Source of the DNA: Thiobacillus sp. 65-1059
GTDB lineage: Bacteria > Pseudomonadota > Gammaproteobacteria > Burkholderiales > Thiobacillaceae
NCBI GenBank assembly: GCA_001897675.1
Contig: MKUE01000123.1
Span: forward strand, 1-64,000
Direction: 5' to 3'
DNA length: 64,000 nucleotides
Both the position numbers and the translations under genes were made by a program. The first letter of the stretch is position 1. Each line of letters starts with the position of its first letter. The notes under the pieces are model-generated. The model saw only the letters and a list, made by a program, of their open reading frames with translations. It ran no database searches and was not told where the DNA came from. This document shows positions 1 through 64,000 of the stretch, in pieces.

Positions 1-1
1 C

Positions 2-463
<462 letters not shown>

Positions 464-479
464 CCACGCAGTCCTGCGC

Positions 480-908
480 ATGATCCGGGTCAACGCCCGG
501 ATCGAACTCGACGAGCGCGAAATCCAGGAAGACTTCGTGCGCGCCTCGGGCCCCGGCGGGCAGAACGTCAACAAGGTGTCGAGCGCGGTGCAGTTGCGCT
601 TCGACGTCGCCCGCTCGCCTTCGCTGCCCGACGCGGTGCGTGCGCGCCTGATCGCCCTGGCCGGCAGCCGCCTCACCCAAGACGGCGTGCTGATCCTCTC
701 GGCCGAGCGCTACCGCAGCCAGCGGCGCAACCGCGACGATGCGCTGCAACGGCTGCTCGCGCTGATCCGCGCAGCCTGCGAAGCGGAGACGCCGCGCCGC
801 CCCACCCGGCCGACGCTGGCTTCCAAAAAGCGGCGCCTGGATAGCAAGCAGCGGCGGGGCGAAACCAAGAAACTGCGTACCATGAAACCGGGAACGGACA
901 ACAGCTGA
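480..908 (+). CDS. arfB: Alternative ribosome-rescue factor, peptidyl-tRNA hydrolase ArfB
   Basis: This 142-residue release-factor-like protein hydrolyses peptidyl-tRNA on ribosomes stalled without a stop codon. The catalytic GGQ is at residues 26-28 in SGPGGQNVNKVSS. The C-terminal tail from about residue 105 is rich in Lys and Arg (ASKKRRLDSKQRRGETKKLR), as expected for the segment that enters the empty mRNA channel. Length matches the family (about 140). It lies just after murI on the same strand and may be cotranscribed with it. Confidence 0.93.
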   Translation: MIRVNARIELDEREIQEDFVRASGPGGQNVNKVSSAVQLRFDVARSPSLPDAVRARLIALAGSRLTQDGVLILSAERYRSQRRNRDDALQRLLALIRAACEAETPRRPTRPTLASKKRRLDSKQRRGETKKLRTMKPGTDNS

Positions 909-927
909 GCCGGCGCAGCGCCCTTTT

Positions 928-2130
928 CTAGCCGAACGTCAGCCCCATCGCCTCGCGCACATCCCGCATCGTATCCCGCGCCAGCTCCTGCGCCTTCTCG
1001 CAGCCGTCGGCGAGGATGTTACGCACCTGATCGGGGTTGTCCTCGTAATACTGCGCACGCTCGCGGATCGGCGCGAGCTCGGCGAGCACGGCGTCGATCA
1101 CCGGCTGCTTGCATTCGAGGCAGCCGATGCCGGCGCTGGTGCACCCCGCGGTCACCCATTGGCGGGTCGCGTCGTCGGAATACACCTGGTGAAACTGCCA
1201 CACCGGGCAGTTGGCCGGATTGCCCGGGTCGGTGCGGCGCACGCGCGCGGGGTCGGTCGGCATGGTGCGGATTTTCTTGGTGACGGTCTCGGGATCTTCG
1301 CGCAGGGCAATGGTATTGCCGTAGGACTTGGACATCTTCTGCCCGTCCAGTCCCGGCATTTTCGACGCCTCGGTCAAGAGCGCATCGGGCTCGACGAGGA
1401 TCATCTTGCCGGAGCCTTCGAGGTAACCGAACAGGCGCTCACGGTCGTTCATCGACAGGTTCTGCGCGTCGTTCAACAGTGCCTTGGCAGATTCCAGCGC
1501 CTCGTCGTCGCCCTTTTCCTGGTAGGCCGTGCGACATTCCTCGTACAGCCGGGCCTTTTTCGAGCCGAGCTTCTTGACGGCGGCGCGCGCCTTGTCCTCG
1601 AATCCCGGCTCGCGGCCATACATGTGGTTGAAGCGGCGCGCCAGTTCCCGGGTGAATTCGATATGCGGAATCTGGTCTTCGCCCACCGGAACCCGATTGG
1701 CACGGTAGATCAGGATGTCGGAGCTCATCAGCAGCGGATAGCCGAGGAAGCCGTAGGTCGAGAGGTCCTTGCTGGCCAGCTTTTCCTGCTGGTCCTTGTA
1801 GGTGGGCACGCGTTCCAGCCAGCCGAGCGGCGTCATCATCGACAGCAAGAGATGCAACTCGGCATGCTCGATCACGCGCGACTGCACGAACAGCGTGGCC
1901 TGCGCCGGATCGATCCCCGCGGCGAGCCAGTCGACCACCATGTCGCGCGCGTTATCCTCGATCACCTGCGGCGTGTCGTAATGCGTGGTCAGCGCGTGCC
2001 AGTCGGCGACGAAAAACAGGCACTGGTATTCGTTCTGCAGGCGCAGCCAGTTTTTCAGGACGCCATGGTAGTGGCCCAGGTGCAGGCGCCCGGTGGGGCG
2101 CATGCCGGAGAGAACGCGGTCGGAATACAT
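928..2130 (-). CDS. trpS: Tryptophanyl-tRNA synthetase
   Basis: This is a class I synthetase of 400 residues that charges tRNA-Trp. The HIGH-type motif is HLGH at residues 17-20, and the KMSKS loop is seen as GQKMSKSYGN. An odd feature is a cysteine series near the C-terminus, C-x21-C-x6-C-x2-C (from NCPVW to CLECK). It resembles the pattern reported for iron-sulfur-containing TrpRS of Thermotoga type, which has x22 in the first spacer. It starts at ATG 2130 and is followed downstream on the same strand by arfB's convergent end. The M50 protease gene lies upstream on the same strand. Confidence 0.95.
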   Translation of the reverse strand: MYSDRVLSGMRPTGRLHLGHYHGVLKNWLRLQNEYQCLFFVADWHALTTHYDTPQVIEDNARDMVVDWLAAGIDPAQATLFVQSRVIEHAELHLLLSMMTPLGWLERVPTYKDQQEKLASKDLSTYGFLGYPLLMSSDILIYRANRVPVGEDQIPHIEFTRELARRFNHMYGREPGFEDKARAAVKKLGSKKARLYEECRTAYQEKGDDEALESAKALLNDAQNLSMNDRERLFGYLEGSGKMILVEPDALLTEASKMPGLDGQKMSKSYGNTIALREDPETVTKKIRTMPTDPARVRRTDPGNPANCPVWQFHQVYSDDATRQWVTAGCTSAGIGCLECKQPVIDAVLAELAPIRERAQYYEDNPDQVRNILADGCEKAQELARDTMRDVREAMGLTFG

Positions 2131-2176
2131 TTTTGGAGTCGAGAGTTAAGAGCGAAGAGTCGAGAGTAATGTGGAA

Positions 2177-2881
2177 TCAGCCCAGCACGACCTGGATCAG
2201 GCGGGCCAGCTGCAGGGGTTCGAGTCCGGCGGCCAGCGCGACGAGGCCGATGAACAGGCTGATCAGCGGCCACAGGATGATGCCGAGTATGCCGGTGAAC
2301 AACAGGCCGAGCAGGATGAACAGGCCATAGGGCTCGAGCCGGGAAAACTGCATCGCCTGCTTCATCGGCAAGAGGCTGACGGCGATGCGGCCGCCGTCGA
2401 GCGGCGGCAGCGGAATCAGGTTCAGCGCCATCAGGATGACGTTGATGAACACGCCGGCGGCGCCCATCAGCATCAGCGGCGCGCTGGCGAAACCGTTGCC
2501 GAGCGCATGGCCGAGCTGGATCATCAGCGCCCAGAACAGCGCCATGACGAAATTCATGCCGGGGCCGGCCAGGGCGACCCACAGCATGTCCTGCTTGGGG
2601 CGGCGCAGGCGGGCAAAATTGACCGGAACCGGCTTGGCCCAGCCGAACAGGATCGCGCCCCCGCCCAGCAGCTTGCTGGTCAGCAGGATCACCAGCGGCA
2701 CCAGGATGGTGCCCACCGGGTCGATGTGCTTGAGCGGATTCGCGGAGATGCGCCCCGCCGCGGCGGCGGTCATGTCGCCGAAGAAGCGCGCGACGTAACC
2801 GTGCGCGGCTTCGTGCAGGGTGATGGCGAAAATCACCGGCAGCGCGAACACGGCAATTTTTTGGATCAGGGTCAATTCCAT
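2177..2881 (-). CDS. Site-2 protease family (M50) membrane metalloprotease
   Basis: This 234-residue, strongly hydrophobic protein has several predicted membrane segments. The zinc motif HEAAH is at residues 23-27 inside the first membrane helix, and a second family motif, PLPPLDGGR, provides the aspartate ligand. It belongs to the short YwhC/SpoIVFB-like branch without PDZ domains; the substrate is unknown. The 3' neighbour is trpS (about 46 bp gap). The YrdC-family gene starts only 6 bp upstream of its ATG, so the three genes probably form one transcript, as often seen in betaproteobacteria. Confidence 0.9.
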   Translation of the reverse strand: MELTLIQKIAVFALPVIFAITLHEAAHGYVARFFGDMTAAAAGRISANPLKHIDPVGTILVPLVILLTSKLLGGGAILFGWAKPVPVNFARLRRPKQDMLWVALAGPGMNFVMALFWALMIQLGHALGNGFASAPLMLMGAAGVFINVILMALNLIPLPPLDGGRIAVSLLPMKQAMQFSRLEPYGLFILLGLLFTGILGIILWPLISLFIGLVALAAGLEPLQLARLIQVVLG

Positions 2882-2887
2882 GCAGGA

Positions 2888-3511
2888 TCAGGCCTCGAAG
2901 TCCGAGGTGTCGCCCTTGCCGAACCGCAGCACCGCCGGGACATCCGATGTCATGTCGACCACGGTGGTCGGGGTCAGGCCGCAGGCGCCGCCATCGATGA
3001 CCAGATCGACCAGGTGCTCCAGGCGCTCGCGAATTTCCCATGGCTCCGTCAGCGGCACGTCTTCGCCGTACAACAGCAGCGTGGACGACAGGATGGGCTC
3101 GCCCAGCTCGGCCAGCAGCGCCTGCACGATCGGATGCGCGGGAACCCGCAACCCGATCGTGTCGTGCTTCTTGTGCAGCAGCCGCTTCGGCACTTCGCGC
3201 GTGCCGCGCAGGATGAAAGTGTAGGCGCCGGGGGTGTGCGCCTTCAGGAAACGGAACTGGGTGTTGTCCACCTGGGCGTAGCGTCCGAGTTCGGACAGGT
3301 CGCGGCAGATCAGCGTGAGGTCATGTCCGCTATCGAGTCCGCGCACCGACAACAGCCGCATCGCCGCTTCCTTGTCGCCGATCTTGCAACCCAGCGCGTA
3401 GCACGAATCGGTGGGATAGACGATCACGCCGCCGCGCTTGAGGATATCCACCGCCTGCTGGATCAGTCGGGGCTGCGGATTGTCGGCATGAATATTGAAG
3501 AATTGCGCCAT
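2888..3511 (-). CDS. YrdC/Sua5-family threonylcarbamoyl-AMP synthase-like protein
   Basis: This 207-residue protein carries the YrdC fold (GGVIVYPTDSCYALGC near residue 28, KAHTPGAYTFIL, TIGLRVPAHP). The family makes threonylcarbamoyl-AMP for the t6A modification of tRNA. The sequence looks closer to the YciO subgroup, in which the true t6A role is less certain. It sits between the PHP-domain gene and the M50 protease on the minus strand. Gaps of 12 and 6 bp suggest an operon. Confidence 0.88.
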   Translation of the reverse strand: MAQFFNIHADNPQPRLIQQAVDILKRGGVIVYPTDSCYALGCKIGDKEAAMRLLSVRGLDSGHDLTLICRDLSELGRYAQVDNTQFRFLKAHTPGAYTFILRGTREVPKRLLHKKHDTIGLRVPAHPIVQALLAELGEPILSSTLLLYGEDVPLTEPWEIRERLEHLVDLVIDGGACGLTPTTVVDMTSDVPAVLRFGKGDTSDFEA

Positions 3512-3523
3512 AGATGCTGATGC

Positions 3524-4387
3524 TCAGGCCAGGGAAGAAGAAAAATGGGGTGCCAGCTCCGGCCAGCTCTGCCACACCGGCTGGCAATAATGCGGCAGCG
3601 CAGGCAGGCGGCCGATATCGGCGCCCTCGCCCGGCGCATGGAAATCCGTTCCGCGCGAGGCCTTGAGGCTGAACGCGCGCGCCAGGTCGGCAAACTTGCC
3701 GTATTCGGTGGGGTGATGGCTGCCGCTGATGACTTCGATGCCTTCGCCGCCCAGCGCGCGGAAAGCATCCAGCAGCAGGTGCAGTTCGCGCGCGCTGAAC
3801 GCATAGCGCCCGGGATGCGCGATCACCGCCGTGCCGCCGCTGGCGTGGATCCAGCCGACGGCGTTTTCCAGCGTGGTCCATTCGTGTTCGACGTAGCCGG
3901 GATTGCCGCGCGTGAGAAAGCGCCTGAACGCAGTGCGCATGTCGGGGACGTGGCCCTGCGCCACCAGCCAGCGCGCAAAATGGGTGCGCCCCACCAGCTG
4001 CTTGTTGGCCGCGTAGCCGCAGGCGCCCGCGTAGGCGCCGGCGAAGCCGGACTGCGCCAGATCGTCTCCCATCCGCCGGGCGCGCTCGACGCGCCCGCGG
4101 CGGATGCCGTGCAGGCCGGCAGCCAGTTCGGGATGCTGCGGATCGATGCGCAGACCGACGATGTGCACGGTCTGGCCGCCCCAGCTCACCGAGATTTCGA
4201 CGCCCGGGATCAGCCTCAGCCCTGCCGTCGCCGCCACCGCCTGGGCAGCGGCAATTCCCGCCACGTCGTCGTGATCGGTCAGCGCGAGCGCGTGCACGCC
4301 ATTCGCCGCGGCGCGCGCGACGACTTCGGCGGGCGACAACACACCGTCGGACATATTGGAATGGCAATGCAGATCGATATTGAGCAT
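3524..4387 (-). CDS. PHP-domain phosphoesterase (RNase AM / TrpH type)
   Basis: This is a PHP-fold metal-dependent phosphoesterase of 287 residues. Family members act as 5'-3' exoribonuclease RNase AM or as 3',5'-nucleotide bisphosphate phosphatase. Metal ligands are visible in [11 protein letters not shown] at the N-terminus, [19 protein letters not shown] and a terminal GTDFHAPGE. The start was set at ATG 4387 because homology begins with [10 protein letters not shown]; the open frame upstream to 4489 shows no family sequence. It is divergent from yciB. Confidence 0.9.
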
Positions 4388-4494
4388 CGATGATCGGATC
4401 GGGCGGAGCGGGCCAAAAGCGCTTGGTCGGGAGGGGGAATCATAGCAAAATACGCAGTCTCCCGAATTGCGGCCGGTCGCCAAGCGCAAACATA

Positions 4495-5112
4495 ATGAAG
4501 AAATTACTGTTTGACCTCTTCCCCGTCATCGTCTTCTTCATCGCCTACAAAATAGGCGATGCCAACGCCGAGGCCACGCGCACCTTCCTGGCGGGACTCG
4601 GCCTGCCGCAGCCGCTGGGCGCCAGCGAAAAACCCGGCATCTACCTCGCCACCCTGGTGGCCATCGTCGCCAGCTTCGGGCAAATCGGCTGGGTCAAGCT
4701 GCGCGGCCACAAGGTGGAAACCATGCTGTGGGTCAGCCTCGGCATCATCGTGCTGTTCGGCGGCGCCACCCTGTGGCTGCACGACGAGAGCTTCATCAAA
4801 TGGAAGCCGACCGTGCTGTACTGGATTTTCGCCGCCATCATTTTTGGCGCCGCCGCAATGGGCCGCAACGTCATCAAAAGTTTAATGAACGCGCAAATGG
4901 AACTTCCCGACATTGCCTGGAGTCGGTTAAACGCGAGTTGGGGCGGATTTTTCGCCTTCATGGGGGTTGCAAATCTGTTGGTCGCCTTCAACTTCTCGAC
5001 CGATGCCTGGGTCAACTTCAAGCTGTTCGGCAGCCTGGGGCTGATGCTGGTGTTCGTCGTCGGCCAAAGCATGATGCTGACCAAATATCTGGACAAGGAA
5101 GAAAAGAAATAA
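4495..5112 (+). CDS. yciB: Inner-membrane septation protein A / YciB family
   Basis: This is a 205-residue polytopic inner-membrane protein. It begins [15 protein letters not shown] and contains [19 protein letters not shown], both typical of YciB (IspZ/IspA), a protein linked to cell-envelope synthesis and septation. Start ATG 4495 was chosen because the family N-terminus begins there; the frame is open for 35 further codons upstream. Its stop codon overlaps the ATG of yciI by one base (TAATG), indicating translational coupling in the order yciB-yciI-bolA-parvulin. Confidence 0.93.
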
Positions 5113-5414
5113 TGTTCTATGCCATCGTCGGACAGGACGGAGCCGGCAGCCTCGACCGGCGGCTGGCCGCCCGCCCCGCGCATCTTGAGCGCCTGCATGC
5201 CTTGCAGCAGGCGGGGCGGCTGCTGCTGGCCGGCCCCTTCCCCGCCATCGACAGCGACGATCCTGGCGCAGCCGGCTTTTCCGGCAGCCTGATCGTCGCC
5301 GAATTCGACTCGCTGGCCGCTGCGCAGGCGTGGGCGGATGCCGACCCCTACGTGGCCGCCGGGGTCTACGCAGACGTCAGCGTCAAACCCTTCAAGAAAG
5401 TGTTGCCCGCATGA
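5112..5414 (+). CDS. YciI-family protein
   Basis: This 100-residue YCII-domain protein (start MFYAIVGQD) has the ferredoxin-like fold of the family and the conserved RPAHLERL and [15 protein letters not shown] blocks. YciI proteins are thought to be small enzymes or chaperones; the true substrate is unknown. It overlaps yciB by one base and bolA by four (ATGA), so it is part of the coupled operon. Confidence 0.88.
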
Positions 5415-5674
5415 GCACGGCCGACCTGATCCGCCAGCGCCTCGCCGCGCTGGAGCCCGAAACCTACACCCTGGAAGACGAAAGCGCCCAGCACAAGGGT
5501 CATGCCGGCGCCGCCTCCGGTGGCGGACATTTCCGTCTCACACTGGTGTCGCCCAGATTCCGCAACCTCTCCACCCTTGCCCGTCATCGGCTGGTGTACG
5601 AAGCCATGGGTGAGCTCATGCAGCGTGAGATTCATGCGCTGTCGATCACTGCCTTGACCCCGGAAGAACTCTGA
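5411..5674 (+). CDS. BolA-family protein
   Basis: This 87-residue BolA/IbaG-type protein is likely to partner monothiol glutaredoxin in Fe-S handling or to act in stress regulation. It contains the family pattern ending in a conserved histidine region: [10 protein letters not shown], then [13 protein letters not shown], then [13 protein letters not shown] and IHALSI. Start ATG 5411 overlaps the yciI stop. The parvulin gene follows 11 bp downstream. Placement between yciI and a parvulin is common in betaproteobacteria. Confidence 0.92.
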
Positions 5675-5685
5675 AAGGAATCCGC

Positions 5686-6501
5686 ATGCGCGTTGCTCTT
5701 CTCCCCGCCCTGATCCTGCTGGCCCTCGCCCCGCTGGCGCAGGCGCAAACCCCCGCCCCGGCTGCGCCCGCCCCTGCAATCGACGGCGGCAAGCCGCTGG
5801 CCGTGGTCAACGGCAAGGAAATCCCCGCCTTGTACGGCGATCTGGTCAAGCGCGAAATGGCCCAGGGCCAGCCCGATACCCCGCAGCTCGACGCACGCGT
5901 GCGCGAATCGCTGATCAACCTGGAACTGCTGTCGCGCGCCGCCATGGACAAGGGGCTCGACAAGGAGCCGCCGCTTGCCGCGATACTGGATATCCGCCGC
6001 AAGGACCAGCTGGCCAAAGCCTATCTGGAAGACTACGTCAAAGCCCATCCGGTGAGTGACGCGGAAATCCAGGCCGCCTACGACAAGGCCAAGGCCGAGC
6101 CCGCCGAGCCGGAATACCGCGCGCGCCACATCCTGGTGAAAACCGAAGCCGAAGCGAAGAAGATCATTGCCGACCTCGGCAAGAAGGCCAAGTTCGAGGA
6201 TCTCGCCAAAAAACAATCGAAGGATACCGGTTCGGCCAAGAACGGCGGCGCCCTCGACTGGTCCGACCGCCGCGCGTTCGTGCCGGAATTCTCCGACGCC
6301 CTGGCCGGCCTGAAAAAGGGCGAAACCACCAAGACGCCGGTGAAGACGCAGTTCGGCTACCACGTCATCCGCCTCGACGACACGCGCCAACCGCAGCTGC
6401 CGCCGCTGGATGCCGTGCGCGGCGAAATCGTCAAGCAGTTGCAGCAGCAGCGCATCCGCGACGCCATCACGGCGGTTCGTGCCAGTGCAAAAATCGAGTA
6501 A
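5686..6501 (+). CDS. Periplasmic parvulin-type peptidyl-prolyl isomerase
   Basis: This 271-residue exported foldase has an N-terminal signal peptide (about residues 1-21, ending AQAQ) and a SurA-like N-domain. The PpiC/rotamase domain (about residues 140-240) carries YRARHILVK, KNGGALDWSDR, FVPEFSDALAGLKKGE and TQFGYHVIRL. It should catalyse cis-trans isomerisation of prolyl bonds in outer-membrane or periplasmic clients. A ribosome site (GAAAGGAA) lies before ATG 5686, and a hairpin follows at 6521-6536. Confidence 0.92.
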   Translation: MRVALLPALILLALAPLAQAQTPAPAAPAPAIDGGKPLAVVNGKEIPALYGDLVKREMAQGQPDTPQLDARVRESLINLELLSRAAMDKGLDKEPPLAAILDIRRKDQLAKAYLEDYVKAHPVSDAEIQAAYDKAKAEPAEPEYRARHILVKTEAEAKKIIADLGKKAKFEDLAKKQSKDTGSAKNGGALDWSDRRAFVPEFSDALAGLKKGETTKTPVKTQFGYHVIRLDDTRQPQLPPLDAVRGEIVKQLQQQRIRDAITAVRASAKIE

Positions 6502-6520
6502 TCCGCTAATAATGACTTAA

Positions 6521-6539
6521 GCGGGGGCACCCCCGCCTT
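6521..6539 (+). terminator. Hairpin after the yciB-parvulin operon
   Basis: GCGGGG (6521-6526) pairs with CCCCGC (6531-6536) around a GCAC loop and is followed by CTTT. It sits 20 bp after the parvulin stop and before hfq. The T-run is short, so termination may be partial. Confidence 0.5.
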
Positions 6540-6559
6540 TACCTGACAGGGAGCCAAGC

Positions 6560-6805
6560 ATGGCCAGCAAAGAATACAACCACCTGCAAGACGTTTTTCT
6601 CAACACCCTGCGCAAGGAGCGCATCCCGGTGTCGGTCTTTCTTGTCAACGGGATCAAGCTGATGGGGCGGATCGAATCGTTCGATCAGTTCGTGGTGCTG
6701 CTGAAAGGCCAGGACCAGGCCGCGCAGATGATCTTCAAGCACGCCATCTCGACCATTTCGCCCTCGCGCGAAGTGGTGCTGCCGCAGCGCGACGCCGAGG
6801 CCTGA
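6560..6805 (+). CDS. hfq: RNA chaperone Hfq
   Basis: This 81-residue Sm-fold protein pairs small RNAs with mRNAs. It contains [41 protein letters not shown] and the Sm2 motif FKHAISTI. Compared with the common HfqEc form, it has a one- to two-residue longer loop (KGQDQAAQM) and an unusually short C-terminal tail ([12 protein letters not shown]). It is not beside hflX, which lies about 52 kb away in this window. This may therefore be a second or relocated hfq. Good ribosome site GGGAG before ATG 6560. Confidence 0.9.
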
Positions 6806-6808
6806 ACC

Positions 6809-8407
6809 TCAGTTTTCAATGTGAACGGGCAGCAGCCCGGCCGCCGTACGCGCGTCCACCAGAACGGCCGCCCCCCCACGATACGCCTGCTTGTGGCGCG
6901 CCGGGATCGCGTCCAACCCCTGCCTGTCCTTCAGATAGATCACCGCATAGCCTTCGGGATGCTCAGCCAGCCAGCGCTTTAGCTCGGCACCGTGCAGTTC
7001 GAGCAGCGGCGCCTGCAGGCGGCCCAGAAACTGGTATTGCGCGTGGTATCGCGCGGCATTCGCCACCGGCAGGCCTTGCGCCTGCACCTCGCCGATCGCC
7101 AGCGCCAGCGCCTTGATGTCGTACAGGGGGTCGATCGATGGTTTGGCGGCCAGCTGCAGCAGCGCCAGCGCGGCTGCCCCCAGCAGCGCCAGATTCGGCA
7201 CCGGCGAAAAGCCGCGCCGCCCGGCCACCCAGGCCGCCAGCGCCAGCAACGCCAGCAGCGCGCCCGGCCATAGCGCCGGTAACGCGGCGGCCTCTTCGTT
7301 GAACGCCGCAATTTTCCCGCTGGCAGCCAGCATCAACGCCACGCCCAGCCCCATAGCCAACAGGGCAGGCACGCCCACGCGGAAAGCCGGACGGTCGGCC
7401 AGTATGCGCGCAGCCAGCAGCGCAAACGCCGGAAACAGCGGCACCAGATAATGCGGCTGCTTGCCGCTGATGAAGCAGAATGCGATGAACACCGGCAGCA
7501 TCCAGGCGAGGCAAAAGCGCGTGCCGCGGTCCAGCCCGGCCCGCCGGTGATGCGCCAGCGCCTGCCAGAATCCCGGCCAGACGAACCACGGAAACAACAG
7601 CAGCGGCAACAACGGCAGGTACCACCAGAACGGCCGCCGGTGAGCGAAAGACTCGACCATGCGATCGGCGGTCTGGCCCCAGAAAATCGCGTTGCGATAG
7701 GCCTCGCCCCCGGCCATGCCGGCCGGGATCGCCCACGCCAGCGCAATGGCCGCCCCCAGCAGCACCGCCAGCACGACCCCGCCGAACCAGCGGCGCCACC
7801 GCAGACCCGGGTTCCACCACGGCGCCAGCACGGCGACCGGCAGCAGGTTCAGCAGGATGACCGGGCCCTTGGTCAGCACGCCCATGCCGATCGCGATCCC
7901 CAGCATGACGAAGCCGCGCCGCTTGCCATCGGCGGCGGCGAGTACGCCGTGCATTCCCAGCAGCACCCAGAACGCCAGCATCACGTCGAACATGACCGAG
8001 GTGGAAAAGACGATCCACAGCAGCGCGCTCACCAGAATCAGCGCGGCCTGCCCGCCGAGACCGGCGCGCTGCGGCCACAGGCGGCGGGCGAGCGGATACG
8101 TCAGCAGCAGCGCGCCGGCAGAAAACAGCGGCAGCACCAGCCGCGGCCACCAGTCGGTGACGCCGAACAGCGCCCAGCCCGCATGGAACATCCAGAACAT
8201 GAAAGGCGGCTTGTGGCTATAGGGTTCGCCATTCTTGAACGGCACCAGAAAGTCGCCGCGCAGCCACATTTCCCACGCCGCGCTGACGTAGCGCGTTTCG
8301 TCGATCGGGATCAGCGGCCGCGTCAGCAGCGCCGCCGCGGTCAACGCCGCCAGCAGCAGCAGGCTCAGCAGCAACAGGCCGCGCCCGTCATTTCGATAGG
8401 GATTCAC
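6809..8407 (-). CDS. ArnT-like glycosyltransferase (GT39/GT83 family)
   Basis: This is a polytopic inner-membrane glycosyltransferase of about 532 residues that uses a polyprenyl-phosphate sugar donor, similar to the lipid A aminoarabinose transferase family. The acidic catalytic region is PLIPIDETRYVSAAWEMW, followed by HKPPFMFWMFHAGWALFG, then many hydrophobic helices and a soluble C-terminal domain (from about residue 440). GTG 8407 was chosen because AGGAG stands 6-7 bp before it; upstream ATGs lie deeper inside the TVP38 gene. It overlaps that gene by 20 bp. The acceptor is unknown. Confidence 0.85.
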   Translation of the reverse strand: MNPYRNDGRGLLLLSLLLLAALTAAALLTRPLIPIDETRYVSAAWEMWLRGDFLVPFKNGEPYSHKPPFMFWMFHAGWALFGVTDWWPRLVLPLFSAGALLLTYPLARRLWPQRAGLGGQAALILVSALLWIVFSTSVMFDVMLAFWVLLGMHGVLAAADGKRRGFVMLGIAIGMGVLTKGPVILLNLLPVAVLAPWWNPGLRWRRWFGGVVLAVLLGAAIALAWAIPAGMAGGEAYRNAIFWGQTADRMVESFAHRRPFWWYLPLLPLLLFPWFVWPGFWQALAHHRRAGLDRGTRFCLAWMLPVFIAFCFISGKQPHYLVPLFPAFALLAARILADRPAFRVGVPALLAMGLGVALMLAASGKIAAFNEEAAALPALWPGALLALLALAAWVAGRRGFSPVPNLALLGAAALALLQLAAKPSIDPLYDIKALALAIGEVQAQGLPVANAARYHAQYQFLGRLQAPLLELHGAELKRWLAEHPEGYAVIYLKDRQGLDAIPARHKQAYRGGAAVLVDARTAAGLLPVHIEN

Positions 8408-9107
8408 GCGCAACTCCTGTGTCGGTTTCGTCCAGCGCGGCATCGACCTTGTCGTCGAGGCTCTGGCCATGCCGGAAATGGCGATAAAGATAGGCCCCCA
8501 GCGCTCCCGAAATCAGGAACAGGCCGATGGCGAGCGCAAGCTTCAGGGCGGGCGCGATGTGAACGCCGCTGCCGACCAGCGCGAACACCAGCGTCTGCGG
8601 CAGATAGCCAAGCAGGGTGCCGAGGAAAAAATGCGCGGGGCGGATACTCGAAATACCGGCCGCCAGATTGGTCAGCAGGTTGCTGCCCACCGGCAGCAAC
8701 CTGATCAATACCGTCATGGAAAACGGGTGATCGTGGATGAAGCGGTCGAAGCGGCCGGCGCGCTCGCCCAGCCGCGCACGCAGCAGGCCTTTGCCGAAGA
8801 AACGCGCGTAAACGAAGCTCAATATGCAGCCCAGGAGCGCCGCCAGCGCGCCCAGCAGCGTGCCCAGGCCCACGCTGAAGGCGTAGCCGCCGAGAAAAGC
8901 GATGATCTGCCGCGGCAGGCCGATGGCGGTGAACACGCCGCCCATCAGCAGAAACAGCAAGGCGCCGTTGATTCCGTGACCGCGCACCCGGGCGTCGATC
9001 CAGGCCTCGTTGACGCTGTTGCCGAGATCGCTGGCGTTGAACAGATAGCCCAGCAGCGCCAGGCTCAACATCAGCGCCAGGCCTTTGACGATGACGCGTA
9101 CTTTCAT
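8388..9107 (-). CDS. TVP38/TMEM64-family (DedA-like) membrane protein
   Basis: This 239-residue VTT-domain membrane protein has the family core FLGGYAFSVGLGTLLGALAALLG and the motif RLLPVGSNLLTNLAAG. Homologues are proposed lipid scramblases or flippases. It lies between a GT2 glycosyltransferase and the ArnT-like enzyme, and could move the polyprenyl-linked sugar made by GT2 across the inner membrane; that is inference. Start ATG 9107 (MKVRVIVKG) begins just before the first membrane helix. Confidence 0.87.
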   Translation of the reverse strand: MKVRVIVKGLALMLSLALLGYLFNASDLGNSVNEAWIDARVRGHGINGALLFLLMGGVFTAIGLPRQIIAFLGGYAFSVGLGTLLGALAALLGCILSFVYARFFGKGLLRARLGERAGRFDRFIHDHPFSMTVLIRLLPVGSNLLTNLAAGISSIRPAHFFLGTLLGYLPQTLVFALVGSGVHIAPALKLALAIGLFLISGALGAYLYRHFRHGQSLDDKVDAALDETDTGVARESLSK

Positions 9108-9250
9108 TGGGGGCGCGACAATCCCGATTTCGCCGCTGCGCTGCCGCGAAAAAGCGATGGCTGCAGGGTCCGGCGCGCAGGCGCGCCCCGCTGCGTCGAC
9201 TGCATTCCGAATCGCCAACGGCGCAGGCGTGAAATCAGGCTTGCCACGGT

Positions 9251-10000
9251 CTAAAGATCGGCGTCGGGCTCGATCGCCGGCAGGCGCACCCGCCGCTGCA
9301 GCCAGGCGACGCCGAACAGGTCGACGATGCCGACCCACAGCCTGTTGTGCACGCCGTATTTCGAAGTGCCGCGTTCGCGGGCACGGTGACGGACCGGAAC
9401 CGATACCACCGCGCCGCCGTTGCGCATCACCAGCGCCGGGAGGAAGCGGTGCATGTGGTCGAAGTTGGGCAACTGCAGAAACGTTTCACGGGCAAACAGC
9501 TTGAGGCCGCAGCCGGTATCCGGCGTATTGTCCTTGAGCATGCGCGAACGCACGCCATTGGCAATTTTGGACGACAGGCGGCGCAGGAAGGTGTCGTTGC
9601 GCCGGGCGCGCCAGCCCGCCAGCAGTTCCAGGTTGGCCGGCTGCGCCGGGTTGGCCAGTTGGGCCAGCAGCGCCGGAATGTCGGCCGGGTCGTTCTGGCC
9701 GTCGCCGTCCAGGGTGGCGATCCACTCGTAGCGCGCCGCGCCGACCCCGGTCGTCACCGCCCGACTTTGCCCGCACGATTCGCGGTGACGGATCACCCGC
9801 AGCATCGGGAATTCGGTCTTCAGCGACTGCAACCGCGCCTGCGTGGCATCGGTGCTGCCATCGTCGACGTAGATGATTTCGAACGCAGTGTCGCCGGACA
9901 ATGCCGCCGCTATTTCGCGCACCAGCGGCTCGACGTTGTCCTGCTCGTTCTTGACGGGAACAACCACGGAAAGCCTGCCGTGGTAGGCATGTTTTGGCAT
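9251..10000 (-). CDS. Family 2 glycosyltransferase (polyprenyl-phosphate sugar synthase-like)
   Basis: This 249-residue GT-A glycosyltransferase has SVVVPVKNEQDNVEPL, the DXD-like segment YVDDGSTDAT, and the acceptor/catalytic region TLDGDGQNDPADIP. C-terminal membrane helices typical of ArnC/GtrB are absent, so it resembles Dpm1-type soluble enzymes. With the TVP38 and ArnT-like genes downstream it probably makes the lipid-linked sugar donor for an envelope modification. Start ATG 10000 (MPKHAYHGRLSVVV) matches the family N-terminus. Confidence 0.88.
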   Translation of the reverse strand: MPKHAYHGRLSVVVPVKNEQDNVEPLVREIAAALSGDTAFEIIYVDDGSTDATQARLQSLKTEFPMLRVIRHRESCGQSRAVTTGVGAARYEWIATLDGDGQNDPADIPALLAQLANPAQPANLELLAGWRARRNDTFLRRLSSKIANGVRSRMLKDNTPDTGCGLKLFARETFLQLPNFDHMHRFLPALVMRNGGAVVSVPVRHRARERGTSKYGVHNRLWVGIVDLFGVAWLQRRVRLPAIEPDADL

Positions 10001-10185
10001 TGCTATATGTGGATCGCTGGGTTGCGGCGGCGGAAAAGGCTTCCGGGCCTGAAATTCGACAAACCCGCATTCTAATTTATTTTCAGCGCCGAGTCCGGCG
10101 TATCGGCCGCCTCTGGTCCGGCTCGTCGGCGGCAGGCGCGCGGCGACCGACGGAACTGGACGCGCGCCCGCCCCGCTGCGGGCCG

Positions 10186-10749
10186 CTACAGGGGGGACGC
10201 GCCATCCGGCGCAACCAGGCCTTTTCCCAACCGGCGCAGGGTGTGCAACCCCCAATCGAAAGCGACGCGCTCGATGCGCCTCGCATCGTCCCGATCCGGG
10301 CAGGCTGCGAGCAGCGCACGCGCCTCTCCGTGCCGGGGGATGACGCAGTCCGGCGCGATTTCCAGCAGCGGTACCAGCACGAACGGACGCACGTGCATGC
10401 GTGGATGCGGTAGCGTGACGAAACTGTCTTCGAGTACCCGATCCTGGTAGAGCAGCAGGTCGAGGTCCAGCGTACGCGGGCCGTTGTGCTGGCCGCGCAC
10501 GCGGCCATGGCGGGCCTCGCAGGCGAGCAGCGCGGCCATCAGCGCCCGCGGCGGCAGCGCCGTGTCGACCAGTGCCACGGCGTTGACGAAGTCGGGTTGC
10601 CCGGCGTACCCCACCGGAGCGGTGCGATACAGCGAAGAGACGCGCAGCAGACGGGTCTGCTGCAGATTGTCCAGTTCGCCCATGGCCTTGAGCAGGCGTG
10701 CGGCGGGACGCTCGAGATTGCCGCCCAGGGCGACGAAGGCAAGGCTCAC
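10186..10749 (-). CDS. folK: HPPK, 6-hydroxymethyl-7,8-dihydropterin pyrophosphokinase
   Basis: This 187-residue enzyme transfers pyrophosphate from ATP to 6-hydroxymethyl-dihydropterin in folate synthesis. Family motifs are visible: ALGGNLERP, SSLYRTAPVGY, QPDFVNAVA, RTLDLDLLLY and LPHPRMHVRPFVL. The start is GTG 10749, which overlaps the fdsD stop (GTGA), so folK is translationally coupled to the formate dehydrogenase operon. A 185-bp stretch between its stop and the GT2 gene shows no gene. Confidence 0.93.
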   Translation of the reverse strand: MSLAFVALGGNLERPAARLLKAMGELDNLQQTRLLRVSSLYRTAPVGYAGQPDFVNAVALVDTALPPRALMAALLACEARHGRVRGQHNGPRTLDLDLLLYQDRVLEDSFVTLPHPRMHVRPFVLVPLLEIAPDCVIPRHGEARALLAACPDRDDARRIERVAFDWGLHTLRRLGKGLVAPDGASPL

Positions 10750-10982
10750 GCGGCTTTACCCAGAATGCGTTCGCGATGCTCGGTCAGCGCCTCGCTGACC
10801 AGGGGCGCGAGCGTTGTCGCGGCGCCCTGGTCGAAACCGGCGTAGAGATTTTGCCGCATGCGTTTCTCCCAGAAGCGCGCCAGGTGGTCGGCCACGCCAT
10901 CGCGTGCGACGGCGCGGTCGGGTTCGGCCGCAAAATAGGTGCCGATCTGGTTGGCCATCCGGATCAGGTGTTCGATATTCAT
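10746..10982 (-). CDS. fdsD: NAD-dependent formate dehydrogenase, delta subunit
   Basis: This 78-residue FdsD-type protein (starts MNIEHLIRMANQIGTYF, ends ERILGKAA) is associated with assembly or stability of the molybdenum formate dehydrogenase FdsABG. It follows the frameshifted fdhD gene by 17 bp and overlaps folK by four bases. Confidence 0.9.
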   Translation of the reverse strand: MNIEHLIRMANQIGTYFAAEPDRAVARDGVADHLARFWEKRMRQNLYAGFDQGAATTLAPLVSEALTEHRERILGKAA

Positions 10983-10999
10983 GAACGTTCGTTCCTTGT

Positions 11000-11820
11000 T
11001 TATTCGATGATGCGTTCGGGATGCGCGTACAGCGTATAGCGCCGGTCGCGCACGAAGCCGGCAGGGTCAGGCCGCATTCGCGCGCCAGGCGGATGGCGTA
11101 GCCGGTCGGCGCGGATACTGCCGCCAGCATCGGGATGCCGACGCCGGCCGCCTTCTGCACCATTTCGAAGCTGGCACGGCTGGTGATCAGGGCGAAGCCG
11201 GTGCGCGGATCGCGTCGCTCGCGCGCCAGCGCGCCTATCAGTTTGTCCAGCGCGTTGTGGCGGCCGACGTCCTCGCGCGCCGCCAGCAGGTTGCCGGCCG
11301 GATCGGCCCAGGCGGCGGCGTGCACGCCGCCGGTGCGGGCATGCAACGGCTGGTTTTGCTGCAGGTGGGCCAGCGCTTTTTGCAGCGATGCGGCCGCAAT
11401 GACCGGTTCCGCCGGCAACGGCGCCAGCACGCGCGCCACCTGTTCCAGGCTTTCCACGCCGCACAGTCCGCAGCCGGTGCGCCCGGCCAGCGCCCGGCGA
11501 CGGTGCTTGAGCGCGGCCAGGCGCTCTTCGGCGATACGCATCTGCACGACGACGCCGCGTTCGCCCACTTCCAGTTCCAGGTCGTACAGTTCGGCGGCAT
11601 GCGCCAGGATCCCCTCGCTCAGGCTGAAGCCGAGACCGAAGTCCTCCAGATCGGCCGGGCTGGCCAGCATCACCGCATGGGAAATGCCGTTGTACGACAA
11701 CGCCACCGGAACCTCCTCCGGCACGGTGTCCACGCACGCCACACCGCTGCCATGGACTGCCGTTTCCAGCAGGGCGGGCGGCAGGATCAAGGCCGGCTCG
11801 GGCAGATCACACGGGCGCAT
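11000..11820 (-). pseudogene. fdhD: FdhD (FdsC) sulfurtransferase, apparent single-base frameshift
   Basis: FdhD delivers sulfur to the molybdenum cofactor of formate dehydrogenase. The protein is normal from MRPCDLPEP through the cysteine motif GCGLCG, NLLAAREDVGRHNALDK and ARECGLTL. After that the reading frame breaks at about 11061-11062. The expected C-terminus, GFVRDRRYTLYAHPERI, continues in a neighbouring frame and stops at 11000. One missing base (CTG-CC-GGC instead of CTG-NCC-GGC) explains this. Without correction, the reading continues into fdsD in the wrong frame to 10756. It may be a sequencing error or a real mutation that would weaken formate dehydrogenase maturation. It overlaps fdsA by 14 bp. 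Confidence 0.85.
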
Positions 11821-14668
11821 GGGCCGTCTTCGATTTCGATTCCGCCTCCAGCAGGGCCATCTGCTCCGCGCTGAAACGGGCGAACTGCTGTTGCCAGACA
11901 GAGGGATGCTCCACGCGGGAAACCTGCACGGCGGTCACTTTGTACTCGGGGCAGTTGGTGGCCCAGTCCGAGTTCTCGGTGGTCACCACGTTGGCGCCCG
12001 AGCCGGGCCAATGGAAGGTGGTGTAGACCACGCCGGGCTGCATGCGCTCGCTTATCCTGGCGCGCAGCACGGTTTCGCCGGCGCGGCTTTGCACGCCGAC
12101 CGAATCGCCGTCGCGGATGCCGCGGTCCTCCGCGTCCACCGGATGCAGTTCCAGAATGTCCTCCGGATGCCAGACGGTGTTGGCGGTGCGCCGGGTCTGG
12201 GCGCCCACGTTGTACTGGGACAGGATGCGCCCGGTCGTCAGCAGCAGCGGGAAGCGACGGCTGGCGCGCTCGTCCGTGGCCACGTATTCGGTGAGCATGA
12301 AGCGTCCCTTGCCGCGCACGAACGCCTCCACGTGCATGGTGGGCGTGCCGGCCGGGTGGGCCTCGTTGCATGGCCACTGGATGCTGCCCAGTTCGTCCAG
12401 CCTGGCGTAGCTGACGCCGTGGAAGGTCGGCGTGAGACGGGCGATCTCGTCCATGATCTCGGACGGGTGCGTGTAGTGCATGGGATAGCCCAGGGCATTG
12501 GCCAGCATCTGGGTCACTTCCCAGTCCGCGTAGGCCGCCAGAGGGCGCATCACCTTGCGGATGCGGGAAATGCGCCGCTCCGCGTTGGTGAAGGTGCCGT
12601 CCTTTTCCAGGAAGGAAGCGCCGGGCAGGAAGACATGGGCGAACTTGGCGGTCTCGTTCAGAAACAGGTCCTGCACCACCAGGCATTCGAGCGACTCCAT
12701 GGCGGCGGTAACGTGCCGGGTGTTGGGATCGGACTGGACGATGTCCTCCCCCTGCACGTACAGGCCCTTGAAGCTGCCGGCGATGGCGGCATCGAACATG
12801 TTGGGAATGCGCAGGCCGGGCTCGCCGGACAGTGCCACCCCCCAGGCGGATTCGAACAGCTTGCGCGTGGCATCGTCGGAGACGTGGCGGTAGCCGGGCA
12901 ATTCATGCGGGAAGGAGCCCATGTCGCAGGATCCCTGCACGTTGTTCTGGCCCCGCAGGGGGTTCACCCCCACACCGGGCCGGCCGATGTTGCCGGTGGC
13001 CATGGCCAGGTTGGCGATGCCCATGACCATGGTGGAGCCCTGGCTGTGCTCGGTGACGCCCAGGCCGTAGTAGATGGCCGCATTGCCGCCGGTGGCGTAC
13101 AGCCTGGCGGCGGCGCGCACCTCTGCCGCCGGCACGCCGCTGATTTCCTCGGTGGCTTCAGGGCTGTGGCGGGGATCGGCGATGAAGGCGCGCCACTTGG
13201 CGAAAGCCTCCGGCTCGCAGCGCGCCGCCACGAAAGCCTCGTCCACCAGGTCCTCGGTGGCGACGACGTGAGCCAGGGCATTGACCAGGGCCACGTTGGT
13301 GCCGGGCCGCAGCTTGAGGTGATGGGCGGCACGGACGTGCGGGCTATCCACCAGATCGATGGTGCGTGGGTCGGCGATGATGAGCTTGGCGCCCTGGCGC
13401 AGGCGCTGCTTCATCCGGGAGCCGAACACCGGATGGCCGTCGGTGGGGTTGGCGCCGATCACCAGGATCACGTCGGCCTGCATCACCGAATCGAAATCCT
13501 GGGTGCCGGCGGATTCCCCCAGGGTCTGCTTCAGGCCGTAACCGGTCGGCGAATGGCAGACCCGCGCGCAGGTGTCCACGTTGTTCACGCCGAAGGCGGC
13601 GCGGGTCAGCTTCTGCACCAGATAGGTTTCCTCGTTGGAGCAGCGGGAAGACGTGATGGAGCCGACGGATTCCGCGCCGTACCGGGCTTGCAGGCGCCTG
13701 AATTCCGAAGCGGTGTACTGGATGGCCTCCTCCCAGCTCACCGTTTGCCACGGGTCGCGGATGGACTTGCGGATCATAGGCGTGGTGATGCGGTCGGCAT
13801 GGGTGGCATACCCCCAGGCGAAACGGCCCTTGACGCAGGCGTGCCCATGGTTGGCGCCGCCCTTGCGGTCCGGCACCATGCGGATCACTTGCTCGCCCTG
13901 CAGTTCGGCGTTGAGCGAACAGCCGACGCCGCAATAGGCGCAGGTGGTGGTGACGCTGCGCTGCGGCTGGCCCAGCTCGATCACCGATTTCTCCATCAGC
14001 GCCGCCGTCGGGCAGGCCGCCACGCAGGCGCCGCAGGAGACGCATTCGGAGGACAGGAAATCGTCGCCGCCCGCCGCCGCGATGCGCGACTCGAAGCCAC
14101 GCTCGGTGGTGGTCAGCGCGAACGTGCCCTGGATCTCGGAACAGGCGCGCACGCAGCGCGAGCAGACGATGCACTTGGCGGGATCGTAGGCGAAATAGGG
14201 GTTCGAGACATCCGCCGTCTCCGCCAGGTGGTTGTCGCCGTCGGCGTAGCGCACCTCGCGCAGACCGACGCGGCCGGCCATGTCCTGCAGTTCACAGTTG
14301 CCGTTGGCGGAGCAGGTCAGGCAATCGAGCGGGTGGTCGGAAATATACAGTTCCATGACGCCGCGGCGCAGGCGGAACAGGGCGTCGTTCTCGGTGGTCA
14401 CCTCCATGCCCTCCTCCACCAGCGTGGTGCAGGAAGCGGGGTAGCCGCGCCGATCCTTCACCTGCACCACGCACAGGCGGCAGGAGCCGAACGCTTCCAG
14501 CTGTTCGGTGGCGCACAGCTTGGGGATGTCGATGCCGGCCTCGGCGGCCGCGTGCATGACCGAGGTTCCCGCCGGCACGCGGACGGGGATCCCGTCGATG
14601 CGCAGGGCGACGTGCTGGGTGGAGGTGCGTGCCGGGGTGCCCCGGTCGTGACGGCAATGCAGGCTCAT
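11807..14668 (-). CDS. fdsA: NAD-dependent formate dehydrogenase, alpha (catalytic) subunit
   Basis: This 953-residue molybdenum/bis-MGD subunit oxidises formate to CO2, the last step of C1 oxidation. The N-terminal 2Fe-2S ligands are CRLCVVQ with an earlier partner. A NuoG-type HPLDCLTCSANGNCELQ follows, then two 4Fe-4S clusters (CIVCSRCVRAC, CVSCGACVAACPT) and the MopB 4Fe-4S (CAYCGVGC). The Mo ligand is cysteine, not selenocysteine, in CARVCHSPT. Start ATG 14668 overlaps the fdsB stop (ATGA); it overlaps fdhD at its 3' end. Order G-B-A-C-D is the usual fds order. Confidence 0.96.
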   Translation of the reverse strand: MSLHCRHDRGTPARTSTQHVALRIDGIPVRVPAGTSVMHAAAEAGIDIPKLCATEQLEAFGSCRLCVVQVKDRRGYPASCTTLVEEGMEVTTENDALFRLRRGVMELYISDHPLDCLTCSANGNCELQDMAGRVGLREVRYADGDNHLAETADVSNPYFAYDPAKCIVCSRCVRACSEIQGTFALTTTERGFESRIAAAGGDDFLSSECVSCGACVAACPTAALMEKSVIELGQPQRSVTTTCAYCGVGCSLNAELQGEQVIRMVPDRKGGANHGHACVKGRFAWGYATHADRITTPMIRKSIRDPWQTVSWEEAIQYTASEFRRLQARYGAESVGSITSSRCSNEETYLVQKLTRAAFGVNNVDTCARVCHSPTGYGLKQTLGESAGTQDFDSVMQADVILVIGANPTDGHPVFGSRMKQRLRQGAKLIIADPRTIDLVDSPHVRAAHHLKLRPGTNVALVNALAHVVATEDLVDEAFVAARCEPEAFAKWRAFIADPRHSPEATEEISGVPAAEVRAAARLYATGGNAAIYYGLGVTEHSQGSTMVMGIANLAMATGNIGRPGVGVNPLRGQNNVQGSCDMGSFPHELPGYRHVSDDATRKLFESAWGVALSGEPGLRIPNMFDAAIAGSFKGLYVQGEDIVQSDPNTRHVTAAMESLECLVVQDLFLNETAKFAHVFLPGASFLEKDGTFTNAERRISRIRKVMRPLAAYADWEVTQMLANALGYPMHYTHPSEIMDEIARLTPTFHGVSYARLDELGSIQWPCNEAHPAGTPTMHVEAFVRGKGRFMLTEYVATDERASRRFPLLLTTGRILSQYNVGAQTRRTANTVWHPEDILELHPVDAEDRGIRDGDSVGVQSRAGETVLRARISERMQPGVVYTTFHWPGSGANVVTTENSDWATNCPEYKVTAVQVSRVEHPSVWQQQFARFSAEQMALLEAESKSKTAHAPV

Positions 14669-16227
14669 GCTGAGGCCTCCTCTTGTTTCGGCGCCAGGCC
14701 GAAGTCCTCGGGATAGTGATCGAGGGCGGACAGAACCGGGTACGGGGTCATGCCGCCCATGGCGCAAAGCGATCCTTCCAGCATGGTCTGGCAGAGATCG
14801 CGCAACAGGGCGTCGTCGTTGCCCGGCTTCGTCCGCCCGGCCAGCATGCCGTCCAGCAGTTCCACGCCGCGCACCGAGCCGATGCGGCACGGGGTGCATT
14901 TGCCGCAGGATTCGATGGCGCAGAATTCCATGGCATAGCGCGCCATCTTCGCCATGTCGACGCTGTCGTCGAAGGCGACGATGCCGCCGTGGCCGACCGT
15001 GGCGCCGACCGCGGCAAAGGCCTCGTAATCGAGCGGCAGGTCGAAGCGCGACGCCGGCAGGTAGGCGCCGAGCGGGCCGCCCACCTGCACTGCACGGATC
15101 GGCCGGCCGCTGGCGGAACCGCCGCCGTAGTCGTACAGCAACTCGCGCAGGGTGGCGCCGAACGGCACTTCCACCAGGCCGGGGCGCTTCAGGTTGCCGG
15201 CGAGCTGGAACGGCAGGGAGCCACGCGACCGGCCGACGCCGTATGCCTGATAGGCAGCGCCGCCGTGCGCCAGGATCCACGGCACGCTGGCCAGCGTGAT
15301 GACGTTGTTGACCACGGTCGGCTGCCCGAACAAGCCTTGCAGCGCGGGCAGCGGCGGCTTTGCGCGCACCAGGCCGCGCTTGCCCTCGATGCTTTCCAGC
15401 AGCGAGGTCTCCTCGCCGCACACGTAGGCGCCGGCGCCCTTGACCAGATTGAGCACGAAACGGCGCCCCGAACCGAGCACGCTGTCGCCCAGCACCCCCT
15501 CGCGCATGGCGTTGATGATGGCATCCCCGAGAACGTCCCAGGCATCCGGATATTCCGAGCGCAGGTAGATGTAGCCGGTGTCCGCCCCCACCGCGAGGCC
15601 GGCGATGAGCATGCCCTCGATCAGGCAGTAGGGATCGCCTTCCATCAGCATGCGGTCGGAGAACGTGCCGGAGTCGCCTTCGTCTGCGTTGCAGACGATG
15701 TATTTCCGGCCGCTGCCGGCGTTCAGCACCGTGCGCCACTTGATGCCGGTGGGAAAGCCCGCGCCGCCGCGGCCGCGCAGACCGGACGCTTCGACGGCGC
15801 CGACGATGTCGCCGGGCGGCATCGCCAGGGCCCGCGCCAGGCCACCCAGTCCGCCATGGGCACGATAGTCGTCGAGCGACAGCGGATCGGTGCGGCCCAT
15901 GCGCGCGAAGGTCAGGCGCGCCTGCCGCTTCAGATAGGGGATATCCTCGCAAGGGCCATGACGCAAGGCGTGTGCGCCGCCCCGCAGCCAGCCGGCGTCG
16001 AACAGGGCGGGCACGTCCTGCGGCGCGACCGGGCCGTAGGCGATGCGCTGTCCGGCCACCTCGACCTCGACCAGCGGCTCCAGCCAGTACAGGCCGCGCG
16101 AACCATTGCGCACGATGTCGACCGGCGTGCCGCGCCGCGCCGCCTCGGCCGCGACCGCGGCGGCCACCGCCTCCGCCCCGACGGAAACCGCGCTGGAGTC
16201 GCGCGGGATGAAGATGCGTACCGTCAT
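14665..16227 (-). CDS. fdsB: NAD-dependent formate dehydrogenase, beta (NADH/FMN) subunit
   Basis: This 520-residue NuoF-like diaphorase subunit passes electrons to NAD+. An N-terminal thioredoxin-like domain is followed by the FMN/NADH region (GLRGRGGAGFPTGIKW), YVCGEETSLLESIEG and the 4Fe-4S motif SCGKCTPCRIGS. Start ATG 16227 (MTVRIFIPRDSS) overlaps the fdsG stop by four bases, and the gene overlaps fdsA by four, so the operon is tightly coupled. Confidence 0.96.
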   Translation of the reverse strand: MTVRIFIPRDSSAVSVGAEAVAAAVAAEAARRGTPVDIVRNGSRGLYWLEPLVEVEVAGQRIAYGPVAPQDVPALFDAGWLRGGAHALRHGPCEDIPYLKRQARLTFARMGRTDPLSLDDYRAHGGLGGLARALAMPPGDIVGAVEASGLRGRGGAGFPTGIKWRTVLNAGSGRKYIVCNADEGDSGTFSDRMLMEGDPYCLIEGMLIAGLAVGADTGYIYLRSEYPDAWDVLGDAIINAMREGVLGDSVLGSGRRFVLNLVKGAGAYVCGEETSLLESIEGKRGLVRAKPPLPALQGLFGQPTVVNNVITLASVPWILAHGGAAYQAYGVGRSRGSLPFQLAGNLKRPGLVEVPFGATLRELLYDYGGGSASGRPIRAVQVGGPLGAYLPASRFDLPLDYEAFAAVGATVGHGGIVAFDDSVDMAKMARYAMEFCAIESCGKCTPCRIGSVRGVELLDGMLAGRTKPGNDDALLRDLCQTMLEGSLCAMGGMTPYPVLSALDHYPEDFGLAPKQEEASA

Positions 16228-16664
16228 GCCGCACCGCCTTCCGCCAGCAGCTCGTCGAGCCGTTCGGCGTCGATCCGGCCGTACAGCCTGCCGTCCAGCA
16301 TCAGCGCCGGGGAACAGGCGCAATTGCCCAGGCAGTAGGCTGCTTCCAGCGTGATCGCCCCGTCCGCCGTGGTGGCGCCGAAGCCGACGCCCAGCTTGCC
16401 GCTGGCATGCGCGGCCAGCGCGTCGGCGCCCATGGCCTGGCACGACTCGGCGCGGCACATCTGGAGGCGCCTGCGTCCCGGGGGCGTGCGGCGGAAATCG
16501 TGGTAGAAGCCGATCACGCCCTCGACCTCGGCGCGCGACACGTTATATGTCCTGGCCAGATCGGCGATGGCATGATCGGGGATGTAACCGAGTTGATCTT
16601 GCAGCCGGTGCAAGGCCGGCAGCAGGCCGGCCTGATCGCTGCGGGGGGCGGATTCTTGAGACAT
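16224..16664 (-). CDS. fdsG: NAD-dependent formate dehydrogenase, gamma (2Fe-2S) subunit
   Basis: This NuoE-like 2Fe-2S subunit has 146 residues from ATG 16664. Cluster ligands are C-x4-C in CRAESCQAMG and C-x3-C in CLGNCACSP. A GTG three codons upstream (16673) is also open. ATG 16664 is preferred because AGGTG lies 7 bp upstream and because the sigma-54 promoter at 16697-16712 predicts a transcript start near 16685. First gene of fdsGBA-fdhD-fdsD-folK. Confidence 0.94.
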   Translation of the reverse strand: MSQESAPRSDQAGLLPALHRLQDQLGYIPDHAIADLARTYNVSRAEVEGVIGFYHDFRRTPPGRRRLQMCRAESCQAMGADALAAHASGKLGVGFGATTADGAITLEAAYCLGNCACSPALMLDGRLYGRIDAERLDELLAEGGAA

Positions 16665-16696
16665 GGGAAACACCTGATAGGGATTACGCCGATATC

Positions 16697-16712
16697 AGCA
16701 ATACGCATGCCA
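16697..16712 (-). promoter_or_regulatory. Sigma-54 promoter of the fds operon
   Basis: On the minus strand the sequence reads TGGCATGCGTATTGCT, with GG and GC exactly 10 bp apart and close to the -24/-12 consensus. A transcript start near 16685 would leave about 20 bp before the fdsG ATG at 16664, enough for AGGTG. The nearest palindrome (16811-16825) lies 99 bp upstream. Confidence 0.8.
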
Positions 16713-16810
16713 GCGCGCGCCCATCCCGGACGGATCAACAATTTCCAATATCAATCAACAGTTTGAAAAGCCATTTCCAGAAACCGGCATGATTCGCCCG
16801 GCCCAAAGGC

Positions 16811-16825
16811 GTGACACTCTGTCAC
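16811..16825. promoter_or_regulatory. Palindromic enhancer site GTGACA-CTC-TGTCAC
   Basis: This 15-bp perfect dyad (6-bp arms, 3-bp centre) lies between the divergent fdsG and mtoX genes. The same sequence, in the opposite orientation, is at 44511-44525. A perfect variant with A/T outer pair is at 36859-36873. Its distance from sigma-54 promoters fits an upstream activator site for an NtrC-family protein. Confidence 0.72.
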
Positions 16826-16857
16826 GTCCGGCAGCATCCGGCGCGCAGCCCAGATTC

Positions 16858-16872
16858 GCGACATATTGTCAC
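16858..16872. promoter_or_regulatory. Second palindromic enhancer site GCGACA-TAT-TGTCAC
   Basis: This is a copy of the C1 palindrome with one arm mismatch (GCGACA for GTGACA), 47 bp centre to centre from the site at 16811. It ends 88 bp before the -24 element of the mtoX promoter at 16961. The two copies together could serve both divergent promoters. Confidence 0.65.
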
Positions 16873-16960
16873 GCCCCTGAAATCCAGTCCGTCCCGCACC
16901 GCATACGGGAAAACCCTGTGCGACACCTGTAATCGATTGATCCTAAAGCAACAAAAACTT

Positions 16961-16976
16961 TGGCATGGGAGTTGCT
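16961..16976 (+). promoter_or_regulatory. Sigma-54 promoter of mtoX
   Basis: TGGCATGGGAGTTGCT has GG-N10-GC spacing and near-consensus -24 and -12 elements. It predicts a start near 16987 and a leader of about 98 bp to the mtoX ATG at 17085. The stretch from 16665 to 17084 holds this promoter, the fds promoter and the two palindromes, and no gene. Confidence 0.82.
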
Positions 16977-17084
16977 ATAACGATGCGGAGTAGCTTCGTC
17001 CATCCCGGTCGTCACTCCGACTTCCGGAAACGCGGCTCCTATAGGCTTTGATCAATGTTCTGTGGATTTTAAAAGGAGACTGAC

Positions 17085-18473
17085 ATGACTAAAGAAAACA
17101 ACCGTTTTTCCATGAAAACCCTGGCGATCGCCGTTTCTGCCACTGTCGCTTTGGGCGTTGCCGCCCTGCCCAGCCTCTCGCATGCCGACGAGACCTGCAA
17201 CTCGCCCTTCACCCCGCTGATCAAGGGGCAGGAAGACCTCGTCTACGTGTGGACACTGGGCGTGGAAGGCATCGGCGACGGTTCCGACAAGCTCGTCACC
17301 GTCGACGTCCGCCCCGGTTCCAAGACCTTCGGCAAGATCATTGCCACTCTCTCCACGGGCGACCGCGGCGAAGCGCACCACATGGGCTTCACCGACGACC
17401 GCCGCTACATGTGGGCGGGTGCGCTCGATTCGAACAAAATCTTCATCTTCGATATTCACAGCAACCCTGCCAAGCCCAAGCTGGTCAAGACGATCACCGA
17501 CTTCGCCGAGAAGACCGGTTTCGTCGGCCCGCACACCTTCTACGCCCTGCCGGGCCGCATGCTGATCCAGGCGCTGTCCAACACCAAGGACCACGGCGGC
17601 CGCACCGGTCTGGTCGTCTACAACAACGACGGCGAGCTGATCAACACGATCGACATGCCGACCGGCACCTTCAATGGCGTGTACGCCGACGGCTACGGCT
17701 ACGATCTGGGCATCAACCCGCAGCAGAACGTGCTGTTGACCTCCAGCTTCACCGGCTGGAACAACTACATGATGGACATGGGCAAACTGGTCAAGGACCC
17801 CGAGGCGATGAAGCATTTCGGCAAGACCATGGCGATCTGGGACGCCAAGACCCTGAAGCCGAAGAAGGTCTTCGAAGTACCGGGTGCGCCGCTGGAAATC
17901 CGCTGGTCGCTGAAGGAGGGCGACAACTGGGCCGTTACCGCGGCTGCGCTGACCGGCAAGCTGTGGGTCGTCAAGCAGGACAGCAGCAAGGAATGGCAGG
18001 CCTATGACGTGGGCACCATCAAGACCGAAAGCCCCGTTCCATTGCCCGTCGACATCTCGCTCAGTGCCGACGGCAAGGGCTTGTGGGCCAACACCTTCCT
18101 GGATGGCGTGACACAGTACTGGGATTTCTCCAATCCCATGAAACCGAAGATGATCTACAAGAAAAAAATTGCCTCGCAGGTCAACATGGTGTCGCAATCC
18201 TTCGACGGCAAGCGTGTGTATTTCACCACTTCGCTGCTCGGCAACTGGGACAAGAAGGGCAAGGGTGACGAGCAACTCCTGAAGATGTACAACTGGGATG
18301 GCAAGAAACTTGCCGAAGTGTTCTCGATCGACTTCTACAAGGAAAAGCTCGGTCGCGCTCACCACATGAAGTTCCAGGCGATCAACCTGAAAGAGCTGCA
18401 GCCTCTCCAGGCCAGGCTCGACGGTGCAAGCACGCAGAACAAGCTTGCATTGACCGATCTGTTGAGCAAATAA
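17085..18473 (+). CDS. mtoX: Methanethiol oxidase (SBP56/selenium-binding protein family)
   Basis: This 462-residue periplasmic enzyme has a signal peptide (about residues 1-36, ending SLSHA). The SBP56 family as MtoX oxidises methanethiol to formaldehyde, hydrogen sulfide and hydrogen peroxide with copper. Family features include the histidine-rich segments GEAHHMGF and GRAHHMKF, and the beta-propeller repeats LDSNKIFIFDIHS and VDISLSADGKGLWAN. It is followed by SCO1-like and MauG-like genes, the arrangement known from characterised mtoX operons. The strong ribosome site AAGGAG precedes ATG 17085. Expression is predicted to be sigma-54-dependent. Confidence 0.92.
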   Translation: MTKENNRFSMKTLAIAVSATVALGVAALPSLSHADETCNSPFTPLIKGQEDLVYVWTLGVEGIGDGSDKLVTVDVRPGSKTFGKIIATLSTGDRGEAHHMGFTDDRRYMWAGALDSNKIFIFDIHSNPAKPKLVKTITDFAEKTGFVGPHTFYALPGRMLIQALSNTKDHGGRTGLVVYNNDGELINTIDMPTGTFNGVYADGYGYDLGINPQQNVLLTSSFTGWNNYMMDMGKLVKDPEAMKHFGKTMAIWDAKTLKPKKVFEVPGAPLEIRWSLKEGDNWAVTAAALTGKLWVVKQDSSKEWQAYDVGTIKTESPVPLPVDISLSADGKGLWANTFLDGVTQYWDFSNPMKPKMIYKKKIASQVNMVSQSFDGKRVYFTTSLLGNWDKKGKGDEQLLKMYNWDGKKLAEVFSIDFYKEKLGRAHHMKFQAINLKELQPLQARLDGASTQNKLALTDLLSK

Positions 18474-18489
18474 ACACCAAGAGGTTGTC

Positions 18490-19266
18490 ATGTCATACCA
18501 GAGTGCCAATATCGTGATACGGGCACTCCCCCCCCCCTCGCGGGGGGGGGGAGTTTTCAAGTCTCTTTTGTCTCTGCTGTTTCCGCTTTCCCTGGCCTGC
18601 GCCTCTCTGCCCAGCCATGCAGCCGCCGCCCCGGTCAAAGACCCCAATGCAAGCGGCGAGCTGATTTTCGATTACGACATCCATCCGCCGGGAACCTATA
18701 CCCTGCAAAAAATCCAGCACGCTGCCAGCGGTCAGGTTCTGGATACCGAGGGCCGCGTCCGTGCACTCGCCGATTCCTTTGGCGGCGGCAAGGTTACCCT
18801 GCTGTCTTTCATTTACTCCAGTTGCGCCGATCCCAACGGCTGCCCCTACGCCTATACGGTGTTCCACCTGATCAAGAGCCGGATGGAACGCGAACAACCC
18901 CAGCTCACCGGCAAAACCCGGCTCGTCAGTCTCTCGTTCGATCCCGAGCGGGATACGCCCGAAGTGCTCAAGCTCTATGCCGGCGCGGATGCGAACGCCG
19001 CGAAGGGTATACAGTGGGATTTTCTGACGACGGCCTCGCTGCGCGAACTGATTCCCATCCTGGACGCATACCGGCAGGATGTGTATTTCGATCTCGATCC
19101 CAAAACCGGGCAACCACTTGGGACCATGAGCCACGTATTGAAGGTCTTCCTGATAGATCGCGCCGGAGATGTGCGCGAAATCTATACAGCTTCATACTTG
19201 AACCCGGACGTCGTTTACAACGACATTCTGACTCTCCTTCTCGAAGACGGGGCAGCACTGAAATGA
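18490..19266 (+). CDS. SCO1/SenC-family copper chaperone of the mtoX operon
   Basis: This 258-residue thioredoxin-fold protein is probably exported and loads copper into MtoX. Copper ligands are likely C112, C118 and H215 (SSCADPNGCPY and MSHVLKVFLID). The cysteines are spaced CX5C rather than the CX3C of classical SCO1. ATG 18490 has AAGAGG 5 bp upstream. The normal signal peptide seems to begin only at about residue 22 (VFKSLLSLLFPL). The first 21 codons span a perfect poly-C/poly-G hairpin (18525-18554), so the N-terminus is odd. It overlaps the MauG gene by four bases. Confidence 0.85.
   Translation: MSYQSANIVIRALPPPSRGGGVFKSLLSLLFPLSLACASLPSHAAAAPVKDPNASGELIFDYDIHPPGTYTLQKIQHAASGQVLDTEGRVRALADSFGGGKVTLLSFIYSSCADPNGCPYAYTVFHLIKSRMEREQPQLTGKTRLVSLSFDPERDTPEVLKLYAGADANAAKGIQWDFLTTASLRELIPILDAYRQDVYFDLDPKTGQPLGTMSHVLKVFLIDRAGDVREIYTASYLNPDVVYNDILTLLLEDGAALK
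18525..18554. repeat. Perfect poly-C/poly-G hairpin inside the SCO1 gene start
   Basis: ACT followed by ten C, a TCGC loop, ten G and AGT forms a 13-bp perfect stem. It lies 35 bp after the SCO1 start codon and is translated as the Pro/Ser/Arg/Gly stretch RALPPPSRGGG. Homopolymers of this length are prone to slippage and to sequencing error. Confidence 0.85.
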
Positions 19267-20459
19267 AAAACATCCTTTTGATCGGACTCGCGACCGCGGG
19301 TCTATTGCTCCCGCTCGCCATCTCGGCCGGCACCCCCATCAACCCGACGCCTCCGCTGGGCCTGCCCCCGCTGTTCATTCCCGAGGCCAACCCGCTGACC
19401 CAGGAAAAGATCGATCTGGGCCGGAAACTCTTCATGGATCGCCGCCTGTCGCACAACAACGTCATGTCGTGCGCCATGTGCCATGTCCCCGAACAGGGTT
19501 TCACCTCGCACGAACTGGGAGCCGCCATCGGTCTGCAGGGACGCAGCCTTCGCCGGAACTCGCCCGCCATGTACAACGTCGGCTACCAGCGCAGCCTGTT
19601 CCATGAAGGCCGCGAACTCCATCTCGAGGATCAGGTCTGGGCACCGCTGCTCGCCAAGAACGAGATGAACATGCCGTCCATCGGCTACGTCGTCGAGAAG
19701 ATCAAGATGATGCCCGAATACAAAGGGCGGTTCGAGGCCGCTTTCGGCGGCGAAGCGACGGCCGAGCGCATCGGATTCGCCCTGGCGAGCTACCAGCGCG
19801 CCATGGTGTCGGGAAATTCCCGCTTCGACCGCTGGTATTACGGCGGCGAGAAGAATGCGCTCAACGCCAGGGAGCAGCGAGGATTCGAAGTATTCCGCGG
19901 CAAGGGAAGCTGCATCGCCTGCCATACCGTCGGGGAGAAGCACGCCCTCTTCACCGACCACAAGTTCTACAACACGGGACACGGCTGGCAACGCAGCATG
20001 GCTCCGGCAAAGACCACTTACAAAGTACAGCTTGCGCCGGGGGTTTTCGTGGACGTAAGCGACGAACAACTGGACGACTTCGAGAAACCGCTGCCCGACG
20101 TCGGACGCTACGAGGTCACGCTCGATCCCAAGGATCGCTGGGCGTACAAGACCCCCTCCCTACGCAACGTCGCCATCACCGCACCCTACATGCACGATGG
20201 TGCTTTCTCCACCCTGGAGGCGGTCGTCGAGTTCTACAACAAGGGCGGCGTGGACAACCCCGACAAATCTCCCCTGATCTTTCCGCTCAATCTGACGGAA
20301 GTAGAAAAGGCGGATCTCGTCGCGTTCATGAAGACCCTGACCGGAGACAATATCGACGCGCTGGCGCGTGACGCTCGCCGGGAGCGCGAGAACTATCCCG
20401 TACCGAAGCAGGATCCGAGCGATTCCTACATGGAGAGCATCGGCAACAGCCGTCCCTGA
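19263..20459 (+). CDS. MauG-like di-heme cytochrome c peroxidase family protein
   Basis: This 398-residue exported di-haem protein has a signal peptide (residues 1-21) and haem sites CAMCH at residues 70-74 and CIACH at 217-221. Further family signatures are LSHNNVMSC, PSLRNVAITAPYMHDG and FSTLEAVVEFYNKGG. MauG-type enzymes make oxidative post-translational modifications. Next to mtoX it is expected to mature or protect methanethiol oxidase, but the modification is not known. Start ATG 19263 overlaps the SCO1 stop (ATGA). Confidence 0.92.
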   Translation: MKNILLIGLATAGLLLPLAISAGTPINPTPPLGLPPLFIPEANPLTQEKIDLGRKLFMDRRLSHNNVMSCAMCHVPEQGFTSHELGAAIGLQGRSLRRNSPAMYNVGYQRSLFHEGRELHLEDQVWAPLLAKNEMNMPSIGYVVEKIKMMPEYKGRFEAAFGGEATAERIGFALASYQRAMVSGNSRFDRWYYGGEKNALNAREQRGFEVFRGKGSCIACHTVGEKHALFTDHKFYNTGHGWQRSMAPAKTTYKVQLAPGVFVDVSDEQLDDFEKPLPDVGRYEVTLDPKDRWAYKTPSLRNVAITAPYMHDGAFSTLEAVVEFYNKGGVDNPDKSPLIFPLNLTEVEKADLVAFMKTLTGDNIDALARDARRERENYPVPKQDPSDSYMESIGNSRP

Positions 20460-20565
20460 ACGGCGGCAACCGGCCCGGCTCACCCAGAAGCCTTTGCGCC
20501 TCGCGCCCGAACCGCACCGTGTCCGCGGCCCCCATGGCCGCGGTCCATTTTGTAAAGGGAACCCC

Positions 20566-21099
20566 ATGAACAAAATCGTTTTCAAGACCGGCGAGGCCAC
20601 CGTTCTGGCCGGGGAAGGCCAGTACACCGACGCCATGCCGGAAATCCTCATCGGCAGCGTGGACGGCCCCGTGGGGCACGCCTTCGCCAACATGATGGGG
20701 CAGACCGCCGGCCATACCCGCATGTTCGCCATCCGCGCCTGCAACCAGCAGGTGCGCCCCGCCACGCTGATGGTGCCCAAGGTCACCATGAAAAGCATGG
20801 CCTACGTGGACCTGTTCGGCGGCACCGTGCAGGCCGCCACCGCCGACGCCGTGCTGGACTGCGTCATCGACGGCACCCTGCCGCGGGATCAGGCCAACGA
20901 CCTGTGCATCGTCAGCCTGGTGTGGATCGACCCGCGCTGCGCCAGCGACCCCAAGCTGGACCACAAGGATCTCTACCGCACCAACTACGAGGCCACCAAA
21001 CTGGCAATCAAGCGCGCCCTCGGCGACGAGCCCTCCATCGATGAGCTCATCGCCAACCGCCACGCGATCACGCACGACATGTACGACCCGACGGCCTGA
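20566..21099 (+). CDS. Fae homologue lacking the catalytic histidine
   Basis: This 177-residue paralogue of formaldehyde-activating enzyme is clearly related to the Fae at 50675 (TNYEATKLAIKRALG against [14 protein letters not shown]). By hand alignment, the catalytic His (His22 in the local Fae, in AHIDLIMG) is replaced by Met24 (AMPEILIG). It also has different pocket residues and a longer acidic loop near residues 125-140 (WIDPRCASDPKLDHKD). It is therefore unlikely to condense formaldehyde with H4MPT in the known way. A sensing or cofactor-binding role is possible. Ribosome site AAAGGGAA precedes ATG 20566. Confidence 0.88.
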   Translation: MNKIVFKTGEATVLAGEGQYTDAMPEILIGSVDGPVGHAFANMMGQTAGHTRMFAIRACNQQVRPATLMVPKVTMKSMAYVDLFGGTVQAATADAVLDCVIDGTLPRDQANDLCIVSLVWIDPRCASDPKLDHKDLYRTNYEATKLAIKRALGDEPSIDELIANRHAITHDMYDPTA

Positions 21100-21136
21100 G
21101 CGCCGCGCCGGCCGCGCAGTATCCCGCTGCCGGCCA

Positions 21137-21151
21137 AGTATTTTCCCCAAT
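21137..21151. promoter_or_regulatory. AGTA-N2-TTCCC motif, copy 1
   Basis: AGTATTTTCCCCAAT lies upstream of the ferredoxin gene at 21242. Similar 15-16 bp words occur at 29786 and 34628. All lie in intergenic parts of the accessory region, so this may be the site of one of the two LuxR-type regulators. Function is inferred. Confidence 0.4.
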
Positions 21152-21241
21152 AGGCATTCCCCCGCCCAGGTCCAAGAATGCGCGGGGTGCCCGACGATGG
21201 GCGGGAACCCATTCCATTCACCAGAGAAAGAGGAAAACACC

Positions 21242-21424
21242 ATGAAAGTTGTTTGGGACGACCAAGCCTGCTGCCACAACGGCAATTGCGTAAAAACCCT
21301 GCCTGAAGTATTCAAGGTGGAAAACGGCCAGTTCCTGATCCAGCCGCAAAACGCCAGCGAGCAGCAGGTGCGGCAGGTGGTGGCCGCCTGCCCGGCCAAG
21401 GCTCTGCGCATCGAGGCCAGCTGA
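21242..21424 (+). CDS. Small divergent single-cluster 4Fe-4S ferredoxin
   Basis: This 60-residue protein (MKVVWDDQACCHNGNC, then VVAACPAKAL) matches the short divergent mono-cluster ferredoxin family, with Cys10/11, Cys16 and Cys50 as candidate ligands. It is likely an electron carrier for a nearby oxidoreductase, such as the flavoprotein at 22328 or the AlkB-like enzyme. AGAGAAAGAGGAA precedes ATG 21242. The 13-bp hairpin at 21438-21467 follows the stop. Confidence 0.83.
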   Translation: MKVVWDDQACCHNGNCVKTLPEVFKVENGQFLIQPQNASEQQVRQVVAACPAKALRIEAS

Positions 21425-21437
21425 CCCGGAAGGCGCG

Positions 21438-21467
21438 CCGGCCATGCGTACAATTACGCATGGCCGG
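21438..21467. terminator. 13-bp hairpin after the small ferredoxin gene
   Basis: CCGGCCATGCGTA pairs with TACGCATGGCCGG around the loop CAAT. It begins 14 bp after the ferredoxin stop. There is no T-run, so it may stabilise the transcript end or act as an attenuator rather than a classical terminator. A second, shorter hairpin (ATCCCCG/CGGGGAT at 21521-21539) lies in the same intergenic region. Confidence 0.5.
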
Positions 21468-21627
21468 GCGTAGACATTCGGATTATCTTGAACGCGCGAG
21501 GTCGGTAGAGTCTCCCCCACATCCCCGCAACACGGGGATTGCCGCAGCGGGATCGCCCGCGCGGACGGGGTCCGGGCCCGCAGTGGGCTCGGCAGTACTG
21601 TAAATGTGGGGTACACAGGAGATCGAC

Positions 21628-21906
21628 ATGCTCAAAACCGCCTTGGAACGGGACCAGCTGGCCCGTCCGTTCGAAAAATCCATCAAGCAGTTTGGCGAGG
21701 TCGTGATGAACGACCAGAGCCTGCTGGCCAAGCTCGACCAGACGCCGGACAAGGAAAGCTTCATCCAGCTCTATCGCGGCCTCGCCGCGGACCAGGGCAT
21801 CCACTTCTCGCGGGACGATTTGCTCGTTGCCGTCCAGGAACAGAAGCAGGGCAGCAACTGGGTCATCCCCAGGGCGGTGCTGCGCATGATCGCAGACCGG
21901 TTTTAA
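21628..21906 (+). CDS. Small Nif11-like protein
   Basis: This 92-residue protein was not firmly recognised. The pattern FGEVVMNDQSLLAKLD, then FIQLYRGLAADQGIHFSRDDLL resembles the Nif11 domain found in leader peptides and in small proteins near nitrogen-fixation genes. There is no cysteine-rich core peptide. ATG 21628 was preferred over an in-frame ATG at 21604 because AGGAG stands 7 bp upstream. It is 11 bp before the next small gene, so the two are probably cotranscribed. Confidence 0.6.
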   Translation: MLKTALERDQLARPFEKSIKQFGEVVMNDQSLLAKLDQTPDKESFIQLYRGLAADQGIHFSRDDLLVAVQEQKQGSNWVIPRAVLRMIADRF

Positions 21907-21917
21907 GGGGGAACGAC

Positions 21918-22220
21918 ATGAGCGACGAAATCAAGACCAACACCGGCCGCGTCATGGGCTACTGGGACGGCAAGCAAGCTGCCGAACTGATGTCCGAACT
22001 GGCCAACATCCGCCAGCAGATGCTCAAGGAAGGCAGCCAGGACAAGCTCATCGCCCGGGAAATGCCGCACCGCGATCAACTTCCCGAGGACTTGCACAAC
22101 TTCAAGGCTTATCATATCTGGGGTTGCGACGCCGGCGGCAACTGCGTAGTGGGAACCAATGCAAACCGTATCGAGCCAATACAAAAAGTACGAAGCTTCT
22201 CGCTCATCGAGCATCATTGA
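21918..22220 (+). CDS. Hypothetical protein with a CDAGGNC motif
   Basis: This 100-residue protein is not recognised. It has a charged N-terminal half, a helical middle (LMSELANIRQQMLKEG) and a single CX5C motif, WGCDAGGNCVVGTNANRIEP, near residue 69. The cysteine pair could bind a metal or form a disulfide. Ribosome site AAGGGGGAA precedes ATG 21918. It lies between the Nif11-like gene and the acyl-CoA-dehydrogenase-like flavoprotein on the same strand. Confidence 0.6.
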   Translation: MSDEIKTNTGRVMGYWDGKQAAELMSELANIRQQMLKEGSQDKLIAREMPHRDQLPEDLHNFKAYHIWGCDAGGNCVVGTNANRIEPIQKVRSFSLIEHH

Positions 22221-22327
22221 TCGCGGGCGGCGCCTCCACCCCGGCCCCTCAAACAGGCCGGGGTGAAGGCATTGGCCGACCACTCCAAACTCGCCGCCCG
22301 GCGCGGCCTCATGCAGGAGGACTGCCC

Positions 22328-23539
22328 ATGCAGGTGAAATCGATACGCGATCGGGTTGCCGACAGGGCGTCGACAGGCGCCGGGCAACACCTCGAAGCCC
22401 TGCTGCACAAGGCTCAGGAGATTGCCCGGGAGGTGGTGTCGCCCACGACCGAAGCGGTGGACCGCGACGCACGCTGGCCGGAGGCCGGCATTCGCGCGCT
22501 GCAACAGGCGGGATTCGGCGGCCTGGTGGTGCCTGCGGCCTATGGCGGCAAGGGCCACGGCCTGCTGGCCCTGGCCCGGGTGTGCGAAGTGCTGGGCCAG
22601 GAGTGCGCCTCCACCGCCATCTGCTTCGGCATGCACAGCGTGGGCGCATCGGTGATCTCGGCCAATGCCACCCCGGACCAGCAGGTCCGCTTTCTGGCCC
22701 CCATTTGCGAAGGCCGGCACATCACCACCCTGTCCCTGAGCGAGGCGGGCACCGGCGCTCATTTCTACCTGCCCCAGACCAGCCTGGAATCCCTGAGTGC
22801 CGAGCGCTACAGCCTGACCGGGACCAAGACCTTCGTCACCAACGGCGGCCACGCGGATTCCTATGTGGTGTCGGCGGTGGCGGCGGACCCGGACGCGCCG
22901 GTGGGGCAGTTCTCCTGCATCGTGGTGCCCGCCGACGCATCCGGCCTGAAATGGGGGCAGCCCTGGGATGGCCTCGGGATGCGCGGCAATTCCTCGCGTT
23001 CCATGGAACTGCACGGGGTGGAGGTGCCGCACAGCAACCTGCTGGGCAAGGAAGGCGACCAGATCTGGTACATCTTCAACGTGGTGACGCCCTACTTCCT
23101 GATGGCCATGGCAGGCACCTTCCTGGGCGTGGCCACCACCGCCCTGGATGAGGCGCGCAAGCACCTCATGCGCCGCTATCACGCCCATACCGGTTCCAGC
23201 CTGGCCCAGACCTCGGTGCTGCAGCATCGCCTCGGCACCCTGTGGGGCATGCTCGAACGCACCCGCAGGCTCACCTACCATGCCGCCGCCAGCTTCGACG
23301 CCGGCGAGCCCGACGCCCTGATGGCGGTGATGGCGGCCAAGGTGGAGGTGGCCGACTGCGCCGTGGCGATGGTCAATGAGGCCATGACCCTGTGCGGCGG
23401 CATCGGATACCGCAGCGGCTCGCGTCTGCACCGGCTGCTGCGGGATGCCCGCGCCGCCCATCTGATGTCCCCCACCACCGATATCCTGCGCGTGTGGATC
23501 GGCCGTGCTCTGATGGGCCAGCCCCTACTCACGGACTGA
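22328..23539 (+). CDS. Acyl-CoA dehydrogenase family flavoprotein, atypical active site
   Basis: This 403-residue protein has the complete acyl-CoA dehydrogenase fold: FGGLVVPAAYGGKG, TTLSLSEAGTG, LTGTKTFVTNGG, GLGMRGNSSRSMEL and MTLCGGIGYR. Where classical enzymes carry the catalytic Glu (YEGT), this one reads MSPTTDILR (residues 380-388), so the usual base is replaced. It may use another base or be a flavin monooxygenase or desulfurase-type relative. The true substrate is unknown. AGGAGG precedes ATG 22328. The sensor-kinase gene begins 12 bp after its stop. Confidence 0.86.
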   Translation: MQVKSIRDRVADRASTGAGQHLEALLHKAQEIAREVVSPTTEAVDRDARWPEAGIRALQQAGFGGLVVPAAYGGKGHGLLALARVCEVLGQECASTAICFGMHSVGASVISANATPDQQVRFLAPICEGRHITTLSLSEAGTGAHFYLPQTSLESLSAERYSLTGTKTFVTNGGHADSYVVSAVAADPDAPVGQFSCIVVPADASGLKWGQPWDGLGMRGNSSRSMELHGVEVPHSNLLGKEGDQIWYIFNVVTPYFLMAMAGTFLGVATTALDEARKHLMRRYHAHTGSSLAQTSVLQHRLGTLWGMLERTRRLTYHAAASFDAGEPDALMAVMAAKVEVADCAVAMVNEAMTLCGGIGYRSGSRLHRLLRDARAAHLMSPTTDILRVWIGRALMGQPLLTD

Positions 23540-23551
23540 GTCTGACGAGCC

Positions 23552-26023
23552 ATGAGCGCGCCGCCCGCCGAGATTCCCGGACTGGTCAGCCTGGTAGGGG
23601 TGGATCGGGCGCTGGCGCGGCTGCTGAAAAGCCAGCTGCGCCCGGCGCTGGCGGTGGAGGCCCTGGACGACCAGAACGACCTGTTCCTCCACATGGAAGG
23701 CGGCGGCCTGCCGGTGGACGCAGTGGTGCTGGGAATGGCCTTGGAAGAACCGGTGCGGGTGGCCCAGCGTATCCACGTGCACGACAAGCACATCCCCATC
23801 CTCATCCTCAGCCGCCCCGCCGACTGCGATCAGCTCAAGCGCACCCTCATGTTCAGCCCGTTCCTGGGCAACGAGGTGACGCCCTGGCCCACCGACGAAC
23901 CGGACGGCCTGCCGGCGATCCTGCGCCAGGCGGCCGAGCGGCGGCGCCTGCGCATCCGCTATCAGAACGCCCTGTCTTCCGCCCAGATCCGTCTGGAAAA
24001 GCTGCCCCTGCTGCAGCCCGAGGCATCCCACTACCTGGACCAGCTGCTCGACCATGCCCCCATCGGCGTGGTTACCGTGGACCCGGCCGGCGCAATCCTC
24101 ACGCTCAACCGGCAGGCCCAGGACACGCTGCACGTTGCGGAACGCGGCGCGCTGGGGCGGCTGCTGGGCGATCTATTCCCGATCGCCGAACGGCAACGGC
24201 TGTGCGCCCTGCTGACCCGCTGCGCGTCGCATGGCCTGCGCCCCGGAGCCGAGGTATTCGAGTTCCACGCCGCCAACGGCACGCCCCGTTTCGTGGAAAT
24301 AGGCTGCACCCCCCTGACCTACCGCACCGGCCAGCGCGGCATCATGCTCATCATGCAGGACGTCACCGACCGCATACGGGCGGAGCGGGAGCGCTGCCGG
24401 GCCGAGAAGGAACTGCGCCTACACGCCACCGTGCTGCGCGGTTTTCACGAGATCAGCTCGGACCGTTCCCTGACCCTGGAAGAAAAGCTCAATCGCCTGC
24501 TCAAGCTGGGATGCGAGCAGTTCGGCCTGCCCATCGGCATCCTCTCCCAGGTCAACGGCGACATATTCAGGGTGCTGGACTCGGTGGGCGGAGAGGGCCT
24601 GTTTCCGGTGGGCGGCACCCGCGAACTGAGGCAGACCTATTGCGGCGGCACCGTGCTCTCCAGCGAGCCGGTGGCCCTGGAACATGCCGGGGCCAGCGAA
24701 TGGCGCGATCACCCCAGCTATACCCTGGGCGGGCTGGAGGCCTACATCGGGGTGCGCGTCCAGGTCGAGAACGAGCTCTACGGCACCCTCTGCTTCGCCA
24801 GCCCCAGCCCGCGCCCCAAGCCCTTCAGCTCGGCCGACCGCGAGATCCTCAAGCTCATGTCCCAATGGGTGGGCAGCGAGCTGCGCCGGGAACGGGCCGA
24901 TGCCCACATGCGCAAGCTGTCGGGAGCCCTGGAGCAGGCCGTCGACGCGGTCATCATCACCGACCGCGGACGCTTCATCGAATATGTGAACCCCGCATTC
25001 GAAACCCTCACCGGCTACCGGAAGGAAGAGGTGATCGGGCAGAAAACCTATTTCCTGCGTTCGGGCCTGCACGACGACAAGTTCTACGACGAGTTGTGGC
25101 AGGTCATCGGCACGGGCGGCGTATACCGGGGCGTCCTCATCAACCGCAAAAAGGACGGCAGCCTGTACCACGAAGCAAAGACCATCAGCCCGCTCAAGGA
25201 CGACCAGGGGCGCGTCACCCATTTCATTTCCACCGGGCACGACATCACCGAACTGGTGCGTGCCGAGGAACAAGACCGCCTGCACCGTGCCGAGCTGGCG
25301 CACGTGGCGCGCCTGAGCACCCTGGGCGAAATGACCTCGGGCCTGGCCCACGAATTGAATCAGCCCCTGTGCGCCATCACCACCTACGCCCAGACCGCCC
25401 TGCGTGTCCTCACGGGTCCGGACGGCAGCGCGGAGCGGGCGCGCTACGGCCTGGAGCAGGTGGTGCGCCAGGCCGAGCTGGCCGGCGAGATTTTCCGGCG
25501 CCTGCGCCATTTTGCCCGCAAGGGCGACATGAACCGCCGCCGTGTCTGCCTCAAGGAGGTGATACAGGAGGTGGCAGGATTCATCCACGCCGATGCCCAG
25601 CAAAGCGGCGTGCGGGTCGAACTGGCGGTGGCCCGTAACCTGCCCAGGGTACTGGCCGATCCGATCCAGATCGAACAGGTGCTGCTCAACCTGGCGCGCA
25701 ACGCCATGGACGCCATGGCCGGCGTCGAGGAACCGCGCCGGCAACTCCTGATCAAGGCCCGCCGCCAAGGCAGGCGGGGGGTACGGATGGAGATTCACGA
25801 CCGCGGACGGGGTTGCCCGCAGGCGGTGGCGGACCGTTTGTTCGAGCCCTTCTTCACCACCAAACCCGACGGCCTGGGCATCGGCCTCGGCATCAGCCAG
25901 AGCATCATCGAGGCCCACAACGGCCGGCTCTGGCTCGAAGGCAATTCCGACCAGGGCGCCACCTTCTGTTTCACGCTGCCCGGCGATGAGGATCAAGCAC
26001 ATGCGATCCATTCCTGCGATTAA
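23552..26023 (+). CDS. Sensor histidine kinase with PAS and GAF domains
   Basis: This 823-residue soluble kinase has no clear membrane segment. Order of domains: a degenerate receiver-like N-domain (residues about 10-120), PAS (about 150-280), GAF (about 285-450), PAS (about 455-575), then a HisKA domain with phospho-His at about residue 600 (GLAHELNQPL) and an HATPase domain (LNLARNAMDAM, GLGIGLGIS). It is FixL/TodS-like in outline. It overlaps the response-regulator gene and so should act on it. The sensed signal is probably cytoplasmic. Confidence 0.92.
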   Translation: MSAPPAEIPGLVSLVGVDRALARLLKSQLRPALAVEALDDQNDLFLHMEGGGLPVDAVVLGMALEEPVRVAQRIHVHDKHIPILILSRPADCDQLKRTLMFSPFLGNEVTPWPTDEPDGLPAILRQAAERRRLRIRYQNALSSAQIRLEKLPLLQPEASHYLDQLLDHAPIGVVTVDPAGAILTLNRQAQDTLHVAERGALGRLLGDLFPIAERQRLCALLTRCASHGLRPGAEVFEFHAANGTPRFVEIGCTPLTYRTGQRGIMLIMQDVTDRIRAERERCRAEKELRLHATVLRGFHEISSDRSLTLEEKLNRLLKLGCEQFGLPIGILSQVNGDIFRVLDSVGGEGLFPVGGTRELRQTYCGGTVLSSEPVALEHAGASEWRDHPSYTLGGLEAYIGVRVQVENELYGTLCFASPSPRPKPFSSADREILKLMSQWVGSELRRERADAHMRKLSGALEQAVDAVIITDRGRFIEYVNPAFETLTGYRKEEVIGQKTYFLRSGLHDDKFYDELWQVIGTGGVYRGVLINRKKDGSLYHEAKTISPLKDDQGRVTHFISTGHDITELVRAEEQDRLHRAELAHVARLSTLGEMTSGLAHELNQPLCAITTYAQTALRVLTGPDGSAERARYGLEQVVRQAELAGEIFRRLRHFARKGDMNRRRVCLKEVIQEVAGFIHADAQQSGVRVELAVARNLPRVLADPIQIEQVLLNLARNAMDAMAGVEEPRRQLLIKARRQGRRGVRMEIHDRGRGCPQAVADRLFEPFFTTKPDGLGIGLGISQSIIEAHNGRLWLEGNSDQGATFCFTLPGDEDQAHAIHSCD

Positions 26024-26627
26024 ACCCGTGGTCCACGTGGTGGACGACAACCCCGCGGTACGCGACGCCATCCGCTGGCTGGTGGAGCAGGTCGGCCTGA
26101 GCGCCCGCACCTACGCCACGGCCCAGGAATTCCTGTCGGCCTGCGATCCCGCCATGCGCGGCTGTCTGGTGCTGGATATCCGCATGCCCGGCATCAGCGG
26201 CCTGGACCTGCAGGACCGGCTGCAGGAGCAAGGCATCCACCTGCCGGTGATCATCATCACCGGGCACGGCGACGTGCCCGTCGCCGTGCGGGCCATGAAG
26301 GCCGGCGCACTGGAGTTCCTGCAGAAGCCTTTCAACGACCAGACCCTGCTGGATGCCATCCATGCCGCGCTGGAAAAATACCATGCGATCTGGGAGCAGC
26401 AGGACCAGTGCAACCACACCACCCGCAACCTGTCCGCGCTCACCCCGCGCGAACAGGAAGTGCTGGATCTGCTGCGCCACGGCAAGCCCAACAAGGTCAT
26501 CGCCTACGAACTGGGGCTGTCGGTACGCACCGTGGAGGGCTATCGCGCCCGCATCATGGAAAAAATGGGCGCGCACTCCCTGGGACAGCTCATCGAGATG
26601 GTCGTGCAGGCCGTGCCGAAAGGCTGA
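26001..26627 (+). CDS. LuxR-family (FixJ-type) response regulator
   Basis: This 208-residue regulator has an N-terminal receiver domain (acidic pocket VVDDN, phospho-Asp59 in LVLDIRMPG, Lys in LQKPF) and a C-terminal LuxR helix-turn-helix (LTPREQEVLDLL, then GLSVRTVEGYRARI). ATG 26001 has GAGGAT upstream; an in-frame ATG at 25986 is also possible. It overlaps the kinase gene by about 23 bp. It likely controls the neighbouring monooxygenase cluster, and is a paralogue of the regulator at 34762. Confidence 0.92.
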   Translation: MRSIPAIKPVVHVVDDNPAVRDAIRWLVEQVGLSARTYATAQEFLSACDPAMRGCLVLDIRMPGISGLDLQDRLQEQGIHLPVIIITGHGDVPVAVRAMKAGALEFLQKPFNDQTLLDAIHAALEKYHAIWEQQDQCNHTTRNLSALTPREQEVLDLLRHGKPNKVIAYELGLSVRTVEGYRARIMEKMGAHSLGQLIEMVVQAVPKG

Positions 26628-26718
26628 AAGGCATCGACGTCCCCGGCGGCGCGTCGAGCGCCGCGAACCCCGCCGCCCCGCAGCCGGGCGGCTTTCCCAA
26701 GCCCCCGTAAAACCACGT

Positions 26719-26740
26719 ATCCGCGCGTAGTACTGCGGAT
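26719..26740. promoter_or_regulatory. Inverted repeat ATCCGC-N10-GCGGAT upstream of the AlkB-like gene
   Basis: Six-bp arms at 26719-26724 and 26735-26740 flank a GTAGTAC core and are followed by TTTCCCG. The site lies about 115 bp upstream of the AlkB-like start and directly after the LuxR-type regulator gene. It is a candidate operator for that regulator. No sigma-54 promoter was found here. Confidence 0.42.
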
Positions 26741-26855
26741 TTTCCCGCCTGCCGTTTCACCATATAAATACGCCACAGACGGACTGCGCCATGCCATCGG
26801 GATAGCGCGGGCCGTCTCGATCCCGAACGCTATCGAAAACGAAAGGAGCAAGACC

Positions 26856-28136
26856 GTGCGCAATCTGATTTTTGGACATCTTGTCTATCTCTACACCCCA
26901 TTGGGCATCCTTGCCTGCCTCCTGGGCGTACTCATGGGCGGGGACTGGGTTTGGCTGGGCGTGGGCATTTTCGGCCTGAACATCATGCTGGACACCCTGA
27001 GCTCGGCCTTCCACACCAAGGGTGCGGCCACCAACGCAAAAGGCCAGCCCGTGGGCTCGCCCGCCTTCCTCAACCTGATGATGTACGCCCAGCTGTTCAG
27101 CTTCATCGGCTTGCAGATCGCGCTCGCCTGGCGCGTGTTCCAGTACGCGTCCGGCGCCCCCGTCGAGACCATGACGTGGAACGGATACGAATACCAGAGC
27201 GGCCTCACCGGCCTGCAACTGATCGGCGCCACCCTCTCCGTGGGCATGCATCAGGGTCTGGGCATCATGTTCGGGCACGAGCTATCCCACACCAAGGGCT
27301 TCAGCTTCCTCATCTCGCGCGCGATGATGGCACTGTCGGGCGCCGCCCACTTCTGCTTCGCCCACGTCTACAACCATCACCTTGAACTGGGGCGTGCCTG
27401 GATGGGGCCCGAGGGCAACAAGATGGGAGATGACACCGACCCCGCCACCGCGCCCCGCGGCCGCAGCCTGTACAAGCACTTCGTGATTTCCCATATCGGC
27501 CAGTCCTACTTCGGCATCATGACCGAGAAGAAGCGCCTCAAGCGGATGGGCAAATCCTTCTTCTCGCTTTCCAATCGCTGGATCCGCGGCTATCTCCTGA
27601 GTCTGCCCACCGTGGCCCTGTTCCTCGGCGCCGGCTATCTGGCGGGAGGCCAGAACGGCCTGCTGATCGGCCTCGCCGTCATGCTGGTGGTGTGGGTGAT
27701 CTCCAACTTCGAGCTGGAGGCCCTCAACTACATGGAGCACTACGGCCTGATCCGGGTCAAGGGCGAGCCCATCGAATACCGCCATTCCTGGGACAACGAC
27801 AATGCCTTCACCAGCTGGGCCTTCATCGAAATCGGCCGCCAGGCGGATCACCATGACCGCGGCGAAACCCATTTCTGGGAACTGACCAGCGTGGGCAATC
27901 CGTCCACCCCGAGCGGCGCTCCCAATGCCCGTATCGGCTACTACACCGAGTTCGTCCTGGCCCTGATTCCGCCCCTGTGGCACGCGGTCTACAAGAAGAA
28001 GCTGGCCATCTGGGACCGCGACTTCGCCAGCCCCGAGGAGCGCAAGATCGCCGCCGCGATCAACCGCAAGGTGGGTTACGAAGTGCTCCCCGAAACGATC
28101 AGCGGCCAGAAGCTGGAAGTCAGCTACGCCATGTAA
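26856..28136 (+). CDS. AlkB-like membrane di-iron monooxygenase
   Basis: This 426-residue polytopic protein of the alkane 1-monooxygenase family would hydroxylate a small hydrocarbon, ether or related substrate using O2. Histidine boxes: HELSH (141-145), HVYNHH (170-175), NYMEHYGL (His295), and a final box that reads QADHH (Gln329, His332, His333) where AlkB has HSDHH. One likely iron ligand is thus Gln. The start is GTG 26856 with GAAAGGAGC upstream. Globin and ferredoxin-reductase genes follow in the same direction. Confidence 0.87.
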   Translation: MRNLIFGHLVYLYTPLGILACLLGVLMGGDWVWLGVGIFGLNIMLDTLSSAFHTKGAATNAKGQPVGSPAFLNLMMYAQLFSFIGLQIALAWRVFQYASGAPVETMTWNGYEYQSGLTGLQLIGATLSVGMHQGLGIMFGHELSHTKGFSFLISRAMMALSGAAHFCFAHVYNHHLELGRAWMGPEGNKMGDDTDPATAPRGRSLYKHFVISHIGQSYFGIMTEKKRLKRMGKSFFSLSNRWIRGYLLSLPTVALFLGAGYLAGGQNGLLIGLAVMLVVWVISNFELEALNYMEHYGLIRVKGEPIEYRHSWDNDNAFTSWAFIEIGRQADHHDRGETHFWELTSVGNPSTPSGAPNARIGYYTEFVLALIPPLWHAVYKKKLAIWDRDFASPEERKIAAAINRKVGYEVLPETISGQKLEVSYAM

Positions 28137-28208
28137 TCCCCCGCGCCGCCAGGCGCGGCCTCGGGCGGCCGGAATGGTCCGGCTGCCCAGCCACCCAAGG
28201 AGATCGAG

Positions 28209-28601
28209 ATGAACGCACCCACCGAAACCGCCCTGCAACAGGACACCGCCACCCTCTACGAGCGCCTGGGCTGCCGCCCCGGAATCGAAGCCATCGTCGA
28301 GGACATCTGGAACAACCACGTGAGCAATCCGCTGGTCAACAAGCGCTACGCCAACAGCGACCCGGCCACGGTCAAGCGCCTGGTCACCGAAATGTGCTGC
28401 GCCGGATTCGGCGGCCCCGAGACCTACACCGGCAGGGACATGCTCACCACCCACAAGGGCATGAACATCAACGACACCGAGTTCGTGGCCGTCTGCGACG
28501 ACGTGCTCAAGGCCCTCGACAAGCACAACGTGGGCAAGCGGGAGCGCGACGAAATCCTGTGCATCCTCTACTCCCTCAAGGGCGACGTGGTTTATCAGTG
28601 A
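28209..28601 (+). CDS. Truncated haemoglobin
   Basis: This 130-residue globin of the truncated (2-on-2) group has LYERLGCRPGIEAIVEDIW, FGGPETYTGRDM and the proximal-His region LTTHKGMNINDTEF. It may bind O2 or detoxify NO or peroxide close to the monooxygenase. AAGGAGATCG precedes the ATG. It is placed between the AlkB-like enzyme and its probable reductase. Confidence 0.9.
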   Translation: MNAPTETALQQDTATLYERLGCRPGIEAIVEDIWNNHVSNPLVNKRYANSDPATVKRLVTEMCCAGFGGPETYTGRDMLTTHKGMNINDTEFVAVCDDVLKALDKHNVGKRERDEILCILYSLKGDVVYQ

Positions 28602-28664
28602 GGCAACCCGGCATCGCCCGGCCGCACGCCGGGCGATGCCCACTTATGCAAAAGGAGTCGTGAC

Positions 28665-29729
28665 GTGTTCGGACTGTTCGCCCGCAAAGGGCCCTTTACC
28701 GCCAAGCTGTCGCCCAGTGGCAAGAGTGTCGAGGTCAAGGCCGGCGACAATCTCCTCAAGGCTGCGCTGGATGCCGGCCTGCCCTGGCCCCACAACTGCC
28801 GCGTGGGCTCCTGCGGCCAGTGCCGCGCCCGCCTGGTCAGCGGCAAGATCAAACCCCTCAACGACTTCAGCTACGTCCTGGACGGGAAGGAACTGGATGC
28901 GGGCATGATCCTGGCCTGCCAGGCCTGCCTGCGCAGCGACGTCGAGATCGAGGTGTGCATGGAGGAGAATCAGGCCCTGTCGCCCGCCAAGAGCGTGGCC
29001 GGCGACATCGCCCTGTCGCGCCCCCTGACCCACGACATCCTCGAAATCCGGGTGCGCCTGGATGAGCCGCTGCCCACCTATTTGCCGGGCCAGTACGCCG
29101 AGCTTTCCGTTCCCGGCGTGATCGAGAAGGCGCGCTCCTATTCCTTCGCGAGCGCGCCCGGGAATGCGCCTGCGGATCAGGTCAGCTTTTTCATTCGCCA
29201 TGTCCCCGGCGGACAGATGTCCTCCTGGCTGCACGAGGCGAACCGCGAAGGCGCCCGAGTCGCCGTCAACGGCCCATTCGGCAGCTTCTGGCTGCGCGAA
29301 TCGGAGGCGCCCATGCTGTGCGTCGCCGGCGGCAGCGGCCTGGCGCCCGTCAAAGCCCTGCTGGAACAGGTTTCCATGCAAGGATTCGGGCGCCGGGTAA
29401 CGTTCGTGTTCGGTGCCCGCACCCAGAACGATCTGTATTGCCTGGACGATATTCAGCACATCAAGGCCAGGGGCAACGGCCATTTCAATTTCATCCCGGT
29501 ACTATCGCAGGAGCCGGAGGACAGCGACTGGCAAGGCCTGCGCGGACGCTGCACCGACATCCTCCTGCCCGCGGTCCCCGATCTGGCCAGCAGCCACGCC
29601 TACCTGTGCGGTCCGCCCGGCATGATCGACAGCGCCATAGCGCGCCTTACCGAGGCCGGCGTGCGCAGCGAACACATCTATTACGACAAATTCCTGGACG
29701 CCTCCCATATGCCTGGCGGCCGGGCCTGA
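28665..29729 (+). CDS. NADH:ferredoxin-type reductase with N-terminal 2Fe-2S domain
   Basis: This 354-residue reductase has a plant-type 2Fe-2S domain (CRVGSCGQC, then CQACL, residues about 45-90), an FAD domain (ARSYSFAS) and an NAD domain (LCVAGGSGLAPVKALL, AYLCGPPGMID). This layout is used by xylene and methane monooxygenase reductases. It is the expected electron donor for the AlkB-like enzyme. The start is GTG 28665 with AAAGGAG 7 bp upstream. Confidence 0.92.
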   Translation: MFGLFARKGPFTAKLSPSGKSVEVKAGDNLLKAALDAGLPWPHNCRVGSCGQCRARLVSGKIKPLNDFSYVLDGKELDAGMILACQACLRSDVEIEVCMEENQALSPAKSVAGDIALSRPLTHDILEIRVRLDEPLPTYLPGQYAELSVPGVIEKARSYSFASAPGNAPADQVSFFIRHVPGGQMSSWLHEANREGARVAVNGPFGSFWLRESEAPMLCVAGGSGLAPVKALLEQVSMQGFGRRVTFVFGARTQNDLYCLDDIQHIKARGNGHFNFIPVLSQEPEDSDWQGLRGRCTDILLPAVPDLASSHAYLCGPPGMIDSAIARLTEAGVRSEHIYYDKFLDASHMPGGRA

Positions 29730-29785
29730 ACCCCGCGCGCGGTCGGATCCGTGGCCGGCCGTGCGTGGATTCCCTGCCCGCGGCA

Positions 29786-29800
29786 GGTAGTTTCCCGAAT
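29786..29800. promoter_or_regulatory. AGTA-N2-TTCCC motif, copy 2
   Basis: GGTAGTTTCCCGAAT differs from copy 1 (21137-21151) at three positions. It lies 57 bp after the reductase stop. The stretch 29730-30001 has no other gene apart from a 15-codon frame at 29826 that was not trusted. Confidence 0.35.
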
Positions 29801-29942
29801 GGCAGTTTTTCCACCGAAGTCCACAATGAAGCCTTCTTCCAGCGCTTCTTTGCGTGCCAGTTTCGCTGGATGAAGCGATTGTCTGTTTTGCTTTGACGGG
29901 CCACGTCTCTTCGTATATCTCCTCCCGGCCCGTTAAATTTTG

Positions 29943-29971
29943 GCGGGCCCATTCCGGGCCCGCATTTTTTT
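29943..29971 (+). terminator. Rho-independent terminator
   Basis: GCGGGCCC pairs with GGGCCCGC around ATTCC, then A and seven T. It is the probable end of the AlkB-globin-reductase transcript, 214 bp after the reductase stop. Confidence 0.85.
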
Positions 29972-30001
29972 GCAGGGTGCTCTCCGACCGTCGGCCATAC
30001 C

Positions 30002-30568
30002 ATGCGCCACTACGGCGCCATGTTCGGCTTCATCATCGTCTCGCAATCCCGCACCACCCAGACCCAATCCTCCAGCGGCGGCGGCTTCAAGAAAACCGTC
30101 ACCACCACGGTCGAACTCCAGCAGGAAAACGCCCAGACCGCAGCGATCTGCGTCTCAGCCACGCAAACCGCCAGCGAAACCACCGGCTGCGACGACCCCG
30201 CCCACATCGCTATTTCCGGCGTAGCCGTCTCGCCCTGGAAGGGCGGCAGCATGCCCATGGACGAGGAAATGGTCTACAAGTGGGTCCACAAGCAGTCGTC
30301 GTGGTCGATCGCGTTCTTTGCGGTGGTGCTGGCGGTTGTGACGTGGGGAATTGCAACGGTCTTGGTGCAAGGACTAGCCACGCCCCTTCTTCTCGCCCTT
30401 GGGTTTCTTGGTTTTGTCGTGGCCGATGAAAGTTTCATCCACCTCAACCGCACCGCCGCAGGAGCCAAACGGAGAAAAATCGCCGGAGCGCATCGCCTCA
30501 CGAATACGGTGGGACATGAACCAAGCCGACTTGAGAGTAATGCCAAGAGTGCGGCGCAACTGGTTTGA
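30002..30568 (+). CDS. Hypothetical membrane-anchored protein, probably disrupted
   Basis: This 188-codon frame was not recognised. Residues about 95-125 form a membrane segment (SIAFFAVVLAVVTWGIATVL), preceded by a Ser/Thr/Gln-rich region. From about 30374 on the DNA is the antisense of an IS1595 transposase remnant. The genuine protein is therefore probably shorter, about 124 residues, and its last 65 codons are readthrough into the element. Whether it is expressed is unclear. Confidence 0.3.
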   Translation: MRHYGAMFGFIIVSQSRTTQTQSSSGGGFKKTVTTTVELQQENAQTAAICVSATQTASETTGCDDPAHIAISGVAVSPWKGGSMPMDEEMVYKWVHKQSSWSIAFFAVVLAVVTWGIATVLVQGLATPLLLALGFLGFVVADESFIHLNRTAAGAKRRKIAGAHRLTNTVGHEPSRLESNAKSAAQLV

Positions 30569-30580
30569 GCTGACACCCGT
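30374..30580 (-). mobile_element. IS1595-family transposase remnant
   Basis: About 69 codons of a DDE transposase of the ISXO2/IS1595 type: GVSSNQLRRTLGITLKSAW, MSHRIREAMRSGDF and the catalytic-Asp block AVEVDETFIG, ending KPKGEKKGRG before a stop. The N-terminal zinc part and the C-terminal half are missing, so this is a dead fragment. It cuts into the membrane-protein gene on the plus strand. Confidence 0.8.
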
Positions 30581-30619
30581 TCTGCTGGCCCGGCGGCGCC
30601 AGCGCAGACAGGCGCGGGA

Positions 30620-30943
30620 TTATGCAGACAGTTTTGCGCTTGCCAGGCGGTTGAGGCTGACGCCCTGTTCGGCCGCCTGAATTGCCAGGGCGCGATGCAC
30701 TTCGGGCGGAATGCGTACGCGAAACTCTCCGCTGTAATGCTTCTCGGCGAACGGCACAGGAATCGGCTCGCCAGATGCCCGCATATCGGTAACCACTTCG
30801 GCCACAAGCTTGCGGATTCCATCCAGGGCGGACTCGGGAGTACCGGCCAGCCACGACAGGGACGGGAATTCGGCGCACAAGCCGACATGCTCGCCATCCT
30901 CGGGTAGCCAGGTGACACGGAATGTATAGTGGTCAATGCTCAT
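30620..30943 (-). CDS. hicB: HicB-type antitoxin
   Basis: This 107-residue protein has the HicB partial-RNase-H-like fold (YTFRVTWLPEDGEHVGLCAEFPSL) and a C-terminal ribbon-helix-helix-like segment (FRVRIPPEVHRALAIQAAEQG) for operator binding. Start ATG 30943 lies inside the end of the hicA gene (11-bp overlap), so hicA-hicB are coupled with the toxin first. It belongs to a mobile-DNA scar. Confidence 0.82.
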   Translation of the reverse strand: MSIDHYTFRVTWLPEDGEHVGLCAEFPSLSWLAGTPESALDGIRKLVAEVVTDMRASGEPIPVPFAEKHYSGEFRVRIPPEVHRALAIQAAEQGVSLNRLASAKLSA

Positions 30944-31190
30944 TGCGCATACCCTCCAGTTTGTCGATTGCCAAAAGAACCTGCCGAACCTGATACGCCT
31001 TGGCCTTGCCTTTGTCGTCCTGGATATTGATCCGGGGATCACCGATCCAAGGAGTTTTGAAGATCGCATGACTGGTTCCCGCTTGGCGCGGCTTTCCGAA
31101 ATGCTCCTCACATACTTTCTTGAGATCGCTGAAGCGGACGTTTGCCGGCTCGCGCTTCATTTGATCAAGTACTTTCCGGGAATCGACCAT
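30933..31190 (-). CDS. hicA: HicA-like mRNA interferase toxin
   Basis: This 85-residue protein has the double-stranded-RNA-binding fold of HicA. The catalytic His is probably in AGTSHAIFKTPW. The family cleaves mRNA when free of HicB. It is somewhat longer than typical HicA (about 60-80 residues). It lies directly upstream of hicB with an 11-bp overlap. Confidence 0.78.
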   Translation of the reverse strand: MVDSRKVLDQMKREPANVRFSDLKKVCEEHFGKPRQAGTSHAIFKTPWIGDPRINIQDDKGKAKAYQVRQVLLAIDKLEGMRNEH

Positions 31191-31231
31191 ATTTAAATGG
31201 TATCAATATTGGAACCATTTTTCAAACAGAA

Positions 31232-31570
31232 TCAGCCCATCTTCTTCGCCAGATCCTCAGCCCGCCGGTGGGCGTAGCGCTTGAGCATCCGAAGGGTTTT
31301 GTGGCCGGCGATACCGGCCATCTCCATGCTGTCGAACACGCCTGTCTCGAACCGGCATGAGGTGGCTTCGTGGCGCCAGTCGGAAACCTTGGATCATCCA
31401 GAAAATCTTTGTCCGGCTTTACGCCCGACTTCTCACAGCCCGCCAAATATAGCCGTTTCGCGCGCTCCTTGGCGTGCATCCAGCTTTGCTTGATAGCGCG
31501 GGTCGCCGTCGGGAAAACTCTGCAACTGACGGCGCGGGCATTGTTTCTCTCTTGCGGGGCTGGAGCCCTA
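31232..31570 (-). pseudogene. Tyrosine recombinase (integrase), C-terminal remnant with frameshift
   Basis: The catalytic C-terminal part of a phage/island integrase: RAIKQSWMHAKERAKR upstream, then after a frameshift near 31385 DWRHEATSCRFETGVF, MAGIAGHKTLRMLKRYAHR and EDLAKKMG-stop. The catalytic Arg-His...Arg, His in GHK and Tyr in RYAH are readable, but the frame is broken and the N-terminus is missing. The rest of 31571-31693 shows no feature. It records a former integrative element between the two gene clusters. Confidence 0.78.
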
Positions 31571-31693
31571 TTTTGAATGGCAACGAAACCGGCTGTGCCG
31601 CCTCCCTGACCTTCGCCTCCCCGAAAGGGCCGCAGGCCTACATCGAGGGGGCACCCGAACGCGCAACCGTGCTCCCGGGTGGCGGCCGCGCCG

Positions 31694-32086
31694 TCACGCC
31701 CGCACCGGAGTCACGTCGAAGCCAGCGCTCTTCCATGCCTCGATCCCGCCCGCCAGGGAGGTCACGTTAAGGTAGCCCAGCTGTTTCAGGGTATGGGCGG
31801 CGAAGGCGCTGCGCCCGCCTGTCTTGCAGTACACCAGGATTTCCAGCTGGCGATCGAGCAGCGTTTTCTCGCAGGCCGGATAGGTCGGGTCGACCTTGAA
31901 CTCAAGCACGCCGCGCGGAACGTTGCAGGCGCTGCCGATGCACCCCTCGCCGAATTCCGCGGGCTCGCGCACGTCCAGAAGGACGATGTCTTTTCGCGCC
32001 GCCAGCTCGCGCGCGGCGGTAGCGGCATCCCACTCGGTGATCTGGGATCTGGCCTGGGCGATGAGGTCTTGCGTGGTAAAGCTCAT
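31694..32086 (-). CDS. Single-domain rhodanese
   Basis: This 130-residue sulfurtransferase-like protein has LLDVREPAEF and an active-site cysteine C87 in VYCKTGGRSA. It probably carries persulfide sulfur in the cytoplasm. It is the last gene of the OsmC-Lpd-GcvH-like-rhodanese series on the minus strand, 31 bp after the GcvH-like gene. Confidence 0.92.
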   Translation of the reverse strand: MSFTTQDLIAQARSQITEWDAATAARELAARKDIVLLDVREPAEFGEGCIGSACNVPRGVLEFKVDPTYPACEKTLLDRQLEILVYCKTGGRSAFAAHTLKQLGYLNVTSLAGGIEAWKSAGFDVTPVRA

Positions 32087-32117
32087 GGGGGGTCTCCTGA
32101 AAATGGAAAACCGGCCT

Positions 32118-32513
32118 TCATGCTGCCAGGCCGAGGTGTTTGAGATAGTCGCCGGCCTCCAGCAGATGGCCGGTTTCCGCCGCTGCGGCCAGGCGGATGC
32201 GCAACACCCAGCCCTCGCCGTAGGGGTCGCCGTTGACCAGTCCGGGTTCGCCGCGCAGGCGCGGGTTGACCGCCAGCACGCTGCCGTCCACGGGAGCGAT
32301 CATGTCGGACACGGCCTTGTGGGATTCGATGGTCCCGAGAGGGGTATCCCGGCGAATGACAGCGCCCACCCGCGGCAGGTCCAGGAATACGACCTCGCCC
32401 AGGCTTTGCTGCGCGAAATGATTGATCCCCACCAGGGCTTCGTCCCCTTCCTGGCGCAGCAGCCAGAGGGCGTCGCGGTGATACAGGCGGTCTTCAGGGT
32501 AATGTGCTGGCAT
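32118..32513 (-). CDS. GcvH-like lipoyl-carrier protein
   Basis: This 131-residue H-protein-like fold has the lipoyl attachment lysine K66 in TIESHKAVSDM; ordinary GcvH has ESVKAASD. It stands alone, without gcvT or gcvP. Its ATG 32513 overlaps the dihydrolipoamide dehydrogenase gene. Free-standing GcvH-like proteins act in sulfur oxidation (LbpA with Hdr-like complexes) or as lipoyl relay proteins. No hdr genes are in this window, so the partner is unknown. Confidence 0.88.
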   Translation of the reverse strand: MPAHYPEDRLYHRDALWLLRQEGDEALVGINHFAQQSLGEVVFLDLPRVGAVIRRDTPLGTIESHKAVSDMIAPVDGSVLAVNPRLRGEPGLVNGDPYGEGWVLRIRLAAAAETGHLLEAGDYLKHLGLAA

Positions 32514-33909
32514 GATGGGTCTTCTCGCGTTTCATGGGTTTGTGCACGGCCTGGCCGAGCGCATCCTCGGCGGCTTCCAGCAGCGCTTCCGACAGGGTGG
32601 GATGGGCGTGCACGGTTTGGGTGACGGCATGCACGGTGGCGCCCTGGCGGATCAGCACCGCAGCCTCATGCACCATGTCGGAAGCGTGTGCGCCGACGAT
32701 GTGGACGCCGAGCAGGCGCCCGCTGACGCGGTCCGCCACCACCTTGGCCAGGCCGGTCAGTTCGCCCATGGCCTGGGCCTTGCCGAGGCCGCGCAGGTCG
32801 AAGCGGCCGCAACTGACGACATGGCCTTTTTCGACGGCATCCCGTTCGGTGAGGCCGACGCATCCGATCTCCGGCATGGTGAATACGGCCCACGGGATGG
32901 CTGCTTCGTCGAGCGGCGCGGGGTCAAGTCCCAGCGCGTGATCCACCGCCAGACGTGCCTGCGCCGAGGCGGCATGGGCCAGTGCGAGGCGGCCGTTGAC
33001 GTCGCCCACCGCATAAAGCCCCGCCAGGTTGGTGCGCATCAGGCTGTCGGTCATGATCTCGCCGCGCTGGCCCACGGCCACGCCGGCCTCTGCCAGGCCA
33101 AGTCCCGCGCTTTGGGGACGCCGCCCGACCGCCACCAGGGCGCGTTCGGCGGTGGCCACCCGCTCGCCATCGGCATAGGCGGCGACGCCGTCCGGCGTGG
33201 CTTCAAGCCGTTCCACCAGGCAGCGGCCGATGAATTCGATGCCGAGCTTGCGCATTTCCCGCTGCACGACGCTGGCGACATCCTGATCCAGGAAAGGCAG
33301 CGGGCGCTCGCCCATGGCGGTGAGGGTCACCTGCACGCCCAGGGCTTGCATGATGAAGGCGAATTCGCAGGCCACCACGCCCTCGCCGACGATGAGCAGG
33401 GAGCTCGGCAGGGTGTCCCATTTCAGCAGGTCGTCGCTGGTGGCGATGCGTTCGCCGTCGACCTGGAAACTTGCCGGCCGGATGGGGCTGGAGCCGGTGC
33501 AGACCAGCACGGCGTCGGCTTCGACCATGCCGTGTCCGGGCACCTCGACGTGCCGTCCGTCGACAATGCGGCCGCGCCCCTGGATATGGGCCACTTTGCG
33601 ATCCGCCATGAGGCCATCGATGCCGCGATTGAGCAGGCCGATAACCTGCCCGGCCTTGGCGCGCATCGCCGGCCAGTCGGCCTCGATGCTGCCGTTGAGG
33701 CGCAGCCCGTAGGTTTCCGCGCGACGCATTTTTTCTAGGAGATTGCAGACCTCGACCAGGGTCTTGGTGGGGATGCAGCCGCGATGCAGGCAGGTGCCGC
33801 CCAGGGGATGCGGATCGATCAGGGTGACGTTGGCGCCTTCCGCCGCGGCGTGGGAAGCGGCGACGTAGCCTGCGGGACCGCCGCCGATAATGGCGATGTG
33901 TTTGGGCAT
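32494..33909 (-). CDS. lpd: Dihydrolipoamide dehydrogenase
   Basis: This 471-residue flavoprotein reoxidises dihydrolipoyl groups with NAD+. FAD motif IIGGGPAGYVAA, redox disulfide C40/C45 in GGTCLHRGCIPTK, NAD-binding region LIVGEGVVACEFA, and the base motif HAHPTLSEAL are present. It is 20 bp overlapped with the GcvH-like gene, its obvious substrate here. It is not in a pyruvate- or 2-oxoglutarate-dehydrogenase operon. Confidence 0.94.
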   Translation of the reverse strand: MPKHIAIIGGGPAGYVAASHAAAEGANVTLIDPHPLGGTCLHRGCIPTKTLVEVCNLLEKMRRAETYGLRLNGSIEADWPAMRAKAGQVIGLLNRGIDGLMADRKVAHIQGRGRIVDGRHVEVPGHGMVEADAVLVCTGSSPIRPASFQVDGERIATSDDLLKWDTLPSSLLIVGEGVVACEFAFIMQALGVQVTLTAMGERPLPFLDQDVASVVQREMRKLGIEFIGRCLVERLEATPDGVAAYADGERVATAERALVAVGRRPQSAGLGLAEAGVAVGQRGEIMTDSLMRTNLAGLYAVGDVNGRLALAHAASAQARLAVDHALGLDPAPLDEAAIPWAVFTMPEIGCVGLTERDAVEKGHVVSCGRFDLRGLGKAQAMGELTGLAKVVADRVSGRLLGVHIVGAHASDMVHEAAVLIRQGATVHAVTQTVHAHPTLSEALLEAAEDALGQAVHKPMKREKTHHASTLP

Positions 33910-33969
33910 GGTGTGTCTCCTGTGCCCGTCCGGCCGCCAGGAGGCGCCGAACGGACACCTGTTTTCAGG

Positions 33970-34512
33970 TCAGACCGGAAGCGCTTCGGCCTCCACCAGC
34001 TTGCCGTTGAGGGTGACCTGGCCGCTGACCTCGATGGCGCGCATCAGGCTATCCATCACTGGGCAGTGGCTTTCCACGGTCTGCACCAGTTTCATGAGCG
34101 TTTCGGTGTCGGCTGGGCTGTTCACCTCGGTCTCGAAAATGATCTTCTGGTAGCCCGGCGGGATGGCCCCATCCATGCCGAACAGGCCGCGCAGGTCGAG
34201 ATAGCCGCGCAGATTGACCTTGACGCTATCGAGCTTGACGCCCATGACCGAGGCGTAGGCGCTGTACATGATTTCCTGGCATGCGCCCAGTGCGACCAGC
34301 AGCAGTTCCACCGGATTGGGCGCGGCGTCGGCCCCTCCCAGCTCGGGCGGCTCGTCGACGATGATGGGCGGAAAGTCGCGCACCCTGGCGCTGCAGCGCA
34401 CGCCCTCTTCCAGCCGGGTATCGGCACGGAATACCACCTTGGCGGCGCCGGGATTGCCCTGGATGCCGGCGATGGCCTGCATCAGGGCGGCTTTGACGGT
34501 TTCTTGCGACAT
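33970..34512 (-). CDS. OsmC-family thiol peroxidase-like protein
   Basis: This 180-residue OsmC/Ohr-type protein has Cys78 in ALGACQEIMY and Cys150 in VESHCPVMD. The family reduces organic hydroperoxides with thiols, often lipoylated proteins, as the reductant. A neighbouring GcvH-like lipoyl protein and Lpd make that plausible. It ends 60 bp before lpd. Confidence 0.88.
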   Translation of the reverse strand: MSQETVKAALMQAIAGIQGNPGAAKVVFRADTRLEEGVRCSARVRDFPPIIVDEPPELGGADAAPNPVELLLVALGACQEIMYSAYASVMGVKLDSVKVNLRGYLDLRGLFGMDGAIPPGYQKIIFETEVNSPADTETLMKLVQTVESHCPVMDSLMRAIEVSGQVTLNGKLVEAEALPV

Positions 34513-34627
34513 GGTCAGTTTCCTCTCGTGTGTGGGGGGATCGGCGGCGCGCGACAGTGCATGCCGTTGACTGCATTAAATGGGATTGCAGCGATGAAAA
34601 TAAGTCGGACGAGCGCGCATCCGGATG

Positions 34628-34643
34628 AGTAGATTCCCCTAAT
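34628..34643. promoter_or_regulatory. AGTA-N2-TTCCC motif, copy 3
   Basis: AGTAGATTCCCCTAAT lies between the osmC start and the end of the response-regulator gene. Compared with copies at 21137 and 29786 it has one extra T before AAT. It is about 115 bp upstream of osmC and on the opposite strand to that gene. Confidence 0.38.
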
Positions 34644-34761
34644 CCGGATTGGGTATGCCCGGCGGAAACCGCCCGGCACGCGCCGCAAGGATGCCTGCGC
34701 TTGACGGCACGGCCAGCCTTCCCGGGCAAAATGGCGCGGGACTGCGGCGGCAGGTGCGGTT

Positions 34762-35400
34762 TCAGGAAACCGGGCTGGCCTCGTTCGCCGCCTGCGTTTC
34801 CATGCGCATCCATACCTGCACCAGCTCGGGCAGGGAATTCACACGCATCTTGAACATGACGTTGGCGCGGTGCACCTCGATGGTCTTCGGGCTCAGACCC
34901 AGCTTGATGGCAATCACCTTGTTGGCCTTGCCGGCCACCACGTGCGCGGCGACTTCCCGCTCGCGCGGCGTCAATTGCCGGTAGTTGGCCTGGATCCGGG
35001 CCAGCTCCCCGTGGCTGTGGCGGCGTTGCCGGCACAGTTCCAGGGCCAGCTGGATGCGGTCCAGCAAGGCCTGGTCGTTGTACGGCTTCTGCAGGAAATC
35101 GATGGCGCCGGCTTTCATCGCACGCACCGCCATGGGCACGTCGCCGTGGCCGGTGACGATGATGACCGGCAGGCACCAGTCGCGCTCCAGCAGGTGGCTC
35201 TGCAACTCCAGGCCGCTCATCCCGGGTATGCGCACATCCAGCACCAGGCAGCCAGGGGAGGCGCCGTCGTAGACATTGAGAAATTCGCGCGCCGAGGAAT
35301 AGCCGCACACCCGATGGCCGACCGACTCCAGCAGCCAGTGCAGCGATTCGCGCGCGGCCTGATCGTCGTCGACCACGAAAACGGTTTGCTGTTCAGCCAT
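34762..35400 (-). CDS. LuxR-family (FixJ-type) response regulator
   Basis: This 212-residue regulator has an acidic pocket VVDDD, phospho-Asp55 in LVLDVRIPG, Lys in LQKPYND and a LuxR HTH (LTPREREVAAHVV, GLSPKTIEVHRANVM). It overlaps the kinase gene by 8 bp. It is clearly a paralogue of the regulator at 26001 and probably acts on osmC-lpd-gcvH-rhodanese. Confidence 0.93.
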   Translation of the reverse strand: MAEQQTVFVVDDDQAARESLHWLLESVGHRVCGYSSAREFLNVYDGASPGCLVLDVRIPGMSGLELQSHLLERDWCLPVIIVTGHGDVPMAVRAMKAGAIDFLQKPYNDQALLDRIQLALELCRQRRHSHGELARIQANYRQLTPREREVAAHVVAGKANKVIAIKLGLSPKTIEVHRANVMFKMRVNSLPELVQVWMRMETQAANEASPVS

Positions 35401-36670
35401 CTATTTCCTCCTCGGTAGCCAGACACAGGGTGAAGCGGAACGTGAGGCCGTCGCCGTTCGGGTTGGGCAAGGGAATCAGGGCGCCGCCATGGGCCTCGAC
35501 GATGGAGCGGCAGATCGGCAGGCCCATGCCCATGCCAGCCGACTTGGTGGTGAAGAACGGCTCGAAAATCCGGTTCTGCATTTCGCGCGGCAGCCCGGAG
35601 CCGGTATCGCGCACCTCCACCACCGCCTTCCCCTCCGCCACGCAGGTGCGCAGCGTGAGATAGCGTCGTCCGGGCGGCACCTCGCCCATCGCCTCGACCG
35701 CGTTGCGCACCAGATTGAGCACGACCTGCTCGATCTGGATGGCGTGGCCCAGCACATGCGGCATGCCGGGTGCCAGATTCAGCCTGACGTCGACCTGGTG
35801 CAGGTTCACTTCCGGCCCGGCAATCAGCATGGCTTCGCGCACGATGGCATGCAGATCCTGCGGCTGGCGAGGGCTGTCCTCCTTGTTCACGAAACGGCGC
35901 AGGCTGCTGATAATGCCGCCGGCGCGCTCGGCCTGCTGGCAGACCTGCTCGATGGCCTGGGTCAGGTCCTCCACCGTGCCGCCGCCGGAACGGATGCGCC
36001 GCAGGCAGCCGCGCGAGTAGTTGGCAATGGCGGCAAGCGGCTGGTTCAGCTCATGCGCCAGGCCGGAAGCCATCTCGCCCATCGTGTTGACGCGCGCCGC
36101 ATGGGCCAGCTCGCGGTAATGCAGGCGCACCTCGTCCTCGGCGTGCTTGCGCGCGGTGATGTCGCGCGTGATGCCAAGCAGCGCGATCACGTTGCCGCGG
36201 CCGTCGCGCAGCGGCACGGCGTGGGTTTCCATCCAGCGCCGGCGGCCTTTCAGGCTGACGATCTGGAATTCCATGACGCCGGATTCGCCGGCAAATATCC
36301 GTTCGGTGAGCGTGCGGTATTCGTCGCGGAATTCCGGCGCGACCATGTCGTAGACCGAGGTGCCGATGATGTCGCCCGGCTGGCCGGCTTCGAGCAGCGC
36401 CAGTCCGGCCGGATTCATTTCCAGCAGGATGCCGTCGAGGGTTTGCAGCTTCACGCATTCCGGCTCCGAAGCGATGATCTGGCGCAGCCGGTTTTCGTTT
36501 TCCGCCAGCTTTTCCTCGGCTCGGCAGCGTTCGCCGATTTCGTTTTCCAGCACCCGCTTGGAATGGCGCAAGCGCAGGTTGAGGCGGGTAACGTACAGTA
36601 CCAGGCCCGCCATCAGGGCGAGAACGGTCGATAGCAGTGCCCAGGCAAACGGATTAGCGGGGTAATCCAA
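35393..36670 (-). CDS. PAS-domain sensor histidine kinase (FixL-like)
   Basis: This 425-residue kinase has one N-terminal membrane helix (about residues 8-28), a short coiled coil, one PAS domain (about 60-175), HisKA with phospho-His206 (GLAHELNQPLA) and HATPase (LNLVRNAVEAM, MGMGLPICRSIVEAHGG). There is no sizeable periplasmic domain, so the signal is probably cytoplasmic or redox. Transcription is predicted from the sigma-54 promoter at 36755-36770. Confidence 0.92.
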   Translation of the reverse strand: MDYPANPFAWALLSTVLALMAGLVLYVTRLNLRLRHSKRVLENEIGERCRAEEKLAENENRLRQIIASEPECVKLQTLDGILLEMNPAGLALLEAGQPGDIIGTSVYDMVAPEFRDEYRTLTERIFAGESGVMEFQIVSLKGRRRWMETHAVPLRDGRGNVIALLGITRDITARKHAEDEVRLHYRELAHAARVNTMGEMASGLAHELNQPLAAIANYSRGCLRRIRSGGGTVEDLTQAIEQVCQQAERAGGIISSLRRFVNKEDSPRQPQDLHAIVREAMLIAGPEVNLHQVDVRLNLAPGMPHVLGHAIQIEQVVLNLVRNAVEAMGEVPPGRRYLTLRTCVAEGKAVVEVRDTGSGLPREMQNRIFEPFFTTKSAGMGMGLPICRSIVEAHGGALIPLPNPNGDGLTFRFTLCLATEEEIDG

Positions 36671-36754
36671 ATGAATCGCTCCGGTCGGATCGGGTCATTC
36701 CGGAGCTGTCTGGCCTGAAGCTGCCGGCAGCTATCCGGACGAATAACCTCCCCA

Positions 36755-36770
36755 AGCAACAATCGAACCA
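36755..36770 (-). promoter_or_regulatory. Sigma-54 promoter of the second sensor-kinase operon
   Basis: On the minus strand TGGTTCGATTGTTGCT has GG-N10-GC spacing; the -24 element is weaker (TGGTTCG). It lies 85 bp upstream of the kinase ATG. The palindrome 36859-36873 stands 89 bp upstream. The region 36671-37041 contains only these sites. Confidence 0.68.
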
Positions 36771-36858
36771 ATTCGCATGGCATGCCGCAAAGGCCGGCCG
36801 GCACTGGGTTCCGGCTCGGCTGGCGGGCGCAACCTGTCCCGCGCCCAGGACAGCGCGA

Positions 36859-36873
36859 ATGACACTCTGTCAT
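36859..36873. promoter_or_regulatory. Palindromic enhancer site ATGACA-CTC-TGTCAT
   Basis: A perfect dyad with the same core as the sites at 16811 and 44511, but with A and T at the outer pair. It is between the kinase gene and ompW. Confidence 0.7.
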
Positions 36874-37041
36874 GCAGCCACGGCTCCCCGCCGTCAGTCC
36901 CCAGGGCAAGCGGACCGCCGGCTGGGCGCTGGCATCCGCCGGAATCAGTGGCCGCGGCTTGAGCGGAGCGTTTCCCCTGCGCCGCTTCGGGGATCGGTTG
37001 CGCGCGCACCCGCCGTCCCCTCCGGTGCGGGCGCGGACGTC

Positions 37042-37641
37042 TCAGAAATGCCGCCCGACCGCCAGGCCGATCAGCAGCGGATCGAGCTTGAGGGTCTCGA
37101 TCTTGGCGCCGCCGCCGCCCGGCCGCACATCGGTTTCCAGGTAAAACTTCTTCACATCGAAATTGATGAAATAGTCCTTGTTGACGGCGTAATCGAACCC
37201 GGCCTGCAGTACCGCTCCGGTATCCGCGGGAAACCCGCGCAAGCCGTCGAACACCGGCCCGCTCTTGTCGAAGAACACGGTGTGGTGGATGCCGGCGCCG
37301 ACATAGGGGCTGAAATCCGACTTCGGCATGAAATGGTATTGCAGCATCAGGTGGAACGGCGCCATGCTTGCCTTGCCCAGCGTCGCACCGCCGGCGCTGA
37401 AGGTGTGGCGCGTGATCCCGGCGGCCGTGTTCAGCGCCAGGTTTTCGTTCAGGTAATAGGTCAGGTTCAGGATCGGCTTGGTCTCGTTGGTGGCATCCGC
37501 CCCGACCACAGGCGATTCGATGTCGGGACGGATGTTGACCAGACCAAGGCTCACATCGAGCCGGTTGCCGGCATGCGCCAGCGTGGCGAACGCCGCCAGC
37601 AGCACACCCGTCAGCGTAGCGCGGGGAAAATATTTGTTCAT
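37042..37641 (-). CDS. OmpW-family outer-membrane protein
   Basis: This 199-residue protein has a signal peptide (residues 1-24, ending LAHA) and an eight-stranded beta-barrel pattern ending in Phe (VGRHF). LDVSLGLVNIRPD, PILNLTYYLNENLALN and SPYVGAGIHHTVFF are typical of OmpW/AlkL. AlkL-type members help hydrophobic substrates cross the outer membrane, so it could serve the AlkB-like system, though it is 9 kb away. Confidence 0.88.
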   Translation of the reverse strand: MNKYFPRATLTGVLLAAFATLAHAGNRLDVSLGLVNIRPDIESPVVGADATNETKPILNLTYYLNENLALNTAAGITRHTFSAGGATLGKASMAPFHLMLQYHFMPKSDFSPYVGAGIHHTVFFDKSGPVFDGLRGFPADTGAVLQAGFDYAVNKDYFINFDVKKFYLETDVRPGGGGAKIETLKLDPLLIGLAVGRHF

Positions 37642-37731
37642 TGCGTCTCCTTATGGTTTGCGGCCCCGCGCGTCGCGCGAGGGGCCAGGCATCCATTACA
37701 GGGGCACGCCGGAGCGCCGTAAATTGGCATC

Positions 37732-37753
37732 AATACTGCGTCAATACAGTATT
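37732..37753. promoter_or_regulatory. Inverted repeat upstream of ompW
   Basis: AATACTG (37732-37738) pairs with CAGTATT (37747-37753) with an 8-bp centre, in an AT-rich patch unusual for this genome, about 90-110 bp before the ompW ATG. The gap 37642-37941 between ompW and the PCu(A)C gene otherwise has nothing recognisable. Confidence 0.42.
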
Positions 37754-37941
37754 ACTACTTAGTCGGCACAGGCATGCCCCGGGGGTGCTGCCGAAGCGGA
37801 AGCGGCGGCCAGCTCAAGCGATGGCTGCGCGCTGCGCAAAGGGAATTCCCATGGCCTGCGGAGGATTTGCTGCGTTGGGGGCGTTGCCGGGCCCGGGGAA
37901 GCGCCGATGAGCGGCGCCGGCGCAACGCGCTCTACGCGGCC

Positions 37942-38376
37942 TCAGTCGCGCGGCGCCGGCACGGTCAGTGTGATCCCGATCGTGCTCCGCTTGCCGGCGC
38001 CATCGCGCACGGTCAGCGTCATCGGCACGCTGTCGCCGCCGCCGAGCGGTGCTTTCAGCCCGATCAGCATGGCGTGCAGGCCGCCGGGTTGCAGGCTGAC
38101 GGTCTTGCCCCGGGGCAGCCTGATCGATTCCAGTTCGCGCATTTCCATGCGCTCGCCGTCCATGCGCATGAAATGCAGTTCGACCGATGCCGCCGCCGGC
38201 GTGGCGCCCGCCACCAGTTCCAGGTCGCGCTCGGCGGTGATGTCCATGAATGCGCCGGCCACCCGCTGGCCCGGCACCGTGGGGCGCGCCCAGGCGTTCT
38301 CGATCCTGACATCGGCAGCCTGCGCCGGGCCGGCGAACATCAGGACGGCGAGCAGCGGAAGGACATAAACACGCAT
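37942..38376 (-). CDS. Periplasmic copper chaperone PCu(A)C
   Basis: This 144-residue protein has a signal peptide (residues 1-20, ending AQA) and the Met/His copper site: HFMRMDGERMEM and, later, GGLHAMLIGL. It delivers copper to periplasmic copper sites; MtoX and cytochrome oxidase are candidates. It begins 28 bp after the folP stop and may be at the end of the fhc operon. Confidence 0.9.
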   Translation of the reverse strand: MRVYVLPLLAVLMFAGPAQAADVRIENAWARPTVPGQRVAGAFMDITAERDLELVAGATPAAASVELHFMRMDGERMEMRELESIRLPRGKTVSLQPGGLHAMLIGLKAPLGGGDSVPMTLTVRDGAGKRSTIGITLTVPAPRD

Positions 38377-38404
38377 GGCAAAAACTCCTTGTCGGACCGA
38401 AGCC

Positions 38405-39226
38405 TCAGTTCCCGCTGCCCAAGGCCTGCCAGACCTTCAGCGCATCCACCGTGGACGCGACATCATGCACGCGCACGATCGCGGCGCCGCGCATCGCGGC
38501 GAGCAGCGCCGCCGTGACGCTGGCGCTCGCTCGCTGCTCCAGCGTCCGGCCCGCAAGCGCGCCGAACAGCGATTTGCGCGACACCCCGACCAGCGTCGGC
38601 GCATCGCGCGTGAAGCGGCGCAGTTCGCGAAACAGCGCGATGTTGTGCGCCGGCGTCTTGCCGAAGCCGAAACCCGGATCCAGCACCAGGCGCTCGCGCG
38701 CGATACCGGCCTGGCGTGCCGCCTCGAAACGGGCGCGCAGATAGTCCGCCACTTCTTGCGTCACGTCGCCGTACGCCGGCGCCTGTTGCATGGTTTGCGG
38801 CGTGCCCTGCATGTGCATCAGGCAGACGCCGCAATCGGAATCCGCCACCGCTTGCAGCGCGCCCGGCGCACGCAGGGCATTGACGTCGTTGATCATGTCC
38901 GCGCCGGCGGCCAGCGCGGCCGCCATCACCTCGGTCTTCATGGTGTCCACCGACAGCGCCGCACCGCACGCCGCGAGGCCGGCGACGACCGGCAGCACGC
39001 GCTGCAATTCCATCCCCGCATCGACCGGCATGGCGCCGGGGCGCGTCGATTCGCCGCCGATGTCGAGGATGTCGGCGCCCTCCTCGCGCAGCCTCAGGCC
39101 GTGCTCGATGGCGCGCCCGGCATCGGCGTAGCGGCCGCCGTCGGAAAACGAATCCGGCGTCACGTTGACGATGCCCATGACCAGTGGACGCTCCAGGTCG
39201 AAACGATAGCGGCCGCATTGCAGCAT
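38405..39226 (-). CDS. folP: Dihydropteroate synthase
   Basis: This 273-residue canonical FolP has GIVNVTPDSFSDGG, DIGGESTRPGA, ADMINDVNAL, LDPGFGFGKT and LVGVSRKSLF. It joins p-aminobenzoate to the pterin in folate synthesis. It is 3 bp from the phosphatase gene in the fhc operon. It is distinct from the DHPS-like protein at 62101. Confidence 0.94.
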   Translation of the reverse strand: MLQCGRYRFDLERPLVMGIVNVTPDSFSDGGRYADAGRAIEHGLRLREEGADILDIGGESTRPGAMPVDAGMELQRVLPVVAGLAACGAALSVDTMKTEVMAAALAAGADMINDVNALRAPGALQAVADSDCGVCLMHMQGTPQTMQQAPAYGDVTQEVADYLRARFEAARQAGIARERLVLDPGFGFGKTPAHNIALFRELRRFTRDAPTLVGVSRKSLFGALAGRTLEQRASASVTAALLAAMRGAAIVRVHDVASTVDALKVWQALGSGN

Positions 39227-39229
39227 GGT

Positions 39230-39769
39230 TCAGCCTGCCCCGAATTCGAGGGTTTCGCAGTTGCCGATCCAGACCTGCCACATGCGCGCCGGGTCCAGGT
39301 TCTGAAAATGCCCGGCCACGGCCTGCAGCACCTCGTGATGCGTCACCACCAGCACGGCGGGTTCGTCGACGCCGCGCAGCTCGGCCAGAAAGTCGTGCAC
39401 GCGCACCGCCATTTCGCGATAGGACTCGCCATCGGGCGCCTTCCACGCGAAAGGGTCGGGGGCGCCGTGCATGGCATTGAGGTACTGCGTCACCGGCAGC
39501 CCCTCGAAGCCGGTATTGCGGTCGTCGAGCCGGGCGTCGACATGGATCTCGGCGCAATGGCATGCGTTGACGATGGCCGCGGTTTCCTGCGCGCGGCGCA
39601 GGCGCGAGACGTAGACGCGGCGGATCGGCAGACCGCGCAGACGCTCGGCAGCGGCCTGCGCCTGCAGCCGCCCGGCCGGCGTCAGCGCCACCGGCACGCC
39701 GGGATCGGCGTTGCACAGGCCGCGCAGGTTGTACTCGGATTCGCCGTGGCGCAGGAACACCAGTTTCAT
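39230..39769 (-). CDS. Histidine phosphatase family protein
   Basis: This 179-residue phosphoglycerate-mutase-like phosphatase has the catalytic LVFLRHGESEYN at the N-terminus, SRLRRAQETA, and the second His in VVTHHEVLQ. Its start overlaps the fhcC stop by four bases. The substrate is unknown; a phosphorylated pterin or methylofuran intermediate is possible by context. Confidence 0.87.
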   Translation of the reverse strand: MKLVFLRHGESEYNLRGLCNADPGVPVALTPAGRLQAQAAAERLRGLPIRRVYVSRLRRAQETAAIVNACHCAEIHVDARLDDRNTGFEGLPVTQYLNAMHGAPDPFAWKAPDGESYREMAVRVHDFLAELRGVDEPAVLVVTHHEVLQAVAGHFQNLDPARMWQVWIGNCETLEFGAG

Positions 39770-40575
39770 GCCGGCACCAGGATTTCCCCCTTGCCGCCGC
39801 AGGCAAGGTCGCCCATGTGGCGGCGCGCGCGCGGCGAGTCCGGCACCACGCCGGGCAGGATGGCTTCGGCGTGGCGGCGCAGCAGGCCGAGCCAGGACAG
39901 ATCCGCCACGCCGGCATCGTTGTAGGTGGCCGGCATGGTTGCCGGCGCCCGGCCGAGGATCAGGCTGCCCCGCCGCAGGCCGGGGCCGGGCGCGCCGGCG
40001 CACCCTCCGGCGACCACCAGGGTGCCGGCCAGCAAGCGCGCACCGCAGGCTGCGCCTGCCTTGCCGCGCACCAGGATCAGGCCGCGCCGCATGCGGTCGC
40101 CGAGGCGATCGCCGGCATCGCCCGCCACCGCGACGACGCCGCCGCCCATGCCGGCACGGTCGCCGATCAACGCGGCGCCGAGCCAGTCGCCGGCATTGCC
40201 GGCGATGCGCAGCAGGCCGCCCTGCATGCCGTTGGCGGCGCAATCGCCGGCGTCGCCTTCGATGAGCAGTTCGCCGCCGCGCAGACCCTGGCCGGCATAG
40301 TGCCCGGCCGGGCCCTCGACGCGCAGCGTGCCGGCCGTCATGCCCTTGCCGAGGCAATCGAGACGGCCGCTGCCGGCACGAATCAACAGCGCGGCGCCGG
40401 CCTCGCCCGGCGTCACCGCGAACAGATCGCCCAGCGCCACGGGATTACCGTCCAGCCGCACGGTTTGCGCGGCGATGTCGCCGGCGGTGCGGCCGCCCAG
40501 GGTTTCGGGCAGCACGCCGCTCATGTCGATGCGGCCGGCCGGGGCGGCACGCAAAGTCAGTGTCATGGCGCTCAT
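39766..40575 (-). CDS. fhcC: Formyltransferase/hydrolase complex, subunit C
   Basis: This 269-residue protein is homologous to formylmethanofuran dehydrogenase subunit C. It is a beta-helix built of glycine-rich repeats (GGRLDCLG-, GMQGGLLRIAGNAGDW-, GMGGGVVAVAGDAG-like). It is a structural subunit of the Fhc complex that turns formyl-H4MPT into formate. Start ATG 40575 overlaps fhcD by four bases. Confidence 0.92.
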   Translation of the reverse strand: MSAMTLTLRAAPAGRIDMSGVLPETLGGRTAGDIAAQTVRLDGNPVALGDLFAVTPGEAGAALLIRAGSGRLDCLGKGMTAGTLRVEGPAGHYAGQGLRGGELLIEGDAGDCAANGMQGGLLRIAGNAGDWLGAALIGDRAGMGGGVVAVAGDAGDRLGDRMRRGLILVRGKAGAACGARLLAGTLVVAGGCAGAPGPGLRRGSLILGRAPATMPATYNDAGVADLSWLGLLRRHAEAILPGVVPDSPRARRHMGDLACGGKGEILVPA

Positions 40576-41468
40576 GCCAGGATCTCCCGCAGACGATAGT
40601 GGAACTGTCCCAATTTGCCGCCGTAGTTGCCGGCCGACAGGCGCACGATGCCGCCCGCCGCGCCGATCGCGCACACCGCGTCGAGGCCGGCCTTCATGGC
40701 CACGCGCATGTCGGCGTCGCTGACCGCGTCGATGACGATCTCCAGCACCGCTTCCACGTCGGCGCCCAGTTCCGATCGGGCCACGCCGCGCAAGGTCGGA
40801 CAGAAGGCATCGTTGGTGGACGCCGGCAGCGTCTTGTACTTGGAGCCGATCTTGGAACCGGATCGCACCACGCCGCCGGGGAAAGGCGCGATCGCGCCGG
40901 GCACCTGGGCGATCGCCGCCGCCGCCGCCTCGCAGGCGGCGAGCGCCTGGGCGCGGGAACGGGCGAGAATCAGGAAGTTGCCGCCGCCGACGGAACGCAA
41001 CAGGCCGGTGGATTCCTCGGCCAGGAATTCGCCGTCCATCACCGGAATGCGCCAGTAGCGCCGGCCGCCGATCAGCTTGGACATCTGCCAGCCGTCGCCG
41101 AAATAGCGCAGGTTCTTGCCCAGCGGCAATGGCTCCTCGCCCTCGCAACCGGCGAACACGGCGGTGGTGGGGCAGGTCAGCACGCACTGGCCGACGCGGC
41201 GTTCCAACTGCTTGGCCAGTTCCTTGGTGGAGACCGCGAACAGCAGGCCAGCCACGCCGGGGCGGCCGTCCGGCGTGTCTGTCGGAGACAGTTCGCACTC
41301 GATGGCCGCTTCGCAACCGCAGGCGATCACCGAGGTGGCGAAGCCGAAGGCGGCGTTGGCCGCATGCCTTGCCCAGGTCAGGCTGTCCGCGGTGATGACG
41401 ATGCGGGTGGCCTTCATGCCGAAGGCTTCCGCATAGGTGTCGTCGATGAATACGCCGTTGATGATCAC
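40572..41468 (-). CDS. fhcD: Formylmethanofuran:H4MPT formyltransferase (Fhc subunit D)
   Basis: This 298-residue Ftr-family enzyme moves the formyl group from H4MPT to methylofuran. It shows NGVFIDDTYAEAFGMKATR, FATSVIACGCEA, CPTTAVFAG and GSKYKTLPASTND. The start is GTG 41468 with GGGAG upstream. It overlaps fhcA and fhcC by four bases each. Confidence 0.94.
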   Translation of the reverse strand: MIINGVFIDDTYAEAFGMKATRIVITADSLTWARHAANAAFGFATSVIACGCEAAIECELSPTDTPDGRPGVAGLLFAVSTKELAKQLERRVGQCVLTCPTTAVFAGCEGEEPLPLGKNLRYFGDGWQMSKLIGGRRYWRIPVMDGEFLAEESTGLLRSVGGGNFLILARSRAQALAACEAAAAAIAQVPGAIAPFPGGVVRSGSKIGSKYKTLPASTNDAFCPTLRGVARSELGADVEAVLEIVIDAVSDADMRVAMKAGLDAVCAIGAAGGIVRLSAGNYGGKLGQFHYRLREILA

Positions 41469-43129
41469 GCCGCTCTCCCTTTGCACGCATGGGGGATCAG
41501 CTTGCTGGCGCCGCAGGCGCAGATCTCGTCGTCGCTTACCCGGATGTGCTCCATCTTCACCGTCATGTAGCGGTCGAAATAATCCTTCAAGGGTTTCTCG
41601 ATGCCCTTGTCGTACTCCGGCTTCACCGCGTGCAGGGCGCCGTTGACCGCCTTCACCACCCGGCCGTCGCGCACGACGAGCTGGCCGTCCTTGAACACGT
41701 ACTCGGGCTTTTCGAACATCGCCTCGCGGTCGGCGTCGTCGCGGTACACCACGATGTCCGCCGCCGCGCCTGCGCCCAGGTGGCCGCGGTCGGAAAGGCC
41801 GAGGGAACGGGCCGGCGCGGCGCGGGTCATGACGGCGATCTCGTACAGACTGTATTCCCGCTCCAGGCTGCGCAGCTGGCTGTGGGCCGCCGCCTCGGCA
41901 TTGATCTCGTCCAGTTTCGCGTTGCGGAACCCCCGGTCCATCAGCAGCCGGATCAGGTGGGGATAGCTGGTGAAAGGTGCGCCGTTGGGATGGTCGGTGG
42001 TCAGGAAAATGCGCCAGGGGTCGCTGACCCGCAGGAACAGTTCCAGGCCGATGGCCCATTGCAGCGCGTTGACGAAGTTCCTGTCCTTGTACTTGAACGG
42101 CACCACGCCGCAGCCGGCATCGCACTCGATGTCCATGACCACCCACTTGTCCGGGCTGGCGTGACGGCGATTGCGGTGCTGGCTCATGTTGTCGCCGGAG
42201 GCGGTGACGGTCTGGCCGAACAGGATCTGGCCGACGTCGGCCGACACATTGCGCATGCGGTTGATGGCATCGGCGATGCGTTCCGCCTCCGAGGAAAACC
42301 CGCGCTCGCCTTCCGTGCCGTAGCTGTGGAACTGGATGTGGGTCAGGTGGATGGGCAGGCCTTCCGCCGCTGCCATGGTGGCGAGCGTGGTGTCGGCGTT
42401 GCCGGGAATGCCCAGGTTGCTGGCGTGCACGTGCAGCGGGTGCGCCACGCCCAGCTCGTGCACGGCCCGGGCCAGGGCACGGATCACCTGGCGCGGGGTG
42501 ACGCCGTAATGCGGGTGCGCCTCGTCCAGGTCCAGGTTGCGGGCGTTGAACTTGAAAGCGGAGATGCCGCCCGGATTCACCACCTTGATCGCCATGGCCT
42601 GGCTGGCATCCAGCGTCCAGCCGACGTAGTCGTTGATCAAGCGCTGGTCGCTGCCGGAAGCCAGCAGGCGCAGGAAGAAGTCGTCGCTGCCGAGCATGGC
42701 GTAGGCGCCCTTGTCCACCATCGGGATATCGCCCATTTCCAGATGGGCGTGACGCGCGTTGGTGGGCAGCATGGCCGGCTCGAAGCAGGCGGTATAGCCC
42801 ATCTCGGCGTAGCGGTAGCCGGTGGTCCAGGTGGACGGCGCGGCGTGGCCGCAGCCGGCGTGCATCCCGCCCGCCGCCGGCACCGGATCGGCGCGGTGGT
42901 CCTCCGGCAGCAGGGCGCGGGCGATGTTCATCTTGCCGCCGCCGATATGGGTGTGCAGGTCGATGGCACCGGCCATCACGACCCGTCCGGAAAGGTCGAT
43001 CTCGCTGTCGATCCGGGCCTCCGGGCCGGGCGCGGCAACGATGCGGCCATCCTCCACATAGAGGTCGCGCACCAGGCCGTCGACGCCGTGCTCGGGGTCG
43101 TAGAGGCGGCCGCCTTTAAGTCGCAACAT
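41465..43129 (-). CDS. fhcA: Formyltransferase/hydrolase complex, subunit A
   Basis: This 554-residue amidohydrolase-family subunit should hydrolyse formyl-methylofuran to formate. Metal-binding residues are visible in DLHTHIGGGK near residue 58, then LHVHASNLG, and LTTDHPNGAP. The C-terminal CACGASKLIPHACKG may be structural. It overlaps fhcB by 14 bp and fhcD by four. Confidence 0.94.
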   Translation of the reverse strand: MLRLKGGRLYDPEHGVDGLVRDLYVEDGRIVAAPGPEARIDSEIDLSGRVVMAGAIDLHTHIGGGKMNIARALLPEDHRADPVPAAGGMHAGCGHAAPSTWTTGYRYAEMGYTACFEPAMLPTNARHAHLEMGDIPMVDKGAYAMLGSDDFFLRLLASGSDQRLINDYVGWTLDASQAMAIKVVNPGGISAFKFNARNLDLDEAHPHYGVTPRQVIRALARAVHELGVAHPLHVHASNLGIPGNADTTLATMAAAEGLPIHLTHIQFHSYGTEGERGFSSEAERIADAINRMRNVSADVGQILFGQTVTASGDNMSQHRNRRHASPDKWVVMDIECDAGCGVVPFKYKDRNFVNALQWAIGLELFLRVSDPWRIFLTTDHPNGAPFTSYPHLIRLLMDRGFRNAKLDEINAEAAAHSQLRSLEREYSLYEIAVMTRAAPARSLGLSDRGHLGAGAAADIVVYRDDADREAMFEKPEYVFKDGQLVVRDGRVVKAVNGALHAVKPEYDKGIEKPLKDYFDRYMTVKMEHIRVSDDEICACGASKLIPHACKGRAA

Positions 43130-44357
43130 GATTCATCTCCTGCTGGATCGCGGCCAGGGCCTGGGCCACGCTGGGCAGTTCGGCGGGCGCGTGGCCTTGC
43201 AGCGGCAGCGCCATCACCCCGTCCATGCGGTGCAGGAAGCCGGCGTGGTGCACGCCCGGCACGGCCACCGGAATGAATACGTCCGGCGGGTCGGCAAAGA
43301 CCATGTCCGGACGGCCCAGGACGATGCGCGGGCAGGCGGCGGCAGGCGGCACGCGTTCCGGATCGAGCGCGGAAATCCACAGCAGCGCATCCACCTCGCG
43401 CGCTTCCAGCAGACGCGCGGTGCCGAACAGCAGCGGTTCGTAGCGCGGGCCGGAAGCCTCGAAGGCGGTGCGCAGCGGATAGCCCGCCTGCCAGGTGCAG
43501 ACCTGGGAAGCGGAAGTGTCGCCGTCGTTGCCGCCGAGCGGCAGGCCCGACCAGCGCGTGGTCTGGTTGAGATCCTTGACCAGGTCGACCATGGCCTGGA
43601 TCGCCAGGTCGGCATGCGGAAAGTCCAGTTCCGCCGCGTTCCACACCAGCACGCCGTAGCGCGCTGCGCGCAGCATCTCCAGCAAGGCGTCGACCTGGAC
43701 CATCGGCACCCCGGCCACGGTGTCGGCATCGAGCCGCCGGCCGGCCAGGCGCGCGCGCAGGGCGCCGCACAGTTCGCCCAGACGCACGCTCGGGAGCGGG
43801 ATGACGAGATCCGCCGCGACGGAATGCGCCGCCTCCGGGAAAAGCCCGCTCCCCAGGACAACGAGCCGCCGGTGCAGCTCGCCGAACTGGGATTCCGGCG
43901 CCAGGCAGCGCTCGAAGAAACGCGGAAAACGGCTGGCATCGGTGCCGGCGAGCACGATCAGGTCGGCGCGGTTGCGCACTTCCGACAGCGTCGTGGTCAT
44001 CCAGCCGCCGTCCTGGAATGTCAGCCAGTTGCGGAACTGGGCGGCGCCGTTCATGTGCTCGACCACGCCGCCGGTGCGTTCGGCCAGCGCCAGGGCGGCG
44101 CGGTGGCCGGTGACGTCGCAGGCCAGTCCGCCGATCAGCGGACGCTGCGCGCGCGCCAGGAGGGCGGCAGCGGCCCGGCAGGCGGCGGCAGGCTCGACCG
44201 GCTGGCCGGCGAGCCGGGGCGTTGCGCGCGCGGGCGCGGCGAACAGCCTGGCAGCGCGCGCACAGGCCGGGCTTCCGGCACGCGCGCCGGAAGCGTCGGC
44301 CGCGACGCGGAGATCGTCGCAAACGAGGCCGCAGAAAGGACAGCAGGAATCGGACAT
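43116..44357 (-). CDS. fhcB: Formyltransferase/hydrolase complex, subunit B
   Basis: This 413-residue subunit is homologous to formylmethanofuran dehydrogenase subunit B without its redox role. The N-terminal cysteines CPFCGLVCDDL and SPACARA are kept, though family knowledge says the bacterial subunit lacks the Mo site. Start ATG 44357 (MSDSCCPFCG) is supported by homology and by the sigma-54 promoter at 44395-44410. First gene of fhcB-A-D-C-phosphatase-folP. Confidence 0.92.
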   Translation of the reverse strand: MSDSCCPFCGLVCDDLRVAADASGARAGSPACARAARLFAAPARATPRLAGQPVEPAAACRAAAALLARAQRPLIGGLACDVTGHRAALALAERTGGVVEHMNGAAQFRNWLTFQDGGWMTTTLSEVRNRADLIVLAGTDASRFPRFFERCLAPESQFGELHRRLVVLGSGLFPEAAHSVAADLVIPLPSVRLGELCGALRARLAGRRLDADTVAGVPMVQVDALLEMLRAARYGVLVWNAAELDFPHADLAIQAMVDLVKDLNQTTRWSGLPLGGNDGDTSASQVCTWQAGYPLRTAFEASGPRYEPLLFGTARLLEAREVDALLWISALDPERVPPAAACPRIVLGRPDMVFADPPDVFIPVAVPGVHHAGFLHRMDGVMALPLQGHAPAELPSVAQALAAIQQEMNHVAT

Positions 44358-44394
44358 AGAGGCGGGGACGATGTGTGTGAAAGCGTCCTCGTCA

Positions 44395-44410
44395 AGCAGG
44401 TTCCGTGCCA
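44395..44410 (-). promoter_or_regulatory. Sigma-54 promoter of the fhc operon
   Basis: On the minus strand TGGCACGGAACCTGCT has a perfect -24 element and a GC exactly 10 bp on. The start would fall near 44384, 27 bp before the fhcB ATG. The palindrome at 44511 is 100 bp upstream. Confidence 0.8.
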
Positions 44411-44510
44411 CACGCAAAGCGCGACGCCATTTGTCTGGTGAATCAAGCGGTTTGCCGGCGCCTACCCGCTCGCCGCAGCGGCCGGATGTCACGCGGCCCG
44501 TCCGCCCCGC

Positions 44511-44525
44511 GTGACAGAGTGTCAC
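44511..44525. promoter_or_regulatory. Palindromic enhancer site GTGACA-GAG-TGTCAC
   Basis: The exact reverse complement of the site at 16811-16825. An extra half-site lies close by: TGTCACGCGG at 44487-44496 pairs with CCGCGTGACA at 44507-44516. It stands between two diverging sigma-54 promoters. Confidence 0.75.
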
Positions 44526-44579
44526 ACCGCGACAAACCCGCCGAAACGCTAGCGCGATGATTGGTATGGTTTTTTTTCA

Positions 44580-44595
44580 TGGCATGGGGATTGCT
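44580..44595 (+). promoter_or_regulatory. Sigma-54 promoter of the mptG-mtdB-mch operon
   Basis: TGGCATGGGGATTGCT has GG-N10-GC spacing and is nearly identical to the mtoX promoter (16961-16976). It predicts a start near 44607, which places the true mptG start at 44632, not the in-frame ATG at 44557. Confidence 0.82.
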
Positions 44596-44631
44596 TTCAG
44601 GAAAGCCTCAAGCAACCCCATTACATCGATC

Positions 44632-45624
44632 ATGAAGCTCACCGCCAATCGCAGCGCAACCGTAAGAGCCCCCGCAAGGCTGCACATGGGGTTTCTCGAC
44701 CTCAATGGCGGCCTCGGGCGGCATTTCGGCAGCCTCGGCCTGGCGGTGGAGGAACTCGCCACCACCGTCACCGCGTATGCCGACGACCACATCTCGGCCG
44801 AAGGGCCCCAGGCCGGCCGCGCCGAAGCCTATGCGCGCTCGTCCCTGCACGCCCTCGGCATCCAGGGCGGCGTGCGCCTGTTCGTCCAGCAGGCCATTCC
44901 CGAGCATGCCGGGCTCGGCTCCGGCACCCAGCTCGCCCTGGCGGTCGGCACCGCGCTGGCGCGCCTGTACGGCATCGCATGGTCGCCGCGCGAGGTGGCC
45001 GCCGCACTCGGCCGCGGCGGCCGCTCCGGCATCGGCCTCGGCCTGTTCGAGCATGGCGGCTTCGTCGTCGACGGCGGCCGCGGAGAACAGGACCTGCCGC
45101 CCGCGCTGATCTCGCGCCTGACATTCCCCGCGCACTGGCGGCTGGTGCTGGTATTCGATCCCACCTATAGGGGACTGCACGGCGATGCGGAAAAACAGGC
45201 TTTCGCCAACCTGCCGACATTTCCCGAGGCCAGCGCCGGCCACCTGTGCCGCCTGGCGCTGATGCGGGCCATGCCGTCCCTGGCGGAAGGCGATATCGCG
45301 GGCTTCGGTGCCGCCATCGGCGAGATCCAGGAGGTGGTGGGCGACCATTTCGCGCCGGCCCAGGGCGGCCGCTTCGCCAGTCCGCGCGTGGCGCGCGCCC
45401 TCGACTGGCTGGCCGGAAACGGCGCCGCCGGAGTGGGCCAGAGTTCCTGGGGACCGACCGGTTTCGCGCTGGCGGATTCGGAAGCGCGGGCGCACGCCCT
45501 GGCCCAGTTTGCGCGCATCGAGTTCGCCGCCGACGGCCTCGAATTCATGGTTTGCGCCGGCCGCAATCGCGGCGCGGATATGCGCATCGCGGCGAACACG
45601 GCGCTGGCCACGGCGCATGGTTAA
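44632..45624 (+). CDS. mptG: Beta-ribofuranosylaminobenzene 5'-phosphate synthase
   Basis: This 330-residue GHMP-fold enzyme joins p-aminobenzoate and phosphoribosyl pyrophosphate, the first committed step of methanopterin synthesis. It has RAPARLHMGFLDLNGG, the ATP loop IPEHAGLGSGTQLALA, and a C-terminal GVGQSSWGPTGFAL. Start ATG 44632 (MKLTANRSAT) agrees with the sigma-54 transcript start. It begins the plus-strand H4MPT operon. Confidence 0.92.
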   Translation: MKLTANRSATVRAPARLHMGFLDLNGGLGRHFGSLGLAVEELATTVTAYADDHISAEGPQAGRAEAYARSSLHALGIQGGVRLFVQQAIPEHAGLGSGTQLALAVGTALARLYGIAWSPREVAAALGRGGRSGIGLGLFEHGGFVVDGGRGEQDLPPALISRLTFPAHWRLVLVFDPTYRGLHGDAEKQAFANLPTFPEASAGHLCRLALMRAMPSLAEGDIAGFGAAIGEIQEVVGDHFAPAQGGRFASPRVARALDWLAGNGAAGVGQSSWGPTGFALADSEARAHALAQFARIEFAADGLEFMVCAGRNRGADMRIAANTALATAHG

Positions 45625-45654
45625 GCGCGGCACGGCAACCACAGACAAGAAACG

Positions 45655-46563
45655 ATGAAGCCCATGGAAAAACCCTATCTGCTGCATTTCGCCACGCCGG
45701 GCGCCCGGGTCAGCCCCTTCGACGTCAACATGGCCTACGACGCCGGCTGGAACGCGGTGATTCCCTACGCCGGGGTCGGCCTCGCCGATATCGCCGGCTT
45801 CACCCAGGACGCCATTTTCTCGCGCGGCCCCAAGGGCGTGAAGCGAACCGGCATTTTCATCGGCGGCCGCGACGCGGTCCTTGCCACCGACATGCTGGAC
45901 GCCGCTCGCCGGGCCATGGTGCCGCCGTTCGAGGTTTCCGTGTTCGCGGACCCCAGCGGCGCCTACACCACGGCCGCCGCCATGATCGCCAAGGTGGAGC
46001 AGGCCCTGGCGCAGGCCCACGGCACGACCCTGGACGGCCGCCGGGTGGTGGTGTTCGGCGGCACCGGCCCGGTGGGCATGACAGCGGCGGTGCTGGCCGC
46101 ACGGGCCGGCGCCCGGGTCACGATTCCCGGCCATGACGGCCTGGCCCGCGCCAGCGAAGCGGTGGACCTCCTCAATGGCCGCTTCGGCGTCGACATCCAG
46201 GCCGCCGACGCCAGTTCGGACGCGGCCAAGCACGCCCTCCTGGCCGAGGCCGAGGTCGCCCTGGCTACCGCCAAGGCCGGGGTGCAGGTGCTCGGGGCCG
46301 CGCATCTCGGCCGAGCCACGGCGCTCCTGGCGGCCGCGGACATCAATGCCGTGCCGCCGGCCGGCGTGGAAGGCATCGGCTTCATGGACGACGCCGCGCC
46401 CCTGCCCGCCGCCGGCAAGGCCGTGGGCATCGGTCCCCTGGCCATCGGCAACGTCAAATACAAGGTCCAGCAAGGCTTGCTGCAGAAGATGCTGGCTGCA
46501 GGGAGCCCGCTTTACCTGGGTTTCCCCGACTGCCTGGACGAGGCCCGCCTGCATGCTGCCTGA
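45655..46563 (+). CDS. mtdB: Methylene-tetrahydromethanopterin dehydrogenase
   Basis: This 302-residue dehydrogenase oxidises methylene-H4MPT with NAD(P)+. The N-terminal FDVNMAYDAGWNAVIPY and the Rossmann loop VVVFGGTGPVGMTAAVLAA are clear. It is followed, with an 11-bp overlap, by an ATP-grasp gene and then mch. Confidence 0.94.
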   Translation: MKPMEKPYLLHFATPGARVSPFDVNMAYDAGWNAVIPYAGVGLADIAGFTQDAIFSRGPKGVKRTGIFIGGRDAVLATDMLDAARRAMVPPFEVSVFADPSGAYTTAAAMIAKVEQALAQAHGTTLDGRRVVVFGGTGPVGMTAAVLAARAGARVTIPGHDGLARASEAVDLLNGRFGVDIQAADASSDAAKHALLAEAEVALATAKAGVQVLGAAHLGRATALLAAADINAVPPAGVEGIGFMDDAAPLPAAGKAVGIGPLAIGNVKYKVQQGLLQKMLAAGSPLYLGFPDCLDEARLHAA

Positions 46564-47764
46564 AGCCCGCCCAGAGGCTTTTCTCCTGGTCTCCCTGAGC
46601 GGCCGCGGCCTGGCGCAGGCAGCGGCACGCGCCGGCCGGATCGCGGTGGGCATGGACGGCTTCGCCGACCGCGACACCTGCGACCTGGCCCCGCTCTGGC
46701 AGCGGCTGCCGCTGGACGCAAACGGCGACCTGGCGCCCTTGGGCCTGGTCGACGCCGCCGCGCGCCTCAGTCCGGCGGAGCGTTGCCTCGGGCTGGTGTA
46801 CGGCTCCGGCTTCGAGGCCCAGCCGGAGTTGCTAAGCCGGCTGGCCTGCGGCCGCCAACTCCTGGGCAATCCCGCGGAAGTCCTGGCCGAGAGCGCCGAT
46901 CCCATGCGTTTCGCCAGCCTGGCGCGCCGCCTCGGACTGCCCTTCCCCGAAGTGCAGTCCGCCCCGCCCGCGGACCCCGCCGGCTGGCTGGCCAAGCGCG
47001 CCGGCGGATGCGGCGGAATCCACGTGCGTGAAGCGGTGGGTAGCGCGGCTCGCCCCGGCGTCTATTTCCAGCGCCGCGTGGACGGCACGCCCTGCTCGCT
47101 GCTATTTCTCGCCGACGGCCGGGACATCCGGGCGATCGGCTTCAACCGTCTCCTGCCGGCGCCGCCCCAGGCGCCCGGACGCTGGGCCTACGCCGGCGCC
47201 GTGGCGCTCGACGATGCGCCCGGCGGCGTCGGCCCGGCCGTGCAGGCAGCGGCCCGCGCCCTCACCGGCGCGCTCGGCCTCAGGGGTTTGAACGGCATCG
47301 ATTTCGTGGTGAACGACAGCGACTGGAGCCTGCTGGAACTCAACCCCCGCCCCACCGCCACGCTGGAACTCTGGGACGCGCATCCGATGCCGGCCCTGTT
47401 CGACCTGCATGTCCAGTCCTGCCTCGGGCGCCTGCCGGTCACCCTGCCCAAGCCGGAGGCGAGCCGCGCCGTTGCCGTGGCCTACGCCGGCGCAACCCTG
47501 CGCGTGCCCGCCGGCTTCCCCTGGCCGGACTGGAGCGCCGACCTGCCCCGCATGGACACCCTGCTGGAACCCGGCGACCCGGTCTGCACGGTGCACGCGA
47601 CGGCTGCCGATGCCGGCGCGGCAGAACGGCAGGCCCTGGAATTCCGCCAGCGCATTCTCGATCGCCTGTCCCGGCATGCGCAGGTCGAAGCCGACCGTGC
47701 GCGCCTCCGCTCCGGGCGCGTTTCCTCCACCCTTTCCGCAATCACCGGGACGGAAGCACCATGA
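46553..47764 (+). CDS. ATP-grasp protein of the H4MPT cluster
   Basis: This 403-residue protein has an ATP-grasp core in its middle ([15 protein letters not shown], then [20 protein letters not shown]-like [10 protein letters not shown] with LLELNPRP). An unknown N-terminal domain precedes it and an extra C-terminal region follows. ATP-grasp ligases add amino acids to cofactors; here it may add glutamate or a related group to methanopterin or methylofuran. It overlaps mtdB by 11 and mch by four bases. Confidence 0.82.
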
Positions 47765-48741
47765 CCCAGCACACCAACGCCGCCCTGCCCAGCCTCAACC
47801 AACTCGCCGCCCCGCTGGTGGAGCACCTGGTGCGTGAGGCACAAGCGCTGCGCCTGTCCGTCTCGCGCCAGGCCAACGGCACCCGCATCATCGACGCCGG
47901 GATCCAGGCGCCAGGCGGGATCGAGGCAGGCCGGCGCATCGCCGAGATCTGCCTGGGCGGCCTCGGCCGGGTCGCCCTCGGCCCGGCGGGCAGCTTTGCC
48001 GGTTGGCCCTGGGAGCTCGCCGTGTCGACCGCCCAGCCGGTGCTGGCCTGCCTCGGCAGCCAGTACGCCGGCTGGAGTCTGTCGCACGGCGAAGGCAAGG
48101 AAGGATTCTTCGCCCTGGGTTCCGGCCCCGGTCGCGCCCTGGCCGGCAAGGAGACGCTGTTCCAGGAACTGGGCTATCGGGACCAGGCCGAATCCGCTTG
48201 CCTGGTGCTGGAAACCGGCAAGGTTCCCCCTATCCCGCTGCTCGACAAGATCGCCGAGCAATGCGGCGTGGCGCCGCAGCAGCTGACCCTGATCCTCACC
48301 CCGACCAGCAGCCTGGCCGGTTCGGTGCAGGTGGTGGCGCGGGTGCTGGAAGTGGCCCTGCACAAGGCGCATTTCCTGGGTTTCCCCGTGGCGCATATCG
48401 CCGACGGCATGGGCACGGCACCGCTCTGCCCGCCTTCCCCGGATTTCCTCGCCGCCATGGGCCGCACCAACGACGCCATCCTGTTCGGCGGCCGCGTGCA
48501 CCTGTTCGTCTCCGGCGAGGAGGGGGCGGCGGAAGACCTGGCCCGGCGCATGCCCAGCGAGGCGTCCGGCGACTATGGCCAGCCCTTCGCCCAGGTCTTC
48601 AAGGCTGCCGGCCACGACTTCTACAAGATCGACCCCCTGTTGTTCGCCCCCGCCTGCGTGAGCGTCACCTGCCTGACCACAGGCCGCACCTTCCGGGCCG
48701 GGCGCCTGAACGGGGAACTGCTGGAGCGTTCGTTTTCATGA
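47761..48741 (+). CDS. mch: Methenyl-tetrahydromethanopterin cyclohydrolase
   Basis: This 326-residue enzyme opens methenyl-H4MPT to N5-formyl-H4MPT. Family blocks: [52 protein letters not shown] and [11 protein letters not shown]. It is between two ATP-grasp genes with four-base overlaps. Confidence 0.95.
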
Positions 48742-49652
48742 TCGGCCGCATCGCCCTTTTCACCGACGACCCGGGCTGGCACGGCAGGAAGCTCGCCCGC
48801 GCCTTCGCCGCGCGCGGCTATCAGGCCGTGAACCTGTCGCTGAGCGAATGCCGGGTGGATCTGGAGCGCGGCATCGCCGGTCTGGTGCTGCCGGGCTTCG
48901 AGGAGCGCCTGCCGGACGGCGCTTTCGTGCGCGGGGTGTCCGGCGGCACCCTGGAGCAGGTGATCCTGCGCCTGGATTTCCTGCACGCCCTGCCCGCCGC
49001 CGGGGTGCCCGTATACAACCCGGTGCGCGCCATCGAAACCAGCGTGGACAAGGCCATGACCAGCCTGCTGCTGCACCGGGCCGGCGTCCCCACCCCGCCC
49101 ACCTGGGTAATGGAATCCGCAGCGCAGGCCCGCGCCCTGCTGATGCGGGAAGCCGCCGGCGGCCACGAAGTGGTGCTGAAGCCCCTGTTCGGCTCCCAGG
49201 GCAACGGCCTGCGCCGCCTGGCCGCGCCCGCCGACCTGCCGCCGGCGGCCGAATACCGCGACGTCTACTACCTGCAGCGCTTCGTCGGCTCGGCCACCGG
49301 CAACTGGGAGGACTACCGGGTCCTGGTGGTCGGCGGCCGCAGCCGCGCCGCCATGACCCGCCGCGGCGCCAGCTGGATCAACAACGTGGCGCAGGGCGCC
49401 CGCTGCCTGCCGGCGCCGGCGGGCCCGGCGTTGTTCCGGATGGCGGAGGCAGCCAGCCAGGCCCTCGGCATGGCGTACGCCGGCGTCGACCTGATGCGCG
49501 ACCGGGACGGCCGCCTCACGGTGATCGAGGTCAACAGCATCCCGGCCTGGCGCGGTCTGCAGACGGTCGTGAAAGACGACGTGGCCGCCCTGCTGGTGAA
49601 CGATTTTCTCGACCGGCACGTGGAAACCGCCTTGCGGGAGCGTTGCGCATGA
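48738..49652 (+). CDS. RimK-like ATP-grasp ligase (MptN-like)
   Basis: This 304-residue ATP-grasp protein has [37 protein letters not shown] and [20 protein letters not shown]. It is most like the tetrahydromethanopterin alpha-L-glutamate ligase group, so it probably adds glutamate to H4MPT. Start ATG 48738 overlaps mch by four bases. It overlaps the CitG-like gene by four. Confidence 0.86.
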
Positions 49653-50563
49653 ACGCGCGCCTGCCCCCCCTGCCCGGCACCGCAGACCTTGCGCAAGCCT
49701 TCCGCACCGCCTGCGAACTCGACGTGCTCGCGTTCAAGCCCGGCAACGTCAGCGTCGAATCGCCCGGGCACGGCATGCAGGCGCGCGATTTTCAGCTCAG
49801 CGCCGAAGCCGCCGCCCCGCATGTGGCCGATCGCGCGCTGCCGCTCGGCGAACGGATCTATCGCGCGATCGCGGCGACGCGCCAGGCGGTCGGCTGCAAC
49901 ACCAACCTCGGCATCGTGCTGCTGACGGTGCCGCTGCTCCATGCCGCGCAGCACCGCCTGCCGCACGAGTCCCTGCCGCAGCGCCTGCGCCGCGACCTCG
50001 ACGAGACGACGCGCGACGACACCGAATGGGTCTATCGCGCCATCCGCCTGGCCGCACCGGGCGGGCTCGGCAGCAGCCCGCGCCACGATGTCCACGCCGC
50101 CCCCACCGTGGGCCTGCTGTCGGCCATGCGCGAAGCCGCGCAGCGCGACCGCATCGCCGGCCAGTACGCCAGCGGCTATGCCGACGTCTTTCGCTTCGGC
50201 GTGGCCGCGCTGAAGCAGGGCCGCGCCCGCTGGGGCGAGGAAACGCAGGCGCTGACCGGCGTCTACCTGGCCTACCTGAGCGATTTTCCCGACAGCCACG
50301 TGTTGCGCAAATTTGGCGCGGCCACCGCGGCGCAGGTGCAGCGCATGGCCCGCGGCTGCGTCGCCGACACGGCGCCATGTCTCGACTGGGACTGTGTCCG
50401 GCGGCACCTCGCGAACCTCGATCGAGGTTTGAAATCGGCCGGCGTCAACCCCGGCACCAGCGCCGATCTGACCGTCGCCACCTGGCTCGCGGATCGCCTG
50501 CTGTCGGCGGCGGACGACCCCGCCGAGGCCAGCCGGCCCGCGGGAGGGCAAGCGGATATTTGA
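49649..50563 (+). CDS. CitG-like (triphosphoribosyl-dephospho-CoA synthase family) protein
   Basis: This 304-residue helical protein has FKPGNVSVESPGHGM, TRQAVGCNTNLGIVLL and GVNPGTSADLTVATWL, the core of the CitG/MdcB family. CitG makes a phosphoribosyl-dephospho-CoA prosthetic-group precursor. No citrate or malonate decarboxylase is near, so here it probably makes a ribosyl-phosphate linkage in H4MPT. That is inference from its constant place in C1 clusters. Confidence 0.85.
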   Translation: MNARLPPLPGTADLAQAFRTACELDVLAFKPGNVSVESPGHGMQARDFQLSAEAAAPHVADRALPLGERIYRAIAATRQAVGCNTNLGIVLLTVPLLHAAQHRLPHESLPQRLRRDLDETTRDDTEWVYRAIRLAAPGGLGSSPRHDVHAAPTVGLLSAMREAAQRDRIAGQYASGYADVFRFGVAALKQGRARWGEETQALTGVYLAYLSDFPDSHVLRKFGAATAAQVQRMARGCVADTAPCLDWDCVRRHLANLDRGLKSAGVNPGTSADLTVATWLADRLLSAADDPAEASRPAGGQADI

Positions 50564-50674
50564 TGTTTCGAAACGTCTTCCAGGCGTTGCAACAAGCGGC
50601 CCGCCGGCGGATAACTCGGCGCCGGCGGACCGCTCCAATCCAACCGAGTCTGTGCAATTCAAGGAGAGAGAAAG

Positions 50675-51187
50675 ATGGCTAAAATCGATCGCGTAATGGT
50701 AGGCGAGTCCCTGGTGGGCGACGGCAACGAAGTGGCGCACATCGACCTGATCATGGGACCCCGCGGCAGCGCCGTCGAGGCGGCGTTCTGCAACGGTCTG
50801 GTCAACAACAAGGACGGCTTCACCTCGCTGTTGGCGGTGGTGGCCCCCAACCTGCCCTGCAAGCCCAACACCATGATGTTCAACAAGGTGACCATCAAGG
50901 GCGCCAAGCAGGCAGTGCAGATGTTCGGCCCGGCCCAGCGCGGCGTCGCCATGGCAGTGGCGGATTGCGTCGAAGACGGCACCATCCCCGCCGACGAGGC
51001 CGACGACCTCTTCATCTGCGTGGGCGTGTTCATTCACTGGGAAGCCGCCGACGACGCCAAGATCCAGGACTACAACTACGAAGCCACCAAGCAGTCGATC
51101 AAGCGCGCCGTTGCCGGCACGCCCACGGCAGCGGAAGTCGTGTCCAAGAAAGGTAGCGCGGGTCACCCGTTCGCCGCCCACAACTGA
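50675..51187 (+). CDS. fae: Formaldehyde-activating enzyme
   Basis: This 170-residue enzyme condenses formaldehyde with H4MPT. The catalytic His22 is in [12 protein letters not shown]. The family features [32 protein letters not shown] and [16 protein letters not shown] are complete. AAGGAGAGAGAAAG precedes the ATG. No sigma-54 promoter was found in its 111-bp upstream gap. A paralogue lies at 20566. Confidence 0.97.
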
Positions 51188-51200
51188 TCGGGAGAGCGTC

Positions 51201-52433
51201 GTGCGTTGCCTGGAGTGCGGAACCACGGTAATGGAGCTCGACCACGAGCATCTGTTCGCCTGCTGCGGCCTCACCTTGCAGGAGTATGCCCTGCGCCACG
51301 CGCTGCCGCTCGACCTGTTGGTGACGCCGGACAGGATCGGGGCGGCCGATGCCGCCCCCCTTCCGCCCATGCCCGTCGCGGTGCCGGACGAGACCGCGCG
51401 CGCGGTTCTCGCCGGCCTGCGTCTGGCCGGCAAGGTCGACGACAGCGGCGCGCTGTGCCGGGTCGAGGGCGAGATCGCCTGGCTGGATCTGCTGTTCTGC
51501 GATCTGGCACAACTCGCGCCCTACGGTTTCCGCTTCCGTCAGGAATACCACTACGCACCCGGTACCCACCGGGTCGTGGCGAAGAACCGTCTGGTAACGC
51601 AAAAACGCAATCTGGTCGGCCCCTGGCTACCCGCCAGGGTGCCCCCGCCGGAACGGCGTATGAAATACGCAACCTATCTGGCCCATGCCGGCGAACTACA
51701 TGCCGGCTACCTATTTCTCCCCTTCGCTTCGCCCGACGATGCGGAGGATGCAGCCGAATATCTGGCGCGCGAGCTGGGCGTGGCCACCCGCGCCCTGACC
51801 CACGACCTAGGCAGCGGCGCGCCCCTGCTGCGCACGCTGACGCGCGCCGACGCCGCGCGCCTGCTCGACGGCCTGCAGGCCGAGCTGGAGGCGATGCCCG
51901 GCGTCTGGGCGCGCTTTCATCCGGACACCCCGGAAGTGACGGTAAGCAAGGAAGTGGTGTTCGATTCCGCCCACTTCCTCACCGACCATCCCGCCAAGTG
52001 CAGCAACCTGCACGGCGGCCGCTACGTGCTGCACGTGAAGGTGCGTGGCCGGATCGATCCGGTCACCGGCTGCGTGCTCGATTACGGCTATCTCAAGCGG
52101 GTGGTGAACGCCCGCGTGGTCGAACGCTTCGACCACCACACCCTGAACTACGCCGGCCCGGAGCTGGCCTGGCGCTCCACCACCGAACTCCTCAGCGTCT
52201 ACATCTGGGAGCGGCTGATCGATTTCCTGCCCGAACTGTGCGAACTCACCCTCTACGAAACGCCGCAGTCATGGTGTCAATACGTCGGCCCCGATCTGGA
52301 AACCTGGCACAGCCAGGGCAGCCAGCCTCTGCTCGGCCGCTTCACCGATCCGGCTCTGGGGCGCTCGCCCTGGCGCCAGTGGCTGCGTTCCTGGGACGAT
52401 CATCATGAAAAGCGGCGAGCTCGGCGCGACTGA
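51201..52433 (+). CDS. PTPS-family protein with N-terminal cysteine domain
   Basis: This 410-residue protein ends in a 6-pyruvoyl-tetrahydropterin synthase-like domain (from about residue 245), including EVVFDSAHFL, CSNLHGGRYVLHVKV and RFDHHTLNYA, with zinc-ligand histidines. Residues 1-25 carry a CLECG...FACCG zinc-finger-like pattern, and the middle 100 residues are not recognised. It may make an early pterin of the H4MPT side. The start is GTG 51201 with GGGAG upstream. It converges on the HisA-like gene with a 92-bp overlap. Confidence 0.83.
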   Translation: MRCLECGTTVMELDHEHLFACCGLTLQEYALRHALPLDLLVTPDRIGAADAAPLPPMPVAVPDETARAVLAGLRLAGKVDDSGALCRVEGEIAWLDLLFCDLAQLAPYGFRFRQEYHYAPGTHRVVAKNRLVTQKRNLVGPWLPARVPPPERRMKYATYLAHAGELHAGYLFLPFASPDDAEDAAEYLARELGVATRALTHDLGSGAPLLRTLTRADAARLLDGLQAELEAMPGVWARFHPDTPEVTVSKEVVFDSAHFLTDHPAKCSNLHGGRYVLHVKVRGRIDPVTGCVLDYGYLKRVVNARVVERFDHHTLNYAGPELAWRSTTELLSVYIWERLIDFLPELCELTLYETPQSWCQYVGPDLETWHSQGSQPLLGRFTDPALGRSPWRQWLRSWDDHHEKRRARRD

Positions 52434-53103
52434 GCGCACCATCGTGGAGGGCCGAGGCCAGCAGCACGCCGGCCATCCCGGCTGCGGCCAGCGCGGCGAG
52501 ATCCGCCGCGTGGCGCACGCCGCCGGCCGCATACAGCCGGCAGGCCGGATTCAGGCGCCGCAATTGCGCCAGGCGCGCCAGGTCGGGGCCGGCGCCGGCG
52601 CCGACCCGCGCCAGCGTCATGGCGACCACATCGTCCGGCCAGCGCGCCGCATCGCGCAGCAGATCGGCCGGTCCGAGAAAATCCTCGCCGCGGTAATCCA
52701 GCGACAACACGCTGCCGCCGGGATAATCGCCGCGTGCGGGCGCTGCAGCCAGGCTTTCGCTGCCCAGCACCGGCCGCCCCAAGCCGCCGCATCGCCAGCT
52801 TGCGGCGGCAGCGACATCGGCGAAGCCGGCATCGACCCACCATTCCAGAGCCGGATGGGCGCGCTGCAGATTTTCCAGCGCGGCCCGGTGATCGCCCCGG
52901 CCGAGAATGGCATCCAGGTCGGCAACATAGAACCGGCGGAACGGATACAGCGCGAGCAAGCCCTCCACCACGGCCTCGGGCCGGCTGGAGTTGCACAACA
53001 CGGAGCGCAGCGCCCGGTATTCGTCGCGCCGGCCGGCACGCGCGCGCACCACCTGCCCGCCCATCAGGTCGAGCACGGGAATCAGGCTTAAGAAAGCGGC
53101 CAT
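52342..53103 (-). CDS. HisA-like TIM-barrel protein
   Basis: This 253-residue protein resembles HisA (LSLIPVLDLMGGQVVRA, FYVADLDAI, VDAGFAD, LYAAGGVRHAADLAAL) but lacks some HisA catalytic surroundings. A phosphoribosyl-sugar or aminofuran role in cofactor synthesis is possible. ATG 53103 shares the sequence CATG with the divergent start at 53102. Its 3' end runs 92 bp into the convergent PTPS-like gene. Confidence 0.8.
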   Translation of the reverse strand: MAAFLSLIPVLDLMGGQVVRARAGRRDEYRALRSVLCNSSRPEAVVEGLLALYPFRRFYVADLDAILGRGDHRAALENLQRAHPALEWWVDAGFADVAAAASWRCGGLGRPVLGSESLAAAPARGDYPGGSVLSLDYRGEDFLGPADLLRDAARWPDDVVAMTLARVGAGAGPDLARLAQLRRLNPACRLYAAGGVRHAADLAALAAAGMAGVLLASALHDGALSRAELAAFHDDRPRNAATGARASAPEPDR

Positions 53104-54076
53104 GAAAGTTTTCGTCTTCGAATTCGTCACCGGCGGCGGCTATGCCGGACAGGCGCTGCCCGACTTCCTGGGCGACGGCGAGTTGATGTGGCGGGCGCTG
53201 ATCGATGATCTCACCGCATTGCCGGGAATGGAAGTCCTGACCCTGCGCGATGCGCGCCTCGCCATGCCGGAACGGCCCGGCCTGACGGTCGTCGCCACCG
53301 ACGCGGCACGCTTCCGCTACGATTTCACGCGCTGCCTCGACGCCGCCGACGCGGCCTGGATGGTGGCGCCGGAAAGCGACGGCCTGCTGGAATCCCTCAA
53401 CCGGCAGGTCGAGGCCGCCGGCAAACGGCTGCTCGGCTGCCGGCCGGCCGCGGTGCGCCTCGCCGCCAGCAAGCACGCCACCGCCGCCCGCCTGGCCGGG
53501 GCCGGGGTGGCGACGGTGCCCACCTTCGCCACCCCGGACCTGCTGACGGGCGCCGTGGTGGCCAAGCCCGACGACGGCATCGGCTGCGAGGACACCCTGC
53601 TGTTTGCCGATGCCGCCGCCGCGCAGGCCTGGCATGACACCCATCCCTGCGCGGTGCGCGTGTTCCAGCCTTACGTCGCAGGCGCGAGCCTGTCGCTGTC
53701 CCTGCTGTGCTGCGACGGCCAGGCACAACTGCTGAGCGTGAACCGCCAGCATGTCGGACTGTCCGGCGACCGCTTCGAATTCCACGGCGTCACCGTCAAT
53801 GCGCTGGACGACGGCGATGGACGTTACGCCGCACTGGCCGCCCGGGTGGCGGCCGCAATCCCCGGCCTGTGGGGCTATGTCGGCGTCGACCTGATCGCCG
53901 GCGCCTTCGGCCCGATGGTGCTGGAGGTGAATCCGCGCGCGACCGTTTCCTACGCCGGCCTGCGTGCGGCGCTCGACTGCAACCCGGCGCAACGCGTGCT
54001 CGCGCTGCCGGATATGCGTGCCTGCCACGGCCTGCGCCCCATCGCCCTGGAGACGGCCCATGCCTGCGCCGACTGA
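53102..54076 (+). CDS. mfnD: ATP-grasp ligase, MfnD-like
   Basis: This 324-residue ATP-grasp enzyme (FEFVTGGGYAGQ, SKHATAARLAGAGVATVPTF, VVAKPDDGIGCEDT, LLEVNPRATVSYAGL-like VLEVNPRATVSY) resembles tyramine-glutamate ligase of methanofuran synthesis. It should attach the first glutamate to the tyramine or tyrosine part of methylofuran. It overlaps the next gene by 17 bp. Confidence 0.82.
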   Translation: MKVFVFEFVTGGGYAGQALPDFLGDGELMWRALIDDLTALPGMEVLTLRDARLAMPERPGLTVVATDAARFRYDFTRCLDAADAAWMVAPESDGLLESLNRQVEAAGKRLLGCRPAAVRLAASKHATAARLAGAGVATVPTFATPDLLTGAVVAKPDDGIGCEDTLLFADAAAAQAWHDTHPCAVRVFQPYVAGASLSLSLLCCDGQAQLLSVNRQHVGLSGDRFEFHGVTVNALDDGDGRYAALAARVAAAIPGLWGYVGVDLIAGAFGPMVLEVNPRATVSYAGLRAALDCNPAQRVLALPDMRACHGLRPIALETAHACAD

Positions 54077-55124
54077 CATCACGATCGGCTGGGACGTCGG
54101 CGGCGCGCACCTGAAGGCCGCGCGCATCGAGGCCGACGGCCGCGTCGCGATGGTCTGGCAGGAGCCGTGTCCGCTCTGGCGCGGCCTGGAGCATCTGCAC
54201 GCGGCCCTCGACCGGATCCTGGCCGGGAATGCCGCGTGGCCGGGTTCTCCGCTGCGCCACGCCGTCACCATGAGCGGCGAGATGGCCGACCTGTTCGCCA
54301 CCCGCAAGGACGGCGTGCATGCCCTGGTCGAACTGCTGTGCCAGCGTCTCGGCAGCGGCGACGTCCGCTTCTATACCGGCGCCGAGGGCTGGCTCGATGG
54401 CGCTTCCGCGCGCCTGCACCCCTACCAGGTCGCCTCGGCCAACTGGCGCGCCACCGCCGACCTGGTGGCCTCGCGCCAGGGCGAGGCGCTACTGGTGGAT
54501 ATCGGCAGCACCACCACCGACATCGTCCCGCTGCGCGGCCGCATGGTGGCCACCGCCAGCGCCAGCGACAGCGACCGCCTGGCGGCCGGCGAACTGGTCT
54601 ACACCGGCATCGCGCGCACCCCGGTCATGGCCATGAGCCCGGAAGCGCCGGTGGCGGGACGCTGGGTACCGCTCATGGCAGAACACTTCGCCACCAGCGC
54701 GGATGTCCATCGGGTACTCGGCTGGCTGCCCGACGGCGCCGACCTGCACGACAGCGCCGATGGCGGGCCCAAGACCGTCGAGGCCAGCCGTGTCCGGCTG
54801 GCGCGCATGGTCGGACGCGATGCCGGCGACCTGTCCGATGCTGCCTGGGCGGAACTGGCCGCCTGGTTCGCCGACACGCAACTGGAACGCATCGGCCGCG
54901 CCATCCGGCAAGTGCTGTCGCGCGTGCCGCTCGACCCGCATGCACCCCTGGTGATGGCGGGCGCCGGCGCTTTCCTCGGCCCGCGCCTGGCGGCAAGGAG
55001 CGGACGCCCGGTGCTGAACTTCTCGCAACTGCCGATAGCCGGTTCACTGGTCGAGCACATCGACTGGTGCGCGCCGGCCGTGGCTGCGGGCCTGCTGCTG
55101 GCTGGAGAAAAATCATGCTGCTGA
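54060..55124 (+). CDS. mfnF: H4MPT-linked C1-transfer pathway protein, MfnF-like
   Basis: This 354-residue protein has the hydantoinase/oxoprolinase-like ATPase fold: TIGWDVGGAHLKAA, LVDIGSTTTDIVPL and MAGAGAFLGPRLAA. The archaeal relative MfnF joins the furan and tyramine-glutamate halves of methanofuran. Start ATG 54060 lies inside mfnD, and the end overlaps pabB by 10 bp. Confidence 0.83.
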   Translation: MPAPTDITIGWDVGGAHLKAARIEADGRVAMVWQEPCPLWRGLEHLHAALDRILAGNAAWPGSPLRHAVTMSGEMADLFATRKDGVHALVELLCQRLGSGDVRFYTGAEGWLDGASARLHPYQVASANWRATADLVASRQGEALLVDIGSTTTDIVPLRGRMVATASASDSDRLAAGELVYTGIARTPVMAMSPEAPVAGRWVPLMAEHFATSADVHRVLGWLPDGADLHDSADGGPKTVEASRVRLARMVGRDAGDLSDAAWAELAAWFADTQLERIGRAIRQVLSRVPLDPHAPLVMAGAGAFLGPRLAARSGRPVLNFSQLPIAGSLVEHIDWCAPAVAAGLLLAGEKSCC

Positions 55125-56539
55125 CTGCCCTTCCCTACCACGCGGACAGCGCCGAGCTGTTCGAAGCCATCGCCGACGAACCGTGGGCGGTGTTTCTTGA
55201 CAGCGGCCGGCCACGCAGCACCGCCGGACGCATCGACATCCTCGCCGCCCGCCCGAGCGCCACGCTGGTCACCCGTGGCGGCATGACCGAGATCCGCCGT
55301 CACGACAGCGCCGGCCCGCCCGTCAGCCTCTCCCCCGACGACCCGTTCGACCTGCTGCGCCAGGCCCTCGCCGCCGACGGCCAGCCAAGCCCGCTGCCAT
55401 TCGCCGGCGGCGCCATCGGCTATTTCGGCTACGATCTCGCGCGCCGCATCGAACGCCTGCCGCGCCTCGCGCGCGACGCCGAAGCCATCCCCGACATGGC
55501 GGTCGGCATCTACGACTGGGCCGTCGTGGTCGATCACGAGCAGCGCGCAAGCTGGCTGGTCGGCGCCGGGCGCGACCCTCGCACCGCCGCCACCTGGGAT
55601 CGGCTGGCCGCCCTGTTCAACCCCCTCCCCGGCGCTACCGCCGCGTCGCAGCGGCGCCCGTTCCGCGTCGGCACGGTGAACTGCAATTTCACCCGCGACG
55701 CCTATCGCCGGGCTTTCAGCCAGATCCAGCGCTACATCGCCGCCGGCGACTGCTACCAGGTCAACCTCGCGCAACGCTTCGCCGCCCCCGCCACCGGCGA
55801 TCCCTGGCTCGGCTACCAGGCCCTGCGCCGGCTCAACCCGGCGCCGTATTCGGCCTATCTCAACCTGCCCGACGTCCGCATCCTGTCGTCGTCGCCGGAA
55901 CGCTTCCTGGAAGTGCGGCAGGGACGCGTCGAGACCAAGCCGATCAAGGGCACGCGTCCGCGCGCCGCTGCACCCGAGGCGGATTCGGTGCTGGCGCGGG
56001 AATTGCGCGACAGCCTGAAGGACCGCGCCGAGAACCTGATGATCGTGGACCTCCTGCGCAACGACCTCGGCAAGGTATGTGCGCCGGGCTCGGTGGCGGT
56101 GCCGCGCCTGTTCGAGATCGAGAGCTTCGCCACGGTGCACCATCTGGTGAGCACGGTAACCGGGCGTCTGGCCGGGAACGTGGATGCGGTGGCGCTGCTG
56201 CGCGCGTCGTTCCCCGGGGGCTCGATCACCGGGGCGCCGAAGCTGCGCGCCATGCAGATCATCGAGGAACTGGAGCCGGACCGGCGCGGCGTGTATTGCG
56301 GGGCGGTGGGCTGGCTGGGGTTCAACGGCGACATGGACAGCAACATCGCGATCCGCACCCTGGTGCTGGCGCGCGACACCCTGCGCTTCTGGGCCGGCGG
56401 CGGCATCGTCGCCGACTCGAAGGCCGACGAGGAGTATCAGGAATGCCTCGACAAGGCGGCCGCCATGCTCAGGCTGGTGCGCGAATCGGGCGGCGGAATG
56501 GCCGCCGCGCAAGCGGAGGAACAATGCTCCGAGTCGTGA
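55115..56539 (+). CDS. pabB: Aminodeoxychorismate synthase component I
   Basis: This 474-residue chorismate enzyme supplies p-aminobenzoate, needed for both folate and methanopterin. The chorismate-binding motifs ETKPIKGTRPR, DRAENLMIVDLLRNDLG, GGSITGAPKLRAM and CGAVGWLGFNGDMDSN are complete. Start ATG 55115 overlaps mfnF and the end overlaps the kinase gene by 16 bp. Confidence 0.93.
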   Translation: MLLTALPYHADSAELFEAIADEPWAVFLDSGRPRSTAGRIDILAARPSATLVTRGGMTEIRRHDSAGPPVSLSPDDPFDLLRQALAADGQPSPLPFAGGAIGYFGYDLARRIERLPRLARDAEAIPDMAVGIYDWAVVVDHEQRASWLVGAGRDPRTAATWDRLAALFNPLPGATAASQRRPFRVGTVNCNFTRDAYRRAFSQIQRYIAAGDCYQVNLAQRFAAPATGDPWLGYQALRRLNPAPYSAYLNLPDVRILSSSPERFLEVRQGRVETKPIKGTRPRAAAPEADSVLARELRDSLKDRAENLMIVDLLRNDLGKVCAPGSVAVPRLFEIESFATVHHLVSTVTGRLAGNVDAVALLRASFPGGSITGAPKLRAMQIIEELEPDRRGVYCGAVGWLGFNGDMDSNIAIRTLVLARDTLRFWAGGGIVADSKADEEYQECLDKAAAMLRLVRESGGGMAAAQAEEQCSES

Positions 56540-57156
56540 AACTGGGCGGCAGTCTGCATGATTCGCCGTGGCTCGCCGGCTGGCTCGATGCGCTGGCGCG
56601 GGCCGGCGGCCGCGTCGTGCTGGTGCCCGGCGGCGGGCCGTTCGCCGACGCGGTGCGTGCGGCGCAGCGGCGCTGCCGTTTCGGCGAAGCGGCAGCGCAT
56701 CGCCTGAGCCTGCTCGCGATGGAGCAATACGGTCTGATGCTGTGCGACCTGGAACCGGATCTGCTCCCCGCCGCCACGACCCAGGTGATCGCCGATGCCA
56801 TCGCGCACGGCCGCACGCCGGTCTGGCTGCCCTCGAGCATGTGCCTGGGCGCGCCCGACATCCCGGAAAGCTGGTCGGTGACCTCCGACAGCCTGGCGGT
56901 CTGGCTCGCGCACCATCTCGGCGCAGAAGCGCTGGCGCTGGTCAAGCACGGCGAGGGCGACGCCGGCGATATCCGGGCGCTGGCCGACGCCGGCCTGGTC
57001 GACCGCGCCTTTCCCGGTTTCGCGGCCCGCTACGCCAAACCGATCCACATCCTCAGCCACTGCGCCCCCACCACCCTGGACGACTGGCTGGCCTGGCCGA
57101 TGGCTGCCCCCGTTCCGCCGAGAGAAGCGCACGACGCCTGCAGGCATGGGCAGTAA
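56524..57156 (+). CDS. mfnE: Amino-acid-kinase-fold protein, MfnE-like
   Basis: This 210-residue kinase has VVKLGGSLHDS, VVLVPGGGPFADAVR, and SVTSDSLAVWLAHHLGA. The archaeal relative MfnE phosphorylates the aminomethyl-furan phosphate intermediate of methanofuran. It lies between pabB and the thioredoxin-like gene. Confidence 0.84.
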   Translation: MLRVVKLGGSLHDSPWLAGWLDALARAGGRVVLVPGGGPFADAVRAAQRRCRFGEAAAHRLSLLAMEQYGLMLCDLEPDLLPAATTQVIADAIAHGRTPVWLPSSMCLGAPDIPESWSVTSDSLAVWLAHHLGAEALALVKHGEGDAGDIRALADAGLVDRAFPGFAARYAKPIHILSHCAPTTLDDWLAWPMAAPVPPREAHDACRHGQ

Positions 57157-57218
57157 AGCGGATCGGAAATTGCCGCCAGCGGCACGACGCCAAGACGCGG
57201 GAAATGAGAGATAGCCCG

Positions 57219-57845
57219 ATGAACCCCATGAATGAATCAACCCAGCCTGCCCCCATGAAAACCAACCCTGTCCATGCCGCCCGCGCCCGCGAAGACAACC
57301 CTAAGCTTGCGGGCTGGACCGTAAACCTGCTGGGCGCGCTGCTGCTGGCGCTCGGCGTACCCGCGCTCGCCGCCGGCCTGCCTCCCCTGTCCCACAGCCT
57401 GACCGCGGCAGCGGCAAAAAACCCCGCCCCGGCACTGAAGCTGAAGGATCTCGATGGCCAGCTTCACGACCTGGCGGCGCTCAAGGGCAAGGTCGTGCTG
57501 GTCAACTTCTGGGCCACCTGGTGCCCGCCCTGCCGCCGCGAAATGCCCTCGATGGAACGCCTGGCGCAAAAGCTGCGCGGGGATAATTTCGTCGTGCTGG
57601 CAGTGGACGTGGGCGAGGACGCCGACACCGTGCATGCCTTCAGCAGCCGGATGGAAAGCCCCCCGTCCTTCCCGATCCTGCTCGACCCCCATGGCAGGAC
57701 CATGCAGGCGTGGGGGGTGGCCGGCTTGCCGACCACCTATCTGATCGACCGGCAGGGCCGCATCGTTGCCGGCGCAATCGGCGGGCGCGAATTCGACCAC
57801 CCGGAAATCGAACGGGCGGTGCGCGACCTGCTCAAGCGCGACTGA
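57219..57845 (+). CDS. TlpA-family thioredoxin-like protein
   Basis: This membrane-anchored thiol-disulfide protein of about 208 residues has one N-terminal membrane helix (LLGALLLALGVPALAAGL) and a periplasmic thioredoxin domain with WCPPC (FWATWCPPCRREMPS) and the cis-Pro loop GLPTTYLID. In-frame ATGs at 57204, 57219, 57228 and 57255 are possible; 57219 was chosen tentatively for GAGAG upstream. Why it sits among methylofuran genes is unclear. Confidence 0.87.
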   Translation: MNPMNESTQPAPMKTNPVHAARAREDNPKLAGWTVNLLGALLLALGVPALAAGLPPLSHSLTAAAAKNPAPALKLKDLDGQLHDLAALKGKVVLVNFWATWCPPCRREMPSMERLAQKLRGDNFVVLAVDVGEDADTVHAFSSRMESPPSFPILLDPHGRTMQAWGVAGLPTTYLIDRQGRIVAGAIGGREFDHPEIERAVRDLLKRD

Positions 57846-57887
57846 CCGGGCGGCGGCCAGTTTACGCCCGCAGACAAGGCCTCAATC

Positions 57888-59243
57888 ATGACATCCGGAC
57901 GGAAAGCGGAACTCGAACTGCTCGACGAAGCCCTGGCCATCCTCGACGCCGGCTTCGCCGAACTGCCGGACGCCCGCCCCGGCGCGCTCCCCGCCGGCCT
58001 GCGCGAGGCCCTGCTCGCGGCGGCGGAACGCCTGCGCGATACCGACCCCTATCATCACCCGCTCTACCTGGGGCACATGCAGAAGCCGCCCCACCCTGCC
58101 GCCCGGCTGGCCTATTCCCTGAGCCTCGGCCTCAACCCCAACAATCACGCCTACGACGGCGGCCGCGCCAGTTCGCGCATGGAACGGGAGGCGGTGGCCC
58201 GGATCGCGGCCATGTTCGGTTGGGGAATCCACCTCGGGCACCTGTGCAGCGGCGGCACGCTGGCCAACTTCGAAGCGCTCTGGGTGGCGCGGGAACTCGG
58301 CCACGGCCGGGGCATCGCCGCCTCGACCCAGGCCCATTACAGCCACGCGCGGCTGGCGGGCGTGCTGGGTGCGCCCTTCCACCCGGTTGCGGCGGATCAC
58401 CTGGGGCGCATGGGCATCGCAGCCCTGGAACGCGCGCTGGCCAAGGGCACGGTGGGAACCGTGGTGGCCACCCTGGGCACCACGGCCACCGGCGCCGTGG
58501 ACCCGCTTCACGACATCCTGGCCCTGCGCCAGCGCCACGCCTTCCGCCTGCACGTGGATGCCGCCTACGGCGGCTATTTCACCCTCGCGGCCAACCTGGA
58601 CGGCGACGCCCGACGCGCCTTCGACGCCCTGTCCCAAGCCGATTCCATCGCCGTCGATCCTCACAAGCACGGCCTGCAGCCCTACGGCTGCGGCTGCATC
58701 CTGTTCCGCGACGCACACGTCCGGCAGGTCTACCGGCATGACTCGCCGTATACCTATCTGGGCAGCGCCGACCCCCACCTGGGGGAAATCTCCCTGGAAT
58801 GCTCGCGCCCCGGCGCCGCCGCCGTGGCCTTGTGGACCACCCTGCGGCTGCTGCCCCTGGTCCGCGGCGGCGAATTCGCCCGCGGACTGGAAGCCGGCCG
58901 CGCCGCCGCGCTGGCGCTGCACCATGCGCTGGCGCAGGATGAGCGCTTCGTCCCGCTGTCCCCGCCGCAGCTCGACGTCGTCGTCTGGGCCGTGCGCGCC
59001 GACACCGCCAGCCTGGCCACGGCCAGGACACGCCGGGTTTTCCAGGCCGCCCGGGAACGCGATCTGCATCTGGCCCTTGTCGCCATGCCCAGGGCCATGC
59101 TGGAGCCGTTCAAGCCGGTGCGTGCCTGGGACGCGGACGCGATCACCTGCCTGCGCGCCTGCGTGATGAAGCCGGAACACGGGGCGTGGCTGAAGGAAAT
59201 CCTGCAACGGCTGGATGGGGCGGCCGGGAAACGCCCGGCGTGA
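57888..59243 (+). CDS. PLP-dependent group II decarboxylase, MfnA-like
   Basis: This 451-residue PLP enzyme has HPLYLGHM, CSGGTLANFEALW, GTTATGAVDP, LHVDAAYGG and the PLP lysine K260 in AVDPHKHGLQPYG. It resembles tyrosine/aspartate/glutamate decarboxylases. By place it is an MfnA-type tyrosine decarboxylase for methylofuran. Aspartate decarboxylation for beta-alanine is an alternative. Confidence 0.83.
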   Translation: MTSGRKAELELLDEALAILDAGFAELPDARPGALPAGLREALLAAAERLRDTDPYHHPLYLGHMQKPPHPAARLAYSLSLGLNPNNHAYDGGRASSRMEREAVARIAAMFGWGIHLGHLCSGGTLANFEALWVARELGHGRGIAASTQAHYSHARLAGVLGAPFHPVAADHLGRMGIAALERALAKGTVGTVVATLGTTATGAVDPLHDILALRQRHAFRLHVDAAYGGYFTLAANLDGDARRAFDALSQADSIAVDPHKHGLQPYGCGCILFRDAHVRQVYRHDSPYTYLGSADPHLGEISLECSRPGAAAVALWTTLRLLPLVRGGEFARGLEAGRAAALALHHALAQDERFVPLSPPQLDVVVWAVRADTASLATARTRRVFQAARERDLHLALVAMPRAMLEPFKPVRAWDADAITCLRACVMKPEHGAWLKEILQRLDGAAGKRPA

Positions 59244-59304
59244 AAGGATGATTACATTGGCGGATAATGCCCGGCTTCGCCCATCCGACAGAAGTCCGCA
59301 CCGC

Positions 59305-60699
59305 ATGCAAAAAGAAGTCAAGGAAAAGCCCCAGTACGCCGTCGTGGCGTCGGTGCAGCTGCCGGGGGTGAGCGACGTTGAATTCGAGGCGTCGCTGACC
59401 GAACTGCGCGAACTGGCGAAGACACTGGGATTCACGGTCACCCGCGCGTTCACGCAAAAGCGTTCCGGCTTCGACTCGACGGCGTATCTGGGCGTCGGCA
59501 AGCGGCAGGAGATACGCCGCTTCGTGAACGGCGAACCGGGCGGCACAAGCGAACCCGACCGCGAGCCGCAGAACCCCCTGCATCGCCTCTCCAACTTCGT
59601 CGAAGGGCTGGACGACGTGGTCTCGCCCCACCCGATCGACGTCATCTTCGTCGACCACGAGATTTCGCCGTCGCAGGCGCGCAACCTCGAAAACGAGGCC
59701 GGCTGCCAGGTGATGGACCGCACCATGGTCATTCTCGAGATCTTCCACCGCAACGCGCGCTCCCCCGCTGCGCGCGCGCAGGTGGAGATCGCGCGCCTGG
59801 GCTACCTGGCGCCGCGCCTGCGCGAGGCGGCCAAACTCGCGGGGCCGCAGGGTCGGCAGCGCAGCGGCGTCGGCGGGCGCGGTGCCGGCGAGTCGCACAC
59901 CGAACTGGACAAGCGCAAGATCCGCGACCGCATCGCCGAACTACAGAAGGAAATCGCCGCGATGGACGTCGAGCGCAAGACGCAGCGCGCGCGCCGGCAG
60001 GCGCACCAGGGGCTCGCCAGCGTGGCGCTGGTGGGCTACACCAACGCCGGCAAATCGACCCTGATGCGTGCCCTCACCGGCAGCGAGGTGCTGGTCGCCA
60101 ACAAGCTCTTCGCCACGCTCGACACCACCGTGCGCACGCTTTACCCCGAGAGCGTGCCGCGCGTGCTGGTGAGCGACACGGTCGGCTTCATCAAGAACCT
60201 GCCGCACGGGCTGGTCGCGTCGTTCAAGTCGACGCTCGACGAGGCGCTCGATGCGTCGCTGCTGCTGCATGTCATCGACGCCAGCGATCCCGGCTTCGAG
60301 CGGCAGATCGAAACCACCGAGCACGTGCTGTGCGAGATCGATGCGCAGGACGTGCCGCGCCTGCGCATTTTCAACAAGATCGACCACGTCGGCGACGCCG
60401 CGGCGCAAGCCGAATGCGAAGCCGCGCTGCGCGCCGCCTACCCCGGCTGCATGGTGATGAGCGCGCGCCGCCCAGGCGACGTCGCGCAACTGCACCAGGC
60501 GATCATGGCGTTTTTCCAGCGGGATCTGGCCGAGGCCGAGCTTTTCCTTCCCTGGTCGGCACAGCAGCTGCGTGGAGAGATATTCGCGCGCTGCGAGGTG
60601 CTGGAGGAGCGCGCCGACGACGCAGGTGCGTTCTTCCGCGTCCGCGGCGAGCAGGCAACCCTGGACAGCCTGCGCGAGCAGTTCGCCCAGGCGCGATGA
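59305..60699 (+). CDS. hflX: GTPase HflX
   Basis: This 464-residue ribosome-splitting GTPase has the G1 loop GYTNAGKST, SDTVGFIKNLPH and FNKIDHV. The N-terminal domain has VIFVDHEISPSQARNLE and an extra loop of about 30 residues (about 67-98, PGGTSEPDREPQNP) compared with usual HflX. ATG 59305 (MQKEVKEKPQ) is used; an in-frame ATG at 59248 also exists. hfq is not next to it. Confidence 0.93.
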   Translation: MQKEVKEKPQYAVVASVQLPGVSDVEFEASLTELRELAKTLGFTVTRAFTQKRSGFDSTAYLGVGKRQEIRRFVNGEPGGTSEPDREPQNPLHRLSNFVEGLDDVVSPHPIDVIFVDHEISPSQARNLENEAGCQVMDRTMVILEIFHRNARSPAARAQVEIARLGYLAPRLREAAKLAGPQGRQRSGVGGRGAGESHTELDKRKIRDRIAELQKEIAAMDVERKTQRARRQAHQGLASVALVGYTNAGKSTLMRALTGSEVLVANKLFATLDTTVRTLYPESVPRVLVSDTVGFIKNLPHGLVASFKSTLDEALDASLLLHVIDASDPGFERQIETTEHVLCEIDAQDVPRLRIFNKIDHVGDAAAQAECEAALRAAYPGCMVMSARRPGDVAQLHQAIMAFFQRDLAEAELFLPWSAQQLRGEIFARCEVLEERADDAGAFFRVRGEQATLDSLREQFAQAR

Positions 60700-60848
60700 G
60701 CCGGCCCATTGCCGCGGCCGGACGCCAGCCCGGTTCGACATTTCCATCGGCAGCCGTTCACTGCGGGCATTCGCGGTGTTCAGCCTGAACGCCTGCCGCC
60801 AAGCGATGCTTCAGCCACCCGGAGGCCGCAGCCATCGCCTGGCGGCGA

Positions 60849-61544
60849 TCATGCCTCCGGTGCCGTCTCCCGCCCCATTGCCTCGCTGAGCGCCGCCAGG
60901 GCGCCCGGCTCCAGCGCCCAGGTGCGGGCGTGGTGGCGGCAGAGGGCGCCGCGAAACCCCAGGTAGTCCGCACCGACGGGCGCGAGGACGGGAATGTCGG
61001 CCAGCTTGAGCGAGCCGGCCAGGCCGCTGAGCAGTCCCGGCTTTTTCGCCTGCGCCACGAACTGCGCCAGGCGCACCACCGGCTGATGGGCCAGCAGGCC
61101 GCCGCCGGTCTTGTCCGCCGTGTCGAGCATGACGCCCGTGAAATCCCGTTCGGCGAGGCGCCCGATCAGGCCGAAATCCGGCTCGCGGTCGGCAAACAGC
61201 ACGGCCACCAGGCGGTGGCGGCTGGCGAGCGGCGCCAGCGCATCCAGGCAATCGGCCAGCGCGGGCGACGGGAACAGGCCGATCTTGACGAAGTCGACGC
61301 CGGTGGCGGCCATGGCGGCAACGGCGGCCGTCACCGCAGCCGGGGGCATGTCCGGGAAATCGCCGATGGTGGCGCTGACCGGGACGCGCCCGCCCACCGC
61401 CGCGACGATGGCGCGCACGGTGTCGTGCGGCAGCGCGCCGAGCGCGCCGGCATGCGGGTTCTTGGCATCGACGATGGCGGCGCCGGCGGCCAGCACCTGG
61501 CGCGCCTCGGCTGCATCGGTGATGCTGGCGAGCCAGGCGCTCAT
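60849..61544 (-). CDS. mfnB: (5-formylfuran-3-yl)methyl phosphate synthase, MfnB
   Basis: This 231-residue TIM-barrel enzyme makes the furan precursor of methylofuran from two glyceraldehyde-3-phosphates. Features: LASITDAAEARQVLAAGA, VDAKNPHAGALGAL, DFVKIGLF and MLDTADKTGGGLLAH. The catalytic Lys are probably in DAKNP and DFVKIG. It overlaps the DUF447 gene by four bases. The 149-bp gap to hflX holds nothing. Confidence 0.92.
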   Translation of the reverse strand: MSAWLASITDAAEARQVLAAGAAIVDAKNPHAGALGALPHDTVRAIVAAVGGRVPVSATIGDFPDMPPAAVTAAVAAMAATGVDFVKIGLFPSPALADCLDALAPLASRHRLVAVLFADREPDFGLIGRLAERDFTGVMLDTADKTGGGLLAHQPVVRLAQFVAQAKKPGLLSGLAGSLKLADIPVLAPVGADYLGFRGALCRHHARTWALEPGALAALSEAMGRETAPEA

Positions 61545-62104
61545 GCCGCTTCCCGGTGCGCCGCGATCTTCTCCCCGAGCCAGCCCCACGCCTCCAGCTC
61601 GCGCGGCCCGGCGGTCTTGCCGATGGCGACGGCGAGGTAGTCCATCTCCCGTTGCACCTTGTCGGCAGGCAGCATGTTCAGGCGGCTGACCAGGATGCAG
61701 GCTTCGATGACGGCGGCCTGGGCGCGATTGTGACCGGGAAACGGCGCATGGTTGCGGGCGATCAGTTCGCGGCACAGGAAGCGCGGCCGCAGCGGGTCTT
61801 CCTCGATGCGCACCACTTCCAGCTCGACGTGGCTGAGGGCGTTTTCCAGCCGGCCGCAGGCGATGCGTTCACATGGCACGAGCGGCCAGTCGCGCCGCCC
61901 GGTGAGGCAGCCGGCGAACACGCGCGTGTCGTCGGTGTGGCTCAGGGCGGCCAGGCCGGTGGCGCGCAGGTTGTCCAGGGTGCGCGAGGGATGAAACGGC
62001 GCCAGCACGACGAACCCGCCTTCGCGCCGGAAGCCCAGCGGGGCGATGTGGGTGGCGCCGTCGGGCGTGGCGCTGGTGAGGATGGCTTCGAAGATCAGGC
62101 TCAC
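61541..62104 (-). CDS. DUF447-family protein
   Basis: This 187-residue protein has a flavin-reductase-like split barrel (VVLAPFHPSRTLDNL, CRELIARNHAPFPGHNRAQ). The family is shared by methanogens and H4MPT-dependent bacteria; its role is unknown but probably in H4MPT or methylofuran synthesis. The start is GTG 62104 with GAGAG upstream; it overlaps the DHPS-like gene by four bases. Confidence 0.85.
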   Translation of the reverse strand: MSLIFEAILTSATPDGATHIAPLGFRREGGFVVLAPFHPSRTLDNLRATGLAALSHTDDTRVFAGCLTGRRDWPLVPCERIACGRLENALSHVELEVVRIEEDPLRPRFLCRELIARNHAPFPGHNRAQAAVIEACILVSRLNMLPADKVQREMDYLAVAIGKTAGPRELEAWGWLGEKIAAHREAA

Positions 62105-63501
62105 GATAATTCTCTCGTTGTATCGGCGCGTGTCGGCCCGGGGGCGCACTGCCGGCTTGCGTCCTCGGCCGGGCGCGGCTGCATGCAGCCCCAGGCCAGC
62201 TGTTCGTCCTGGCTGTAACGCTTGCCGAGCTGCCAGGCGATCTGGGCGCGGGCCAGTTCGACGCCCAGATAGAAGGCGTGGCCGCCGTCGTGTTCCAGCT
62301 TGAGATGCGGCCAGAGCTGGAATGGATCGGTGGCGGTATGCAGGCCGTCGCGGTTGTATATGTGCATGCCCGCCTGGCTGATCTGGATGCGGAAGCTGGG
62401 ATCCTTCACCGCCGCGGCCATGGTGGCGATCTCGTCCGGGCCATAGGGAAACGGCTTGCGGTGGCGCAGCCCCAGGAGGTCGTCGGAAAAGTCGCGGGGC
62501 AGGCTTTGCGCCTCCCGGGCGGCGAACATGATGCGCCGGGCGGCATCGATCTCCCGCACCGCGCTCTTGCAATGGGGACTGACCTGGGTGGTGAGCAGGG
62601 CCCGGATGTCGAGCTCGGCCATGATCCCCAGCAGCAGGGCATGGATGCCGGCGGTGTCGGCGTCGGTAAGCTCGGAGACGTTGCCGGTGCCCATGAGGAT
62701 TTCCGCCTGCGGCATGCGCCGGCGCAGTTCGTGGTAGCGCGCCAGCGACGACGCGAAGCCGAACGGCAGCGGGTCGAGGATGGGATCGGCGAGATAGGGC
62801 CTGCCGCGCGCCTCCAGCCGCTGCATGGCGCCGACCAGATCGTCGAGGTCGCCATGGCGGGCGGGGATCAGCACCGGGACGGAGGCGACCTCGTCGGCCA
62901 GGTGCAAGGTCTCGGAGCTGAGCGACAACAGGTAATCGGCGCCGGCGCGGCCGCCGCGCAACAGTTCGTCGGTGTCCAGCGAATCCACGCTGACCCGGTG
63001 GCCGGCGGCCTTGAGTGCGCGCACGGTCTCTTCCAGATGCGGGAACGGCGTCTGCGGCAGCCCGCCGATGTCGATCACGTCGGCGCCGTCGGCGGCATAG
63101 GCGGCGGCCTGGGCCAGGATGGCCTCGATGCCCATGCGCGGTGCGTCCACCAGTTCGGCAAACAGGACGACGTCGTGGCGCGAGAGGTCCGGCGCGCGGC
63201 GTTTGCGGCCGAAAAATCCGGGCAGGTCCATGAGTTCGTCGGGCCCGCGTTCGACGGGGATGCCGAAATGCGCAGACAGTGCGGCCAGGTCGCCGCGGCA
63301 GCGGCCGGGCAGCAGAATGCGGTCGGCCCGGCCGATGTCGGTGAGGCGGCGACGGATCATGTCGGCGGTCATCAAGGCCGCCACCTGCACGCCCGGCACC
63401 TGCACCTCCCAGGTGAAGCCGGCATCGCCCAGGTCGCCGAGCACGCGCCTGAGCTGCGATTCGGCCAGGCGGCCGGTCAGGAAAAGGATGTGTTCAGGCA
63501 T
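62101..63501 (-). CDS. DHPS-like protein of the methanopterin pathway
   Basis: This 466-residue protein combines an N-terminal region (ILFLTGRLAESQLRRVL) with a dihydropteroate-synthase-like barrel (ADVIDIGGLPQTPF, HRVSVDSLDTDELLRGG, ILMGTGNVSELTDADTAG) and a C-terminal extension. It is thought to join the pterin to the ribofuranosyl-aminobenzene phosphate. Start ATG 63501 overlaps the flavoprotein gene by 25 bp. Confidence 0.87.
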   Translation of the reverse strand: MPEHILFLTGRLAESQLRRVLGDLGDAGFTWEVQVPGVQVAALMTADMIRRRLTDIGRADRILLPGRCRGDLAALSAHFGIPVERGPDELMDLPGFFGRKRRAPDLSRHDVVLFAELVDAPRMGIEAILAQAAAYAADGADVIDIGGLPQTPFPHLEETVRALKAAGHRVSVDSLDTDELLRGGRAGADYLLSLSSETLHLADEVASVPVLIPARHGDLDDLVGAMQRLEARGRPYLADPILDPLPFGFASSLARYHELRRRMPQAEILMGTGNVSELTDADTAGIHALLLGIMAELDIRALLTTQVSPHCKSAVREIDAARRIMFAAREAQSLPRDFSDDLLGLRHRKPFPYGPDEIATMAAAVKDPSFRIQISQAGMHIYNRDGLHTATDPFQLWPHLKLEHDGGHAFYLGVELARAQIAWQLGKRYSQDEQLAWGCMQPRPAEDASRQCAPGPTRADTTRELS

Positions 63502-64000
63502 GCCAGGCGCTGCTCGATCGCCGCCTTGAGCGCGGCGACGCTCTCCGTCACGAGGGTATCGGGAAAACACTTCAGGCGCCGCGTGTTTTCCAGATCGATG
63601 GGGCGCGGGTAGACCGTCACGGTACGGTCGGGTGCCTCGGTGATCATGGCCGGCTCGGTGTCGCAGGCGAACACGATGCTGGGAATGCGGCACTTGCCGG
63701 CCTGCGCATAGAGGTTGGTGACCAGCGTGTCGGAAATGCCGGCGACACATTTGGCCACGGTGTTGGAGGTGGCCGGGCCGATGATCAGCGTATGGTAGTG
63801 GCCGCTGTAGAGAAAGCCCACCGGCACGCTGCTGGCGGTGTGGTCCTGGTAGACGCGGTGTTTCCCGCGCAGCGATTTGAGCGGGATGCCGTACATGCTC
63901 AACACTTCGACGGCGGCCCGGGTCACGAACACGTCCACGTCCGGCAGCTGATCGATCAGCTCCAGGCATTCGCGCAGATAGTGGCCGGAGCCGGTCAGCC
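63477..64000 (-). CDS. Flavoprotein, DmrX/AfpA-like dihydromethanopterin reductase candidate (partial)
   Basis: A 174-codon part of a flavoprotein of the HFCD fold; its start is beyond the window. LTGSGHYLRECLELI at the edge, GFLYSGHYHTLIIGPATSN, and CRIPSIVFACDTE are typical of archaeal-type flavoproteins. A betaproteobacterial relative, DmrX, reduces dihydromethanopterin to H4MPT, so that role fits. Confidence 0.83.
   Translation of the reverse strand, partial: LTGSGHYLRECLELIDQLPDVDVFVTRAAVEVLSMYGIPLKSLRGKHRVYQDHTASSVPVGFLYSGHYHTLIIGPATSNTVAKCVAGISDTLVTNLYAQAGKCRIPSIVFACDTEPAMITEAPDRTVTVYPRPIDLENTRRLKCFPDTLVTESVAALKAAIEQRLACLNTSFS

Follow-up and report, generated by a model that had tools for sequence, protein, structure and literature searches.

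Sigma-54 enhancer-binding proteins of the AcoR type, which we group with DhaR and PrdR and take to be the closest known counterparts of the activator presented here, carry an AAA+ domain with GAFTGA and a Fis-type HTH. The promoters that they serve follow the consensus GG-N10-GC, in extended form TGGCAYG-N4-TTGCW. SfnR of Pseudomonas, judged from titles, is likewise a sigma-54 activator for a methylated-sulfur pathway, but it is regulated by CysB and its role lies in dimethyl sulfone metabolism (PMC13352529), whereas the methyl carbon at the present locus is predicted to be oxidised to CO2. In Ruegeria pomeroyi, too, mtoX lies in a regulated mtoX-SCO1 operon; the available part of that report describes an IclR-type gene upstream and induction by methanethiol, in contrast to the sigma-54 regulon with tetrahydromethanopterin (H4MPT) genes proposed here, and lists the control of MTO expression among the points still to be learned (PMC5739008). 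Formaldehyde-producing and -consuming enzymes are also under coordinated control by FlhRS in Paracoccus, but this is a two-component system, and GD-Faldh and Fgh are named as the consuming enzymes instead of the H4MPT pathway (PMC8879981). No description of a regulator linking MTO expression to H4MPT formaldehyde oxidation was found in open-licence PMC text.

The window, that is, the whole stretch of 64,000 nucleotides of Thiobacillus sp. 65-1059 analysed here, carries genes for formate, methanethiol and formaldehyde oxidation, which an earlier note had assigned to a shared sigma-54 regulon. The relevant genes, including two just past the window end, are as follows.

11807..14668, minus strand: fdsA, formate dehydrogenase alpha subunit (TIGR01591 above cut-off)
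14665..16227, minus strand: fdsB (NuoF-like, below cut-off)
16224..16673, minus strand: fdsG, formate dehydrogenase gamma subunit (NF004638 above cut-off)
17085..18473, plus strand: mtoX, methanethiol oxidase (NF052453, 720.6 bits against a cut-off of 650)
18490..19266, plus strand: SCO1/SenC gene downstream of mtoX (PF02630)
34762-35400: LuxR-type response regulator adjoining the sensor kinase (domain matches)
35393..36613, minus strand: PAS-HisKA-HATPase sensor kinase (domain matches)
41465..43129, minus strand: fhcA (TIGR03121 above cut-off)
43116..44357, minus strand: fhcB (TIGR03129, 282 bits, below the cut-off of 328)
44632..45624, plus strand: mptG, beta-RFAP synthase (TIGR00144 above cut-off, NF040726 below)
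45655..46563, plus strand: methylene-H4MPT dehydrogenase-like gene (PF09176)
47761..48741, plus strand: mch (TIGR03120 above cut-off)
50675..51187, plus strand: fae, formaldehyde-activating enzyme (TIGR03126 above cut-off)
62101..63501, minus strand: DHPS-like gene (TIGR00284 below cut-off)
64027-64527, minus strand: PTPS-like gene, past the window end, the next gene on the contig after the DHPS-like gene
64529-66490, minus strand: GAF-AAA+-Fis-HTH activator gene, 653 residues, 0.5 kb beyond the window end on this contig

The gene set for H4MPT-linked formaldehyde oxidation is present, with fae, mch, fhcA and mptG (TIGR00144) above their cut-offs and fhcB below. fdsG was missed by the gene caller and its coordinates were taken from the mechanical list of ORFs. 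The start of mptG was re-assigned from the sequence to an in-frame ATG at 44632, downstream of the promoter, because a start at 44557 would lie upstream of the gene's own promoter and is thus impossible.

The palindromes GTGACA-N3-TGTCAC and the GG-N10-GC promoters described in the earlier note were all recovered, together with IHF-like sites matching the generally known IHF consensus.

16697..16712, minus strand: sigma-54 promoter of fdsGBA, TGGCATGCGTATTGCT (consensus score; with palindrome in 11 of 11 genomes seen)
16753..16765, plus strand: IHF-like site AATCAACAGTTTG between enhancer and fds promoter
16811..16825, no strand: enhancer palindrome 1, exact, GTGACACTCTGTCAC (pattern search and footprint across relatives)
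16858..16872, no strand: enhancer palindrome 2, one mismatch, GCGACATATTGTCAC (pattern search and footprint across relatives)
16930..16942, minus strand: IHF-like site, one mismatch, between enhancer and mtoX promoter
16961..16976, plus strand: sigma-54 promoter of mtoX, TGGCATGGGAGTTGCT (consensus score; with palindrome in 11 of 11 genomes seen)
36755..36770, minus strand: weaker sigma-54-like promoter of the PAS sensor kinase (with palindrome in 4 of 6 genomes)
36859..36873, no strand: enhancer palindrome 3, two mismatches in the outer pair, ATGACACTCTGTCAT (pattern search)
44395..44410, minus strand: sigma-54 promoter of fhcBA, TGGCACGGAACCTGCT (consensus score; with palindrome in 11 of 12 genomes)
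44441..44453, plus strand: IHF-like site, one mismatch, between enhancer and fhcB promoter
44487..44492, plus strand: extra conserved TGT(CAC) half-site (TGT invariant in 11 aligned sequences)
44511..44525, no strand: enhancer palindrome 4, exact, GTGACAGAGTGTCAC (pattern search)
44580..44595, plus strand: sigma-54 promoter of the mptG operon, TGGCATGGGGATTGCT (consensus score; with palindrome in 12 of 12 genomes)

These four palindromes are the complete set of window matches at up to two mismatches, and all fall between assigned genes, as had been claimed; the intergenic call is made against assigned genes, and some mechanically listed ORFs overlap the sites. Both half-sites of palindrome 4 are identical in 11/11 aligned fhcB/mptG intergenic sequences. 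The five promoters, in the order above, match 11, 11, 10, 11 and 11 of 12 consensus positions and are conserved in relatives, that of the sensor kinase being the weakest. Since nine sites in the window score at least 10/12, the promoter score alone cannot single out these five. The palindromes lie about 98 bp (fdsG), 89 bp (mtoX, from 16858), 88 bp (kinase), 100 bp (fhcB) and 55 bp (mptG) from the promoters, within the usual activator range of roughly 50-200 bp, and most pairs across genomes are 52-147 bp apart. No clear helical phasing of these gaps was found (resultant 0.24 at 10 bp, 0.10 at 10.5 bp and 0.45 at 11 bp).

A scan of the 2.9-Mb genome with GTGACANNNTGTCAC at up to one mismatch, of the kind that the earlier note had proposed, gave five sites, against none for a reversed-pattern control: three in the window, one at 2.6 kb beyond its end and one on another contig. 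Four of the five lie within 50 kb, and each of these four has flanking sigma-54 promoters. The fifth, the one-mismatch site on the other contig (C19), is inside an unrelated ORF that is methyltransferase-like by eye and was rejected as a regulon member.

Among 117 genomes of the family, the exact palindrome occurs in 13/13 with the H4MPT marker mch and in 5/104 without it, and these five have no sigma-54 site within 300 bp of it. It is likewise found in all 11 genomes with an orthologue of the activator and in 7 of the 106 lacking one; the compared genomes are related, and such conservation counts are not independent. A palindrome with a sigma-54 promoter stands upstream of fdsG, mtoX and mptG in every genome seen and upstream of fhcB in all but one of twelve; no promoter reaching 10/12 was found at fhcB of G061. 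Where fds and mtoX are ~7-15 kb apart (G062, G081 and G106), each retains its own sites. Ten further genes of this region (fae1, fae2, mch, an acyl-CoA-dehydrogenase-like gene, a desaturase gene, folP, OsmC, a PTPS gene, mfnA and mfnB), taken as controls, had the pair in no case (4 to 11 genomes seen each) and were not retained as members.

The regulator is indeed absent from the window, as the earlier note stated, and a candidate gene lies ~0.5 kb outside; the palindrome found 2.6 kb beyond the window end stands upstream of it, between divergent sigma-54 promoters. Its product has the features of a sigma-54 enhancer-binding protein, namely an AAA+ domain with Walker A/B and GAFTGA (PF00158, 219.5 bits) and a Fis-type HTH (PF02954, 51 bits), preceded by a GAF domain (71-204) and a weak PAS match. 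All 12 aligned relatives share GAFTGA and the HTH stretch SRNTLYR without change, and Walker A reads GETGTGKE in 11 of them and GESGVGKE in a 44% relative. The protein resembles the AcoR/DhaR/PrdR type in its AAA+ and HTH domains, with GAF as input; its Pfam matches include no N-terminal receiver domain of an NtrC-type response regulator. It falls far below the NCBIfam cut-offs of its best models, PrdR (320 against 795 bits) and DhaR (291 against 551), and differs from that type in its predicted targets, genes of C1 oxidation. In PDB, sequence matches at E up to 1e-10 were confined to the part from residue ~316 on, namely AAA+ and HTH; the predicted structure of a 99% relative has a mean pLDDT of 51 and was not used as evidence. 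At the activator's own promoter the site is weak: a palindrome with up to three mismatches and a promoter occur in 7 of the 12 rows, which include a second gene copy, and both arms of the dyad are changed to GGTACA-N3-TGTACC in five of ten aligned sequences. The divergent SCO1 gene has palindrome and promoter in 5/11. In G062, the pair at the activator's own promoter, with a gap of 201, is chance-like.

Inverted repeats and GG-N10-GC motifs may arise by chance where a genome is GC-rich, a reading that gains something from the window alone, where the palindrome count is only mildly unusual (shuffle mean 1.56; at least four in 4/100 shuffles), and from sigma-54-like matches that are only 2.5 times as frequent in the genome as those of the reversed pattern (75 against 30). 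At up to two mismatches, the genome holds 31 palindromes against 16 for the control, but only four are within 300 bp of any of the 75 sigma-54-like sites, and all four belong to this cluster. With this pairing, and with footprints in 12 genomes that are missing at the ten control genes, chance was rejected on conservation as a practically negligible explanation.

A further reading, that a CRP/FNR-type factor or a repressor uses the palindrome as its operator and other, unseen sites serve the sigma-54 promoters, is also quite improbable. The half-sites of CRP are separated by N6; the GTGA...TCAC here resembles such a pair, but the spacing is N7, and it is GACA-NWN-TGTC, not the outer bases, that is invariant among 32 chosen sites. 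Elsewhere mtoX is indeed controlled by regulators of other types, such as the IclR type in the available text on Ruegeria (PMC5739008), but pairing with sigma-54 promoters is conserved here, mostly at 52-147 bp, and confined to the proposed members against the ten controls. Somewhat less remote, and still unlikely, is a genuine sigma-54 regulon whose palindrome is bound by another enhancer-binding protein, as the genome encodes eleven strong Sigma54_activat proteins besides the cluster activator, the activator's own promoter has only a degenerate site, and G034 and G102 have sites with no orthologue found, only relatives at 44-45%. These two genomes are 88 and 87% complete, respectively; of the twelve proteins, it is this activator whose gene adjoins the cluster and is preceded by a copy of the site, and its orthologue occurs in 11/13 mch genomes and 0/104 others.

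Very probably, then, one predicted activator co-activates methanethiol oxidase, the H4MPT/methanofuran pathway and formate dehydrogenase through a shared dyad and sigma-54. The activator would bind (C/T)GTGACA-N(A/T)N-TGTCAC(G/A) dyads and activate sigma-54 RNA polymerase at the divergent promoter pairs fdsG/mtoX, fhcB/mptG and activator gene/SCO1-folE2, the last including autoregulation, and perhaps at the sensor-kinase promoter. Bending by IHF probably assists it: IHF-like sites with at most one mismatch occur in 15/28 enhancer-promoter gaps, where mononucleotide shuffles give an expectation of 1.2, and none was found at the tested activator, SCO1 and kinase promoters. A single signal would thereby raise the whole set, CH3SH -> HCHO -> HCOOH -> CO2. 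The shared regulon of the earlier note is supported by the genome scan and the activator with its own site, both among the checks which that note had suggested, and by the phylogenetic footprints, with the sensor kinase as a weak member (4/6 genomes) and the H4MPT pathway as its core. The regulon appears to be new and its mechanism is known.

Of the 11 genomes outside the family that have a relative of the activator, seven carry mch, and in 7/7 the activator is beside the DHPS-like gene, so that it seems to be mainly an H4MPT-pathway regulator; G378 and G171 have a relative with neither mch nor mtoX above cut-off. The site is carried by mtoX of G263 and was not found at mtoX in G055, G206 and G256. 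Upstream of the activator in eight other-family genomes, variant cores occur in G263 and G378 only, with no good promoter, and fhcB/mptG in the three other-family genomes read has only a half-degenerate site. The H4MPT formaldehyde pathway forms the stable core of the proposed regulon, with fds and mtoX as members within the family, and methanethiol oxidase looks like a lineage-specific recruit. Since most distant relatives checked have the H4MPT pathway without mtoX, formaldehyde or another C1 intermediate is a likelier signal than methanethiol.

The genome of T. thioparus DSM 505 carries the regulon. In the available part of its description, this strain reportedly does not grow on methanol, methylamines or formate, strains Tk-m and E6 use dimethylsulfide, and the capacity of DSM 505 for it is stated as unknown (PMC5248467); these growth data fit methylated sulfides as the presumable physiological source. 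Tentatively, the activator might be the founding member of a family of C1-sensing sigma-54 regulators, defined by sequence, that accompanies the bacterial H4MPT pathway within the window organism's order. Such regulators would detect formaldehyde or a C1 adduct with the GAF domain, and might have captured enzymes that produce formaldehyde further upstream, methanethiol oxidase among them, through the shared enhancer. If the regulon is as proposed, one activator would explain how an obligate sulfur autotroph switches on every step between methanethiol and CO2, and this activator would be a candidate C1 sensor.

The earlier note had proposed one sigma-54 regulon for formate, methanethiol and formaldehyde oxidation, and the palindromes (GTGACA-N3-TGTCAC) and GG-N10-GC promoters on which it relied were all found in place by sequence search. 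The palindrome count of the window is unremarkable by itself, as 4 of 100 shuffles also reach 4 at up to two mismatches; the weight of this evidence is in the whole-genome scan. The genome (2,906,018 bases in 143 contigs; contig C123, with 80,348 bases, carries the window at 1-64000) contains five sites at up to one mismatch, versus none for the reversed control:

C123:16811, palindrome site inside the window
C123:16858, palindrome site inside the window
C123:44511, palindrome site inside the window
C123:66623, palindrome site just beyond the window
C19:7437 (another contig), palindrome site within an ORF

At up to two mismatches there are 31 sites versus 16 for the control, and four of the 31 are located within 300 bp of a sigma-54-like site (n = 75), all in the C123 cluster. 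The four do not include the 36859 site, since its promoter diverges more from the pattern used. The start of mptG has to be 44632 and not 44557, because the sigma-54 promoter falls between both positions. In a profile of 32 sites, GACA and TGTC are invariant and the centre is always A or T, with the limitation that all but one were selected at up to one mismatch, which itself biases toward conservation. Additional conserved TGT/GTC half-site-like stretches lie beside the palindromes (window 44487-44492 and near 16892) and may be occupied by further activator dimers.

The genome encodes twelve strong Sigma54_activat proteins (>200 bits). The earlier note had proposed to look for a regulator gene that carries the palindrome itself, and such an activator gene was found on the same contig:

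C123:64529-66490, minus strand, activator gene, 653 residues, 0.5 kb past the window end; GAF 71-204, weak PAS, AAA+ 344-507 and Fis-type HTH 604-643 (Pfam)
C123:66509-66524, minus strand, predicted sigma-54 promoter of the activator
C123:66623-66637, upstream palindrome GGGACAAATTGTCAC, flanked by the two divergent sigma-54 promoters
C123:66741-66756, plus strand, predicted sigma-54 promoter of the SCO1 gene (66792), followed by the GTP cyclohydrolase FolE2 gene (67366)

Pfam matches include no receiver domain, and the protein is therefore of the ligand type rather than an NtrC-type response regulator. All 12 aligned relatives share GAFTGA and the HTH stretch SRNTLYR; as Walker A, 11 have GETGTGKE and the 44% relative has GESGVGKE. 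The closest named record is from Thiobacillus sp. 65-1402 (99%); others come from T. thioparus DSM 505, more Thiobacillus MAGs, Betaproteobacteria SCN1, a Gallionellaceae MAG and one MAG labelled Rhizobium. A second copy (about 63% identity) is on a separate contig of family genome G063 (stretch L094, 1501-3528). Farther along C123, at 69249-71038 (stretch L055, 9249-11038), an apparent dnaK, identified by eye, occupies two overlapping frames (281 and 317 residues), which looks like a frameshift or an assembly error.

Among the 117 family genomes, activator matches at E up to 1e-100 are found in 20, 11 of which have an orthologue at 76-100% identity and nine only 42-45% relatives. The exact palindrome, present in 18 of the 117, is in 11/11 genomes with the orthologue versus 7/106 without. 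The H4MPT pathway marker mch is in 13 genomes, namely those 11 plus G034 and G102 (88% and 87% complete), and here the palindrome is in 13/13 versus 5/104 without mch. In G034 and G102 it again sits in the fhcB/mptG interval, flanked on both sides by sigma-54 promoters. Around the five sites in non-mch genomes, no sigma-54 site lies within 300 bp and no reference C1 gene match within 1.5 kb. mtoX exceeds its cut-off in 12 family genomes, and 10 of these also hold the orthologue; in G052 the orthologue is present without a detected mtoX, and G055 and G034 show the reverse. One-sided Fisher values (4e-11 to 9e-14) ignore relatedness and are a rough guide only.

Promoters were counted in stretches of 13 genomes, with genes at ≥50% identity and a palindrome at up to three mismatches plus a predicted sigma-54 promoter. 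Such pairs precede fdsG (11/11), mtoX (11/11), mptG (12/12), fhcB (11/12, except G061), the sensor kinase (4/6, except G061 and G106), SCO1 (5/11) and the activator (7 of 12 rows, one being G063's second copy; the pair in G062, with a gap of 201, is probably chance), and none of ten other genes of the region in the same stretches. Where about 7-15 kb separate fds from mtoX (G106, G062 and G081), both still have sites of their own; fdsG retains them in G052, and mtoX of G063 has a site on its own contig, the comparison there covering mtoX. Invariant alignment columns include the palindrome and the -24/-12 elements for fhcB/mptG (11 sequences) and fdsG/mtoX (6 sequences). The activator's own promoter shows GG-N10-GC and a dyad-like ACA-N3-TGT core in 10/10 aligned sequences; the promoter scores below 10 of 12 in G052 and G081, and both arms are altered to GGTACA-N3-TGTACC in 5/10 (G106, G062, G052, G081 and G063).

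The IHF consensus is WATCAANNNNTTR. Matches at up to one mismatch occur in 15 of 28 enhancer-promoter gaps of seven related genomes, where mononucleotide shuffles would give 1.2. These matches are confined to the fds, mtoX, fhcB and mptG promoters, with none in the five activator, SCO1 and kinase gaps tested. IHF is likely to take part.

This predicted regulon is not described in the open-licence passages of PMC5739008, PMC13352529, PMC5248467, PMC12403871, PMC5023235, PMC12316311 and PMC8879981. Among such passages, an IclR-type regulator is placed upstream of mtoX in Ruegeria and MTO regulation is named as a point to be learned (PMC5739008), RpoN sites are linked to nitrogen genes in Methylosinus sporium, and predicted sigma-54 targets include formate dehydrogenases (PMC12316311, whose main text never mentions methanethiol, formaldehyde or Thiobacillus).

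Across the order (399 genomes, E up to 1e-180), 13 have activator matches, and 11 of these belong to other families (53-66% identity). Seven of the 11 have mch, and a DHPS-like gene adjoins the activator in all seven; three have mtoX above the cut-off (G206, G263 and G256), and G378 and G171 have neither mch nor such an mtoX. In the three genomes whose fhcB/mptG region was read, the sigma-54 promoters face both directions in G206 and G163 and only mptG in G196, with a half-degenerate site (GTGACA-AAA-TGCTCC in the former two, GTGACA-CCC-TGTTCC in the latter). In G263, without mch, the activator adjoins mtoX, and GCGACAAATTGTCAC is 88 bp from a 12-of-12 promoter. About 570 bases read at mtoX of G055 (no orthologue), G206 and G256 contain neither a palindrome within three mismatches nor a sigma-54 site scoring 9. 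By this pattern of mch and mtoX, the H4MPT cluster is therefore the commoner partner of the activator.

NCBIfam cut-offs are exceeded by fdsA, fdsG, mtoX, fhcA, mch, the two fae genes and the match to the beta-RFAP synthase family model TIGR00144. Matches of fdsB (as a NuoF-like protein), fhcB and several genes of cofactor biosynthesis fall short of theirs, and the gene at 45655 carries a methylene-H4MPT dehydrogenase domain. The second fae homologue, near mtoX (window 20566-21099), is more divergent (141 bits versus 255 for fae at 50675) and is kept in several relatives. The block at window 22328-29729, whose position near the sensor kinase is conserved in G060, G061, G062 and G106, encodes an acyl-CoA-dehydrogenase-like flavoprotein, a FixL-/FixJ-like pair, a membrane desaturase-type protein, a globin and a MmoC/BenC-like reductase. 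It looks like an oxygenase system, possibly, at a guess, for a methylated sulfur compound; neither of its two genes tested has a palindrome and sigma-54 site upstream. Judging from the phylogenetic pattern alone, our guess is that the activator's effector is formaldehyde or a C1 intermediate. The gene set, cofactor genes included, makes up a pathway that leads from methanethiol via formaldehyde and formate to CO2, and mtoX would appear to be a recruit to the activator's putative regulon.
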